Positions 1-64,000 of a DNA stretch of 64,000 bases are shown here, in pieces. How positions within the stretch are numbered: position 1 is the stretch's first letter; each line of letters opens with the position of its first letter. Where the stretch lies: assembly GCA_949152475.1 (NCBI GenBank), contig OX424556.1, positions 58,920,451 through 58,984,450 of the forward strand. Reading direction: 5' to 3'. The translations under genes and the position numbers were made by a program. Under the pieces are notes generated by a model. The model had not been told where the DNA came from. It was given only the letters and a program-made list of their open reading frames with translations, and did not search any database. Source of the stretch: Terebella lapidaria (Eukaryota; Annelida; Polychaeta; Terebellida; Terebellidae).

Positions 1-430
1 GCTAGCCTAGCTTGTTGGCGGCTTCACGCAGAAAACCAGGAACGCATTTTGCCACTGAGTAGTACCACCAGTTTTCTCGCCTGCACGGCCCATGTACCGT
101 ACACTGCTCCTTAATACTACTCTTTCACTGAAAACATACCATTTAATCCGTCTCGCACCTTTTTAATCCTTATTGAAAATAGAGGACGGCGCAGGATAGG
201 ATACTTGGGCCAAATGGACTATAGGCCTAGATTCCTTACTTGGTTTGATGCAGTGTAGGCTGTAGGCGACGGCTTGCACAACTGAATGTGTGCTCGGCGT
301 TCTGTAAACAAAACGTACGAAGCCTTACCCAAAACATGCTTACTGACTGACCGACATCGAAAGACACGACAGCTCGGTGTCATAGGCAGGTAGGACTTCT
401 TCTTCTTCTTCTTCTTCCGTGTAAAGTCGA
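1..430. other. Non-coding, with a CTT microsatellite
   Basis: No coding signal is seen here. A short CTT run lies at about 395-416, directly before the foldback repeat that begins near 431. Confidence 0.6.
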
Positions 431-983
431 GTTAAACACAAAACCTCATATAATTTTTGGCCATAACTTCCTTTGGGTTGGTCGGATCAATTTGAAATTT
501 TGTTTGTTTCCATTTGGCATGAAACCATATTTTTTCACCAAATTTCAGATTTCTATTTTGAAATTGAAAAAGTTGGCAATCTACTCCAATGTTAAATTTC
601 ACTCAAAACATGAATTTTGCGAGTCTGAGCAGAATTTAGCATGTTGTTCGATGTTCGTATTGCACAGTTCTTTGTAAGAATGATATTTTATTAGAATACA
701 CCTGTATGAGTCTCCAACTCAAAAACTTTCCTCATATTACATTTCTTAGCGGAATGAAGATCATGAAATCCCCAAATTTGCTTGAAGTCCTGTTATCCGA
801 TTTGGGTCCACTATTTAACATTGAGCTAGATTGCCAACTTTCTCAGTTTTCAAGATAGAAGTCTGAAAATTGGAGAAAAAATATGGTTTGGTGCCAAATG
901 GAAACATATAAAATTTCAAATTGATCCGACCATTCTGAACGGAGTTATGGCCAAAAATCATATGAGGTTTTGTGTTGAATTTA
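431..983. repeat. Foldback element, arms about 170 bp
   Basis: The left arm (431-600) and right arm (812-983) are inverted copies of each other. Both carry the shared strings ACACAAAACCTCATAT, TTGGCCATAACT and CCATTTGGCA, at roughly 85 percent identity by eye. The 210-bp middle is not repeated. No coding potential is evident; the 61-codon frame at 492-677 lies within an arm and is a by-product. Related fragments, sharing GTAGATTGCCA next to a GATGGG(A/G)CTAAAATT motif, occur at 1670-1760 and 11165-11270, so this is a dispersed family. The class cannot be set because no target duplication is obvious. Confidence 0.7.
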
Positions 984-1787
984 AGTATAGATGCTGAATT
1001 CTAATACTAGTAACAGTGTAGGACTACTTGCACCCTAAACATTTAAACGCGCGTTGATACCATTTTAGAAGAGTTGATCTGTTCCACTCATTATACTAGT
1101 AACTCTAACGGAGAGAGGATAATTTAGCACAATGAAACGTTGTGCATTGCCTCCCATTGAATGAGCAAACCGCGCGAGATTTGAATAAAGTTCACGAGAT
1201 TGTCTTATTATATGAGGTCAATTGTCATCTGAAAAACATGTCATTTGGTCCAAGATGCATAAAGGTATGAATTTCAAACCATAGTATCAAAATATAAAGG
1301 CGAATACTGAAAACAATAACCATTTCCCTTCATTCATAAACTAGATGTCACTTGTCAACTGAAAACATGACGCGGCCCTGCACAGTGCTATCCGGAACCG
1401 GGTAAACACTATACCAAAACAAAGCTGAAGGTTTGACACACACGAGCAAAAGTCAGCGTTCTCCAACAAAAGTCAGAAGACTTTCAAATTGACACCAATG
1501 CAAACGAAGCTGAATAGCTCATGGGGATGTCCAGCCATCTTGGAAACTACTTTTGAGGTCATAACTCAAATCAAATCAAATCAAATCAAATCAACACTTT
1601 GATTGTAAAGGCCTAACTCCACATCAAGTAGTGTCGACACTACTGCATATGCGTGTATGTATGAAATTTCATGATGGGGCTAAAATTAACCTCGTAGATT
1701 GCCAGTTTTTGGAAATTTATCAGAGAGATGTGAACATTGCCGTTTAATATCGAGATGCAAGTTCCTATCTGACTGTAGGCTGCGACG
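984..1787. other. Non-coding; CAAAT microsatellite and foldback-family fragment
   Basis: No gene is seen. A pentanucleotide run of about six copies of TCAAA lies at 1566-1594. The stretch from about 1670 to 1760 resembles 11165-11270 and is a fragment of the foldback family at 431-983. Confidence 0.5.
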
Positions 1788-1885
1788 AGTAGTATAGTAG
1801 AGGCCACAGGATTCTGCCAGGTGGCGCTACAGCATTTGCTAAGGGGAGCTTCATCGTCAGAACGTGATCCTCGTATTCACTAGGG
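1788..1885 (+). repeat. Polinton-like terminal fragment
   Basis: The first ten bases, AGTAGTATAG, are identical to the outer end of the Polinton at 17939. The following sequence keeps the same order of motifs: GCCAGGTGGCGCTAC, then a GCTAAGGGGAGC/GCTAGGGGGCGC block, then CGTCA..ACGT and CACTAGGG. This looks like the left end of an older, related element. It is a diverged fossil and no capsid or polymerase gene is recognisable beside it. Confidence 0.6.
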
Positions 1886-3736
1886 AGCTACAGAGTCATA
1901 AAGTGTTTCAATTTCTCCACGAATCTGATATTATGAGCCGAAGGATGCAATTCATAAGTCTTTGGTAGGCGTTAAGCAATTCTTTCCTTTCGTTTTTTGC
2001 ATGACCTCATCCTCTGTAACAATATATATTCCATCCTGGACAAACGTCAGTATGTGTTTGAGAGCGCTCTCATCCATTCTAAGGCGAACTCGTCCTCTGA
2101 CGTGTCATGGTTATATACGTCACATCTCGGCATGTGCAAAATTAGATTGAAATGATTAGAAAACAAACAACGCTCCATAGCTGAATCATTTTGCTCAAGT
2201 CGTCTTGTCTGGCTGCCAATCAACATGGTTGTGTATTGCTCGTGGGCATGATGTGTTCAGAAGAGATATCCAGTATTGGAGATCTTTCATGGTCTGTTGA
2301 CTGACTGGACAGCGGGTTTGATCTCAGACATTTGTATCCTAGTGTTGTTGGTTTCGCTTCCACGAGGAGATGTCCATGATCTCTCAAGTTCATCTTATTG
2401 AATTATTGAAGAAACTTTCACGGGTACTTAGTAGGTGTCTACATTTACCTGGTCAGGATCATGACTTGCTGTTGGTTGCAATAATCTTTCTGAACAGAGG
2501 CAGATAATGACAGTTTCTCCTCTGAGTCTTTGCCGTATTGCAGATTCTGATTCAAGTAGATGACGCTCAGGTTCCTATGGCGGCCCCCTTCTTGAACAAG
2601 TCAGCAATCCTCGGATCCTTCGAAGACACTTGATATGAGGATGTCCGGAACGATGACGCTATTTTCCTCAGATGAGATGAAGTATTCGGAATCCAGATTC
2701 ATATCCCCAGTAAATACTGCACGAGAGGCCACACCGTCGAGTTCATGATGTCAGTGCCATCGCAACATCAGCTGTAGAGTGGGTGTTGGCACCTGCCATG
2801 GTGAAGGCGATGACGGCTGCTGCTGCTGTGATGATGGTTGTATCAAGTTAAGAAAAGCATGGACTGAGTTTCTTTGTGAGTCCTCATTTAAAGACGACGA
2901 ACAGTAAATTTTTTTTCTTGCACAAATATACTGCTTATGTTCATATGATATGCTACGAAATAAATAAATGTACGAATTCCATCGATATAATGCGCGTCTG
3001 GCACGATCAAAATGCTGTTCACAGTGCCCCAGCCATGCCGTGTGTTTCAGGTAAAAGAATCGTGACGTCACGATAGGTCATTACGTTTTCCATACCGCTG
3101 TATAGATACCGGAACGTTTTCCGCGGCTGCTGTGATCACCGCGGTGAGGTCAAAGAATTTTCATGCGATGAGATGGCATTCATTAAATATTTGCGACACA
3201 CCCATTTTTGGGCAGAAGGATATGAAAATTTGCCACCATGTTCAGGAGAGTATATAGATGACACTGTTATGGTTAAATATATTGTTAACCTGAAAAATAT
3301 GCACAGTCCATGCCCTAACATGGTCTCTAATCGGAAAATATTTCAAGAGGGGTGATGAGTTATAACCCACAGGTAAATATGTGCTCATCAGAATTTTCTC
3401 AAAATTTGTCTGATTATCAAGTGATATGTGTAGATTGAAATCGTTGAATAAAAATTGGGGGTCACCGCGTTGGATTTGTTGCAAAACACTTTCGAAAGAG
3501 TTTAGCTATCCTTCGAAATCCGCCATATTATTAATTTCAAATTGAATTAACAGCCCCAGAAAAAAAATCCATACGGTAAAAACTTATAAAATTTAGTATA
3601 CATGTCCAGTGGATTGTACAAATGTAAACAATGAAAAAAAAATTGGGGGTCATTGCGGTAGAATTTTCGCAATCTGCATTTGAATGTTGTATGTCGGACT
3701 AGGATCGTGCGCCCGTTTGCCACCAAAACGTCAGAG
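1886..3736. other. Non-coding or decayed sequence
   Basis: No intact gene is seen. The minus strand around 1960-2130 has coding-like codon use but I cannot assign it. A pair of related segments ends in TTGGGGGTCA(C/T) near 3452 and 3641, about 190 bp apart, a diverged direct repeat. CGTGACGTCACGATAGG near 3060 recurs inverted near 4183. Confidence 0.4.
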
Positions 3737-4174
3737 GTTATAGTCGGCGTCATTGGTCTGTGAGCGGTGGTTTTTCGGCGATTACTCCGTCGATAATTCA
3801 TATATTCCGATGAAATTTTGGCAAGAGTGTTATTTTATACTCGCCTAATAGGGTATGAATTTTTAGAGAGATTGGTGTGTAAACAAAAAAGTTAGTCTAT
3901 TTGGCCTATATATAACGAAATAGGAAAACGTCAAAACGTTATCTATAGAAATGCTACGGCGATCGGGGGCGGTCCACGGCCGATTTCACCAGATTTCTAC
4001 TATGGACGAGATGGGCCAACTTTTTTGCTTCGCATCCAATCTTCTCGAAAATGCATTCCTAATTAGGCGGTTCAGAGATAACATTCCTGTCAAAATTCCA
4101 TCGGATTATCTTAAATATTGACGGAGTAATCGCCGAAAAAACACCGCTCACAGACCAATGACGCCGACTATAAC
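3737..4174. repeat. Long hairpin, arms about 158 bp
   Basis: The arms at 3737-3895 and 4018-4174 are inverted copies sharing ATAGTCGGCGTCATTGGTCT, TCGGCGATTACTCCGTC and ATCCGATGGAATTTT-like strings, with a loop of about 120 bp. An outer inverted pair containing TGACGTCA lies near 3060 and 4187, so the whole may be a foldback element of about 1.1 kb. Transcripts would form a long double-stranded stem. Confidence 0.75.
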
Positions 4175-4614
4175 TATCGTTACCTATCGTGACGTCACAT
4201 CATTCGCTGGAAGCTTCTTGAAGGGAGTCTCCACTACAGAGCGCCCACAGGGCAACAGGATGCATATTCATTGAAAATATTGTTGCTATCATTTATAACT
4301 CATACGACTCTATCATATAAGGAAAAAATCCTGAATATTATTTTTTCACCGTCCGTCGCCTTTAAGCGAAACTGTACGTAAATGTAGATATATTACGTTT
4401 TCTCTTCATTGTACTTTCTTCAAATGATGCTCTCGAATTAAAGTCAACACGCATGTACTCTTGATGACCGCGCAAAGCTGTTGTTGTGTATCTTCAGATG
4501 GTGTCTTCTCCTGCTTGACCAGCACTTTGGCTCTATCCTCAGTTTGCTGTATGTCTCATTTGCCTGTTCATTAATGAAGAGACTGCCTTTGTGTACAGGC
4601 TAACATTTAGACGA

Positions 4615-4775
4615 TATAGCTCAATTCAGCAAGTACGGGTGAACGTTATGACGATAAAGCTCCCCTAATTTCAATGGCTAGCGAACGTTATGACGATATA
4701 GCTCCCCTAAAGAGTATGGAGTGTAAGTTACAACGATAAAGCACCCCTGGCGAGTACGGGGAGCATCAGATCACA
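4615..4775 (-). repeat. Polinton-like subterminal repeats
   Basis: Three degenerate copies of a CGAACGTTATGACGATA / GCTCCCCTAA / GAGTACGGG unit lie here. They match in order and orientation the right-end subterminal repeats of the Polinton, where GCAAACGTTATGACG alternates with GCCCCCTAGCGA and GAGTGCGGG. With the left-type end at 1788 this may be the other side of one decayed or non-autonomous relative. I see no outer right terminus. Confidence 0.45.
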
Positions 4776-7368
4776 TTAAATTTATGTGAGTGTCCACAAC
4801 AAACGCATTTTTCAGCGAATTTCATCCTACAAGTTCACACAGGCCTACTGGAAAGTGCCCTTGTGAGATTTGTATGCAACACCATCAGTCGCAATTTAAG
4901 TGTAATGGTTATCACCTTCAAACTTCAATTCTTGAACGTACTTATTCCTGGAAACTAGATGAAGGGTTCAACCTTGGTCATGTCCTCAGTTTTTCAAGGT
5001 CTCAGTTTCAATATTGTGTGTCGCTACAGTCGCTAGTTATTGATAACGCAGCGAGGCGCGCGAAGCGCGCCGAACTGCGTCTAATGGTATTGCATGTCCG
5101 AGAAAATAACACCAAAGAACTGAAAGCAGCAGAAACTGAAGATAGTCCCAACTACTATGATCACAATTTTCATCTCTGCGAATTTTGACCGGAAGTTTTT
5201 TTTAGACAGGAAACCCCTAGCGATCTGGGAGCGAATATCACCGCTCAGTGATTTTTTTTTTTGCGAAGCACCGTTTCACAATATGGTTTCACGAGCGTTC
5301 CTCAATCGGTTATTGCATTTTTTATTCGAGTATATAACATGAATACGGCAGCTAGATGACATTCATCAGTCTTTTTTGTGTCGTGGACAAACAACGAGAC
5401 TGGAACTGCGAGACATCACAACGCGACTCCATGACAACGGCCGCCCGGTACCGTAATTTCACGCAAGCAGGATACTCTAGAAAAAAGTAGATTTCTGTAT
5501 AGCGTCACGCGAACATGCATAAATGAATCAGTATGCTCACTACTGTATACGAGTATATGATAGTGAGTTATGCCGTATTCGTGCGTATATTCTAGAACTT
5601 TGGCGCCTTATGTTCCAAAACACAAAGGACTTTTGAATGCCTGATGCTGGATGGTGAATAGTTCAAATTATGCAATTTTCGTTCAAATTAATGCTTGCAA
5701 GCACAGAAAAAAAATTAAATATTGCCCAACATTATTTTCTTCCAAATATTGAACTGGTACAATGACATCTCTTTGCCTATTAATGAATTCAATTGTTGAA
5801 CATTTAAACAAGAAATATATACATATTTTTTCCTCATCACGGCTATAGGTATTTTCCATATGTTAACAGATTTATTTGAATGCATCAGAAACTTTTTGAT
5901 ATCCACAAAAGACTGGAGCCTGACATACACACAGTTATTCTAGTATAGGGAAGAAAATTAAACACCCATTACTTTATAAGTAATTCCATTTATGCCGAGT
6001 TGTACAGTGAACATGCTGGACAAAATATAACCTCCCCATGTCAAATAGGCTTATTTTTTCGTTTATATTATTTTGTTCAGTATAGGTTATTGTACATGAA
6101 ACCGTGTTCTTTGTTGACCAAATAAAAAAGACTTCGGTCAGTATTTCACTCAATTTTATTGTCACAATAGGAAGCCAGACCGATAACATGGATAACAACA
6201 AAAAGATATGCGCTGTCAAAATTTTACTGACATAATTTTGTATCTCTACACATTCAACCACTGATACATGCAATATGTAATAGTAACAAATAATAATGAC
6301 GATAAAGTTTGTCCATTATATACATGATATTAATGAAATAATAATATGCTATAACCACGATTTTACAGATTCAATGTTATGCAGAGGTATGTTCAGTGTG
6401 ACCCACACTTTCACACCTTCAAATTGAATAGTCATCCACAATATTGTGCAGTAAAATCACTGTTTGGTGTGATCCGCAGCACTGCCATTGCTCATAATTT
6501 CATTCGTTCTTAATTTTCCTGTGTGGGTATGTGGTGCTTGACACCACATAGGCATATTGTTGGCTCGAATAGATCTATTCTCTTGATCTGTTGTCTTGAA
6601 TAGGCAGGTCATCAGATCTCCAGGGCAATTTTGATCTCAGTTATTCCTCTATAGTTAGTGGTTGGATATAAATATGACAATTGGTTATGAAAGAAAGTTT
6701 TTTGTTGGAAAGTTTATTCACAACACAACAAGTATGGGGTTGTCTGTATCTGCCTTCATCACTTCGTGTTACTGATATATTCTTATCGTTGATTATCACA
6801 GTTCACAGAAGTTAGTTTCCTATAAAAACGGTTATGAAAATTTTTTTTTTTTAAATCAACTAAAGAACTTCATTACGTGATACAGCTGTAATTACCGTTT
6901 TAAGTGTATTTCGCTCATGAAATTCTAGTCACATAATATCCATTGAATCTCATGCAGTTAGTCTTGGGCAATATCTATTCCCAGGTAGTTCCTTATAGTG
7001 AGTTGTCAGTTTCAGAAATAACAGTGGTCATGATGAAATTTCTGCATTTATGATTTTGTGTTACTCATAAGCTCAATCATTATATTGATTATCTAGAGGG
7101 ACAAATATCGCCCAGATATGGGTTACCTTTCTTACCTATCAAACCTCATGTCAGAAGTCTTGAGTAATTTGACTCCCATTTAATCTCCTATAGTAACTGT
7201 TGCATCTTGAGGTTACAGCTATCAACCCGTTCGTTCTCACCGCGTCTTAATTGAGGTTACAGTGCTGCTGAATCAGTGAGTTGATTATCTGCAATTCTGC
7301 ATGCGAGCCATGTGTCCTAAATTCGTCTACTTTTTGGGATGTTCAAAGCATTTAACACACCTTCATAT
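4776..7368. other. Non-coding AT-rich region
   Basis: No supported gene. The 132-codon frame starting at 4790 has no recognisable domain and is not preferred as coding. A perfect GC palindrome (GGCGCGCGAAGCGCGCC) sits at 5055-5071. A short inverted pair CTCACTA/TAGTGAG lies near 5537-5568. AATTGGTTATGA plus a following AAAGTTTTTT recurs near 6680 and 7446. Confidence 0.5.
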
Positions 7369-7770
7369 TAATATGTTATTATGCAGACCATAGGGACGCA
7401 GCGAGTGGAAAAGGAGCCTTCTGAATATGTAGATACAATAACAACAATTGGTTATGATGAAAGTTTTTTTTAGTTTTATTGTTACACACATAGATCTAGG
7501 CCCACTGACTGTCCATGAGCCTGATTCAGACAGTTTTTTTTATTCAACCGCTTGCAAGTATTAGTCAATATTTTTTGGCAATATTCTAGGCCTAGATCTA
7601 TCAGCATCATTGCAGTGTATTTATATCATATACATACAGTAATACACCAGCACACATATATGCCCATTAACATGATAATAGTTAATACGACTATAATACA
7701 TGTATAGAGATATACAAGAAATCTGCATTTCCACTCGCTGCGTCTCTATGCTCTGCATAATAACATATTA
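7369..7770. mobile_element. MITE-like element, 43-bp inverted ends
   Basis: The ends 7369-7411 and 7728-7770 are near-perfect inverted copies, sharing AATATGTTATTATGCAGA and GACGCAGCGAGTGGAAA. The 316-bp interior is AT-rich and non-coding. Length and structure fit a small non-autonomous DNA transposon. The target duplication is not clear. Confidence 0.65.
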
Positions 7771-8758
7771 GTTAAACCTGAGGAGATTCGAATAATGGAC
7801 CTTTTCACAGCATAGGTTTCTGATGATTGCCTAACGACCAATTATCCAGCCAATCAGGTGCTGACCGCAGATTTGTATCAAAACCACTTTCCTGACGGAC
7901 CGAATTTTTCTGAAAACGCGATCAGAATCACCAAAAACATCCAAATAGACATTTTCCTCTATTATTTGCTTAGAAAATTTTCAGAGGGGAATGTTTTTCT
8001 AGTTTTCTTGCGTCGTACGCCCTCCGACTATTTTGTCGCAGCAAAGCCTTTCATGGGTAAAACCCTTCGATTTGGAGACCGGCTTATTTTTCGGAAAAAC
8101 CCACAGTTTCGGTTTGGGAACAGGCGTTTTCTCAAGTCGTATGCATGTCACAGTGCTCGAAAAACTAAAGCCATTCATTTCTCGTTGGTTCATCTTTGGG
8201 AGATCAGTGCAATGCAAATGTAGATGGACGATTCTGTACAATACAGTGCTTTTCGTGCATTTTATAGTTAGGCCTACTCCAGTCATTTTTCTCTAACCAC
8301 TGGTCAAGAAACTCGCGCAGTGTTTTTCGTTGATCTCGAAATACCTGCGGCCAGCCAGTGATTTGTGCATTTGAAAGACGGAGATTACCGATTATTCATA
8401 GTCTCAAATATTGAAGGGCTCTTCAGATCCATTCTATAACATTTCAAACTTGTTTGTAGCTTGTTACGCAAAACAGAAAAGCATTATTTTGTGCATATTC
8501 AGAATATCATAAATTAGTTGGAACATGCCCCAAATGGTTTCTCCGGAGCTACCGAATGTTATATTCTCTGAACGTTTCCAAAATGGAGAACCCAAAATTG
8601 TTTGTACATCTCCAAGTTCACGTACCTGACCATTTATGTCAGATCAGATCGAGCTTGTCCTTTGGTCTTTGGTGGTGATTAGTGATGAATATGTTTACAA
8701 ATTTTCCTTGGTGATAATGTTGCACAAGTATTGATATCTCGTACGTGGTTCATTTCAG
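7771..8758. other. Upstream region or intron of the TRIM-like gene
   Basis: No coding exon is supported. The open frames near 7858-8296 overlap each other on both strands and show no domain. The stretch ends in a pyrimidine-rich tract and TTTCAG at 8758, a good 3' splice site for the downstream exon, so at least its right part is probably intron. Confidence 0.5.
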
Positions 8759-8780
8759 GAAAGTGAAAAGCCAAGACACG

Positions 8781-10568
8781 ATGGCGACAGGCAGTGAGTC
8801 TGATGGGGGATTAAGTGACCTGATTGAATGTGCGATCTGCATCAACCCAGTCACCAACCACCGAGTGCTGCCGTGCCAACACATGTTCTGCCAGTCCTGC
8901 CTGGAGACGGTCGTTGAACATAATGCCATCTTGTGTCCAGTTTGTAGACACTTCTGCAGTGTATTGGGCGGCAAGGTTGAATCTCTTCCCAGGAACCTGG
9001 TTCTAGTAAAACTACTGGAACAGTTCTGTGAAAGCTGCAAGAGAAGCAGGAGAAGGGTGAAGTGCTCTCACTGTCAGAAGTGGTTGTGTGATACATGTGC
9101 TAAAAGGTGCCAAGATATTGTGGACGAAAAGATCCATACACTCCAGCAGGAAACAGTGCAACAGCTTATTGCAGGACAGAACCTCTCAAAGGTGCTTGTT
9201 GCTGAAATGCTGAATGTCAATGAACAGGTAAATATGGCAGCTGCTTGCACACAGAGAATTGGACTGAAGCAGATCAACCAACTGCAGAGGTTAAGTGCAG
9301 ATGTGTCTGCAAATGCAGAGACACTTGCAAGCTGGTCAGAGAAGTACAATAAACAGTTTGCATCGAAAACAAACTTGCAAGACTCCTCCAAATTCTGCAA
9401 ACAATGGGAGAGCAGCCTTGTTGGTTCACACACTTCTCTCTCGGGAATAAGGAGTCAGGTGTCGAACGTAGTTGTTGAAGCCAAAATGCTCCCCAAATAT
9501 GCTATAAACGCACCATGGGTACCTTTTGCTGCGGTAGTCTTCAAAAAGGAACCAATTGATTCAGATGAAGTGGGTAGCGAAGCAACGAGACCTTCGTCTG
9601 AGGAGGTGAGTCAGGACGACTTTACCGGGGACTGTGGTTCAACTGAGAGCGATGAAGACTGTTCTCCACCTTATATCACACGTCCAAGACTGATTGACTA
9701 TTCCGAGTGCACCCATTATAGTACCCACTGTGGAAGTAGGGCAAAGTCCCTGAAAAGTCCGTCATACATCGCCGTCAATCCCAAATCAGGACAGATCGTT
9801 GTAACTGATACCTACTTCAATAGTCAAGTTCAGATATTGAACAGTGACGGGGGCTTTGTTTCAGCATTTGGTTCCCAAGGGTCAGACCCAGGCCAGTTCA
9901 AGGTTGGGACGAGCTTCAGTGAAGGAGGATTGTGTATAACAACAGGTGGACATATCGTGGTTTCTGATATCGGAAATAACCGTTTGCAGATATTTGACGA
10001 AGAAGGCATGTTCATCACAGAATGTGCTGGAGATGGTCAGCTGAGTGAGCCACGTGCCCTGGCGAGGGACAAACAGGACGTGGTGTATGTATGTCAGAGC
10101 GGAAAATCTGAAGTCAAAAGCTTCAATCTCAACGGCAAATTATTGAAGACGTTCACTATTAGGTCAAACGCCGAACAATGGCGAGCATTCGGTGTGGTGT
10201 GTTGCCCGAGTGGTAATATCATTGTTAGTGGAGCGTTATCGAACGATGGAAGTTTGGAAATCTTCAATGCGGATGGTCATCATGTGATGACGGTCCATCA
10301 AGCTGGTCCCCACAAACTGGTAGCACCCAGAGATGTCACTGTAGATGTCGACGGCAACATGATTGTGACTGACGCGGGCACCCATCAAGTACACATCATA
10401 CGGCCGGACGGCAGCCACGTCCAGACGCTCGGCACCGACGATGACGACCATTACTTCCGCTATCCTACAGGGGTAGTGTGCCCAGAACCAGGTAAAATCC
10501 TCGTCGTTGACCAAGGAAACCACAGGATACAGGCCTTCTCAGCTAGGTTCACACTTTACTACAGCTAG
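8781..10568 (+). CDS. RING-finger / NHL-repeat protein (TRIM2/3/71-like)
   Basis: Predicted E3 ubiquitin ligase of TRIM-NHL type, 595 residues in one uninterrupted coding exon. A C3HC4 RING has Cys17, Cys20, Cys32, His34, Cys37, Cys40, Cys52 and Cys55. A second Cys-rich zinc site follows (Cys83, 86, 95, 98, 103, 106), in the place of a B-box but not a canonical one. About residues 110-240 are Gln/Leu/Lys-rich and probably coiled coil. An acidic Ser/Glu linker follows, then a C-terminal run of NHL repeats (about 330-590) with phrases such as GHIVVSDIGNNRLQIF. The ATG at 8781 (ACACGATGG) is preferred over the in-frame ATG at 8745, because that one lies upstream of a clear 3' splice site (TTTCAG, ending 8758). 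RING-NHL proteins ubiquitinate targets and often bind RNA; the substrate here is unknown. Lineage-specific expansions of such genes are common in marine invertebrates. Confidence 0.92.
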   Translation: MATGSESDGGLSDLIECAICINPVTNHRVLPCQHMFCQSCLETVVEHNAILCPVCRHFCSVLGGKVESLPRNLVLVKLLEQFCESCKRSRRRVKCSHCQKWLCDTCAKRCQDIVDEKIHTLQQETVQQLIAGQNLSKVLVAEMLNVNEQVNMAAACTQRIGLKQINQLQRLSADVSANAETLASWSEKYNKQFASKTNLQDSSKFCKQWESSLVGSHTSLSGIRSQVSNVVVEAKMLPKYAINAPWVPFAAVVFKKEPIDSDEVGSEATRPSSEEVSQDDFTGDCGSTESDEDCSPPYITRPRLIDYSECTHYSTHCGSRAKSLKSPSYIAVNPKSGQIVVTDTYFNSQVQILNSDGGFVSAFGSQGSDPGQFKVGTSFSEGGLCITTGGHIVVSDIGNNRLQIFDEEGMFITECAGDGQLSEPRALARDKQDVVYVCQSGKSEVKSFNLNGKLLKTFTIRSNAEQWRAFGVVCCPSGNIIVSGALSNDGSLEIFNADGHHVMTVHQAGPHKLVAPRDVTVDVDGNMIVTDAGTHQVHIIRPDGSHVQTLGTDDDDHYFRYPTGVVCPEPGKILVVDQGNHRIQAFSARFTLYYS

Positions 10569-10650
10569 TCTGGTGGACAAGCTGGTACCCAACTGCCCTA
10601 ATTAAGTGTTCTGTTCGTTTCGTATTCTGCTACTTTTGTGTCGGTGTTTG

Positions 10651-10656
10651 AATAAA
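10651..10656 (+). terminator. Polyadenylation signal
   Basis: A canonical AATAAA lies 83 bp after the stop codon of the TRIM-like gene and is its likely poly(A) signal. Confidence 0.65.
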
Positions 10657-10701
10657 GTTTCAAGGCAAGATAACATCTGGTTGGGAATGGAATATCAGAT
10701 T

Positions 10702-10702
10702 C

Positions 10703-10760
<58 letters not shown>

Positions 10761-10761
10761 C
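10702..10761. repeat. (CAA)n microsatellite
   Basis: About 20 perfect CAA units follow the TRIM-like gene. The poly-Asn frame that crosses them is a by-product. Confidence 0.95.
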
Positions 10762-11559
10762 CACTGTATTTCAAATATTCACAAAGGAGAATACTATTTT
10801 TGTTCGAATAGTAAGTGTTGTTTCTGTGTTTTTCGTCTGGTTCCAGTAAAGCACGAGAGAAGTAATGTGTCGAATAATGTGGACACGACTATACTCTGGT
10901 TTCACATCTGACTCTTTTGCATCGTTTTTTTTTCGTTGATATTTTCGCGATGTTTCATGATATTATATTCATACTTGGTATACCTCTTCTGGGAGTCTAA
11001 CGGCCATTGTCAGCCAAAAACAGCATCTTTGGTGTTAAATTTCAGCCAAAAACGTGTTCTACGTCGACCAGGGGTAAAATATTCAGATAGTTTAAGACCT
11101 GAAGACACATTCTACACAAACAGGCTGATTTTGAAAGTTCGCACCGTGTGTGGGCCCAGAATTTCAATGATGGGACTAAAATTTACATTGGGGTAGATTG
11201 CCAACTTTCTTCAATTTTTGCGATAGAGGTATTGACTTTGGAAGGCATTGCCGTTTGACTCGAAGTCGAAGTATATCAAGTTATAATACGATACCATTTT
11301 GCATTGCAGAAATTTCGTTCAAAACAAAAGTTGCAAACAAGTTAACATAGCGAAATTAGAGCATAGTATATCATGATATGCTACCCATGTCGACTTGGTG
11401 GTCGTCTCTCACAAAGCAGGCCTATCGCTCATTTTCATTTTGGTGGTTGACCGCCCGCCCTGATCTCGTTTTTGTGACAAAACGACTATTGTATACTATA
11501 TGAAAATTATTTATTTTACCCAAACCATCCTTTATCATGGTCTAATCCCTCCAAAGTGT
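10762..11559. other. Non-coding; fragment of the foldback family
   Basis: No gene is seen. From about 11165 to 11270 the sequence (GGGACTAAAATTTACATTGG, then GTAGATTGCCAACTTTCTTC) matches the repeat family at 431-983 and 1670-1760. Confidence 0.5.
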
Positions 11560-12177
11560 AGTGTGTACAAATACGTTACACCAGAGTTTGTTCTGGATAC
11601 ACTCCTGGTACAGTTTATGATCAATTGGTGTTCAATGTTGCACATGATATCTACACGGATAACACCAGACGGAATAGCGCAATAATTAGATTTGATGGAA
11701 TTTGAGGCAGAATCAGCGATCACACTACTGGTGTTAAAGCAAACTAAAATTTTTATGGTGACATGGACTGCTCCAGAGATGAGTGCTAATCCAGTTGTTC
11801 TGATTAAATGTCACATTAATTGTGGACCGGTCTAAAGCTGACATGTGGCGCTACAATGAATGATTATGGCTGCATGGGGGCAGCAGTCCATGCGGATGTT
11901 GAAATTCACGGTCCTCATTGCAACCATATTACATGAGTTCAGCATTAAACGCTGTTGAAAAAGAATATATAGTCAACGTTGAGTAAAGATTTGGGAATCT
12001 AATATGGGGGCTCCGATTTTAGTACGGCAACAGATTATCTCAGTTTTAGATTTATTGTATATTTTGCAAAATTGGAAATTATATTCTAACATGCAATAGG
12101 ATCAATGGCATATACCTGCTGAACACATCGCATGCATGTCGAGGTGTATACCTCTGATGACCAATATTCGTCTTTTT

Positions 12178-14307
12178 AGGTTACCGGACCTATGGTCCGT
12201 AGCCTATTGGCATGGCGATGCGTCCGGCGTCGTCGTCGTCGTCCGTCGTCGTCGTCGTCGTCGTCGTCCGTCAACAATTTTATCTTTAAAGTTTAGGATC
12301 GAATTTTTCTGAAATTTTGCACAAAAATGCCTAAAAATATTTCGAGAGGGAGGTACTTTTTAGTTTTTTGATTTTCGCATTTTTTCAAAATGGCGGCCGT
12401 TTTCGACGAAAAATGCCTGATTTTGGACTTTGGCGGCCGTTTTCTCAAAATCTGTTCAGTAACTTTTTTTTTATTGATGCATAACACTCCTCATATGTAC
12501 CCCTGTGACATGTATAAATTTCGTTGCGCTTGAATCGCTCGAAGTGGGCCATTTTGGGCCCAAACTCGGCCCAAATGGGACTTTCCCATGTTAAATTCTC
12601 CTATGCTTTATAATGGGACACATTAAAGCCTAATATCTCACTTAATATTGAGATTAGAGACTAGGAATCAATTGTGGACATATAGGAAATGATATATGCT
12701 GAATATTGTCGTGACCTTGAATTTGACCTCTGACCTTGGTTTCAAGGTCAGAGCGGCCGTTTTCGTCGAAAAATGGCCAATTTTGGACTTCGACGGTCGT
12801 TTTCTCAAAATCTGTTCAGTAACTTTTTTTTTTATTGATGAAAAACACTCCTCATATGTACCCCTGTGACATGTATAAATTTCGTTGCGCTTGAATCGCT
12901 TGAAAGGGCCATTTTGGGCCCAAACTCGGCCCAAATGTGACTTTCCCATGTTAAATTTTCCTATGCTTTATAATGGCACACATTAAGCCTGATATCTCAC
13001 TTAATATTGAAATTAGAGACTAGGAATGAATTGTGGACATATAGGAAATGATATATGCTGAATATTCTCGTGACCTTGAATTTAACTTTTGACCTCATTT
13101 TCAAGGTCACAGGACAAAATGGCTAATATCTCGCTTATTATCGACTTTACAGCTTAGGAATCAGTTGTGAACATATAGGAAATGATATATGCTGAATATT
13201 CTTGTGACCTTGAATTTGACCTTTGACCTCATTTTCAAGGTCACATGACAAAATGGCTAATATCTCGCTTATTATCGACTTTACAGTTTAGGAATCAATT
13301 GTGAACATATAGGAAATTATATATGCTGAATATTTTCGTGACCTTGAATTTGACCTTTGACCTCATTTCCAAAGTCGCAGGACAAAATTGCTAATATCTC
13401 ACTTATTATCAACTTTACAGCTTAGGAATCAATTGTGAACATATGGGAAATGATATATGCTGAATATTCTCGTGGCCTTGAATTTGAGCTTTGACCTCAT
13501 TTTCAAGGTCACATGACAAAATGGCCAATATCTTGCTTATTAGCGACTTTACAGCTTAGGAATCGATTGTGAACATATAGGAAATGATATATGCTGAAAA
13601 TTCTCGTGACCTTGAATTTGACCTTTGACCTCATTTTCAAGGTCACTGGACAAAACGGCCAATATCTCGCTTATTATCGACTTTACAGCTTAGGAATCAA
13701 TTGTGAACATATAGGAAATGATATATGCTGAATATTCTAGTGACCTTGAATTTGACCTTTGACCTCCTTTTCAAGGTCACAGGAAAAAATGGTCAATATC
13801 TTGCTTACTAGCGCCTTTACAGCTTAGAAATCAATTGTGAACATATAGGAAATGATATATGCTGAATATTCTAGTGACCTTGAATTTGACTTTTGACCTC
13901 ATTTTCAAGGTCAACAGGACAAAATGGCTAATATCTCGCTTATTATCGACTTTACAGCTTAGGAATCAATTGTGAACATATAGGAAATGATATATTCTGA
14001 ATATTTTAATGATATTGAATTTGACCTTTGACCTAAATTTCAAGGTCAGTCATCTTATTTTCAAAGTCAGATTACAAAATGGCTTATATCTCGCTTATTA
14101 TCAAATTTACAGCTTAGGGGTCCATAGTGAACATATATGAAATGATGTATGCTGAATAGTTTGGTGATCTAGAATTTAACCTTTGATCCCATTTTCAAGG
14201 TTAGAGATATGGCGATTTCAGTGGTCACCTTGAATTTGACCTTCAACTTTCTCGGCTTAACTCTGTATATTTCTCCGGTAACCTTTCTAGCCCATTGGGC
14301 TAATTTT
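12178..14307. mobile_element. Hairpin-headed element 1 (HINE/pearl-like)
   Basis: The head is AGGTTACCGGACC, a short loop and GGTCCG, a near-palindrome. A CGTC/GTC microsatellite (about 12226-12270) follows, then a shared leader with GAAATTTTGCACAAAAATGC, then CAAAATGGCGGCCGTTTTCG. A 134-bp tandem array makes up the body. The tail is CTCCGGTAACC followed by the hairpin TAGCCCATTGGGCTA and a T-run. There is no coding capacity. The flanks are T-runs. Two hairpins, a central tandem array and T-T insertion are the known hallmarks of Helentron-associated non-autonomous elements; the family placement is my inference. Confidence 0.75.
12700..14230. repeat. 134-bp tandem array rich in AGGTCA half-sites
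   Basis: About eleven diverged units of 134-135 bp, seen for example as CATATAGGAAATGATATATG recurring near 13174, 13443, 13577, 13711 and 13845. Each unit holds TGACCTTGAATTTGACCTTT, GACCTCATTTTCAAGGTCAC and GGCTAATATCTCGCTTATTA. Read on the minus strand this gives a direct repeat AGGTCAAAGGTCA. It is flanked by two TCAAGGTCA extended half-sites in opposite orientation. The array lies inside hairpin-headed element 1. Confidence 0.9.
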
Positions 14308-16244
14308 GTAACTTAGGGTAGATTCAGTATGAGCGGGACACATAAGGATTCTTGTGCCAATGTGTAACAGTCAGTGAACCCCAGATAAAATGTTTATGCA
14401 TACAGGCCTACTATCAACCCTCTCACGGCCTGCCATAATATTACTAACTTACAGTGTCTCTTAACTTGAACAGCGGGAATAATTATAAATATGCATTCAG
14501 TGTCCCGGTGAGACTGAAGAATGTAGACAGAGCGGGACAGTACTTTAAGATTGACCGGGACACTATTATAATTGTGGCTTACAATGATTGCATCAGTGAC
14601 ACTGCATTAGATACATAATTATATGAATCATCGAGGTAGTAGCTAATAAGTGCAAGAGAGAAAACAAAAGTATGCTAACAAAATGTCCTGATCGAAAGTG
14701 CAACCAATTATATTGTTTCATATGCTGAACATTAAGAATGAATGGCACCAATAACGGTATTTTGTAAGAAATAAAATACAACAGGAATTCGACCTTTGAC
14801 CTAATTTTCAAAGTCACACGACAACATGGCTAATATCTTGCTTCTTATCGACTTGATAGCTTGGGAATCAATTGTGGGCATATAGGAAATGATATACGCC
14901 GAATATTCTGATGGCCCTGAAATTGACCTTGAATTCGTTTTCAAGGTCAGAGCACAAAATTGCCAATATGTCGCTTATTAACGACTTTACAGCTTATATA
15001 GGAATCAATTGTGGACTTATAGGGAATGATATATATGTAGCTGAAAGTTCTCGTGACATTGAACTTGACCTTTGACGTTATTTTCAAGGTCAGAGCACGA
15101 AACGGCTAATACCTAGCTCGTTTATAACTTTACCGCCTAGGAATCAATGGACCATTTCACAGAGCCCACTCGGACCTCATGAATATCTGGTATTACTCGG
15201 TAATTTCCGTAGTTCAAATAGACCAATGGCTACTGAGGGCAGAACACGCGCTTCCATGGCAGCGTAAAACCACACACGAGATTCCGAAGTTGTCTCAAGC
15301 AGCATCCGCGCGCTTAGCCGCGTGCACGCTCAAGCAGTCACGCGATATGGTTATATGCAAGAATACCGTTGAGAATGGAGGAATGGGCATATACCAACAA
15401 AATGGGACATTTTGCAGATACATTTGTGTTTGTATAATATATTTAGGCCATACGAGTCGATGCAAAGGCTTACTTTATCTAAATGCGATGTATATATGTG
15501 CACATTTATCGTTTGAAGTTATGCACAAAACGGTTGAAATTGATTCAAAGCCCCTCGCTTCTGATTGGTCCAAAAATGTTTACGTTTTCAGACTTCCGAA
15601 ATATTTGGCGGGAGTCCCTGTGAAATGGTTCATTGTGAACATATAGAAAACAATGTTCCCCTTGGGCACATGTTATCGAAAAATTATCATTTCAGACTTT
15701 GAGAACTTAACACTGTACATACTTCTGGTAACCTTTCGTAGCCTTCGTGCAGCCCATACATTCCAGGATAAATTACAATAAATCTGATACCATTCCACAA
15801 CATAGGCACTTCATTTAATGTGTCCCGCTCTATCTAGTTGTATTCAGGCTGACCGGGACCACTCTGTTTTTTCCTTTATTATCACTCATCTACACTAGTA
15901 GAAATTGCACATAACGAAGACATACTCTGCTACCGACGTGGAGTTAATACAATATAAGTTTTAATTTCTGGTACTTCCTCTGTGATTTTGAAGATCTTAA
16001 CATAAATAAATCTTTTTTCACAGTATGGGAACGTTTTATGGACAATTTTTGTACATTCGATGCTCAAACCCTACATTGTTGCAGACGACCAGTAACCACA
16101 GACGCCAGAAGTGCACAAAATACATAAAACGGTTAGCTGTTTCAAAGGTAGATGGGTATGGGAGCCAACTGGATCGAAACGAGTGTCAAACATTGTTCTC
16201 ATAAAAGTGTCCCGGTCAGTCTGTTGTCCCCATCATACTGAATG
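14308..16244. other. Composite of older repeat insertions
   Basis: This stretch has no counterpart in duplicated unit B and is therefore inserted. 14308-14780 and 15790-16220 share scattered GTGTCCCG/CGGGACA motifs and may be two sides of one element. 14780-15148 and 15631-15750 are diverged 134-bp array units ending in a GGTAACCTTTCGTAGCC tail, the remains of another hairpin-headed copy. No gene is supported; the 155-codon frame starting at 15179 lies inside a MITE. Confidence 0.55.
15149..15630. mobile_element. MITE inserted in an array unit
   Basis: The ends GGACCATTTCACAG and CTGTGAAATGGTTC are inverted copies. Left and right flanks rejoin as the array consensus (GGAATCAAT then ATTGTGAACATATAG), so the insertion is about 480 bp and younger than the array. 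ACCAATGG and ATTGGTCC inside suggest longer, diverged inverted ends. Confidence 0.7.
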
Positions 16245-16269
16245 TACCATACCTTTCAGAAAATATCAT

Positions 16270-16957
16270 TTAATAGCCACTAGTGAAATCAAAGACTGGT
16301 ATGAAATATAGACTGATTATGTCAATAAATGATGAACCGAATTTTCCTTTTGACCAGAATCAAATCAAAATCCACCTTTTCCATTCACCTGTGAACAGAT
16401 TTCAGAACAGATATTTGTGTGCCTTTCCGTGGAGAAGATTAATTTGTTTAGCACATGCAGTGTTTCATAGAGCAACAAAAATCAAGATCCACCTAATGAA
16501 AATTCATCGTTTCTATTTTTATGAACATCCGGTTATCTGCGCATGCTTTGAGGCTCATTCAACCATCACCCGGCAAACTATCGTGAGTAGCTATGGCGCC
16601 GAGGGGCTGTAACTCGCCACAGGACCCCCACTGGCATTATATGCTGTCGGTAATCACTTTCCGTCAACTGCGCATTAAGCCAGCAAACAATAAACCGTGT
16701 AGTCACTGAACTTACTATATGTTGTAAGGGTAAATAACGACAGCCTTAAATCGATGCGGCTCTTTTGTCAGTGGATATAACCGCGCGGTCAAACCCAGAG
16801 TTGGGCTTGATAACTACGACAGAGTCTTGCACCTGTGAATCCTGAACCACGTGACTTCTGTTGGAGATTGGATCTAGTGCGGAATGACAAGTCACTACAC
16901 TCTGGGGATTTGATTCATGTTGGTAGGATTTCATGTACGCATATTTCCACAGACAAA
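16270..16957 (+). promoter_or_regulatory. Conserved 5' block of membrane-protein gene A
   Basis: About 690 bp upstream of the ATG are conserved with 38390-39079 and, less completely, 42770-43365. Shared parts include GGTTATCTGCGCATGC, GCCGAGGGGCTGTAACTCGC and an E-box in GAACCACGTGACTTCTG. A possible 3' splice site (TTTTGTCAG, about 16774) suggests that the last 180 bp are a 5'-UTR exon part. Minus-strand frames stay open across this block in all copies, but I see no protein family in them. Confidence 0.5.
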
Positions 16958-17498
16958 ATGGCAGGTATGTAAACATGTACATGTGAAGTAATTTTCACCA
17001 ATGTTGGGAACTGCTCAAGTATGTATTTTACACCAGTCATGTAATCACAGTAGAGACATTCAAGCGATCATCGGACGAAGTTCAAATCTGACATAAAGAT
17101 TTATGTACCATATGTTATTATTAATGTCGTGAAGTTATTTTGAGAAAAAATCAAGTAAAGCTAGTTTATTAAAACTATAAATATAATCCTTTCAAATATC
17201 AATCACATGCAATTGTTAAACAAGATGATAGCTTTATAATCACACACAACTTGTCAAAGATGATTCATTACATAATTAAACTTTTTCAGACGTAGAGGAT
17301 ACACCCCGATCCATTGAGGCCCCCGGAGCACAGTTCATTGGGCTGGGGGCTCTGTGCTTTCTGCTGCTCGAGTTCATCTTTATTCTGGCGATGGATATCA
17401 TCAATCTGAGGAGAGACGCTCGAGTGATCTGTCGGACCCGATACAACAAAGTACAGGACATATCTAGTACCAGCCAGGCACAGTCACAGCACCATTAG
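16958..17498 (+). CDS. Small single-pass membrane protein, copy A (71 aa)
   Basis: Two coding exons, 16958-16964 and 17290-17498. The first is only ATGGCAG, followed by GTATGT. The 325-bp intron ends CTTTTTCAG and the reading frame continues exactly in phase. The product starts MADVEDTPRS. Residues 17-40 form one hydrophobic helix containing a Glu at position 30. A basic stretch (NLRRDARVICRTRYNK) and a Ser/Gln/His-rich tail follow. The positive charges after the helix predict an outside N terminus and a cytosolic C terminus, with no cleaved signal. The exon is nearly identical in copies B and C while the introns differ in length, which argues for selection on the protein. I do not recognise the family and assign no function. 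ATTAAA near 17572 may be the poly(A) signal. The Polinton inserted about 440 bp downstream. Confidence 0.75.
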
Positions 17499-17932
17499 CC
17501 AGGACATACAACACTGCATCTTGATGATTTATCTCGTTTATATGTCTGCGATACATGGAAATATCACTTGATTAAAGATTTTGACATGTGAGCATGGTCA
17601 CCATTTGATCCATATCCCTTGACAGTCGTGGAAATAAGTCACACGTTTCCCATGTATATACCTTTTTAAAACTGTCTTTCGACTCAATTTCCCTTAAATG
17701 GTTTATTGTGCTCCTGCTGTCAACAATTCATTGTTCATAACTAGTATAATCTTATAGTTTGAGTATTTGTATAAGATCTATGTTCCATCTAAGTTATGTA
17801 TGACGAATATACACGTATTTGTAAAAAAGCCCATAGGTGACATGCGCAGAAAAATTGGTATCTTTTTTCAACATTTTACCAATCACACTTTTCTGTGTGG
17901 GAACATGGAATCTTTAGGAGCTACCACATCAC

Positions 17933-17938
17933 GTTTGC
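17933..17938. repeat. Polinton target-site duplication, left
   Basis: GTTTGC lies immediately outside the left terminus and is repeated exactly at 36402-36407. Six-base duplications are typical of Polintons. Confidence 0.92.
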
Positions 17939-19690
17939 AGTAGTATAGTATGGGCTAGGTACCCGCCAGGTGGCGCTACGGTAGTCGCTAGGGGGCGCAA
18001 TGGCGTCATAACGTTTGCCCCGCACTCACCAGGTGGCGTCATAACGTTTGTCCTATAGTCGCTAGGTGACGTCATAGCGTTTGCCCCTAGACTCGCCAGG
18101 TGGCGTCATAGCGTTCGCCATATACTCGCTAGGGGTCTCATAAGGAACCCTATAAATGCTAGGTTGTGTATCGTAACGTAAGGGAACCTCATACTCATAA
18201 CGTTTGCCCTATACTCGCTAGGGGTCTCATAAGGAACCCGTTAAATGCTAGGAGTGTCATAGCGTTTGCCCCTATACTCGCTAGGGGTGTCATAAGGAAC
18301 CCAATAAACGCTAGGTTGTGTATCATAACGTAAGGGGACCTAGTACTTGCTGTGGGCGTCTTAAGGAACCCGTTATATGCTAGGAGTGTCATAGCGTTCG
18401 CCCCTATACTCGCTAGGGCCATCATAAGGAACCCGTTAAATGCTAGGAGTGTCATAACGAGTGTCTTTTACTCGCTAGGGTCGTCATAAGGAACCCAATT
18501 AATGCTAGGTCGTGTATCATGACCTCGTACTGGTCATACCCATAGTCATGATGTGTTTTTTTATACTGGCGGCCATCTTGTATGACTGTCAACGTTGTGC
18601 TATCGGTCGCCGGGTGGCGCTCCACCTGTTTTTTATACGCTAAACTCGCGCTCATTATAAAGGTATCCTGCGTACAAACGAATGTAAGGTGCGTGCAAAT
18701 AAAGGTATCTAGCATGCAAATAAAGGTAAGGCGCGTGGTTATTAGGCTATCGCGCATGCGTATCCAGTATCCTGTATGCTTAATAAGGTCTCATGCATGC
18801 ATGCAATTATCTTATTTTTTCGCTTTGTTACATATTCGGGTCGTTTCCCGCTTAAAACCAATATTTTTATCGTTTAAAAAAAAACCCCGATTTGTGGAAA
18901 TTTCGTTCGAGCATTTGTCTCGGCGTGTTTAATCACATTTTTTTCTCCCACGTTTCGGCACTTTTCGGGCGTTCATCACCAATGCTATTTCAAAAGAGTT
19001 TCATTTGACGCATTTCGTGAACTTGGGTTTGTTCAGCTACCGCTTTTTGTATTTCGGCTGATTTTAATGTAGATACGGTGCAAGGTACTGTCTTATATGT
19101 ATAATATTAGCATAATAAACAAAAGTATATATGAAAAAAAAGGTGTATCCATTACTACTTCTATATATTAGAAATGCACAATACAATACGATCGCAGTGG
19201 ATGGCCATGTTTGTTCGTTTTATTCTGCCCCGAGCTTCCATCCTTTTTAAATAATATTTTTAATAAAGTTGGAAAGTGCATATAGGAATGGGTTTATATC
19301 AGCTTTGTCATCTAATGAGTCCGTTTGTACGTCTAAAATAACTTTAATTTGTTTGTCAGTACTAAAAGACTTGAAGTTCATCATATAAGTATTAAGTTTT
19401 TGAAATAAACTATTTCTTTCTTGTAAATATCCTGGACAGTCGATTAAGAAATGCTTCGCAGATGCATTCGTATTGTACCGCTTTTCGTATCTCGGCAGAC
19501 TTTAATGGAATTACGCTGCCTATGTATATTTGTGCTACTGTATCCTATTTTTATATAGAGGGTGGAAATGATCGATTATTGGTAACAAGACATCCAAGTG
19601 CGGGAGCTAACGGTCGCACATTCACCATACATTCATTCTTCAAAACGTGAAGTAAGTAACAGGCGCAGCTGGATCCCCTCCCGTGTCAAG
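17939..19690 (+). repeat. Polinton left terminal inverted repeat
   Basis: About 1.75 kb, inverted copy of 34644-36401, near identical throughout and losing similarity just inside GGATCC. The outer 600 bp is built of short direct repeats; the inner part is AT-rich. Open frames within it occur in both copies and are shadows of the repeat. Confidence 0.95.
17960..18540. repeat. Subterminal tandem repeats of the left end
   Basis: A mosaic of degenerate 25-60 bp units, alternating GGCGTCATAACGTTTGCCC, CTATACTCGCTAGG and TCATAAGGAACCCGTTAAAT. It repeats inverted at 35800-36380. Several units contain TGACGTCAT. Such arrays could be binding sites for the element's own proteins, which is inference. 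Confidence 0.85.
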
Positions 19691-21035
19691 AAAACCTCAC
19701 CGTAACTACTGATGACCGTTCACCAACAACGGTAATAATTTGTCATTATGTAGTCCAAAAAACACGTAAAATAAGCAGGGCATGCAGCCTACTACGTCCT
19801 AATCATTTGTCTAGATCAGTTGTAAACGTATGATCCTTCAACATGTTTAACGTGAGTCTTTTTGTCAGCCGTGTTTTGTAAAACACGTGAAAACATACAA
19901 CAGAAAATACTTGTATGGAAACATACATGTAGCATCCTAGTTCTAGCTAGCCTCTAGTTCTAGCCTCCACAACAAGATCTAGTATCGTGGCTAAGGCGTG
20001 TTCCTCCGAATATGGTCTGACAAATTTTTTCCAAGATAGGATTTTACGAAGTGAATCTAGAACACCTTCATTATACCAAATGTGATGAAAATAAAGAATT
20101 ATATATAATAACTTATAGCGCGGATATGAGGGGTGAGCCCACTATCACCATTATATAGGAATTATTACGAGAACATAACGATTTCACATGTGGTTCAACC
20201 ACCAGAGGCAATGTGTGTTGCGTTATTATTTTACTTACTTCGTCAATAACCATTGCAAAGAACAAATTTGAGCTGTGTGAATATTTGCTGAGACCAAGAC
20301 TTTGTTTGATAATTCTGAATAGTATTGTTCGGACAATCCTGAATTCTGATTGGCTCAACCTAAAAAGGCCTGGTCCAATCAGTGCAGGTTTGGGAATAGG
20401 CAACCTCCCGCATTGTCTTACCTACATTCCAAGGCTGTCTTAATTATATACGGGCATGTTAACGGGTGAATGTATAAATTCTAAATAGCCACGATAAAAT
20501 TAAACATAGGCTTTTCATAGGCTGTGCGGTCTCAGTATTGCTGTAGTTTTCACGACCGACTTATATACATGTCACAATTGGCGGTTCGGGGTAGAATATA
20601 ATAACTATTTCACGTATAACACCCAAATAATGAAAACATATATACACGAATATATAATACGAGATTTAAAATTGATTGGTTTATGTCCAATATAGATTGT
20701 CAGGATAAATATTTAACTCTTCTATTTTTGCGATTTATTATACATTTCCCCTCAAGATCGTATAAATTTTCTTTAAATTCTAATATTGTTGTTCTCTCTA
20801 TTTTAAGCTAATTTTTATATTAAATTTTCTTTTCCCCATTTACATTCATCATAATAGACAAACGAGTATATGCCATTTCAATGTTTTTTTTATTTCACAG
20901 CACACATCTACAATATTTACAATTTCTACACACAATCTACACTACAATTTTTTTGGGTTTTCGCAATTTAAAATTTTTTTTGGTTCTCTAATCTACGCAT
21001 GCAATACACCTATATTTACAATGGGAAATACACCA
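19691..21035. other. Left internal non-coding part of the Polinton
   Basis: No gene is seen between the left terminal repeat and the integrase. A pair of opposed CCAAT boxes (GATTGGCTCAACC and GGTCCAATCAG, about 20347-20382) lies here. The region next to the integrase is very AT-rich and may hold its 3' end signals. Confidence 0.5.
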
Positions 21036-22136
21036 TTACACAACGTCGGAAGCTTTGATCCAGGAATTATATTTTTTGGGCCAGTTGAGCCATTTAACGT
21101 AGAGTTCTTTATTTCGTCCGCGTCCCCTGGTCTTCAGGACTTTCTCCACTTTGAAGGCCCGGTCTTTATCCAACGTCACCGGCTGTAATTCCTGCTCGTA
21201 GAAAGTGCCCTTCACTTCGTCTCCGCCGTAGTCTGTGAGCTCGTAAATGGGTAGCCCATCTCTCCACCAGGCCTTGTTGATGGTGAACACCTCCCCCGTC
21301 CATTTCTGATCGTACTCGCGATCGAAGAGTTTCCGCAGGTAGGAAATACGGACTTTTTCTCCGACTTTGAAAGCGAACTTTTTCTTTTTGCCTTTCTTTT
21401 TGTCCTTCAGGAAAGGTTCCACGTACAGTTCTTCCCACACTCTCGTCTCGTTCTTTTTGGAGACGGCCGCCGGTTTCATTTTGATGCTGCTGTGGTACGT
21501 CTGGTTGTAACCTTCAACGATCTTGTCCAGTTTTCCGACGTATTCCAAACCGTTTTGATGTTGGAATATTTTCGTTATCCTGGACTTGATAGTTTTTATC
21601 CAGCGTTCAACGTAGTTCGCCTTGACTTCATTGTAGGTCACAGAATGCAGCACGTTGTGTTCCGCGAACCATTTCTTCATCCCCGCGTTCACGAATTCGC
21701 CCCCGTGATCCGTTCGAATTTTCACAGGTCTTCTGCCCTTCGCTTTCAGGAGTAGGGAGTCGAATCCTTTGACGACGTCCGCGGATTTTTTGGATTTCAA
21801 GGGCACGGCCCACCCGAATCTCGAGAAGACGTCTATGGTCATGAGCACGTAGCGAACTCCGTCGTTTTCCGGGGTGTACGCCGTCATGTCCATCAGATCC
21901 GCGTCCCATTGGGCGTCTATTTTCTCCACGTAGACTCTGTTCCGTTTAAACTTGCGGACCGTCCTCCTATGCATGGTGTAGACGTCCTGGGACTTTAACC
22001 ACGTCTTGATCTTCTTCATGGACAAGACCCTCTTCCCCTCAGCTCTCACCGCTTTGTACAAGGCCCGAGGTCCGGAAAAACTCCCGGCCTTCCCGGGGTC
22101 GTAATAGATGGAGGTTAGGTAGTCGTCTACGTTCAT
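21036..22136 (-). CDS. Polinton integrase with chromodomain
   Basis: Retroviral-type (rve, DDE) integrase that would insert the element, 366 residues from the ATG at 22136. The catalytic core has an Asp near residue 80 (WDADLMDM), Asp143 (TDHGGEF) and Glu177 (NYVERW). An SH3-like region follows, and a C-terminal chromodomain-like segment (about 325-366, with ELYVKWLNW), a known feature of many Polinton integrases and thought to guide target choice. An upstream in-frame ATG at 22205 is possible. I prefer 22136 because it overlaps the stop of the preceding gene by four bases (ATGA). Confidence 0.93.
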   Translation of the reverse strand: MNVDDYLTSIYYDPGKAGSFSGPRALYKAVRAEGKRVLSMKKIKTWLKSQDVYTMHRRTVRKFKRNRVYVEKIDAQWDADLMDMTAYTPENDGVRYVLMTIDVFSRFGWAVPLKSKKSADVVKGFDSLLLKAKGRRPVKIRTDHGGEFVNAGMKKWFAEHNVLHSVTYNEVKANYVERWIKTIKSRITKIFQHQNGLEYVGKLDKIVEGYNQTYHSSIKMKPAAVSKKNETRVWEELYVEPFLKDKKKGKKKKFAFKVGEKVRISYLRKLFDREYDQKWTGEVFTINKAWWRDGLPIYELTDYGGDEVKGTFYEQELQPVTLDKDRAFKVEKVLKTRGRGRNKELYVKWLNWPKKYNSWIKASDVV

Positions 22137-22378
22137 AGTTTCTTCTTGGATATGGCGGGGGCGGGTAGCATGTATCCCAGACAGCTGGCCAACAAGGTGC
22201 TCCAAAGCGTTTCGTTCTCCCGGTCTCCCGTGCTCAAATTGTAGATGCAGGCTACGATGACGGTGAAGACGATCAGGGCCTGGGTGAAAAAGACGATTTC
22301 CGACTTCGGTACTCTAGATTTTCCGAATGACCAACGAGATCCTTCTCCCGACGATGTTGACGCTCCCTCGTCAGCCAT
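22133..22378 (-). CDS. Small Polinton membrane protein (81 aa)
   Basis: One strong hydrophobic segment (about residues 29-46, FFTQALIVFTVIVACIY) after a Ser/Gly-rich N terminus, with a second weaker one near 60-72. A small membrane protein beside the capsid and integrase genes is common in related elements; its role is unknown. A TATATAAGG box lies about 35 bp upstream of the ATG. The stop overlaps the integrase ATG. Confidence 0.7.
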   Translation of the reverse strand: MADEGASTSSGEGSRWSFGKSRVPKSEIVFFTQALIVFTVIVACIYNLSTGDRENETLWSTLLASCLGYMLPAPAISKKKL

Positions 22379-22417
22379 AGTGAATGCGCGAAATGTACGA
22401 GTGCGGGCCTTATATAC

Positions 22418-23701
22418 TCAGGGGGTTTCCACGCTCACGTTCCGAGCCTTGTCGATTTCCATCATAGCCGGAAACTGGCCGTACGCGATCAGTGTGGTCG
22501 CCTCCGGGAGAGCCTCGGCAAACTTGATCACCAATCTGGTGTGACCCTTCCTGATGAGGGGGAAGGCCTTGTCCCGGGCCACTTCGAAGACGTAGACGGC
22601 GTATCCCTTGTCCAGTCCCTCGTAAGAGACGTAGTTGTAGTCACTCCTCGCCTTCCCTTTGTTCAAGGCTTTGGAAACTCCCACGTACTGCCTGTCGGAG
22701 TAATTCGGCTCGAACGGTGGTCCCGGTTTGGACTGGCCCTGCACCAAGAAATCCATGTAGGTGAGCTTCATGTTGTCAAAGTTGAAGGGATTTTTCTGGT
22801 AATGTCCGTTGTAAGCGGCTCCCGAAACCAGTCCGACCATCAGTCTCGCGGGCACGCTGTCCTGGAAAACGTTGTCGGCCGTCCATGTGAAACTTCCCGC
22901 CGGTATGTTGAACGCTTTCACGTCCGACCTCATGAAGGGATACAGAGCGTTGGTGTCTTTCAGGCGTTCCGAGTGACCCAGCATAACGCCCGGTGTCATG
23001 GAGTTGTGCGGAACGGTCAAAGTCGCATCCCGTATGTCCACGGCGTATTTTCCCGAACCCTCTTTGCACATGAGGACGAAGGCGTTGGTGTGGGGGAAGA
23101 GTTGTACGTCGACGGCCACTCCGTCCAGTAGCATCCGGTTTTGCTGCAGAATGTCAACGAAGAGAGGTCCCTCTAGCACGACTTCCCGCCCTTGTTTCGT
23201 CCAGAGCCAGCGAACGGCTAGACCGCTATTCCCGAGAGGCAGGCTGGGATCCGCGACGTCCATGTGCTCGGGCCTGTCCTTGATGAAAAGCTGATTCTCT
23301 ACTGCGGGTCCGTACCCCGTCAGCGAGTCTAGCAAGGCTTTGTAGGGGTAGTTGGTTCCCACGCTACTGGTAACGAGTTTCTGCTGTACCTTGACGTCCA
23401 CTTGTCTGAAGAGGGAGTTGGCCGCGTTATTCACGAAGGCCACCTTGTCCTCGGCTTTCACGGCCGTCCCGTCTTCTTTGACAATCTTCAGGGTCAGTTT
23501 CAACGTGATGTTTTTCAAGTCGATGTACTCCGCCGTGGATCCCATCAAGCTGAAGGCTATAGGAGAACCCTTGGTGATTTGTCCTACGGGCCTGTATTCC
23601 CTGTAATGGACCGCGCTCACACCCGAATCCACGGACGGGCGGTTGAACAGGGACATGTCCATCGTACTAGACTCTTTCGAATTCTCGAACATGAAAGCCA
23701 T
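22418..23701 (-). CDS. Polinton major capsid protein, likely double jelly roll
   Basis: 427 residues, beta-rich, positioned with the penton-like protein and the packaging ATPase as in Polintons. It resembles the widespread invertebrate family annotated as F54H12.2-like. The assignment rests on length, neighbours and remembered family likeness, not on a motif I can prove by eye. The ATG lies two bases after the stop of the upstream 81-aa frame, so the two may share a transcript. Confidence 0.8.
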   Translation of the reverse strand: MAFMFENSKESSTMDMSLFNRPSVDSGVSAVHYREYRPVGQITKGSPIAFSLMGSTAEYIDLKNITLKLTLKIVKEDGTAVKAEDKVAFVNNAANSLFRQVDVKVQQKLVTSSVGTNYPYKALLDSLTGYGPAVENQLFIKDRPEHMDVADPSLPLGNSGLAVRWLWTKQGREVVLEGPLFVDILQQNRMLLDGVAVDVQLFPHTNAFVLMCKEGSGKYAVDIRDATLTVPHNSMTPGVMLGHSERLKDTNALYPFMRSDVKAFNIPAGSFTWTADNVFQDSVPARLMVGLVSGAAYNGHYQKNPFNFDNMKLTYMDFLVQGQSKPGPPFEPNYSDRQYVGVSKALNKGKARSDYNYVSYEGLDKGYAVYVFEVARDKAFPLIRKGHTRLVIKFAEALPEATTLIAYGQFPAMMEIDKARNVSVETP

Positions 23702-23703
23702 GG

Positions 23704-23949
23704 TTAAAAAGCTTTCTTCCTCTTCTTGACCAGAACTTTGGCCCTCTCGACTGTCTGCTCCGTGGGTGAAACCAGTTTCACTTGGACGGGTTCAGTCTGT
23801 GTTCCGGGCTTCTCGGAGGGCTTGAGGGGCACCACTTTTTTGTCGCTTTCCGTCCTTTTGAAATGTTCTTTCCAGGCTTCCAAGTCGGGTTCGTATCGAA
23901 CCAGGGGCATGATGCGGGAGGTCCGTACCCTTCGACGTCCGGGAGGCAA
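23704..23949 (-). CDS. Small basic Polinton protein (81 aa)
   Basis: Highly charged, with Arg-rich start (MPPGRRRVRTSR) and Lys/Arg end (LVKKRKKAF); probably a nucleic-acid-binding or capsid-associated protein, which is inference from composition. A TATATAAGG box lies about 28 bp upstream of the ATG. Confidence 0.65.
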   Translation of the reverse strand: MPPGRRRVRTSRIMPLVRYEPDLEAWKEHFKRTESDKKVVPLKPSEKPGTQTEPVQVKLVSPTEQTVERAKVLVKKRKKAF

Positions 23950-23976
23950 ATGAGGGCTTTTCGGGGTTGTTCGTCC

Positions 23977-24402
23977 TTATATACACCTCGGCCGTCTGAG
24001 GATCAGAGTACATTCGAAATTTCCGCTTCGAACGTTTAGAGGTTTCAAATTTTCGTCCGTCAAGTACAGGTGAATTCTGCTAACGGTCTCGGGCTTGACG
24101 TCTACGAAATCCGGAATCGGGTTGAGATATCCGCCTCGGGTATCCAGCTTTTGGAGAACGGGGAGTTTTCTTCCGGCAATCAAAGATTCTTCGCACAGGT
24201 CGCAAAATAGGTACAGGGAGCTGTTCGCTACACCCAGGCTATAGTCCGCTCGATAGAGTCCCAGTTCCCAGCTTCCTCTCAAATCCAGAGGTTCGGGGAG
24301 TTCCGCGATAAAGTCTGTTATTTCGTTTTGCGGGTGGAAGTTTTCCGAGTCTTTGGAGGACAGGTAAAAGCGGTGTCGATCTTTACCCATCGCCCGTTCC
24401 AA
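23977..24402 (-). CDS. Polinton penton-like minor capsid protein
   Basis: 141 residues, beta-rich, starting with MERAMGKDRHRFYLSSKDS. The phrases FIAELPEPLDLRGSWELGL and IHLYLTDENL are typical of the single-jelly-roll penton family of Polintons. It would form capsid vertices. Its start lies inside the end of the upstream Lys-rich frame. Confidence 0.75.
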   Translation of the reverse strand: MERAMGKDRHRFYLSSKDSENFHPQNEITDFIAELPEPLDLRGSWELGLYRADYSLGVANSSLYLFCDLCEESLIAGRKLPVLQKLDTRGGYLNPIPDFVDVKPETVSRIHLYLTDENLKPLNVRSGNFECTLILRRPRCI

Positions 24403-24557
24403 GTCTTCTTAGTTTCCTCCTTCTTTTCTGAGGGCTGCTCCGTTTTCCCTATGGAGAATTTCCCCTTCCGCTGTTTCCCGATGGTCTTCTTCGTTTTCTC
24501 CTTCTGTTCCAGTGACTGCTTCGTTTTCCCGATGAAGATTTTTTTCGTGTACTTCAT
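24318..24557 (-). CDS. Lys-rich Polinton frame (79 aa)
   Basis: Low-complexity, Lys/Thr/Glu-rich with a repeated IGKT(K/E)QxxExKE(K/E)TKK pattern. Its ATG overlaps the stop of the 92-aa gene by four bases (ATGA), which supports translation. It overlaps the penton-like gene by about 85 bp, which weakens the case. A DNA-condensing role is only a guess. Confidence 0.45.
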   Translation of the reverse strand: MKYTKKIFIGKTKQSLEQKEKTKKTIGKQRKGKFSIGKTEQPSEKKEETKKTWNGRWVKIDTAFTCPPKTRKTSTRKTK

Positions 24558-24832
24558 AGCCCGAGCAACTCGTCTTTGTAGGTGTCCAGTACTTTGAGAA
24601 GACGACTGGCGTATCTCCTCACCAGACTCCTCTTATACCTCAGTGTGTGGTTCTGCTTTCCGAGATGGGCGATGAATTTCTGCTGTTGGCCGAGGTCAGC
24701 TAGCCTGGTCAGGTTGTAGGCGACTTCCACCAGGATACGGGTCTGGTCCGGAGTTACCGTCCGTAGGAGAGCTTTCTGTTGGTCCTGTGGTGTGGTGAGC
24801 AGGAATTGTAAGAAGTCCTTCCCCTCCGACAT
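24554..24832 (-). CDS. Polinton protein of unknown function (92 aa)
   Basis: All-helical looking, starting MSEGKDFLQFLLTT, with a basic middle (YKRSLVRRYASRLLK). The upstream in-frame extension overlaps the ATPase gene and is rejected as the start. A TATAAATAG box lies about 40 bp upstream of this ATG. Confidence 0.65.
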   Translation of the reverse strand: MSEGKDFLQFLLTTPQDQQKALLRTVTPDQTRILVEVAYNLTRLADLGQQQKFIAHLGKQNHTLRYKRSLVRRYASRLLKVLDTYKDELLGL

Positions 24833-24873
24833 CCTCGAGTCGAATGAAGTATTCTCACGGCGACCACCCCTAT

Positions 24874-25488
24874 TTATAGGGGGACGTAGGCCACCTCTAC
24901 CTCCCTGGGAAACACGTGTCCGAACAACTTGCGTTCCGAGGAACTGTGCGGGCTGAGATCCACCACCAGATAGTTGTAAGGTTCCCGCATGCAGTCTTGG
25001 TAGGCTTCCGTCAGAGTTTTCCCCAGCCCTATTTGACGTCCAAGGTATTGAATCTGGGAAAAGTCTCGAGGATTTTTGAACAGGACGAGGTAGTGACAGT
25101 TGAGGCTGATGGTGCGAGCGCATTTTCCTTGGTGAAACATATTCTGATTGATGTAAATCACCGTGATGTTCAAGTGGTGGGACCCCCGAACGAAGAGTTT
25201 CTGTACTTCCTCGCTCTTGACCACGGCGTCCATGAGGTCGTCGAGCACTATGAGAACGGGGGATCCGTCCACGAATCGTTCCACATCAGAGGCGGAAGGC
25301 AGGTCTTTATGGAACGTGACGTTCATGTCCTCGAAAGCAGGCTGCCAGACACCGTAGCAGTACATGACTTTGGTCGGTGGAGGACTGAGGAGAACGCGGC
25401 GATGCCTCAAAAGTTTCTTCACCCATGACGTTTTCCCGCTTTGGGTTACTCCGGACAAACAGATGGTGGTGGGACATACGAACTTCAT
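24874..25488 (-). CDS. Polinton genome-packaging ATPase (FtsK/HerA type)
   Basis: 204 residues. Walker A GVTQSGKTSW at about 13-22 and Walker B VLIVLDD at about 78-84 fit the A32-like packaging ATPase that pumps DNA into capsids. A TATAAATAG box lies about 45 bp upstream of the ATG. Confidence 0.9.
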   Translation of the reverse strand: MKFVCPTTICLSGVTQSGKTSWVKKLLRHRRVLLSPPPTKVMYCYGVWQPAFEDMNVTFHKDLPSASDVERFVDGSPVLIVLDDLMDAVVKSEEVQKLFVRGSHHLNITVIYINQNMFHQGKCARTISLNCHYLVLFKNPRDFSQIQYLGRQIGLGKTLTEAYQDCMREPYNYLVVDLSPHSSSERKLFGHVFPREVEVAYVPL

Positions 25489-25534
25489 GACGGTCTGAAT
25501 GGTAAATGAGCTGCGGTTGGCAATGTCTCCCTAT

Positions 25535-25852
25535 TTATAGGAAAAGGGACGTCAACGTTTCCATGACGTCTTTGAACAAGCTGGGGTATTCGTACCGAGA
25601 GTGTGTGAAACAGAGCCATTTATAAACCGTCTGGCTACTTTCGAATATACGGTTGTAGCACTTCATCACGGGACGCCTGATTTCCGGGTGGGCTCTACAC
25701 ACATCTCTCGCGAAAACCTCCAAGACCATCAGACGTTGCGGCGTTACTTTTCCGTCTTCGAATACACCTCTGGCTATACCCTCGAAAGCCTCCAGGGTGT
25801 CGACTCGGGCTACTATCAAATCCCAATCGGCCGGTTTCACGAAAGCGTCCAT
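25535..25852 (-). CDS. Polinton protein of unknown function (105 aa)
   Basis: Helical, with a Cys/His/Arg-containing middle. No family recognised. A TATATAAGG box about 50 bp upstream of the ATG supports expression. Confidence 0.6.
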   Translation of the reverse strand: MDAFVKPADWDLIVARVDTLEAFEGIARGVFEDGKVTPQRLMVLEVFARDVCRAHPEIRRPVMKCYNRIFESSQTVYKWLCFTHSRYEYPSLFKDVMETLTSLFL

Positions 25853-25924
25853 TCTCCACGAAGGTCGGGCTCCGAATGAGGCGGGTCTCGCCGCGGACCC
25901 CCTTATATACCCCAGGATCCCTCA

Positions 25925-27260
25925 ATTTTTTGTACATTTAAATACAATGTCATTGAACGATCTGAAAAGTACTCTAATTCGAACATTTTTCTCTCTGGTT
26001 CGCCTCAAATATTCCCTGGTTTGACCGATTTTTATTATGGTTTGCTCAAAATATTTTCTGGTTTGATTGTTTTTTTTTCTGAAAAACGCGTTTCCCATTT
26101 AAATACAACGTTATTGAACGATCCGAAAAGTGCGCTCATTCGTTCAAAATATTTCCTAGTTTGACAATTTTTTTTTCCCGAATTGCATAAAATATTTCCT
26201 GGTATGACCGTTTTTTCTTCTGATTTCCCCGAAATATTTTCTAGTTTGATATTTTGTATTTAGCTAAAATGTTCTATGGTTCGATCATTTTCGTACATGT
26301 TACCCTTAATTTTAACTGTTTCCACCAGCTTACTCGTGTATCCAACATATGTGTTTCCCGCAGTCTGTACACGTAACGAATTACCATCTATTTTCCTGCT
26401 AACTGGATAATTAATACTTCGTTTCTCCGATTCGCTTACTTTTTAATGACATTTCAAAACACCGTTTATGAACGATCTAAAAAGCGTTCTCATTCGAGCA
26501 TTTTGTCTTCAGGTTTGCCTAAAATATCTCCTAGTTTGGTCCTTTTTTCTTCTACTTCGCGCAAAATAGTTTCTGGTTTGACAGTTTTTATTTTGTATAA
26601 TCGCGTTTCCCATTTAAATACAGTGTTATTGAACGATCTAAAAAGCAGTCTCATTCGATCATTTTTTCTTCTGATTTACATAAAATATTTTCTGGTTTGA
26701 CCGTTTTTTCTTCCGATTTGGCTAAAATATGCTCGAGTTTGACCGTTTTTACCTATCATTTCGTAAATGTTACCCTTAATTTCAACTGTTTCTTTCCCCG
26801 ACTGGTGTATTTAACATAATTCTGTTTCTTGCAGTTTGTACACTTAACGAATTTTCATCATATTTCTCTGCTAACTGGTTAATTAATATTTCGTCTCACA
26901 AAATTTGCTTAGGGTCGATAAAGAATGATTTCCATTTCAGAACCACGATCTAGAAAAGCGCTCTCATTCGTTCAAAATAATTCCTAGTTTGCCCGTTTTT
27001 TCTTCTGATTTGCATAAAATATCTCCGGGTTTGACCGCTTTTTCTTCTGCCTAGTTCAAAATATGTTCTGGTTTGCCAATTTTTTTCTATAAAATACATT
27101 TCCGATTCAAATACAATGTTATTGAACGATCTAGAAGGTTTTCTCATTCGGTTAAAATATTTCTTAATCTGATCATTTTTATTCTGATTCGCTTAAAGTA
27201 TTCCTGCTTAGACCGTTTTTTCTTCTAGTTCGCTCGAAATATTTCCTATCCTTTTCTTCT
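25925..27260. repeat. Degenerate AT-rich tandem repeats inside the Polinton
   Basis: A roughly 40-bp motif (AAAATATTTYCTGGTTTGAC then TTTTTTCTTCTGATT) recurs more than a dozen times. It is arranged in larger units marked by ATTTAAATACA..TTATTGAACGATC near 25936, 26097, 26612 and 27106 and by a CTGCTAACTGG segment near 26396 and 26869. Non-coding. Confidence 0.8.
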
Positions 27261-27853
27261 CATTCGATCTTTTCAATTCACCCGTAATAAACGGAAACAT
27301 TTTCGAATACCGTATGCTTTATTGTGTACCTACTGAGCAAAACACGACACATAATATAATTACATAGATTATTTCGGTGACAAATATTTTTAGCGAGATA
27401 CAGGAGCTCGCACTAAAATAAATATATATACAAGTACTAAAATAGTCTAATCTATGTAAACGGCAAAGCGTTGCGGTCGTCAATGAATTCATCAAAAATG
27501 ATGGTAAACACTGCATATTTACACACACACACAAATACTACTATATTTTGTGATCAAATACAAGCGTTTTCAAAGGAGATCAGTTTCGGTTTTTCTCCAA
27601 TCATTAATTTTTGCATTGCTCTAATTATTACAATTTTAATTTAAATAATACAATTTTAATTAAATAATATATACTTTCTTAACCAATATTGTATGTACAT
27701 ACATAATATTGAAGCTGTGTAAATTAATCAACCCTTATTTACAATCGTTATGTATCTACAATTTACATGTACAATAATATGCTTAGACACGCGGTATTCT
27801 ACAATGTGTAAATTGATCACCTGTGTAAATAGGTGTATTGCGAGGCGATGAAA
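27261..27853. other. AT-rich gap downstream of the polymerase
   Basis: No gene seen. It probably holds the 3' end of the polymerase transcript. Confidence 0.45.
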
Positions 27854-30800
27854 TCACCAGTCCACATATCCAAAGGGGAGCGTGTCATAGTTGTCAATGA
27901 TACGGCGTTTCGTATAAACGAGTCCGTAGCTGCGAGCCTCTTCCCGATTCAGCACTCTTTGTGTGAACTTGTCCCTGGTGATACGACTCTTGGCGGGCAA
28001 CACGATAAGATCTTTCGGATGGTTCAGAAGGAGGTCTTGAATCGTTGAATAGTTGATGAGACAGCTGTTTTCGTGATTCAGAGTGAAACCCCTGACCTTA
28101 CACGTCTCGGACCCGTCGCTTTCCCTGTAGGCGTAATTTTTAGGTCCCGCACCCACAAACGTTGTGATGTGATTTCCAGGTTTTAACTCGTCGGTCAGGT
28201 CACCCAGGTAATCTCCTAGCTGTACGGGGTCGGGATCGTCGTTCTTCTCAGCAAAAATTACGCTGTCAGTATCGAAGTAGAGGCAGCGTCGGCCCAATTT
28301 CTCCAGGACTCGGTAGAGTTTGAGACGGGCCCAGCACGTGGTGAAGGAAGCGATGACGACATTGGACGTTGGACAATCCGAGACAAACTCGCTCTTCATG
28401 CTGTAACTTATCATACAAGTATCCTCGTTCAGGATATGGAAATCGTCAACCAGTTTGTGAGGGTCCATCAGGTTCTCCAGAAGCTGAGCTTGAGTGTATA
28501 CATTGACGGTTTGCTTCAGGTTGCTCCTTTGACCGTACTTGCCCCAGAAACTTTAAATAAAAAAACGAGGTTCGCTTTCAAAAGAGCACACTTCCGTAAA
28601 CGGAATTTTTATGAATTATATACATTATAACTTCTTTAAGCCATGTGTACAACTACTGACGAGGCACGTACCTGTTCAGGATCAGTTTAGCCAAGGATCT
28701 CAGTCCCGGGTTTCGGACGATCTTGTCTGCATCCAAGGCAATTCCCTCGTGCTGCAAATATCGGCTGATGTAATCGCGCTTCTCTTCGTCCGTGTCACAT
28801 TTTTCTGGCCAGCCGCTGCTCTCCTGCTTTATTTTCAGGAACGTATTGATAAAGTTCGCGAACAGCCCACTCCCCGGTACTTTAGGGTCGTGCTGACAGG
28901 ACTTCGGCCAGTGGTAAACTTCGTATATCTTCAGGATCTTGTAGCCCACTTCCACAGCCTTTTGGATTTCCGGTGTACACCATGTCCCTGTCAGGCACCG
29001 TTCTTCATCACTGCAGCTGCAGGGGGATTGATTTTCGATGGCAGCGCACCGGTTGCAGAGTGGAAATTTCAGTTTCCCGTTCGATGTACAGGGCAATACC
29101 GGGTGGTAAAGTTGCTCGGGTGGAAGGATTTTCACCTGCAAAAAATGAAGAGATGACATATATCACGAGGATAATTATTATACGTAGTCTGCAGCACTGT
29201 TATTATTACAAGTTCATATTCTAATTTCTCAATTTTAAAACAAATCTAAAAACATTTTTACCTTGGCTATGCCGAAGTATTCGTCGATCGGAGCGAAATT
29301 GTTGGTGATAACTTGAGGGTGACCCACGGGGTATCGAGCGTATTTGTTGACATAGGGGTACAACGACGTGAAGTCGGCGTACCGTACCGTTTCGTCAGGG
29401 GCGGTTTCGTAATACAGTCGACAGGCATTCGTCCTTCCACCGAAGAAGCTATCACGGGGGTCGAGTCTGGATTCCAGGTCCAGTCGGGCAACAAAATCAC
29501 GCAGCTCGTCGTCCTCCGATATTTGATTCTTGAACTCGTGCTCCCATACGGTGACCACCTTGTACCCCAGGGCTTTCAGATCACGCTCCTTCTTGACGGT
29601 TTTGGTGTACAGGACTTTTCGCGTCTCGCCCGTTTTCGGTATCGTCAAGGTCTCGTCCTGGTAGCACTCGGAACACCCATGGTATAGACAGCCGTTGAAC
29701 TCATACACCGTGCGGGAGTTGGCATCATACCCATCCACGCGATAGACGGTGTTTGGAACTTTGAATTCTCCTTCGGGGCTGAGCCCGTGTTGTATCTTTT
29801 TGGATGGATCCTTGTGTTCCATCCATTTTAGCCACGCGATGGAAATGAAACTGAAGTTATCGCGAGCCGTATAGCCAGTGGAAGGAACGATACCGATGTC
29901 GGAATCTATAAATTTAAACCTGGCAAAGTTTTCCTTGCTCTGGTTGCCCGTCATAGTGCGATGTTCCGAGACAGGATCGCGATGTTCCGAGTCCGCCACC
30001 TCTTTCTCCTCCCTGGTAACGACTTCGTACCTCTCCCGCAAGAAATTGCGCTTGAACACGGCCATGGTAGCGCTGGCAATGGTGATGTTGGTGAAGGGAT
30101 CGAGTTCCGTGATGGAGATGAAATCTTTCCGGAATTTCAAACACGCCTCGCTCAAAATTTTCACATCGTTCTTGCAGTAGTCCAGCAGTTCTTTCTCAAA
30201 GTCGAACCATTGATCTCGCACGCTCGAATGCCAGGCTATAAATTGTTCCCTGTCCTTTGAGTTGTACTTGTCCACGTCATAATACCGGAGTGCTGGGGTC
30301 TTGCCAACGTATCCGTAGTTCTTCTTGACGTTGAATTGGTGGGGGAAATCGCCCTTCTTCACGTCTCCGTCCAGTCCGAAGGTCTTGGGGAGTTTCGAGA
30401 GGGGCATCGGAAAAAAATTGAGTGAGTCGATCACTCTCATGGTCAGGCCGGACTGGACTTTGATGCTCATAATTTTGGAGCCCTGAAAATGACGTACGTG
30501 GGGTGTGATTATTTCGGAAAGTATAACGCATTTGTTTGAAATGTACCCGAAGTAATACTCACTTGGAAGATCACCTCGTGCTTCACGGCATTCTTGACGA
30601 GATAGTTGAGCAGAAACATCCCGTCGTAACCCTGTTAACAGAAAATACAACCTGAATTAACCGTGTCATATGAAAAGAACATTTCAACAAATACCTATAC
30701 CAAAAATAGACTTACCTTCATGTTATGGGCGATGACTGTGTAGCCTTTGTTTTCCTTGGAAAACAACCAAGCCCCGAAGATCTGACGCACGTCGTCCGCC

Positions 30801-32245
30801 CGGAAATATTCCTCCGTGTAGGATGCTTCTCCCTTCTTCAGATCGTACCTTCTGGCCACCACCAAATTGGGAACGTGCTCGCCCGTCTCCTGATTCGACT
30901 CGAAGTCGAAAAAGATGAATTTCTGACAGGTTTTGGCTTCCTTCAGAGCGCGCTGATAGCAGTGATGGCCCTCGACGACGACTTGACGCTCGCAGACTTT
31001 ACAGTAATATTGTCCGCATCTGTGATCTTTTTCCTTGACGGTCGCGGTCTCGTAGCTTCGGCGGCACTGACGGCATTGCCAGAACTTTTCGCAGACCGTT
31101 TTGCTTTTTTTCTCTTTTTTCAGATGATTATTGAAGCAAGCGGCCGATCGAAATTCGATATGACATTTCCGACAGCTCCTGGGCGCATCTCCTACGGAAC
31201 AGTCGTCGGCCTTGCACTGACTGCACACGCCCTGGCAGTGGTGCTTGTGTTTGTGAGGATAACCCTGCAAACAGCGATCGCAGAAATAGTCCAGGGCCAG
31301 TAGTCCGGTCGGTGACTTGACCGAGTGGAAATGACCGGTAGCGCCGTCGTCTCCCTTAACGTGGTAGATGTAGTACGTCTTGTCGTAGTCGGGGCTCAGC
31401 GCCTTCGGGTAGATGACTCCGTTCCCGTGAGTACTGGAAATCACCACGATATTGGCCGCCACAGCCTTCTCGTATCGGGGTAGAGATGCCACGGATGTGT
31501 ACTCGGCGCCAGTCAACCCCGCGAGTTCGATGATTTCAATGGCTCTCCGGGTCTGCTCACCGTTACCGTCGGCTATAAATGCGAGCCATTTCTTTCGCCC
31601 TTTGTACGTTTTCTTGCTGTCGGAGTTCTGTTCCTTATACTGCGTCCACGCCTCGGATATCGCTATTGCGTGAGCCAAGCACTTGTCGTCCTGGTTTTGA
31701 ACGTACGTGAGGGATCTTTTACCCGAGTTGGACAGATCGCCCAGGTTAGTGATATTCAAGGCTTTCCACCCCTGTCCGCGAGGGAACTTGATGAGACCGA
31801 CGCTGATTTCGAGGATGTTGTCCGCTTTTAGCTGGTCGTGGCTCTGCAGGACGGTGGCGATTCTCTCCATGATGGCTCCGGGTGTTATTTCTTCCAGACG
31901 TTGCAAAGGTATTTTAATATCACCTTTTTTCAGGTCCCGATGGGCGATGTGGATTCTAACTAGGTCTGTCGCTAGAGCCCCGTCCTCGCGTACGGCGTTC
32001 AAGACGTCCCTCCACATCCGCGTTAGTTCTGCCGTCAAATGTACTAGTCTTTGTCCCTGCCAAGCGTTTCCGATGGATACGTCGTAGACGCTGTCCGTGG
32101 CCATACCTTTCTTGTAACGCCTCATGAATTTTTTCCCGAATATATGCTTTCCGGGAACTTCGCGTACGCTATACGGTTTCTTCTTTTCACGGCTGTCGTC
32201 GTCTTCATCGCGCTTTCGCTTCCCGCCATCTCCTCGATTATCCAT
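27854..32245 (-). CDS. Polinton protein-primed DNA polymerase B (in several parts)
   Basis: Replicative polymerase of the element, read on the minus strand as several consecutive coding parts separated by short AT-rich gaps with intron-like borders. The N-terminal part has a zinc-finger-like region with many Cys pairs, followed by an exonuclease motif (FIFFDFE). The middle part carries polymerase motif A (DFTSLYP). The C-terminal part carries motif C (YFDTDS). These are the marks of protein-primed family B polymerases. The promoter region lies just upstream at 32311-32640. Outer limits are those of the first and last open parts; internal borders are not fixed. Confidence 0.85.
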
Positions 32246-32310
32246 GGTGAACGTTTACGATGTGTATCCGTCGGTGTCCTGCGTAGGAATTAAATTTTTT
32301 TGAATCCGGC

Positions 32311-32640
32311 CACCTTATATAGTGACTATTTTGCAAAGGATTCTGGGTAAGATTATGCGTATACCTCGCATATTTTGGCTGATGTGTTCCAACGCATCCG
32401 GTTTCCGGGGCTCCGATTGGTCCGTTCGAATATGTGACGCTAGTGACGTCATAAAACGAGCGTGGGAATGCTGAGGAACGTGTCTGAACATGCACACATT
32501 CCGACGCTCCGATTGGTCCATTCGAAGGGGGACGCTGGTGACGTCATTTAACGAGCGTGGGGGACTTGTCTGAACACGTACGAATTCGGGAGCTCTGATT
32601 GGTTCGTTCGAATAGGGAACGCCGGTGACGTCGTAAAACG
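32311..32640 (-). promoter_or_regulatory. Promoter of the polymerase: TATA box plus three CRE/CCAAT units
   Basis: A TATATAAGG box (about 32313-32321) lies 70 bp upstream of the polymerase ATG. Beyond it three direct repeats of about 90 bp each carry GATTGGTCC (inverted CCAAT), TTCGAA and TGACGTCA or TGACGTCG (32444-32451, 32539-32546, 32626-32633), followed by AACGAGCGTGG. Spacing is regular, so this looks like a tandem enhancer for CREB/ATF and NF-Y type factors, as an inference. Confidence 0.75.
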
Positions 32641-34180
32641 AGCGTGGCAACGCCATGACTCATTCTGCAGGCGCCGTGTGTACGTATCCAGTTCCCGGGG
32701 CGTCTATCAGTCTTTCAAAGTGACATCGCATAATGAGGGTTGGTATTGGTGTATATGCGGATGTTTATATGCGTGTATTGCTGGCATGAAAAGTAAAAAT
32801 ACTAGTCTACTTCCTGCATGCGAGTCCCAAGAATTTTCAATTTAGCATGCTATATATTGCTAGACTCCTATAGTTGTTCTACGAAAAATTTTCTAGTCTT
32901 TTACACCGCGATTTCACGCGTGTAGATAGTATTTTTCCTGACCATGAAATAGTCGTTGGAAGTTATCACGTATGTGTAGCATTTCCGTGAATCCGTAAAC
33001 ACGTACTCACCTCGGTGTTTAATAGCGGTGGAAAAAACTATCGCCAGCATGTACAGAATTCAGATTTCTATCTGTGCAACGCACAACCACACCACACATC
33101 GCCCCCATCAATTTCGAAAATTCAATATAATTCCATAACATCTATTTAATTTGGTATCTGCGAAACAAATATCCTGCAAGGCATATTTTGTCAGGCACGC
33201 ATGTGTAAACTATAACCTTATGAGGACTGTATCTGTGTGAAATTAATAGCACCCGTGGACAGAGAATGTTGTGATTTTCTAAAACAGACGATACCCGAAC
33301 AAGTATCAATTATAAAACTTTCCCGATAGTAGTAACTACGTCGATAACTACACCACCGCCTGTGTTGGCTGCCTCCGGGTATCACAGCGGTTACTGTGCC
33401 CCCCTGCATCTCAGTGCCGCGTGCATTCCTGCCCATTGACTGGCAGCTTATCTATACGTTCCCGGAAAAATTCCGCGCCTCCCCCACCCCCGGCACACTC
33501 AAACGCTTCTCTCCGCGGCAGACTATGCATGCACAACACTAGCCGTTGAATAGTTACGGATAAGTTCATACACACAACTCACGTGTAGTTGATATGAATA
33601 CTTAATTAAAATCGCAGCTTATTTACTGTTTAGCACCTTAAAGAATAATGGTGTTATAAATTGCCTGGTGAATCAATGTAAAGCTTATTCGGGTAAACAT
33701 ACATGAGTATCTGTATATAGTTAAGTCAATGAAAAAACGTGTCCCTATGCGGAAACTAAAAAACAAAACTCTGATGGTAGAATGATGTATGAATATGACA
33801 AAATTGTAGATGAGAAAGTATAGGAATGACAACGAAAACTGTCAGAATATAAAAAATATGGTTGAATATATACTCGTGTTCACAAAAAAGTCCACGGAAT
33901 GGGTCTCATCGCACAGGAAAGACGGCTTACAATGTTATAATAAATTCGATATAATGTCGTAATGAGAGAGGCGGAAAATGGTCAAGCCGGGAAATATTCA
34001 GAGCGAATTGGAGCAGTTTTAGATCATTTAAATAACGTTGTATCTAAATGGAAATTCAAACGACCGGTAGAATGTGGAAAGAGGGGTAAAGATTATTAAA
34101 AAAAAGAATAAACAAATCAGTGAAGAATATATTTTATGAAAAGTTTATATCACGAGTATTTAGAAGCTAGCTAGCTAGCT
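32641..34180. other. Right internal non-coding part of the Polinton
   Basis: No gene is supported. The stretch is AT-rich with short low-complexity runs. Confidence 0.5.
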
Positions 34181-34214
34181 CACTCGCGACCGACATGCCT
34201 CGTCCGAATCCTCT

Positions 34215-34345
34215 CACTGATTGGGCCCGAACTATACGGGTCAACCAATCAGGAAATGTTAATCGCTGATATGTGTCTGAACCGGGATTGGACGGTGGGG
34301 GGCGGAGTGTGGAGGTGGAGGGCGGCGTGTGGATATATAGACCTA
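34215..34345 (+). promoter_or_regulatory. Possible rightward promoter in the Polinton
   Basis: Several CCAAT boxes in both orientations (GATTGG about 34219, CCAATCAG about 34245, GATTGG about 34287), a GC box (GGGGGGCGGAG) and a TATATAG box (about 34333) are arranged like a + strand promoter. No + strand gene is recognisable downstream, so the transcript, if any, may be non-coding. Confidence 0.4.
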
Positions 34346-34643
34346 CCGGCCGTATTTTCGATCGACATTTTAACACTTCTTTAGGAGATTGGCAATAGCC
34401 AGAGTTATCCGGATTTGGGCGTAGATGACACAACACTCTCGTTAAAATCCACATAGATCTGATGGAGAAGCCCTAGGTGAATGTATAGTCGGATTATTTT
34501 GGTATGAGTTAATTATTAATTGTTGTCAAAGGATAAAATAAAGATTGTGAGACTTTACATGCGTGCCGTTTAAGCCCGTATTGAAAAAAATTACTGACGG
34601 GTTGGTGCACGGTTACCAGTGGTTACGACTACGAGGATGCGTA

Positions 34644-36401
34644 CTTGGCACGGGAGGGGCGGGGATCCAGCTGCGCCTGTTACTTACTTCACGTTTTGAA
34701 GAATGAATGTATGGTGAATGTGCGACCGTTAGCTCCCGCACTTGGATGTCTTGTTACCAATAATCGATCATTTCCACCCTCTATATAAAAATAGGATACA
34801 GTAGCACAAATATACATAGGCAGCGTAATTCCATTAAAGTCTGCCGAGATACGAAAAGCGGTACAATACGAATGCATCTGCGAAGCATTTCTTAATCGAC
34901 TGTCCAGGATATTTACAAGAAAGAAATAGTTTATTTCAAAAACTTAATACTTATATGATGAACTTCAAGTCTTTTAGTACTGACAAACAAATTAAAGTTA
35001 TTTTAGACGTACAAACGGACTCATTAGATGACAAAGCTGATATAAACCCATTCCTATATGCACTTTCCAACTTTATTAAAAATATTATTTAAAAAGGATG
35101 GAAGCTCGGGGCAGAATAAAACGAACAAACATGGCCATCCACTGCGATCGTATTGTATTGTGCATTTCTAATGTATAGAAGTAGTAATGGATACAACTTT
35201 TTTTTCATATATACTTTTGTTTATTATGCTAATATTATACATATAAGACAGTACCTTGCACCGTATCTACATTAAAATCAGCCGAAATACAAAAAGCGGT
35301 AGCTGAACAAACCCAAGTTCACGAAATGCGTCAAATCAAACTCTTTTGAAATAGCATTGGTGATGAACGCCCGAAAAGTGCCGAAACGTGGGAGAAAAAA
35401 ATGTGATTAAACACGCCGAGACAAATGCTCGAACGAAATTTCCACAAATCGGGGTTTTTTTTTAAACGATAAAAATATTGGTTTTAAGCGGGAAACGACC
35501 CGAATATGTAACAAAGCGAAAAAAATAAGATAATTGCATGCATGCATGAGACCTTATTAAGCATACAGGATACTGGATACGCATGCGCGATAGCCTAATA
35601 ACCACGCGCCTTACCTTTATTTGCATGCTAGATACCTTTATTTGCACGCACCTTACATTCGTTTGTACGCAGGATACCTTTATAATGAGCGCGAGTTTAG
35701 CGTATAAAAAACAGGTGGAGCGCCACCCGGCGACCGATAGCACAACGTTGACAGTCATCCAAGATGGCCGCCAGTATAAAAAAACACATCATGACTATGG
35801 GTATGACCAGTACGAGGTCATGATACACGACCTAGCATTAATTGGGTTCCTTATGACGACCCTAGCGAGTAAAAGACACTCGTTATGACACTCCTAGCAT
35901 TTAACGGGTTCCTTATGATGGCCCTAGCGAGTATAGGGGCGAACGCTATGACACTCCTAGCATTTAACGGGTTCCTTAAGACGCCCACAGCAAGTACTAG
36001 GTCCCCTTACGTTATGATACACAACCTAGCGTTTATTGGGTTCCTTATGACACCCCTAGCGAGTATAGGGGCAAACGCTATGACACTCCTAGCATTTAAC
36101 GGGTTCCTTATGAGACCCCTAGCGAGTATAGGGCAAACGTTATGAGTATGAGGTTCCCTTACGTTACGATACACAACCTAGCATTTATAGGGTTCCTTAT
36201 GAGACCCCTAGCGAGTATATGGCGAACGCTATGACGCCACCTGGCGAGTCTAGGGGCAAACGCTATGACGTCACCTAGCGACTATAGGACAAACGTTATG
36301 ACGCCACCTGGTGAGTGCGGGGCAAACGTTATGACGCCATTGCGCCCCCTAGCGACTACCGTAGCGCCACCTGGCGGGTACCTAGCCCATACTATACTAC
36401 T
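34644..36401 (-). repeat. Polinton right terminal inverted repeat
   Basis: Inverted copy of 17939-19690. The outer end is CTATACTACT. Subterminal direct repeats occupy about 35800-36380. Confidence 0.95.
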
Positions 36402-36407
36402 GTTTGC
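36402..36407. repeat. Polinton target-site duplication, right
   Basis: GTTTGC, identical to 17933-17938. Confidence 0.92.
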
Positions 36408-37084
36408 ACATAGAAACTTCAAATCTACCACGTTTGCATGTGAACACATAAAGGCCTCCACGTTTGCAAATGGAAAGATTTCAATCAATCAAAGCATTTA
36501 GGTGAAATATTTCTATTTGGACACTTGAAAGCTCTGAAAGTTTCCACACGTGATCAGATGACACCTGTACATATGTGTGAATGCAATCGCCTGTACTGTT
36601 TTCATGGGAGAATGTGGTAGCCTCAATGTTTCCACACGCGAACATGGAATCCTAAATGATTTCTTGTGATAGCCTAATCAACCATGATAGTGTTGAATGC
36701 TTCCACATGCAAACGTCCAATTAATTTTCCAGAAAAGTGTTCTGGGCTTATCACCTGTGGGCTTCTGTATGTGTGTGATAGTTGGTGGTTGAGTTTAGGA
36801 TATGAACACGAATCTGAATAAATACAATCATTTGTGCTATCCTTAGGCTGTTATTCGTTCCGTTTTCTGTATCATGGTGTTGGTCTATATCATTTTCATG
36901 AAACATTCTGTAGAATGTCTAAGTTGAAGATATTTCCATAAGCTTGTTTCGCTATTCGCATTTATAACAATACTTCGATTCTACAATGAATGAATGATGA
37001 TGTTTGAATTACACTTTACGATGTTGATTTGTTGTTAAAAGGACCTTCCAACACATGAATCAGTGAACTGATAAAAATGTAAAC

Positions 37085-37257
37085 GCTCTACCATAGCAAT
37101 TGACTACCAGTGTAAAAATATATAACCACAGAGCACGATTACAATTTTCATCAGGCCTACATGTATGACGTCATCGGCTGATACAAAACACGGATGAGAT
37201 TGCTGGGATTACGACCCATTGCTTGATGATGGATTTCTGGAATCAATAAGCGACAAG
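37085..37257 (+). promoter_or_regulatory. Conserved TATA/CRE promoter and untranslated exon, upstream of copy B
   Basis: AAATATATAACC (TATA, about 37115) is followed by TGACGTCA (37166-37173), then a conserved stretch (GATGGATTTCTGGAATCAAT) ending CAAG at 37257 before GTATAC, a good splice donor. The same order recurs at 40985-41126 and 47903-48035. It precedes the coding part of copy B by about 1.8 kb, which suggests an untranslated first exon. No coding frame is conserved in it. Confidence 0.5.
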
Positions 37258-39079
37258 GTATACACAAGTTATTTCATGCTTTGTTTGGGTCTGGGAATTT
37301 GTTAATCTTGTTCATACTTCTCATCTGTCATGACATAAAAGATGGGAGTGCGCATTGCCTTCATCTATATATATTACTTTAGGGTGCATCACCTTGCAAA
37401 GTCGATTAAAGTATTTTCGTTTTCAATATTTGGAGCCTAAAATGTGTATTTATCGAGAAATTTAGGATACATTGAGAGATTATATTTATATCTCGAAATT
37501 ATAATTGAAATATCAAACATATATTCGTGATCTCAAACTTAATGTAAAAAATCTAAAATTAAAAAATTCACAATATTGAAATTCCATATTTATTTTGGAA
37601 TGTGAAGGACATACACTTCTTTTAAAAAAAAAAATTCATGTGTGATAGCCATGTGATCTTGAGTTTGATGATATCATATTTAACACAGGAGACACATCTC
37701 AATGCGTGATTTTATCGACCTCAGCAATTACATTGTGAATTCAAGCTGTATGAGTTTCGTTTTTCATCACCCTGCTTAAAAGCATGTACAATCACAAATT
37801 GAACATTATCTGGAACATTATTGAAACCAAGCCGTATAACTGTTTTTTTCGGCAGTAATGTTCCATTATATTCAGAACACACTGGGTATCTATCTACTGT
37901 GAGTACGCCTATCTCTATAAATGACATGAAAAGATTGGACATTGAAACACACATAAAATAATTATTCTGTGAACAGCTCTTCAAATATTATTTTGAATCA
38001 AAAGTAGATACTGGTGTTGATATGAAATATTTGATAAGCAAATTGCTTCAAGTTAGTTCTCACTGTATTCGATAGGTCCCAATTTTGTTCGTGTGCGTCC
38101 TTAACTTGTTTATGATATCGAATCGCTATCGTATATGGTCGTTCTCAGCATATATTTGCTCAAATCTACCCCCTAGGAAGATCTCGTTCATCAGTAGAGT
38201 AGTGTTTACTAATAATTCGCCTTGGAGCCTGTACTTATTTTTGCATAATATTTTGCAAAATTGGAAATTATATTCTAACGTGCAACAGGATGAATGGCAT
38301 TCCTGCTGAACACATCACATGCATGTCGAGGTGTATACCTCTGATGATCGATATTAACCTATCTGTAACTTACTTTTCAGAAAATATCGTTTAATAGCCA
38401 CTAGAGGAACCAAAGACTGGTATGAAATATAGACTGCTTATGTCAATAAATGATGAACCAAACTTTCCTATTGACCAGAATCAAAACAAAACCCACCTTT
38501 TCCATTCACCTGTGAACAGCTTTCAGAATAGATTTTTGTGTGCTCTTTCGTGGGGAAGATTGATTCGTTTAGCACATGCAGTGTTTTATAGAGCAACAAA
38601 AAACAAGATCCGCCTAATGAAAATTCATCGTTTCTATTTTTTCAAACATCCGGTTATCTGCGCATGCCTTGAGACTGATTCAACCATCACCCGGCAAACT
38701 ATCGTGAGTAGCTCTGGCGCCGAGGGGCTGTAACTCGCCACATGACCCCCACTGGCATCATATGCTGTCGGTAATCACTTTCCGTCAACTGCGCATTAAG
38801 CCAGCAAGACAATAAACTGTGTAGTCACTGAACTTACGATATGTTGTAAGGGTAAATAGCGACAGCCATAAATCAATGTTGCTCCTTTGTCAGTGGATAT
38901 AATCGCGTGGTAAAACCCAGAGTTGTGCTTGATAGATACGACAGAGACTTGTACCTGTGAATCCTGAACCACGTGACTTCTGTAGGAGATTGGATCTAGT
39001 GCGGAATGACAAGTCACTACACTCTGGGGATTTGATTCATTTTGGTAGGATTTAATGCACGCATTTTTGCACAGACAAA

Positions 39080-39710
39080 ATGACAGGTATGTAAACATGT
39101 ACATGTAAAGTAGTTTTCACCATTGTTTTCAAATGTGTATCTTTACACCAGTCATGTAATCACAATAGAGACATCCAAGCGATCATCAGACGAAGTTCAA
39201 ATCTGATACATGAATTTATATTCTATACGTTGCTATTAATGTCTTGAGCGTATAGTTTGAGAAAAATTAAGGTGTGTTGACTTTTTAGAATCATTGGTAA
39301 ATAGTATATAAATAGTTGGTTGATTTCCTAAACAATATATTAGCGCAAAATAGAAAATATGTGTTAAACTAATTTAATAAAACCATAATTTTTTCCTTTG
39401 AAATATAAATCACCTGAAATTGTTAAACAAGATGATAGCTTTATATCACACATAACTTGTCAAAGATGATTCATTACATAATTAAACTTTTCCAGACGTA
39501 GAGGATACACCTCGATCCATTGAGGCCCCCGGAGCACAGTTTATCGGGCTGGGGGCTCTCTGCTTTCTGCTGCTCGAGTTCATCTTTATTCTGGTGATGG
39601 ATATCATCAATCTGAGGAGAGACGCTCGAGTGATCTGTCGGACCCGATACAACAAAGTACAGGACACATCTAGTACCAGGCGGACACAGTCACAGTCAGA
39701 GCAGCATTAG
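39080..39710 (+). CDS. Small single-pass membrane protein, copy B (73 aa)
   Basis: Coding exons 39080-39086 (ATGACAG before GTATGT) and 39496-39710, with a 409-bp intron ending TTTTCCAG. The phase is the same as in copy A. Residues 3-59 match copy A except for Ala to Val near position 37; the second residue is Thr and the tail differs (SSTRRTQSQSEQH). An in-frame TAA lies 21 bases upstream of the ATG, which supports this start. Same predicted topology: outside N terminus, one helix with an internal Glu, basic cytosolic tail. Function unknown. Confidence 0.77.
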
Positions 39711-40374
39711 CCAAGATATTCAAAACTCTTCCTGGTGATATCATTTATTCAAGTCTGTGATACACGAAACTGTCAGTCGATTGAATCTTTGAACAGATTG
39801 AATACACACATCCAACATTTTTAAAATAGGGATACCTGTATCTATTGTTGATTCAAATTCAAGTAAATAATTCATTATTAATTTATGATTTTTATGTTTG
39901 GTGACATTCATGGGATTGAAAAACCTGTTTCCGACTGATTTTCAACTCAATTGCCCAAAAATGGTATTATTGAGTTCCTACTGTCACCAATTCATTGTTC
40001 GTAATTGATATATTTGTATAGTTTGAATGTTTGTATAATATTTGTTTTCTATCCAAATTATGTATGCGGAAGCCCTAAGGTGGCATGCGTGGGGAAAAAA
40101 TTGTGCATACATGGAAACTTTGGAGGTACCACGTTCACACATAGAAATTCCAAGTCTACCTTGATCAATTGCAGACAAATTTTAAGCTTCCATGTTTGCA
40201 TGAAGATTTGTAGTAATCAAATTCGCACGTGGCAAAAATTAGATGAAAGTGAACTATTTTTACATGCGAAAGTGGCAGCCCTGGAAGTATTCACATGGGA
40301 GCAGGTAGCCTTAACTGCTTGTATGTGATATAGTTCCATATGTGAACACAATAGCAATTGCGAACATTATAGCT

Positions 40375-40612
40375 TTAAATGTTTCCACGTTCGAAAGTTG
40401 TAGCATTGAATGTTTCCACGTGTGAACGTTATAGTGTTGAATGTTTCCACATGCAAACGTTATAGTGTTGAATGTTTCCACATGCGAACGTTAGAGCTTT
40501 GAATGTTTCCACGTGCGAACGTTATAGTGTTGAATGTTTCCACGTGTGAACGTTATAGCATTGAATGTTTCCACATGCGAACGTTACAACATTGAATGTT
40601 TCCACGTGCAAC
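40375..40612. repeat. 31-bp minisatellite with E-box core
   Basis: About seven units of TTGAATGTTTCCACRTGYG plus AACGTTATAGTG, period 31 bp. Many units contain CCACGTG. The related but irregular sequence in unit A (36420-36720) shows that the array expanded in unit B. Confidence 0.85.
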
Positions 40613-40974
40613 TGTGCTAACATGATGTGCATTTTACATACAGGATTTTTGTTCGTGTTAGGGATAATGAGCTGTATGTGACAGTGAGCATGGGGAGTGA
40701 TAATTTCTATCATCCTTAGATTGTTATTCGTTCCGTTTTCTGTGTAATGGTCTTGGTTTATGTTTTTCTCATAAAGCATTCTGTAGAGAACCCTAGTTTG
40801 AGATATTTTAGCTCGGCTCGTCATTCGCATTTATAACAATGTTTCAATTTTACAATGGACAAATAAAGATGTGTTAATTAGGTTTTAGAGTGTTGTTGTG
40901 TTCTTAAAAGGAATTTTCAACAGATTACCCAGTGAAATGATAAAAATGTAAACGCTCAACCATAGCAATTGACT

Positions 40975-41126
40975 ATCAGTATAAGAATATATAATCACAA
41001 TGCACAATTACCATTTTCATTAGGCCTATATGAATGACGTCATCAACTGATACAAAACACGGATGAGGTTACTGGGATTACGACCCATTGCTTGATGATG
41101 GATTTCTGGAATCAATAAGTGACAAG
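40975..41126 (+). promoter_or_regulatory. Conserved TATA/CRE promoter and untranslated exon, upstream of copy C
   Basis: AATATATAATC (about 40986), TGACGTCA (41035-41042) and the conserved GGATTTCTGGAATCAATAAG stretch, with the donor GACAAG before GTAAAC at 41127. The coding part of copy C begins about 2.2 kb downstream. Confidence 0.5.
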
Positions 41127-43365
41127 GTAAACACGTTAATTCATGCTTTATCCGGGTTCAGGAACTTATAAATCTTGTTCACACTTCTAATCTGTCAGAT
41201 CACAAAAAAACGGGAGTGTTTATTGCATATTCATCTATATGAATTACTTTTGGGTTCATAAATTCACGAAATCGAATTGAGTATTTCGTTTTCAATATTT
41301 GCAGTTCAAAATGTGATTGCATGAGGTATTTATCGAGACATTTATGATACATTGAGAGATCATATATATATTTCAAAATATAATTAAAATGTCATAATTA
41401 TATACGTGATCTCACTTAAAAATTTGTATGACCTCAAATACAAAAATTTTGGTATATTGAATGTAAAAAATTGTGATCTCAAAATTAAATTTGAATTTGT
41501 CATCTAAAATTCAAAAACTCGCAATATTGAAATTATTTGTTTTTATATATAATTTTGAGTCTTGCGGAGATACATAATATTTTAAATTTCATGTGTGATA
41601 TCCATGTGATCTTGAGCTTGTTGGTATCATATTTAACACATCAGACACTTCTCAACATGTAATCTCATCGACTTCAGCAATTACATTGTGAATTCAAGCG
41701 GTATCAATTTCGTTTTTGAACACCCTGCTTAAAAGCACGTGTAATCAGAAATTGAACATCATATACGATTACCATTACCGGTATAACTGAAGTTTTTAGG
41801 CACTAATGTTCCTTTAAATTCAGAACACATTGGGTATCTATCTACTGTGAGTACGCCTCTGTTAATGACATAAGACGTTTGGACATTGAGCCGCAGATAA
41901 AATAATTAGTCTGTGGACAGTTTTCCAAACGAACATATCATGAGCAATTGTTCAAGTTAATTCTCACAATACTTTACATGTCCTAATTGTTCTTGTGCAT
42001 CTCTAACTTGTTTATGGTATGGAATTACTATCGTTTATGATCGTTTTCAGCAGATATTCGCTCAAACTACCCTCTAGGAAGATCTCGTTCATCACTAGAG
42101 TAGTGTATTCCAATAATTCACATTGGAGCCTGTACTGGACACACTTCTGAGACAATTGATTGTCATATAACTTGGTGCTCTGAGCTGACACACAACATGT
42201 ACATTGATAACATCAGGTAAAATAACACAATTACATTTAGTGAAAAGTAGTTGAATAATCGAGATCACACTGCTGGTACTGAATATTAATACTTGGCTGA
42301 ACCGGAGATAAACCCTGAAAAAGTTGTTCTGAACATTGCCACTGTGATTGTGTACCGACCTAAAGCTGACATGTGTCGCTCCTACGATAGTAATGACTGT
42401 TGCGGAGGTCCATGCAGAGGTTGAAGTTTGAGGACCTGACCAACATTTACGTTTATACCGTGACCAACATTTGATAAACCATTAAATGATGTGCAACACC
42501 GTCCTTGAGATGACCATTGTGTGTGTACATAAGACAAGAAATATCATTCCTGCTGAATATATATCATACCATGCGCACATTTTTGTACAATTTTTCATCT
42601 GCCAACACAATGAATAATGTGTCTGGTATAAAAAATATAAAAGATTGAATTGAATTTTCCTGCAACTATCATTACCTAACTATTGGTGATATCAACAACC
42701 CTATTAGTTATGCAATAAACCTATAGTGTTGACATATGCTGATAAATCCGCATCTTCTGATCAAAACCAATTATCATTTCCAATTCACCTGTGTCAGATA
42801 GTCAATAGCTTCTCAGAACACATTTCTGTGTATTCTTTAGTTGAAGATTGATGCGTTCAATGCACGTGGTGTTCTAAAGAGCAACAAAAACAAGATTCAT
42901 CTAATGAAAATTCATCGTTTCTATTTTTTCGAACATCCGGTTATCTGCGCATGCTTTGAGGCTCATTCAACCATTACCGGCAAACCATCGTGAGTAGCTC
43001 TGGCGCCGAGGGGCTGTAACTCGCCACAGGACCTCCACTGGCATTATATGTTGTCGGTAATCACTTTCCGTCAACTGTGCATTTAGCCAGCAAGACAATA
43101 AACCGTGTAGTCACTGAACTTAGTATATGTTGTAAAGGTAAATAACGACCGCCATAAATCGATGTTGCTCCTTTGTCAGTGGATATAATCGCGTGGTAAA
43201 ATCCAGAGTTGTGCTTGATAACTACGACAGAGACTTGTACCTGTGAATCCTGAACCACGTGACTTCTGTAGGAGATTGGATCTAGTGCGGAATGAGAAGT
43301 CACTACACTCTGGGGATTTGATTGATTTTGGTAGGATTTAATGCACGCGTCTTTGCACAGACAAA

Positions 43366-43991
43366 ATGGCAGGTATGTAAACAAGTACATGTAAAGTAGT
43401 TTTCACCATTGTCGGGAATTTCCCAAGTATACCAGTCATGTAATCACAGCAGAGACATTCAAGCGATCATCAGGCGAAGTTCAAATCTGATACATGAATT
43501 TATATACTACACTTTATTAATGTCTTGAACTTAGTTTGAGAAAAATTAAGGTGTGTTGACTTTTTTAAATCACTGCCTAATAGTATATAAAAAAATTGGT
43601 TGATTTCCTAAACAATATATTAGCACAAAATAGAAAAATTGTGTTAAGTTAATTAAATAAAACCATAATCTTATCCATTCAAATATCAATCACCTGCAAT
43701 TTTTAAACAAGATGATAGTTTTATAATCACACACAACTTGTCAAAGATGATCCATGACATAATTCAACTTTTCCAGACGTAGAGGATACACCACAATCCA
43801 TTGAGGCCCCCGGAGCACAGTTTATCGGGCTGGGGGCTCTGTGCTTTCTGCTGCTCGAGTTCATCTTTATTCTGGCGATGGATATCATCAATCTGAGGAG
43901 AGACGCTCGAGTGATCTGTCGGACCCGATACAACAAAGTACAGGACACATCTAGTACCTGCCAGACCCAGGCACCGTCGAAGCACCATTAG
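43366..43991 (+). CDS. Small single-pass membrane protein, copy C (73 aa)
   Basis: Coding exons 43366-43372 (ATGGCAG before GTATGT) and 43777-43991, with a 404-bp intron ending TTTTCCAG, in the same phase as copies A and B. The N terminus is MADVEDTPQS; helix and basic segment are identical to copy A. The tail is SSTCQTQAPSKHH, so variation is concentrated after residue 59. An in-frame TAA lies 21 bases upstream of the ATG. Function unknown. Confidence 0.77.
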
Positions 43992-44222
43992 CCAGGCAGG
44001 CAACACTGCCTCTTGGGCATTTCTCTATTTTTTATTCGAATCTGCGACACGCGAAAATGCCAGTGGATCGATGATATCAACAGGCGATACACACCCGGCA
44101 GTTGGTGAAATAGGGATAAATATGTTTTTTTAATTAACATTGCAGCATTACTGAACTAGCGGACGGTTTCTGTGTTACCATGGTTGGTTGCATGTTCCCG
44201 ACATTGGGTGAATCAAACATGT

Positions 44223-47063
44223 TAGTAGGGTCATTTCCGTGGTTTCCGTGACCACTTTCCTCCTACCTTTTTACTTGCCGGAATCTAAAGATTTCGGCAA
44301 GTATGTTGGTTCGTTCGTGGATTTGTGGATTTGTTTGTTTGTGTCCAGCCTAGCGTCCACAATTCTTACTTGATTTCTCTCAAAGTTGGTGTACATATTC
44401 TCTAGGACACCGGGCAGAAAACGTTCTATTTTGGTGTATCTAGGTCAAAGGTCAAGGTCAAGGTCACGCAAAACGTTGAAAACACCTAAGTGGCCATAAC
44501 TCCGGTTCTATTTGTGCTAGAGACTTCAAACCAAGTTCATATTGTAGAAAAACTCGAGTTCTATCTTCCGTGACCTTGACCTTGACCTTTGACCTTGACC
44601 TTGAGAAGTTCGCCTGAGGTCGAATATTTGACCTTGGAGGTCACCTCCTCCGATTTTCGATCTGATGCTTGGAAACGATGTGAGACCGGTCCATCATGCT
44701 CAATGTCAATTTTTAGTCCGATCGGCCAATTCGTTATGACGTAATTGACGTTTCTATGGCAACGAAATCAGCCCCATTATAAGCGAAATTGCATGTTTCA
44801 AGCTGTCGATGCTGATAAAAGCGTCAATAATGTGCGTAAAATTCTGATAATACACCAGTTTATAGTCAAGGATAAGTTCTTTTGTTCCAGGAAATTTCAA
44901 GGTCAAAGGTCGAAAGTCAAGGTCAATATTGACCTGCAAGTGAAAACCATGTGGGTCACTATATCTCGGGAAGTAAGCAAGACAGAGACACGATAGTAAA
45001 TCCAGAGTATTGCACTCACTTAGCCTAACAACTTTTGCATTTACACGTAAGGCGTATGACCGATAGCCTTTGCAAGCGCCTGAGGTCGAAGTTGACCTCA
45101 AAAATGACCTTGACCTTGACCTTTTGCAAAAATATCGAGTAGTAGCTCGTTTGAAAGGTCTTCGAGAGTACTTTCCAAATATGTTGTCATTTTTGGAATC
45201 GGGCGTCAATTGACGTCATAATGACGTCAAATGTGATTTCAGACTGACATTTAGGCCTTTTGAGTGTCAGATGTGGAAAGTTATAACATATACTGCAGAT
45301 CTAGCATATGCAAACGATGTGGAGTCGTCCTGTGATGCCTTCTGTCAATTTTTAGCTCAATCGGTATATCCGTTTGGACGTAATTAACGTTTTTGTGGCA
45401 ACAAATTGGTAAAATTTCAAAGGAAACTCATCATTTCAAGATATTATGATCTTGTACGGGTATAATATGACATATATGAAAACGATTTTATCATGCATAT
45501 TAAAAAACTCCATTCACAGTAAGTTTGCAGTATAGAATTGACGACAAATGACGTCATAATTACGTACTCATTCCGGCAATTGTGTGGCCTATGGCCTCTC
45601 GTTTATAGTTGATTCGACTACCTGGACTATTTTGTCAAAATAGCTCCTATGCACCTCTGGAATTTTATGGTTAACTCTGCTAGGGCCTAAAATCCAAAAT
45701 GGCCGCCATCGCCATTTTGAAATGTGTAATATCCAATATCTCTGTGGCTGATTCAGCTATAATGATGTACAAACTATCAATTTGCACTGATTCCATCATG
45801 ATGAAGCCATTGGAATAGTTATTTTTGAGTTTTAGGTTCATTCCAGTCTCGAAATCCAAGATGGCCGCCATCTCAGATCCAAAACATGGCCTAAGTTGGC
45901 ACAACCTGCCAAAATGAGCTAATATCAATTTTATTGCTGGATTTGGATTGAGATGTCATATTTTACTAGTATCTACATATCTACCACATTTCAGTTTTTA
46001 TTTTATTTTTTCAAGTATTGTTTGGACATGAAAATCCAAGATGGCCACCATCCGCAATATTGAATATTAGCTAGGTACATAGGTCTATGTGAAAAAGATG
46101 CTCAATGCTGACAGAAAGTATGAAAATTTGTCCCTGGTTTTTTTTGGAGGTATGTTGAATCCGAACTGAATGGGAACCACGTCGTCAGTGCAAGGAATCC
46201 CACTCATAATGGCCTTTTTTCAAAATGGCCGCCGTCGAAAATTCCAAAATCATGTTTTGCGCTATAACTCAGCTTCTATTGCAGGTAGAGACATGGTTTT
46301 GGTGTCTATACCCATGTTTTCGATACTGGGGAACCCAATGGTGTTATTGCTGAGTACATGTGACAATTGGTTGCCTCAGAATTCAAAATGGCTGGCATTG
46401 AAACCAGCGAAAAACACATTCTCTGCCATGGTGTGACTGTTACCAATGTGCATGTAATTCCTAAAGAGGACCAGACTGATGGTTGAAGCAATTCTATTAC
46501 CATATACCAAGCTCAAAACATAAGAATTATTTCACAGAAATAGGGGTAAGATGGATTCTTTGAGTTCCTATATATATTACCCTATAATGAACACGATGCT
46601 CGCTCGCGGTCGTTTGAATATATCACCTTTAATAATAGAATTAAATATTAATGGCATGGTGTGGTACCTTGTTCCCGATGCAATGGAAGGGAAATCATAG
46701 AATATGTACTAATCTATTATTGGATTGTTTAGATTTATTATCACTGGTCATCTTGGATTTCGAGACTGGAAAGAACCTGAAACTCAAAAATAACTATTCC
46801 AGTGGCTTTATCATGATGGAATTAGTGCAAATTGATGGTTTATACATCATTATAGCTGAATCAGCCACAGAGGTATTGGATATTACACATTTCAAAATGG
46901 CGATGGTGGCCATTTTGGATTTTAGGCTCTAGCAAAGTTAGCCTCAAAATTCTAGAGGTGCATAGGAGCTAATTTTTTGACAAAATAGCCCAGTTAGTCG
47001 AATCAATAATATAAAAAAGGTAGGAGGAAAGTGGTCACGGAATCTACGGAAATGATCCTACTA
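44223..47063. mobile_element. TA-flanked foldback DNA transposon, non-autonomous
   Basis: The ends begin TAGTAGGGTCATTTCCGTGG and finish GGAAATGATCCTACTA, with a long inverted match (GACCACTTTCCTCCTACC). The arms continue for more than 300 bp: 45615-45875 matches 46738-47011 inverted. The left arm is split by an inserted element (44273-45614). A TA duplication suggests the Tc1/mariner group. No transposase frame is visible. Both arms hold YY1-like CCAAGATGGCCGCC or close variants. Confidence 0.8.
44273..45614. mobile_element. Hairpin-headed element, subfamily 2, nested
   Basis: The head is CTTGCCGGAATC, a short loop, then GATTTCGGCAAG (a hairpin). The tail is TTCCGGCAATTG followed by the hairpin TGGCCTATGGCC. 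The body has dense TGACCTTGACC and AAGGTCAAGGTCA runs but no regular 134-bp array. It has the same plan as the AGGTTACCGG family with different end sequences. It interrupts the left arm of the foldback transposon at a T-rich site. Confidence 0.7.
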
Positions 47064-47344
47064 TATTGACTACACACAACGCAGTTACGATAAAGTCGCA
47101 TTATTGTCGGCTTTTCTAAACTGCTTACAGTGAAATAGTTGGTGTGTGAGATAAGTATAGAACGTGTTCATGAGTGAATACAATTACTATTTCACAGAAA
47201 AAATGTGTATAAAAACCAAGTTGAACATGTTGATATAAACTCGGTTCGTATTCACATTCATAACAGCTGTTCCAAAGTCATGATAAACATGTGATGATAC
47301 ATGAAGGATTTATGATGTTGTGTTGTGAAGAAACCTTTGTAACC

Positions 47345-47436
47345 AAGCGAGGAATGCCTCGGCCAGACTGGGATTTGAACCCGGGACCTCTCACACATCC
47401 ACCATCCGCTCTACCAGATGAGCTAAAGGGATCCCC
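47345..47436 (-). ncRNA. tRNA-derived SINE head or tRNA pseudogene
   Basis: On the minus strand an A box (TAGCTCATCTGGTAGAGC) lies about 40 bp before a B box (GGGTTCAAATCCC), the internal RNA polymerase III promoter of tRNA genes. The flanking seven bases on each side do not pair as an acceptor stem, so a working tRNA is unlikely and a SINE is favoured. Confidence 0.65.
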
Positions 47437-47539
47437 ACTAGCCAAGCTAGTAGGAGTACATTTTCATATATCAGAGAGGTCACACCTTCAAGACACAGCC
47501 CAGTGATATTAACGTGATAAAACATTGTCTATCCCTAGC

Positions 47540-47895
47540 AGTTGACTACCGCTGAGTACGGAGCCGCCGAGGAGACATGAAATAATTATTTTTTGCACAC
47601 GTGTGTTCTCTCGCAATATTATTGCGTTCTCTAGCAATCTTATTGCGTTCTTAATGCGTTCCCGAGCATTACGAATCGCGATCCCTCGCGGTTTTATTGC
47701 GATCCTTCGCATTCAAGATTGTGGTCCCTCGCGATACTGTAGCGAAATCTTCTCAGAAGTCATAGGCGTCAGCACAATGACGGCTATCGTGAGGGAACGT
47801 AATCAGATCACGAGGGCACTCGATCGGAATGCGAGGGAACGCAATAACACTGTGCCAAAAATATTTCTTCCTTATCCCGTCAGCGGCTCACAGCT
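47540..47895. repeat. Foldback element with repeated GCGTTCYCTCGC motif
   Basis: Ends near 47561-47650 and 47820-47895 are inverted copies (GAGCCGC, GAAATAATTATTTTTTGCAC-like, TTATTGCGTTC). The interior is full of short direct and inverted copies of CGAGGGAACGCAAT and TTGCGATCCCTCGC. No coding potential. Confidence 0.65.
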
Positions 47896-47899
47896 TAGT

Positions 47900-48035
47900 G
47901 TTAAATATAATTACAGTGCGTGATTACCATTTAGATCACATGACGTCACTGACTGATTATACAGACACAGACAAAGCTGTTGGGTTCACGACCAAGTGAT
48001 TGATGATGAATTTCTGGAATCAATAAGGGATTAAG
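47900..48035 (+). promoter_or_regulatory. Third copy of the TATA/CRE and untranslated exon segment
   Basis: TTAAATATAATT (about 47901), TGACGTCA (47941-47948), GATGAATTTCTGGAATCAAT and a donor TTAAG before GTATAT. It is more diverged than the other two copies. The gene it would serve is not in the window. Confidence 0.4.
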
Positions 48036-48299
48036 GTATATATACATGTTAATTTATGCATTGCCTGGGTTCAAGAACCTATAAATCTTGTTCAGACTTC
48101 TAATCTGTCAAGACCAAAAAGACCGAGTGCTAATTGCTTATTCGGCTATATATATTCGGATGCGACCGTAACTTTCGTGCGCAACTCCGCGCAAAATCGA
48201 TTCAGGTATTTTTCTTCTCTATATTTGGGGTTTGAAATGGGATCGTATAAGATATTTATTCAGACCCTTATGAGACACATTTTGAGAGATTACATGTAC

Positions 48300-48437
48300 A
48301 GCCAGTATTTTTGGGTCTTGCCTGACCAGAATCAGTTGGCACAGACATCAATAGAGTTGACCAGGGGCGGATCCAGGATTTATTAACAGCGCGGGGAGGG
48401 GGGGGGGGGGATGCTCGTTTTGACAGCCAGTATTTTT
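48300..48437. repeat. Terminus-like repeat GGTCTTGCCTGACC ... GGGGCGGATCCAGG
   Basis: The segment recurs at 51236-51290 and 54080-54180. It contains CAGTATTTTT, the small hairpin GGTCTTGCCTGACC and GACCAGGGGCGGATCCAGG followed by a G-run. CAGGGGCGGATCC-type ends are common on hAT-like MITEs. The copies are the substrate into which the hairpin-headed elements inserted. Confidence 0.55.
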
Positions 48438-51237
48438 AGGTTACCGGACCTATGGTCCGATAACCTATTGCCATGGCGTTGCGTCCGTCGTCCGTCCGTC
48501 CGTCCGTCCGTAAGTAATTTTATCTTTAAAGTTTACGATCGGATTTTTCTGAAATTTTGCACAAAAATGCTTAAAAATAATTCAAAAAGGAGGTATTTTT
48601 TAGTTTTTTGATTTTCGCATTTTTTAGGTTACCGGACCTATGGTCCGATAACCTATTGGCATGGCGTTGCGTCCGTCGTCGTCCGTCGTCGTCCGTCGTC
48701 GTCCGTCGTCGTCCGTCGTCGTCGTCGTCCACATTTTTATCTTTTTTGTTTACGGGCGAATTCTTCTGAAATTTTGCACAAAAATACTTAAAAATAATTC
48801 AAGAAGGAGGTATTTTTTAGTTTTTTGATTTTCGCATTTTTTTCAAAATGGCGACCGTTTTCGACGAAAAATGCCTGATTTTGGACTTTGGTGGCCATTT
48901 TCTCAAAATCTGTTCAGTAACTTTTTTTCTCTTTGATACATAACACTCCTCATATGTACTCCTATGATGTCTATAAATTTCGTCGCGCTTCAATCGCTCG
49001 AAGTGGGCCATTTTGGCCCATACTCGGCCCAAATGGGACTTTCCCATGTTAAATTCTCCTATGCTTTATAATGGGACACATTAAGCCTAATATCTCACTT
49101 AATATTGAGATTAGAGACTAGGAATCAATTGTGGACATGAAGGAAATGATATATGCTGAATATTCTCGTGACCTTGAATTTGACCTCTGACCTTGGTTTC
49201 AAGGTCATAGCGGCCGTTCTCGTCGAAAATGGCTAATTTTGGACTTTGATGGTGGTTTTCTCAAAATCTGTTCAGTAACTTTTTTTTTATTGATGCATAA
49301 CACTCCTCATATGTACTTCTGTGACATGTATAAACTTCGTTGCGCTTGAATCACTCGAAGTGGGCCATTTTGGGCCCAAACTCGGCCCAGATGTGACTTT
49401 CCCATGTTAAATTTTCCTATGCTTTATAATGGGACACATTAAGCCTAATATCTCACTTAATATTGAGATTAGAGACTAGGAATCAATTGTGGACATATAG
49501 GAAATGATATATGCTGAATATTCTCGTGACCTTGAATCTGACCTTTGACCTCATTTTCAAGGTCACAGGACAAAATGGCTAATATCACGCTTATTATCGA
49601 CTTTACAGCTTAGAAATCAATTGTGAACATATAGGAAATGATATATGCTGAATATTCTCAAAACCTTGAATTTGACCTTTGACCTCATTTTCAAGGTCAC
49701 AGGACAAAATGGCTAATATCTCGCTTATTATCGACTTTACAGCTTAGGAATCTATTGTGAACATATAGGAAATGATATATGCTGAATATCCTCGTGACCT
49801 TGAATTTGACCTTTGGCCTCATTTTCAAGGTCACAGGACAAAATGGCTAATATCTCGCTTATTATCGACTTTACAGCTTAGGAATCAATTGTGAACATAT
49901 AGGAAATGATATATGCTGAATATTCTCGTGATCTTGAATTTGACCTTTGACCTCATTTCCAAGGTCACACTACAAAATTGCTAATATCTCGCATATTATC
50001 GACTTTACAGCTTAGGAATCAATTGTGAACATATAGGAAATGATATATGCTGAATATTCTCGTGACCTTGAATTTGACCTTTGACCTCATTTTCAAGGTC
50101 ACAGGACAAAATGGCCAATATCTTGCTTATTAGCGACTTTGCAGCTTAGGAATCAATTGTGAACATATAGGAAATAATATATGCTGAATATTCTAGTGAC
50201 CTTGAATTTGACCCTTGACCTAAATTTCAAGGTTAGTCATTTTATTTTCAAGGTCAGAATACAAAATGGCTTAGATCTCGCTTATTATCAAATTTACAGC
50301 TTAGGGGTCCAGAGTGAACATATAGGAAAAGATGTATGCTGAATATTTTGGTGATCTAGAATTTGACCTTTGATCCATTTTCAAGGTTAGAGAACAAAAT
50401 GGCTAATATATCGCTTATTATCATCTTTACATCTGCCCCTGATGACACCAGTGTGTCTTTGGATAAACTATTTGGTCGGGCTTTGTTTCTATTGCAAAAT
50501 GTTGTATTTTACGTTTCTTATTGGCATCATCAAAATTTGATTGTATTGGTGGTAATAGATTGATACTTACATTTATATCACTGAGTCGGTGTCACTGCTG
50601 GCGGAGGTTAAATCTGTCCCCGAGGATACCATCAACTCAGTAGCCTTCGGGCTTGTGATTGGGTACTTTTGTACTTGTCATGTATCTGTTCCATGGGGTT
50701 GGATTCGGATTTCTAGATTATTTTCATAGGTTGTTGGGTAGTTGTATACTAATTCCATCTGGTGTACAGTAGAAACAACTACATTTAACACATTGTCTGC
50801 CCCTGAAGACGCCAGTGTGTCTTTGGATAAACTGTTTGGTCGGGCTTTGTTTGTTTCTATTGCAAAATGTTGTATTTTACGTTTCTTATTGGCATCATCA
50901 AAATCTGATTGTATTGGTGGTAATAGATTGATACTTAAATTTACAGCATAGGAATCAATTGCGAATATAGAGGAATGATATATACTGAATATTTTCATAA
51001 CCTTGAACTTGAACTTTGACCTCATTTTCAAGGTCACATCACAGAATGGCTAATGTCTCACTTATTATCGACTTTACAGCTTAGGAATTTATTGTGGACA
51101 TACTAGAAGTGATATATTTGTTGAAAATTTCATGGCCTTGAATTTATCAGTGACTTTATTTTCAAGGTCACTGGACAAAAGGCTAATATCTAAAATGTAT
51201 TGTCCGGTAACCTTTCTTAGCCCTTGGGCTAATTTTT
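48438..51237. mobile_element. Hairpin-headed element 2, with two heads and one tail
   Basis: A head at 48438 runs for about 188 bp, as far as TTTTCGCATTTTT. It then meets a second full head at 48626 (AGGTTACCGGACCTATGGTC). Only one tail follows (CCGGTAACCTTTCTTAGCCC, ending about 51237). Either one copy inserted into another or a second head was gained. The microsatellites are GTCC/GTCGTC. Array units run from about 49160 to 50390 and again at about 50940-51200, with a repeated spacer (CAGTGTGTCTTTGGATAAAC) at 50450 and 50812. Confidence 0.75.
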
Positions 51238-51294
51238 AGGTCTTGCCTGACCAGAGTTATCAATAGAGTTGACCAGGGGCGGATCCAGGTTTTT

Positions 51295-54049
51295 AGGTTA
51301 CCGGACCTTTGGTCCGATAACCTATTGCCGTGGCATTGCGTCCGTCGTCCGTTGTCCGGCATCCGTCGTCCGGCGTCCGTCCGTCCACATTTTTATCATT
51401 AAAGTTTACAGGCGAATATTTCTGAAATTTTGCACAAAAATACCTAAAAATATTTCCAGGGAAGGCTTTTTTAAGTTTTTTGATTTTCGCATTTTTTTCA
51501 AAATGGCGGCCGTTTTCGTCGAAAAATGGCCAATTTTGGACTTTGGCGGTCGTTTTCTCAAAATCTGTTCAGTAACTTTTTTTTTCATTGATGCATAACA
51601 CTCCTCATATGTACCCCTGTGACATGTATAAATTTCGTTGCCCTTGAATTGCTCGAAGTGGGCCATTTTGGGCCCAAACTTGGCCAAATGGGACTTTCCC
51701 ATGTTAAATCCTCCTATGCTTTATAATGGGACACATTAAAGCCTAATGTCTCACTTAATATTGAGATTAGAGACTAGGAATCAATTGTGGACATATAGGA
51801 AATGATATATGCTGAATATTGTCGTGACCTTGAATTTGACCTCTGACCTTGGTTTCAAGGTCAGAGCGGCCGTTTTCGTCGAAAAATGGCCAATTTTGGA
51901 CTTTGACGGTCGTTTTCTCAAAATCTGTTCAGTAACTTTTTTTTCTTATTGATGAAAAACACTCCTCATATGTACCCCTGTGACATGTATAAATTTCGTT
52001 GCCCTTGAATCGCTTGAAGTGGGCCATTTTGGGCCCAAACTCGGCCCAAATGTGACTTTCCCATGTTAAATTTTCCTATGCTTTATAATGGGACACATTA
52101 AGCCTAATATCTCACTTAATATTGAAATTAGAGACTAGGAATGAATTGTGGACATATAGGAAATGATATATGCTGAATATTCTCGTGACCTTGAATTTGA
52201 CCTTTGACCTCATTTTCAAGGTCACAGGACAAAATGACTAATATCTCGCTTATTATCGACTTTATAGCTTAGGAATCAATTGTGAACATATAGGAAATGA
52301 TATATGCTGAATATTCTCGTGACCTTGAATTTGACCTTTGACCTCATTTTCAAGGTCACATAACAAAATGGCTAATATCTCGCTTATTATCGACTTTACA
52401 GTTTAGGAATCAATTGTGAACATATAGGAAAGGATATATGCTGAATATTTTCGTGACCTTGAATTTGACCTTTGACCTCATTTCCAAGGTCACAGGACAA
52501 AATTGCTAATATCTCGCTTATTATCGACTTTACAGCTTAGGAATCAATTGTGAACATATAGGAAATGATATATGCTGAATATTCTCGTGACCGTGAATTT
52601 GACCTTTGACCTCATTTTCAAGGTCACAGGACAAAATTGCCAATATCTTGCTTATTAGCTACTTTACAGCTTAGGAATCAATTGTGAACATATAGGAAAT
52701 GATATATGCTGAAAATTCTCATGACCTTGAATTTGACTTTTGACCTCATTTTCAATGTCACATGACAAAATGGCTAATATCTCAATTGGGAATCAATTGT
52801 GAACATATAGGAAATGATATATGCTGAAAATTCTCATGACCCTGAATTTGACCTTTGACCTCATTTTCAAGGTCACATGACAAAATGGCTAATATCTTGC
52901 TTATTATCGACTTTACAGCTTAGGAATCAATTGTGAACATATAGGAAATGATATATGCTGAATATTCTCATGACCTTGAATTTAACCTTTGACCTCATTT
53001 CCAAGGTCACAGGACAAAATTGCTAATATCTCGCTTATTATCGACTTTACAGCTTAGGAATCAATTGTGAACATATAGGAAATGATATATGCTGAATATT
53101 CTCGTGACCTTGAATTTGACCTTTGACCTCATTTTCAAGGTCACAGGACAAAATGGCCAATATCTTGCTTATTAGCGACTTTACAGCTTAGGAATCAATT
53201 GTGAACATATAGGAAATGATATATGCTGAATATTCTAGTGACCTTGAATTTGAATTTTGACCTCATTTTCAAGATCAATAGGACAAAATAGCCAATATCT
53301 TTCTTATTAGTGACTTTACAGCTTAGGAATCAATTGTGAACATATAGGAAATGATATATGCTGAATATCCTCATGACCTTGAATTTGACCTTTGACCTCA
53401 TTTCCAAGGTCACAGGACAAAATTGCTAATATCTCGCTTATTATCGACTTTACAGCTTAGGAATCAATTGTGAATATATAGGAAATGATATATGCTGAAT
53501 ATTCTAGTGACCTTGAATCACATTACAAAGTGGCCAATATCTTGCTTATTAGCGCCTTTACAGCTTAGAAATCAATTGTGAACATATAGGAAATGATATA
53601 TGCTGAATATTCTAGTGACCTTGAAATTGACTTTTGACCTCATTTTCAAGGTCAACAGGACAAAATGGCTAATATCTCGCTTATTATCGACTTTACAGCT
53701 TAGGAATCAATTGTGAACATATAGGAAATGATATATTCTGAATATTTTAATGATATTGAATTTGACCTTTAACCTAAATTTCAAGGTCAGTCATTTTATT
53801 CTCAAAGTCAGATTACAAAATGGCTTATATCTCGCTTATTATCAAATTTACAGCTTAGGGGTCCATAGTGAACATATAGGAAATGATGTATGCTGAATAG
53901 TTTGGTGATCTAGAATTTAACCTTTGATCCCATTTTCAAGGTTAGAGATATGGCGATTTCAGTGGTCACCTTGAATTTGACCTTCAACTTTCTTGGCTTA
54001 ACTCTGTATATTTCTCCGGTAACCTTTCTAGCCCATTGGGCTAATTTTT
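51295..54049. mobile_element. Hairpin-headed element 3, longest array
   Basis: Same plan: head AGGTTACCGGACCTTTGGTC, GTCC microsatellite, CAAAATGGCGGCCGTTTTCG, a duplicated leader, about sixteen 134-bp units (about 51800-53950), tail CTCCGGTAACC and hairpin TAGCCCATTGGGCTA. The flanks GGATCCAGGTTTTT and TTAATAGGGG rejoin as the sequence seen uninterrupted at 54150, which shows insertion within a T-run. No coding. Confidence 0.85.
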
Positions 54050-54144
54050 TTAATAGGGGGGAGTGGAATGATCTTTTTTCGCAGCCAGTATTTTCAGGTC
54101 TTGTCTGACCAGAATCGACTGGCACAGATATCAAGAGAGTTGGT

Positions 54145-55558
54145 CAGGGGCGGATCCATGATTTTTTAATAGGGGGTGGGGTGATCTTTTGAAATGTTCA
54201 TAACCTTGATACAGTGCGAGCGAGTGGAGCGAGCGAAGCTCTTTGCGAAGTGGGTGTTCGGGGGGGGGGGGGTAACTGGGGCGTAAGCTCCCTTAATAAT
54301 TTTGGGAGTTGAGTCTCTGAGATGGATTCTGAGGTGTATTTTACAACTGTACCTTGCGAAATCAATAAGTAGAATGTTACTTTAGAAGTCTGCTTTTGTT
54401 GTATGTCCAATGATAGTTTTAGTATGAACTCACGTGCGTCTGAATAGAGGGGGGGGGGGGGGCTAAGCAGGTTAGAGGAGTTAAGTGACTGAGCGAAGCG
54501 AGGGCGTAGCCAGGGTAGCCTATTCGGCGTGTGGTGTGGGGCCCACTCAAGGGCCCCAGAAGCCAGAGCTTTTTTTCATGTTTTGTGGTTGATACTGAGC
54601 TCTCTCTGGCTCTGAATGAAAATTTTCATCCCACACATGCAAGCAAATACTTCTGTCTTATTGCTGCTATTTAGGTTTATTTATCCCCAAACTTAACATT
54701 GCCACTTTACATATTTTATGTCACATAACTCATTTAATGGTTAATGACACTCAATCTTATAATTAATATTAGGACCATTGATTAGTAATTGTCAGGCCTA
54801 TGTAACGCTGTAATGCACCTAAACATATTTTGAGTCATATATTGGGGACTGCAGCCTGCCCTTCTTAGCTCACCATGGCACCCCCCCCCCCACCCCGGTT
54901 GCCAAGTTTCCTAGAAAAATCGAACGAGGATAACACTTTTAAATCCTTTATTCCATGAAGAAGATGTAAGTGCATATCGCCTATAGATTCTTGCGCTCTC
55001 TAGCCTAGTTACCATGTGAGCTGAAAATTTCCCAAACAAATGGATAGAACACAAAGTTTGAATTCTCCATTTTTCTTTGGTATTTATTTTTGACAAATAT
55101 CAGCTTGCTTTGTTAATAAAAATGACAACGAATGGCAGGCACCCGCATAGGCAGAAATGGAGGATGAACCAAATACATCTGATATGATGAATGATGTACC
55201 TTTGAACATTTGACCTTGGTTAATCTGACATATGTCTAACCATGACTAACACTGCAACAAGTGGTTTTTGTTGTAATTGTTCCGGGAGACATACCTGTCA
55301 ACATGTTAATGTTATGTGCACGGACACATCCCTTTACATTTGACTCAACAGAACAACAAAGAAACATGCCATATGCCAAAGTATGTCATGAATAGTCCCG
55401 TTTATAGAGCTGGGGCTTTGTGGACAATTAGTTATTTCTACATAAAACGGAAATTGTGAACACAATGATCTTGACAGTCTTTTTTCTAATGTATTTATTG
55501 CACGCGTCCAATGAAGGGGGGTTGCGCCGGTTGCACCCCCGTTAAATCCGCCTGTGTT
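54145..55558. mobile_element. hAT-like non-autonomous element
   Basis: The left end CAGGGGCGGATCCATG and right end GTTAAATCCGCCTG are inverted relatives. The interior has long G- and C-runs (about 54251, 54450, 54882) and GAGCGAGCGAAGC-type low-complexity sequence. No transposase frame is seen. Target duplication is not clear, so the superfamily is tentative. Confidence 0.5.
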
Positions 55559-55713
55559 TGTATACATTTACAATCCGATATATTTTTCTGCTTGTTTAGG
55601 AGTCATATTTGGAATAAAACGCATGTTGAGAACATCTATTATCTGTGAGTTTCATGTGTGATAGCCGTGTGATTTTGCCCTTGTTGATATCATGTTCTAC
55701 ACCGGAGACCCAG

Positions 55714-55929
55714 TTCAAGACGTGATGCTATCGATCTCCATCAGTACATTGTGGATTCAAGACGTGATGCTATCGATCTCCATCAGTACATTGTGGATTC
55801 AAGACGTGATGCTATCGATATCCATCAGTACATTGTGGATTCAAGACGTGATGCTATCGATCTCCATCAGTACATTGTGGATTCAAGACGTGATGCTATC
55901 GATCTCCATCAGTACATTGTGGATTCAAG
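55714..55929. repeat. 42-bp tandem repeat, five copies
   Basis: Almost perfect copies starting TTCAAGACGTGATGCTATCG and ending CATCAGTACATTGTGGA. Units A and B have this sequence once (about 37700 and 41655), so it expanded locally here. Three reading frames stay open because 42 is a multiple of three; this is not evidence of coding. Confidence 0.92.
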
Positions 55930-56011
55930 CTGCATCAGTTTCTTCATTTTTTACTCTGCTCGTAGCAAATGCATTTGGAAGGTGGGACTCAAACTGAGTC
56001 GTATAGTTTTT

Positions 56012-58468
56012 ATGTTACCGGACCTTTGGTCCGACAATCTATTGTCATGGCGTTGCGTCCGCCGTCCACATTTCCATCTTTGAACTTTACAGGCGAATAT
56101 TTCTGAGATTTTGCACGAAAATGCCAGAAAATTGTAAAGTTATTGACTATCGTCCGCTCTTCGGGATCCTCGAGGATAGTCCTCTCACCGCGAGTCCTTG
56201 CGGACGCGCATCCGCTATTCCGGATCCTTGCGGCGGCGCCGCTCACCGGAGGTCACTGCGGACACGGTAACCACTCTAGCATTAACGGTAACCAGGTAAC
56301 AGCCCACCCGACACTCCCAGGCCTACGGACACCGTTCAGAAACTGGTTCATCACCACGGTGTTAGCTGGAGGGGCCTGGCGAGCCGCGGTCTGCCTCGGG
56401 GACGGAACCCCGTACAGTCCGACATGCTGGCCAGAGCCTATGTCACACCGTCCCGGGAAGGGAGAGAACTGGCGATCCACAGGGCTTGCGCCCCCGAGTC
56501 AGCAACTTGTCTCTCCCAGCCCGGGCCTCCCCATGGAAATCGTCCCCAGGGCTCTAAGAGCCCACTACTCCTGACCAGGGAACTCAAAGCTCATGGCGAG
56601 CTCCGAGTGCATCCTGTCACTCGACCTTGGACAATCTCCTCGACCGAGTCGCTTCCAGTGTATATATAATACACCAGAAACTAGAGGCTGCACGCGAAGC
56701 GTAATCAAACCATTGTTATAGTTTACTGGAGCGTAAATTACAATGCGTTGCCGTAGCAACGCCCACTCGAACGGAGCGTGTCAAAACAAGGCCAAGACTA
56801 AAAAGGCCACATAAATGGCATGTATGTTTACAATCACCTGCCGCGTGCTTAGGGCAAAATCGCCACAAAATATTTCAAGAAAGGAGTATTTTTTAGGTTT
56901 TTGATTTTCGCATTTTTTTTTCGCAAAATGGCAGCCATTTTCACGAAAAACGACCAATTTTTAGCTTTGGTGGCCATTTTCTTTAAAACTGTTTGATCAC
57001 TTTTAAGGTTTTCGTCACGAACGATTCCCCTCATGTACCTTTATGAGGTGTATAATTTTCGTCGCCCGTGGCGGCGCGTGGCGGTCATTTAGAGTTTTGA
57101 AATATTTTTGACTGGTCGGTAATTTTTTTGGTCCCAAACCGCGTTACTCTCAGTTTTGGGCAATTTTTAGGCAAAGAAGGTACCCATTGAAAAAGTTGTC
57201 CGTCGTCCACATTCTTATCTTCAAAATAAATTTATAGTCAAATTTCTCGGAAATGTAAAAAAAAAAACATTTGATTTTGGCCTCCGCAATATTCAAACGT
57301 CTTCTCCTCCGAGACCGCTTGATTGAATTTTCTGAAACTTTGTATGTTTATAATATGGGATAGTCCCCAAAAACTGTTTTTTTTTCTTCAGATATTTGAA
57401 TTTCTCGTTTAATTTTTTTTTTCTGCATTTTTTTTTCTAAAACTTCGAAGCCAATTGTTCATAATTGGAAACATTTTTATCGTTAAAGTTTACAGTCGAA
57501 TCTTTTTTAATTTTTTAAACTAAAATACTGAAGAATACTGCGAGAGAGAGAGGATTTTTTCCTGATTTTTTGCATTACTTTCAAAATGGTGGCTATTTGC
57601 GTCGAGAAGCAATATATTCAAACTTCTTCTTCTACGAGGCCACTTGATTGAATCCTCTGAATTATTTGTTTATTAGTTTTCGGCATTTTTTTTAAAAACC
57701 TTTGAACAAAATGCTAATTTTTAAAAAAAATTAAAGCTTATATTCGAATGTTTGAAAAATTGCGAACCAAAATGCTGAAAAATACTACATGAACAGAGAA
57801 TTTTTGTTCTTAGGATTTTCGCATTATTTTTAGGAAGGCAGCCAATTTTGACGAAAATGTCCAGTTTTGAACTTGGCAATATTCAAATGTCTGCTCCTCC
57901 TAGACCGCTTGATGGAATCGTCTGAAACTTTGTATGTATATACTATGGGATAGTATACATATGTATACTATGGGATAGTATTTCAGCTTTGAAAAAATGT
58001 CATTGTCTTGTAACCTACCTTAGTCCTTAGGCTGAATTTTGTTTTGGGGATTTTCACATTATTTCCAACATGGCGGCAAATTTCGACGAAAAAATCCTCA
58101 GTTTTGGGCTTGGCAATATTCAAATGTCTTATCCTGCGAGACTGCTCGATGGAATGATTTGAAATTTGATAGAAATCATTAAAAAAAATACATCAAGAGG
58201 GATGCGTGTTTTTCAATTTTTGCACTTTTTGTGATGGTAGCCAACTTTGACATCCTGTAATGGATTTCCAGCCGTCTCCTCCTCCGAGACTGCTTGATGG
58301 TATGTTTTGGAACTTTGTGTATTGATATCATGGGATAGTCTCTACAAATTGATCTTCAAGTGACATCTTCAAACGAAACCTAAAAACGGCCATTCAGTTG
58401 TAGAATTCTTGGACTTTGTCAATTTACCATTGTCTGGTAACGTATCTTAGCCCTTAGGCTGATTTTTT
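56012..58468. mobile_element. Older hairpin-headed element(s), diverged
   Basis: The head TGTTACCGGACCTTTGGTCC lies at 56012. Leader fragments with TTTTGATTTTCGCATTTTTT occur near 56900. Two tails (TGTAACCTACCTTAGTCC near 58008 and GGTAACGTATCTTAGCCC near 58435) suggest nested old copies. There is no clean 134-bp array. A GC-rich insert occupies 56148-56810. Confidence 0.55.
56148..56810. other. Unidentified GC-rich insertion
   Basis: About 600 bp of distinctly GC-rich sequence inside an AT-rich element, with short direct motifs at its start (GGATCCTCGAGGA, GGATCCTTGCGG). Frames are open on both strands (143 and 75 codons) but no domain is recognised, and the two-strand openness follows from composition. 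It could be part of a SINE or retroelement. Confidence 0.4.
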
Positions 58469-58773
58469 CCTTCATAATGGGAGCTACCACATCTCTTAGA
58501 ACGTTAAAGCTTAGATAAAGCTTAAATATTGGCACTTTCAAGTACGAAGTGATTTGTGTGGTGACCTTGAATTTGACCTTCGATAATGTTCGATGACCTT
58601 GAAATGTCAAAGCAGTCATTTTAGGGTAAAAAAAACAACGCCCGATTTGCACTTTGTCTTTTCTCGAAAATTGTCTGATCAGTAACTGTTTTGTCATACA
58701 ACATCTAGGGCCTGGTTGCCTTAAAATACGGGGGAAAAGCCCCTAACCACGGTTAAGACCAAATGTTCGGTTT
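58469..58773. other. Repeat-derived sequence with MITE-like palindrome
   Basis: No gene. Old array-like sequence (TGACCTTGAATTTGACCTTC) is followed by GGGCCTGGTTGCC. AAGCCCCTAACC there pairs with GGTTTAGGGGCT. Confidence 0.4.
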
Positions 58774-60082
58774 AGGGGCTCACATAGGGTGAGCCCGTAG
58801 GTCCGCTCCGTTCACCCGTCCGTCCGTCCGGCAAAAAACTTCTAAAAACTTACCAAAAACATACCTTGGGCTAATAGCCAGACCTGTTACTTTCGTCTTT
58901 TTAATTAAATAGTTTTTTTCTGATTTGACGGCCATTTATTTACCGAAAAAGACACTTTTTCCTACTTTTCCATTAATCTGTTCAATAACTTTTTTTTTCT
59001 AATTTTGTGTAGGCAGGGTATATTATTTGTTTTACCATTTTTTTTTGCCATTTGTTTTACGCATAAAAATGGTTTGGATTAAATCACTCAAGATGTCCGA
59101 TTATTAGGCCCGAATGACCCAAAAGGAAATGCACTAAATAGCTTTAGGACACCCATAATTCAAGATAGAGCTTCAGTTTGTATCACGGGCACATAGGAAG
59201 TCATATATGGTGCATCTTATAGTGACCTTGAACTTGACCTCAGATGACTTTGAGTGCTCAAACTCAATGTCATGGCTAAATGAAGGTATGCAAATTGGTC
59301 AATGGGAACAATAGTTTGGAAGATAAAGCTTAGGTTTGTGTTAAGAGCATATAGGAGGTCCAATATGGTGAATATTTCTTATATGGTGAATTCACCTATA
59401 TGGTGAATATTTCGGTGACCTTGAACGTAAACCTCAATGTCATGAGGTTCTGTTCAGACTTTATTCTTGTAAATAAAGCTTAGGAATATATTATGACAAA
59501 ATAGAAAAATTAGCGAGTAATGTATATGATTATCTATTAATCACCTTGAACTTGACCGAAGTCTCAAGGTCACATTTAACCTGGAAAATGTAAATTGGCT
59601 CTGCGGACAAAACGCTTGTAGATAGTGTTTAGGTATGAATGATTGTATAGAGAGTCATCTATGTTGGATCTATTGCTTGACCTCCGTTGACCTTCTAAAA
59701 CCTTCGAGTGGTGAATCGCAAGATCATGTTTGACCTGGAATATGTGAGTTGGCCTCTGCAGAAAACAAAATGCTTGTAGATAGGGCCTAGGTTTGTATTA
59801 TGAGCATATATGAGTTATACATGTTGGATCTTTTGGTGAGCTTGAAGTTGACCTCTGAAGACCATGAGTGTAAAATCTCAAGGTCATGTTGTAAATTTAA
59901 CTATGTGAATTGCCCTCTGCACGCATAAGGAATACATATAGATCTTATGGTTGTATTATGAGCATGTAGGGAGTCATATTTGGTACATCCGTTGGTGACT
60001 TTGAACTTGAACTTCATTATAAAGCAAAATAATATGTTTGATCTAAGTCTGCCGGTAAGCTACATCACCCTTGGCGCTATGT
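58774..60082. mobile_element. Hairpin-headed element, subfamily 3
   Basis: The head hairpin is GGGCTCACATAGGGTGAGCCC, followed by GTCCGTCCGTCCGG. The body has irregular repeats of about 120-150 bp marked by TAGTGACCTTGAACTTGACC and CTTAGGTTTGT. The tail is TGCCGGTAAGCTACATCACC and TTGGCGC, then a T-run. It follows the plan of the AGGTTACCGG elements with unrelated end sequences. Confidence 0.6.
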
Positions 60083-60190
60083 TTTTTTTTGTACTAATGC
60101 GATACTCATTGCTCCATTAAATTCTAGGCAAACCTAGATCTCTATCTATAGCGAGTACACCTATAGTTAAACATGATATGGAAATTGTGG

Positions 60191-62778
60191 CCAGTGAGAC
60201 TGAGATAATCAATTCTGTGTGGACGGGCCTTAAAATATCCTTTTCACTTATAAGTAGAGGTTACAGTTGGTGCGAAGTATTTGACGAACAAACACGTGTT
60301 TTAGGTTTGAATGTCTCTATACATCCCCCGTCGGCCATTGATCTGTTGGGTTTGTCGCCTGTTGGCTCGAACACTCGAGAAGATTGAAGCGTCGAATTTC
60401 TATCAGCGATTTGCCTAAATCCACAAACCTTAGATATATGATAATCGTAGGGGTAATACAGGGCCACATATCGCCCAATAATATCACTTAAATAGATAGG
60501 CCATTCGTAAACAAGGCACAATTGTGGACAGCTTGACGACCAATTAATTTGATAGGCTTTCAAGAATGGAATGCAGGACCTTGGACATCCAGAGATATAC
60601 AGTTGATTAGCGGTTTGTGAGGTAACATAGCGAAGGTGGACTAGTGTTAACATAACTTTCCAAGCACTTGTCTGTCTCCAGTCACGTCTGACTTCAAGCA
60701 AGACAATTTACAGCGCTTTTATCTCGATCGTCATGACAAATGGCCGGGGGTTTTGTCATACTTCGTGTCCGATCTGGAGTGTGAACACACACCTTCAAAT
60801 CACTCGATAAATACGCAAGGACTACTAGTATCCGTGAAGGTACAGTAAAACAAATCCATAAATGTATTTATTTGTTACATATATTTCAAAATATTAGTTT
60901 GGTTTGACACTAAAGTTAAAGGTTTCGATTTTGTACCAATTTATGAAATCTGCCATATATCATACCAGAATCAAAGCCTGTAATAACTAAATGTGAGAAT
61001 TTGCAAGAAGAACCTTGATTAGTCTAATGAGTTTGGACAAACTGATACAATCTATTTTGAACTATTAAGATGTACTGGAAGTTTTTGAATGCTTTGACAG
61101 TAGCTAGTGACCAAAACTTCTTCAATTATTATCTTTAGAAAGAATGTTGTATATAATCGTCCAATATTCATATCATAGATACATCGAAGTTTAGTTATAG
61201 AAATTAGAAATATCTTATGCATGGGCATATAGTGAATGATGAATAAAGTTGAAAAACTCGGTTAGTGTGATTCAGTGGTAGGATACACGTAAGTGGCTCG
61301 TTCAAATGAAAAATAAAACCGTTCCTAAAAAGTAAAGAAGAATGTATTTTAAAGGGATCTAATGGTTCAAATATAGCCTATTGGGAAATCGCTGATACTC
61401 GATGGTGCATACGCTATGATATGAGACTGACTTTGTTTGGTACCATTCTGATTGGTCAATCATTACGTCACCCATGAAATACGAAGGTCGGTTTACAACC
61501 AAAACCATATTGTAGCCTGCTTATATATAGAAACATTCCTACTTTCGCATTTCATTTCTACTCTTGATAAAAAAACTCTTGGGAGCAAATTTGCCATTGG
61601 CAGCAAATTTGGGAATCGAGCAAGCAGCACATCTGTCTAAAGAAATGGGGGATGGGGTTGGTGTTGGAGTTGAGGTTGGGTGTGTGTTGGTTCCATATAC
61701 ACCATAGTAAATTTCACATACATGATTAATGTTAACGATAAACTGATACTGAATTATATATGCTTAAAATAAAATATGCAGTTTGTTCAGATAAGTAAAA
61801 TGCACCAATGAATGTTCAAAGATAATTGATTTATTTCTCGATTTTTTTTCTCGTTGAGCTACGTAGCATTTTACTTTGAATCCATAAACATTTTAATCTG
61901 TCTATTTATGAAAAGCAAACTAAATATTGTTTTCATACTTTCATACCATAGTTTCGTGTTATTGCCGATCAAGTGTGTGTAAGCCTTGACTGAAAGAAAA
62001 CACTGGATCGCTTCTGTCACAAACGTAAACACTGGCACCGTGGCACGTCCTTAGTCCTCAGTAATCCTCGGGTCCGGGTGTGTATCTAATAGCCAAGCTT
62101 GTCCTCCTGTGCCACGGGAGTCACCCGTAACACAGACTAACTCAGCATTGAAGTCCCCACCGGCAAATTGATTTTTATCACAATGTCATCACAAACTATT
62201 GTCCGCTCGTCAACATTATACTTTGTGCAAACTAACTAATGTTTCGTTCCTCTTGAAAGCTGTCATCGTTATATGACGTGTTTTCTGTTGTCAAGCCTTG
62301 AAAACTTGAGATCAAATGCCAACACTAAACATGACTATAAGCTTCTTGTGGAGATCAAACGTTCTATCATAGGTCTACATATAACATACTGAAGTGCACG
62401 AAGTCATTTCGAACTATACACACTCGATGATACCAACATAAATATCGGCTTTGTTCGATTATGAGTATTGTTGATAACAACATTCAAAGCGGTTATCAAC
62501 AGAGATCGGTTCATATTTGTTTGGATCATATTTTACATGACATGAACACCAGAATGGGTAAAGTTGTGTATCATGATATAATTATAATATCATTATTGTT
62601 TAATATAATCACAATATCATTCATGTTATGCTTTATTGGCGAGTGAGATCATTGTATATTATGAAGACAATAAACTTAACTATAAATAATAGTAATTATT
62701 GAATGTCATTCAATAATCATTTCGAACTGACTTTATCAATGCTGATTGTATTCGCATGATTTTCTAATTTCTGGCCAG
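60191..62778. other. Intergenic or intronic region before the ankyrin gene
   Basis: No supported gene. The 146-codon minus frame (60261-60701) shows no domain. The region is AT-rich. A more GC-balanced patch near 62000-62160 could be an untranslated exon but has no decisive splice signals. It ends in TTTCTGGCCAG at 62778, a 3' splice site. Confidence 0.45.
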
Positions 62779-62835
62779 ATTGGAGACGTGTAGCTGCATA
62801 CATCGGCTCCAGTGGAGCACTAGACACTCGCGAGC

Positions 62836-64000
62836 ATGGAGAGTGGCAGACCTCAGCTATCACCCCAGCAGGAGAAACAACAAGACAGACTGCTCGGACC
62901 TTTGAAGCTCAAGCATAGAGCCGACCCTCGGAGTGACCCACCGGACAGCAAGGTACCGACAGACGGGGAGACCGGGGACAGGCGGCACGGGACCGGGAAG
63001 AGCGCCGACAAGAGTGGTCAGGCGTCTAGTGATGCAGGGAGCTCAGAGGGAGAAGAGGAGGTAGGCTCGGACGGAGAGGTGCGCCGGCGCAAGAAGAAGA
63101 AGCGTAGGAAGAAGAGCGGCGGCGACTCTGAGGACGAGGAGGAGGAGCGGGCTCCTGACTCGGAGGACGACGGGGACGACGATATGCGGGCGGCCGAGCG
63201 GAGGAAGGGCTTCGTGCGCCAGCTCAAGCCAGAGGAAATCCAAGCGGCCTTCGACCGTGTACACCATGCCGCGCGTGAGTACAACATGAAGAATATGCGC
63301 CGCTTCATACATCGATACTCCAAGGACATCGTCAAGCTGTGCACGATGTCCGGCGCGGACGGCTGGTCCACTGTGACCGCCACGGCCGATCTCGGATACA
63401 CGGACATCATGAAGCTGATGGTTAACGCTGGTGTGCCTATCCACTGGGCGGATGACCACGGCTGGATCGCACTGCACATCGCCGTGCGCCAAGGCCACGA
63501 AGACATGTGCCGCTACCTGCTAAGCACCAGGACAAATGTTGATTACCGCAACAGGATGGGTTGGAACGCCATCCACGTGGCTGTCAGGAAGGGCCATCTA
63601 CACATCGTCAAGCTCCTGATTCAGTTCAAAGCGGACGTCAATGCCAAAGGACCTAACGGCTGGGCGCCCTTGCACCTAGCGGCGTTTGAAGGCCGCCGTG
63701 ATATCGTGGACGCTCTGTTGACACTGCCCAGGGGAATGATGCAAAAAGCGAGCATGACGCTACAAAATAACAACGGCGCCACGCCTATGTATATCGCCTG
63801 CCAAAACGGCCACAAGGATGTGGTGGAGGCGTTCTCTGGTCTGATGGAGGCCATCACCACCCGACAGAAGTCAGGTTGGGGCCCCATCCACATCTCGGCA
63901 GCTAACGGCCACACAGAAGTGGTGCAAGTTCTAATAGCCAACAATGCTTATGTGAACTACCAGACCCGTGCCGGTGCCTCGGCCATCTACCTGGCTGCCC
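62836..64000 (+). CDS. Ankyrin-repeat protein, N-terminal part, runs off the window
   Basis: 388 codons are open from the ATG at 62836 (GCGAGCATGG) to the window edge, without a stop. The exon begins after a 3' splice site at 62778. Residues 1-115 are disordered and charged, with a nuclear-localisation-like basic run (RRRKKKKRRKKS, about 77-88) next to acidic Ser/Asp/Glu runs. From about residue 175 come at least six ankyrin repeats, for example GWNAIHVAVRKGHLHIVKLL and GWAPLHLAAFEGRRDIVDAL. Ankyrin repeats bind proteins. Without the C terminus the subfamily cannot be set, and no partner can be inferred. GC content is much higher than in the surroundings, as expected for a conserved coding exon. 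Confidence 0.9.
   Translation, partial: MESGRPQLSPQQEKQQDRLLGPLKLKHRADPRSDPPDSKVPTDGETGDRRHGTGKSADKSGQASSDAGSSEGEEEVGSDGEVRRRKKKKRRKKSGGDSEDEEEERAPDSEDDGDDDMRAAERRKGFVRQLKPEEIQAAFDRVHHAAREYNMKNMRRFIHRYSKDIVKLCTMSGADGWSTVTATADLGYTDIMKLMVNAGVPIHWADDHGWIALHIAVRQGHEDMCRYLLSTRTNVDYRNRMGWNAIHVAVRKGHLHIVKLLIQFKADVNAKGPNGWAPLHLAAFEGRRDIVDALLTLPRGMMQKASMTLQNNNGATPMYIACQNGHKDVVEAFSGLMEAITTRQKSGWGPIHISAANGHTEVVQVLIANNAYVNYQTRAGASAIYLAA

Follow-up and report, generated by a model that had tools for sequence, protein, structure and literature searches.

Three tandem copies of a small gene predicted to encode a membrane microprotein in the annelid Terebella lapidaria

Gene copies and their surroundings

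We analysed a 64,000-nucleotide stretch of Terebella lapidaria DNA (the window), in which a first-pass annotation had placed three copies of a small gene on the plus strand, each beginning with ATG(G/A)CAG before GTATGT. All three copies were recovered exactly as described (Table 1). The frame was also said to continue in phase across introns of 325–409 bp, and an open frame into exon 2 was indeed found in 3/3 copies. The joined coding sequences measure 216, 222 and 222 nt in copies 1, 2 and 3, with a phase-1 intron in each, and all three predicted introns have the donor context CAG/GTATGT and a pyrimidine-rich acceptor ending in (T/C)CAG.

Table 1. Positions of the gene copies and of other features of the window
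Feature	Position	Strand	Remarks
Copy 1, conserved upstream block	16528-16957	+	putative promoter and 5' leader
Copy 1, upstream 9-codon ORF	16884-16913	+	MTSHYTLGI
Copy 1, possible 12-nt exon	16953-16964	+	ACAAAATGGCAG after acceptor-like AG; AG rank 243/7720
Copy 1, first coding segment	16958-16964	+	ATGGCAG
Copy 1, intron	16965-17289	+	325 bp, GTATGT...TTTTTCAG; acceptor rank 366/7720 AGs
Copy 1, exon 2	17290-17498	+	stop TAG; 71-aa protein
Copy 2, conserved upstream block	38649-39079	+
Copy 2, upstream 9-codon ORF	39006-39035	+	MTSHYTLGI
Copy 2, possible 12-nt exon	39075-39086	+	AG rank 192/7720
Copy 2, first coding segment	39080-39086	+	ATGACAG
Copy 2, intron	39087-39495	+	409 bp; acceptor rank 277/7720 AGs
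Copy 2, exon 2	39496-39710	+	stop TAG; 73-aa protein
Copy 3, conserved upstream block	42936-43365	+
Copy 3, upstream 9-codon ORF	43292-43321	+	MRSHYTLGI
Copy 3, possible 12-nt exon	43361-43372	+	AG rank 243/7720
Copy 3, first coding segment	43366-43372	+	ATGGCAG
Copy 3, intron	43373-43776	+	404 bp; acceptor rank 90/7720 AGs
Copy 3, exon 2	43777-43991	+	stop TAG; 73-aa protein
RING-NHL frame	8718-10568		flank of the array
Satellite elements, three related	12221-14307; 48482-50434; 51339-54048		CGT-rich microsatellite, then satellite arrays (134-bp, also 155-bp)
Inverted repeats of Polinton-like element	17938-19727; 34601-36402		~1.8 kb, 98.6% identity
Integrase-chromodomain frame	21039-22313	-	in Polinton-like element
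Minisatellite	40359-40609		31-bp units, ~8 copies
Inverted repeat	45609-45866; 46746-47006		~260 bp, 92%
Match to 5' part of copy 2/copy 3 units	47940-48298		71%
42-bp tandem repeat	55714-55929		5.1 copies, 98%
Ankyrin-repeat frame	62824 to window's end		flank of the array

The copy number is three. A protein search of the genome (761.6 Mb, 438 contigs) returned 3 matches at E ≤ 0.001, all inside the window, and the 437 bp ending with exon 1 had 3 matches in the same 761.6 Mb, which are exactly the three copies; these searches score only the top candidates, which here numbered 3 or 4 and were all scored. A candidate distant paralogue on contig C12 (E 1.26, 41% over 29 residues) was taken as a chance helix match and rejected. 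The units that hold copies 2 and 3 are alike beyond the gene at 74–80% (36839-37542 vs 40712-41419 and 37527-38235 vs 41473-42136), which is below the intron identity of 89% for this pair and of 86–87% for the other pairs. The gene body is more alike than the flanks, and this may reflect either constraint or gene conversion.

Copies 1 and 2 are separated by a Polinton/Maverick-like element of 18.5 kb with long inverted repeats at its ends, and most of the wide gap between them is taken up by it; two frames of the element other than the integrase-chromodomain frame had no match in the Pfam scan. The array is flanked by RING-NHL and ankyrin-repeat frames, and five other frames of the window scanned against Pfam gave no family at E 0.01. 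Rfam, run over the whole window, gave 0 matches at gathering scores. The window also contains three related satellite elements, two of which have ends that are 98% identical over 308 bp, and one of the three apparently breaks into the copy 1 unit in its upstream part. Other repeats are a minisatellite between copies 2 and 3, an inverted repeat downstream of copy 3 that is a possible fold-back element, and a 42-bp tandem repeat that is open in frame over five units. The stretch at 47940-48298 is perhaps the remnant of a fourth unit, or else a shared repeat.

Contig C438 of the assembly (15,973 bp) is a mitochondrial genome, with all of the following genes on one strand: cox1, cox2, cox3, nad6, cob, atp6, an AT-rich stretch, nad5, nad4L, nad4, nad1, nad3, and nad2 (cox1 was identified by its Pfam model, the others by reading translations); atp8 and the rRNAs were not found. 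Four features are described for annelid gene order: nad6/cob directly follow cox3, atp6 stands between cob and nad5, nad5 has changed places with nad4L/nad4, and nad3 stands between nad1 and nad2; for Clitellata, Maldanidae, and Terebellidae a control region is placed between atp6 and nad5 (PMC2639372). C438 shows all four gene-order features, which makes an annelid the most likely source.

Coding constraint and the predicted protein

Residues 3–59 had been described as almost invariant despite differing introns, and the alignment bears this out: replacements among the three copies fall at 2/57 positions (R9Q and A36V), against 55 variable columns of 303 in the intron. Further residue differences are found at residues 2 and 60 and in the tail after residue 63. 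With columns gapped in any copy omitted, the variable columns number 6/170 for codons 3–59, 8/39 for the rest of exon 2, 28/257 just upstream of the gene, 13/172 in the block before, and 44/92 after the stop codon. Exon 2 varies less than the intron in each of the three pairs (Fisher p 0.0003, 0.00003, and 0.0006). Counted by hand from the codons, codons 3–59 carry 5 silent changes over ~42 silent sites and 2 replacement changes over ~129 replacement sites (Fisher p 0.010, binomial p 0.013). By pair, the ratios of replacement to silent change are 0.08 (p 0.015), 0.11 (p 0.049), and 0.32 (p 0.25), the last being copies 2 and 3, which by themselves differ by 2 silent and 2 replacement changes and are not significant. 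The tail of exon 2 gives no sign of constraint (ratio 1.06 between copies 2 and 3).

The single indel in exon 2 is 6 nt long and in frame, and the intron indels measure 1, 2, 3, 8, 9, 10, 91, and 92 nt. Identity drops at the stop codon, from 94–96% in exon 2 to 65–67% after it. The 257 bp just upstream contain no indel in any pair, and since this block is also well conserved, conservation extends beyond the coding part. We also scanned the duplicated block blindly for ungapped open frames of at least 25 codons, a procedure that misses shorter exons and exons with indels; it yielded 29 frames for copies 2 and 3, 19 for copies 1 and 2, and 20 for copies 1 and 3, with 12 listed for each pair. The exon-2 frame, tail included, had a ratio of 0.50 between copies 1 and 2 (fourth lowest of 19) and 0.33 between copies 1 and 3 (third or fourth of 20), and it was absent among the 12 of 29 frames listed for copies 2 and 3. 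Lower ratios occur in other short open frames, for example 0.06 at 16484-16565 between copies 1 and 3, a frame absent among the twelve of 19 listed for copies 1 and 2. The coding case, a sequence-based one, stands on the combined evidence and not on the ratio alone: the silent excess, the in-frame indel, and the loss of identity after the stop codon uphold the earlier reading of a small protein-coding gene in three copies.

The earlier description of a helix carrying a Glu, followed by a basic stretch, agrees with the predictions made here. Hydropathy of the copy 1 product peaks at 2.35 over 21 residues, at about residues 19–40, which places Glu30 in the middle of the predicted helix; the net charge is −3 over residues 1–17 and +4 over residues 41–59. 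AlphaFold2, run on the exon-2 products as a set of three sequences only, modelled a single helix spanning residues 12–68 (mean pLDDT 75.9, pTM 0.42), with pLDDT of 94–95 at residues 21–40 of the exon-2 product. The basic flank of a membrane helix faces the cytosol (the positive-inside rule), and this would put the N-terminus outside or in the lumen and the C-terminus in the cytosol. The protein is thus likely an N-out/C-in single-pass microprotein. Glu30 may be a contact within the membrane, and the invariant YNKV may act as a tyrosine-based sorting motif (YXX-hydrophobic type).

No Pfam family scored above its cut-off. Matches were listed to E 10, though HMMER filters drop most matches above 0.1, and the sole model listed was PF08391 (Ly49 N-terminal region), with 13.8, 15.6, 14.0, and 15.4 bits against a cut-off of 31.5, all within residues 19–68. 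Membership in Ly49 was rejected on these scores, as the match covers the helix and basic part only and is probably compositional. Pfam includes models for Hemotin/Stannin, Phospholamban, KCNE, FXYD, and DAP10, and none of these profiles matched above the curated cut-off. PDB held no relative up to E 10 with copy 1 as query, PHROGs gave no match for any of the three exon-2 products at E up to 1, and the IMG/VR and GTDB scans yielded 29 pattern stretches each, 0 of them confirmed by tblastn; PHROGs, IMG/VR, and GTDB cover prokaryotes and viruses, and their result is therefore silent on other animals. Literature searches found no mention of peptide strings of the protein, nothing related on annelid orphan small membrane proteins, and, among the matches listed, none on point for tiny first coding exons. 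The first-pass statement that no known family matches is thus true for Pfam, PHROGs, PDB, IMG/VR, and GTDB; judged by sequence comparison, the protein is an orphan with respect to these libraries, and "unrecognised" applies to them.

The start of the gene and competing readings

To place the start, donors scoring at least 3 on an approximate matrix were sought over a span that begins 850 bp upstream of the ATG and ends 60 bp short of the acceptor. The donor after ATG(G/A)CAG scores 10.0 and is the sole one with a phase-fitting, ATG-open frame in all three copies; frames of this kind in one copy only are those at 16156 and 17041 (copy 1) and at 38331 (copy 2). The background sample comprised 14 stretches of 10 kb, read on both strands; of its 47 equally good donors, 13 had a frame of this kind and 1 had its ATG within two codons. 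Overlapping background segments of 430 bp held such a donor and frame in 104 of 6048 cases, which serves as a rough yardstick because the search at the loci covered a longer span. The copies form one tandem family, so the agreement of the three gene starts is partly a single observation. The 7-nt start is unlikely to have arisen by chance, though not proved by that alone.

The upstream region complicates this picture. Within 260 bp of the start there are five ATGs in copy 1 and four in each of copies 2 and 3, and those at −239, −204, −74, and −25 are common to all copies; the one at −25 is out of frame and overlaps the start. The upstream 9-codon ORF, present in all copies 74 bp before the start, has a purine at −3. 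TATAA at −182, CACGTG at −110, and GCGCATGC at −419 or −420 are also found in all three copies. An acceptor-like AG lies five bases before the ATG in every copy, within the top 2.5–3.1% of 7720 AGs. The claim of a 7-nt first segment therefore stands as to the donor, the sole common one that fits the phase, and the exact length of 7 nt within a longer exon is left in doubt because of this AG and the four shared upstream ATGs. An in-frame upstream extension of exon 1 was considered and rejected: it is open for 48 codons without an ATG in copy 1, and copies 2 and 3 have a stop as its ninth codon. Within 700 bp after the stop codon, AATAAA is found in no copy; ATTAAA occurs in copy 1 only and AGTAAA in copy 2, and copy 3 has none of the four polyadenylation-type hexamers.

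We consider it probable that the gene and protein as drawn in Table 1 are real, that is, a compact, tandemly triplicated nuclear gene for a membrane microprotein. The same protein might instead have its start codon on a 12-nt exon, ACAAAATG(G/A)CAG, the AG being joined either to a non-coding leader exon farther upstream or, by trans-splicing, to a leader. The ranks of that AG (243, 192, and 243) beat those of the exon-2 acceptors of copies 1 and 2 (366 and 277), not that of copy 3 (90), and a donor-like AGGGTAAAT (copies 1 and 2; score 6.2) or AAGGTAAAT (copy 3; 8.0) lies at −228, from which a splice would drop the shared ATGs at −204, −74, and −25 and keep that at −239. However, ~3% of all AGs score as well, and the 257 bp upstream are indel-free in every pair, unlike the intron, which suits an exon or a promoter better; we regard this arrangement as unlikely.

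Very unlikely, in our judgement, is a larger gene, such as one for a type I receptor, with further coding exons upstream; exon 2 would be its transmembrane/cytoplasmic last exon, and the 12-nt piece would be unused or an in-frame microexon. Last exons of this sort commonly follow phase-1 acceptors, the acceptor phase fits, and a 12-nt exon, as a multiple of three, would keep the frame. Yet each copy has its own unit; read upstream, the ATG frame runs into a stop as its ninth codon in copies 2 and 3, and the exon-2 frame closes between its fourth and seventh codons; and the genome holds no further exon-2 match at E ≤ 0.001, and one at E 1.26. Nor was a convincing further exon seen among the 12 frames listed of the 29 that are at least 25 codons long and open in both aligned units (36830-40120 and 40705-44230): among these 12, the five lowest ratios (0.20–0.36) belong to frames of 26–49 codons, of which one falls within the intron and one uses a different reading frame of exon 2. 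The 12 frames listed for each of the other two pairs held no convincing exon either. A recent non-coding or dead triplication with a frame open by chance would suit the few changes overall and the fairly conserved upstream block and intron, but not the silent excess, the in-frame indel, the sharp loss of identity at the stop codon, or the contrast between exon and intron, and it is hardly credible.

Possible role and comparison with known systems

In the compact gene that we favour, each unit would comprise its own upstream region of ~430 bp, the ATG(G/A)CAG start, and a final exon behind a single phase-1 intron. Its predicted product would have 71–73 residues, with an acidic N-terminus, a helix at ~19–40 with Glu30 mid-helix, a basic juxtamembrane stretch at 41–59, and a fast-changing tail. 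Such a protein could bind a larger membrane partner by its helix and serve it as a regulator or small accessory subunit, with Glu30 as a polar contact with that partner and YNKV directing its sorting; taken by itself, this mechanism is rather doubtful. A plausible reading, if short of probable, is that of a lineage-restricted annelid family of N-out/C-in microproteins, with 57 near-invariant residues, a buried Glu, YNKV, and a free tail, starting on a 7-nt piece or a 12-nt start exon and serving as a subunit of a receptor or channel complex.

Tiny first coding segments are in themselves not unusual, small genes with them are a known kind, and genes of this general kind are common; the general view is therefore unchanged. 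In annelids small genes are apparently poorly mapped, and the family, if expressed, would add an unannotated family of membrane microproteins to them, whose strictly kept helix and juxtamembrane sequence would speak for a conserved partner. The tiny start exon offers a clear test case for how such genes escape gene finders, and a 12-nt start-codon exon would drop most of the upstream ATGs.

KCNE channel subunits and the DAP10/DAP12 adaptors are small N-out/C-in single-pass proteins, the DAP types with an acidic residue in the helix. The Terebella protein is predicted to share this build, with an acidic helix residue as in the DAP types, whereas its sequence has neither an ITAM nor an ectodomain cysteine, and no Pfam match. 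Microproteins from smORFs are described as enriched in transmembrane motifs, with Hemotin, Stannin, and Sarcolamban among those named; Hemotin/Stannin (88 aa) occurs in Drosophila and vertebrates, Hemotin in early endosomes, and Sarcolamban/Phospholamban are regulators of the SERCA pump (PMC11475943). Unlike Hemotin/Stannin, the Terebella protein is shorter (71–73 aa), comes from a two-exon gene in a tandem triplet, and has no Pfam match, but both are short, have one transmembrane helix (a predicted one in the Terebella protein), and belong to a size class that has been dropped by annotation rules. From Sarcolamban/Phospholamban it differs in the Glu of its helix, in its basic, presumably cytosolic stretch, and in having no Pfam match, and the likeness would be one of working, as a small single-helix regulator of a large membrane protein. 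Spliced as predicted, the product stays below 100 aa, has its own ORF under constraint, and is predicted by hydropathy and AlphaFold2 to contain a transmembrane helix. The gene family is best read as a member of the known class of membrane microproteins, a class and not a homology family.
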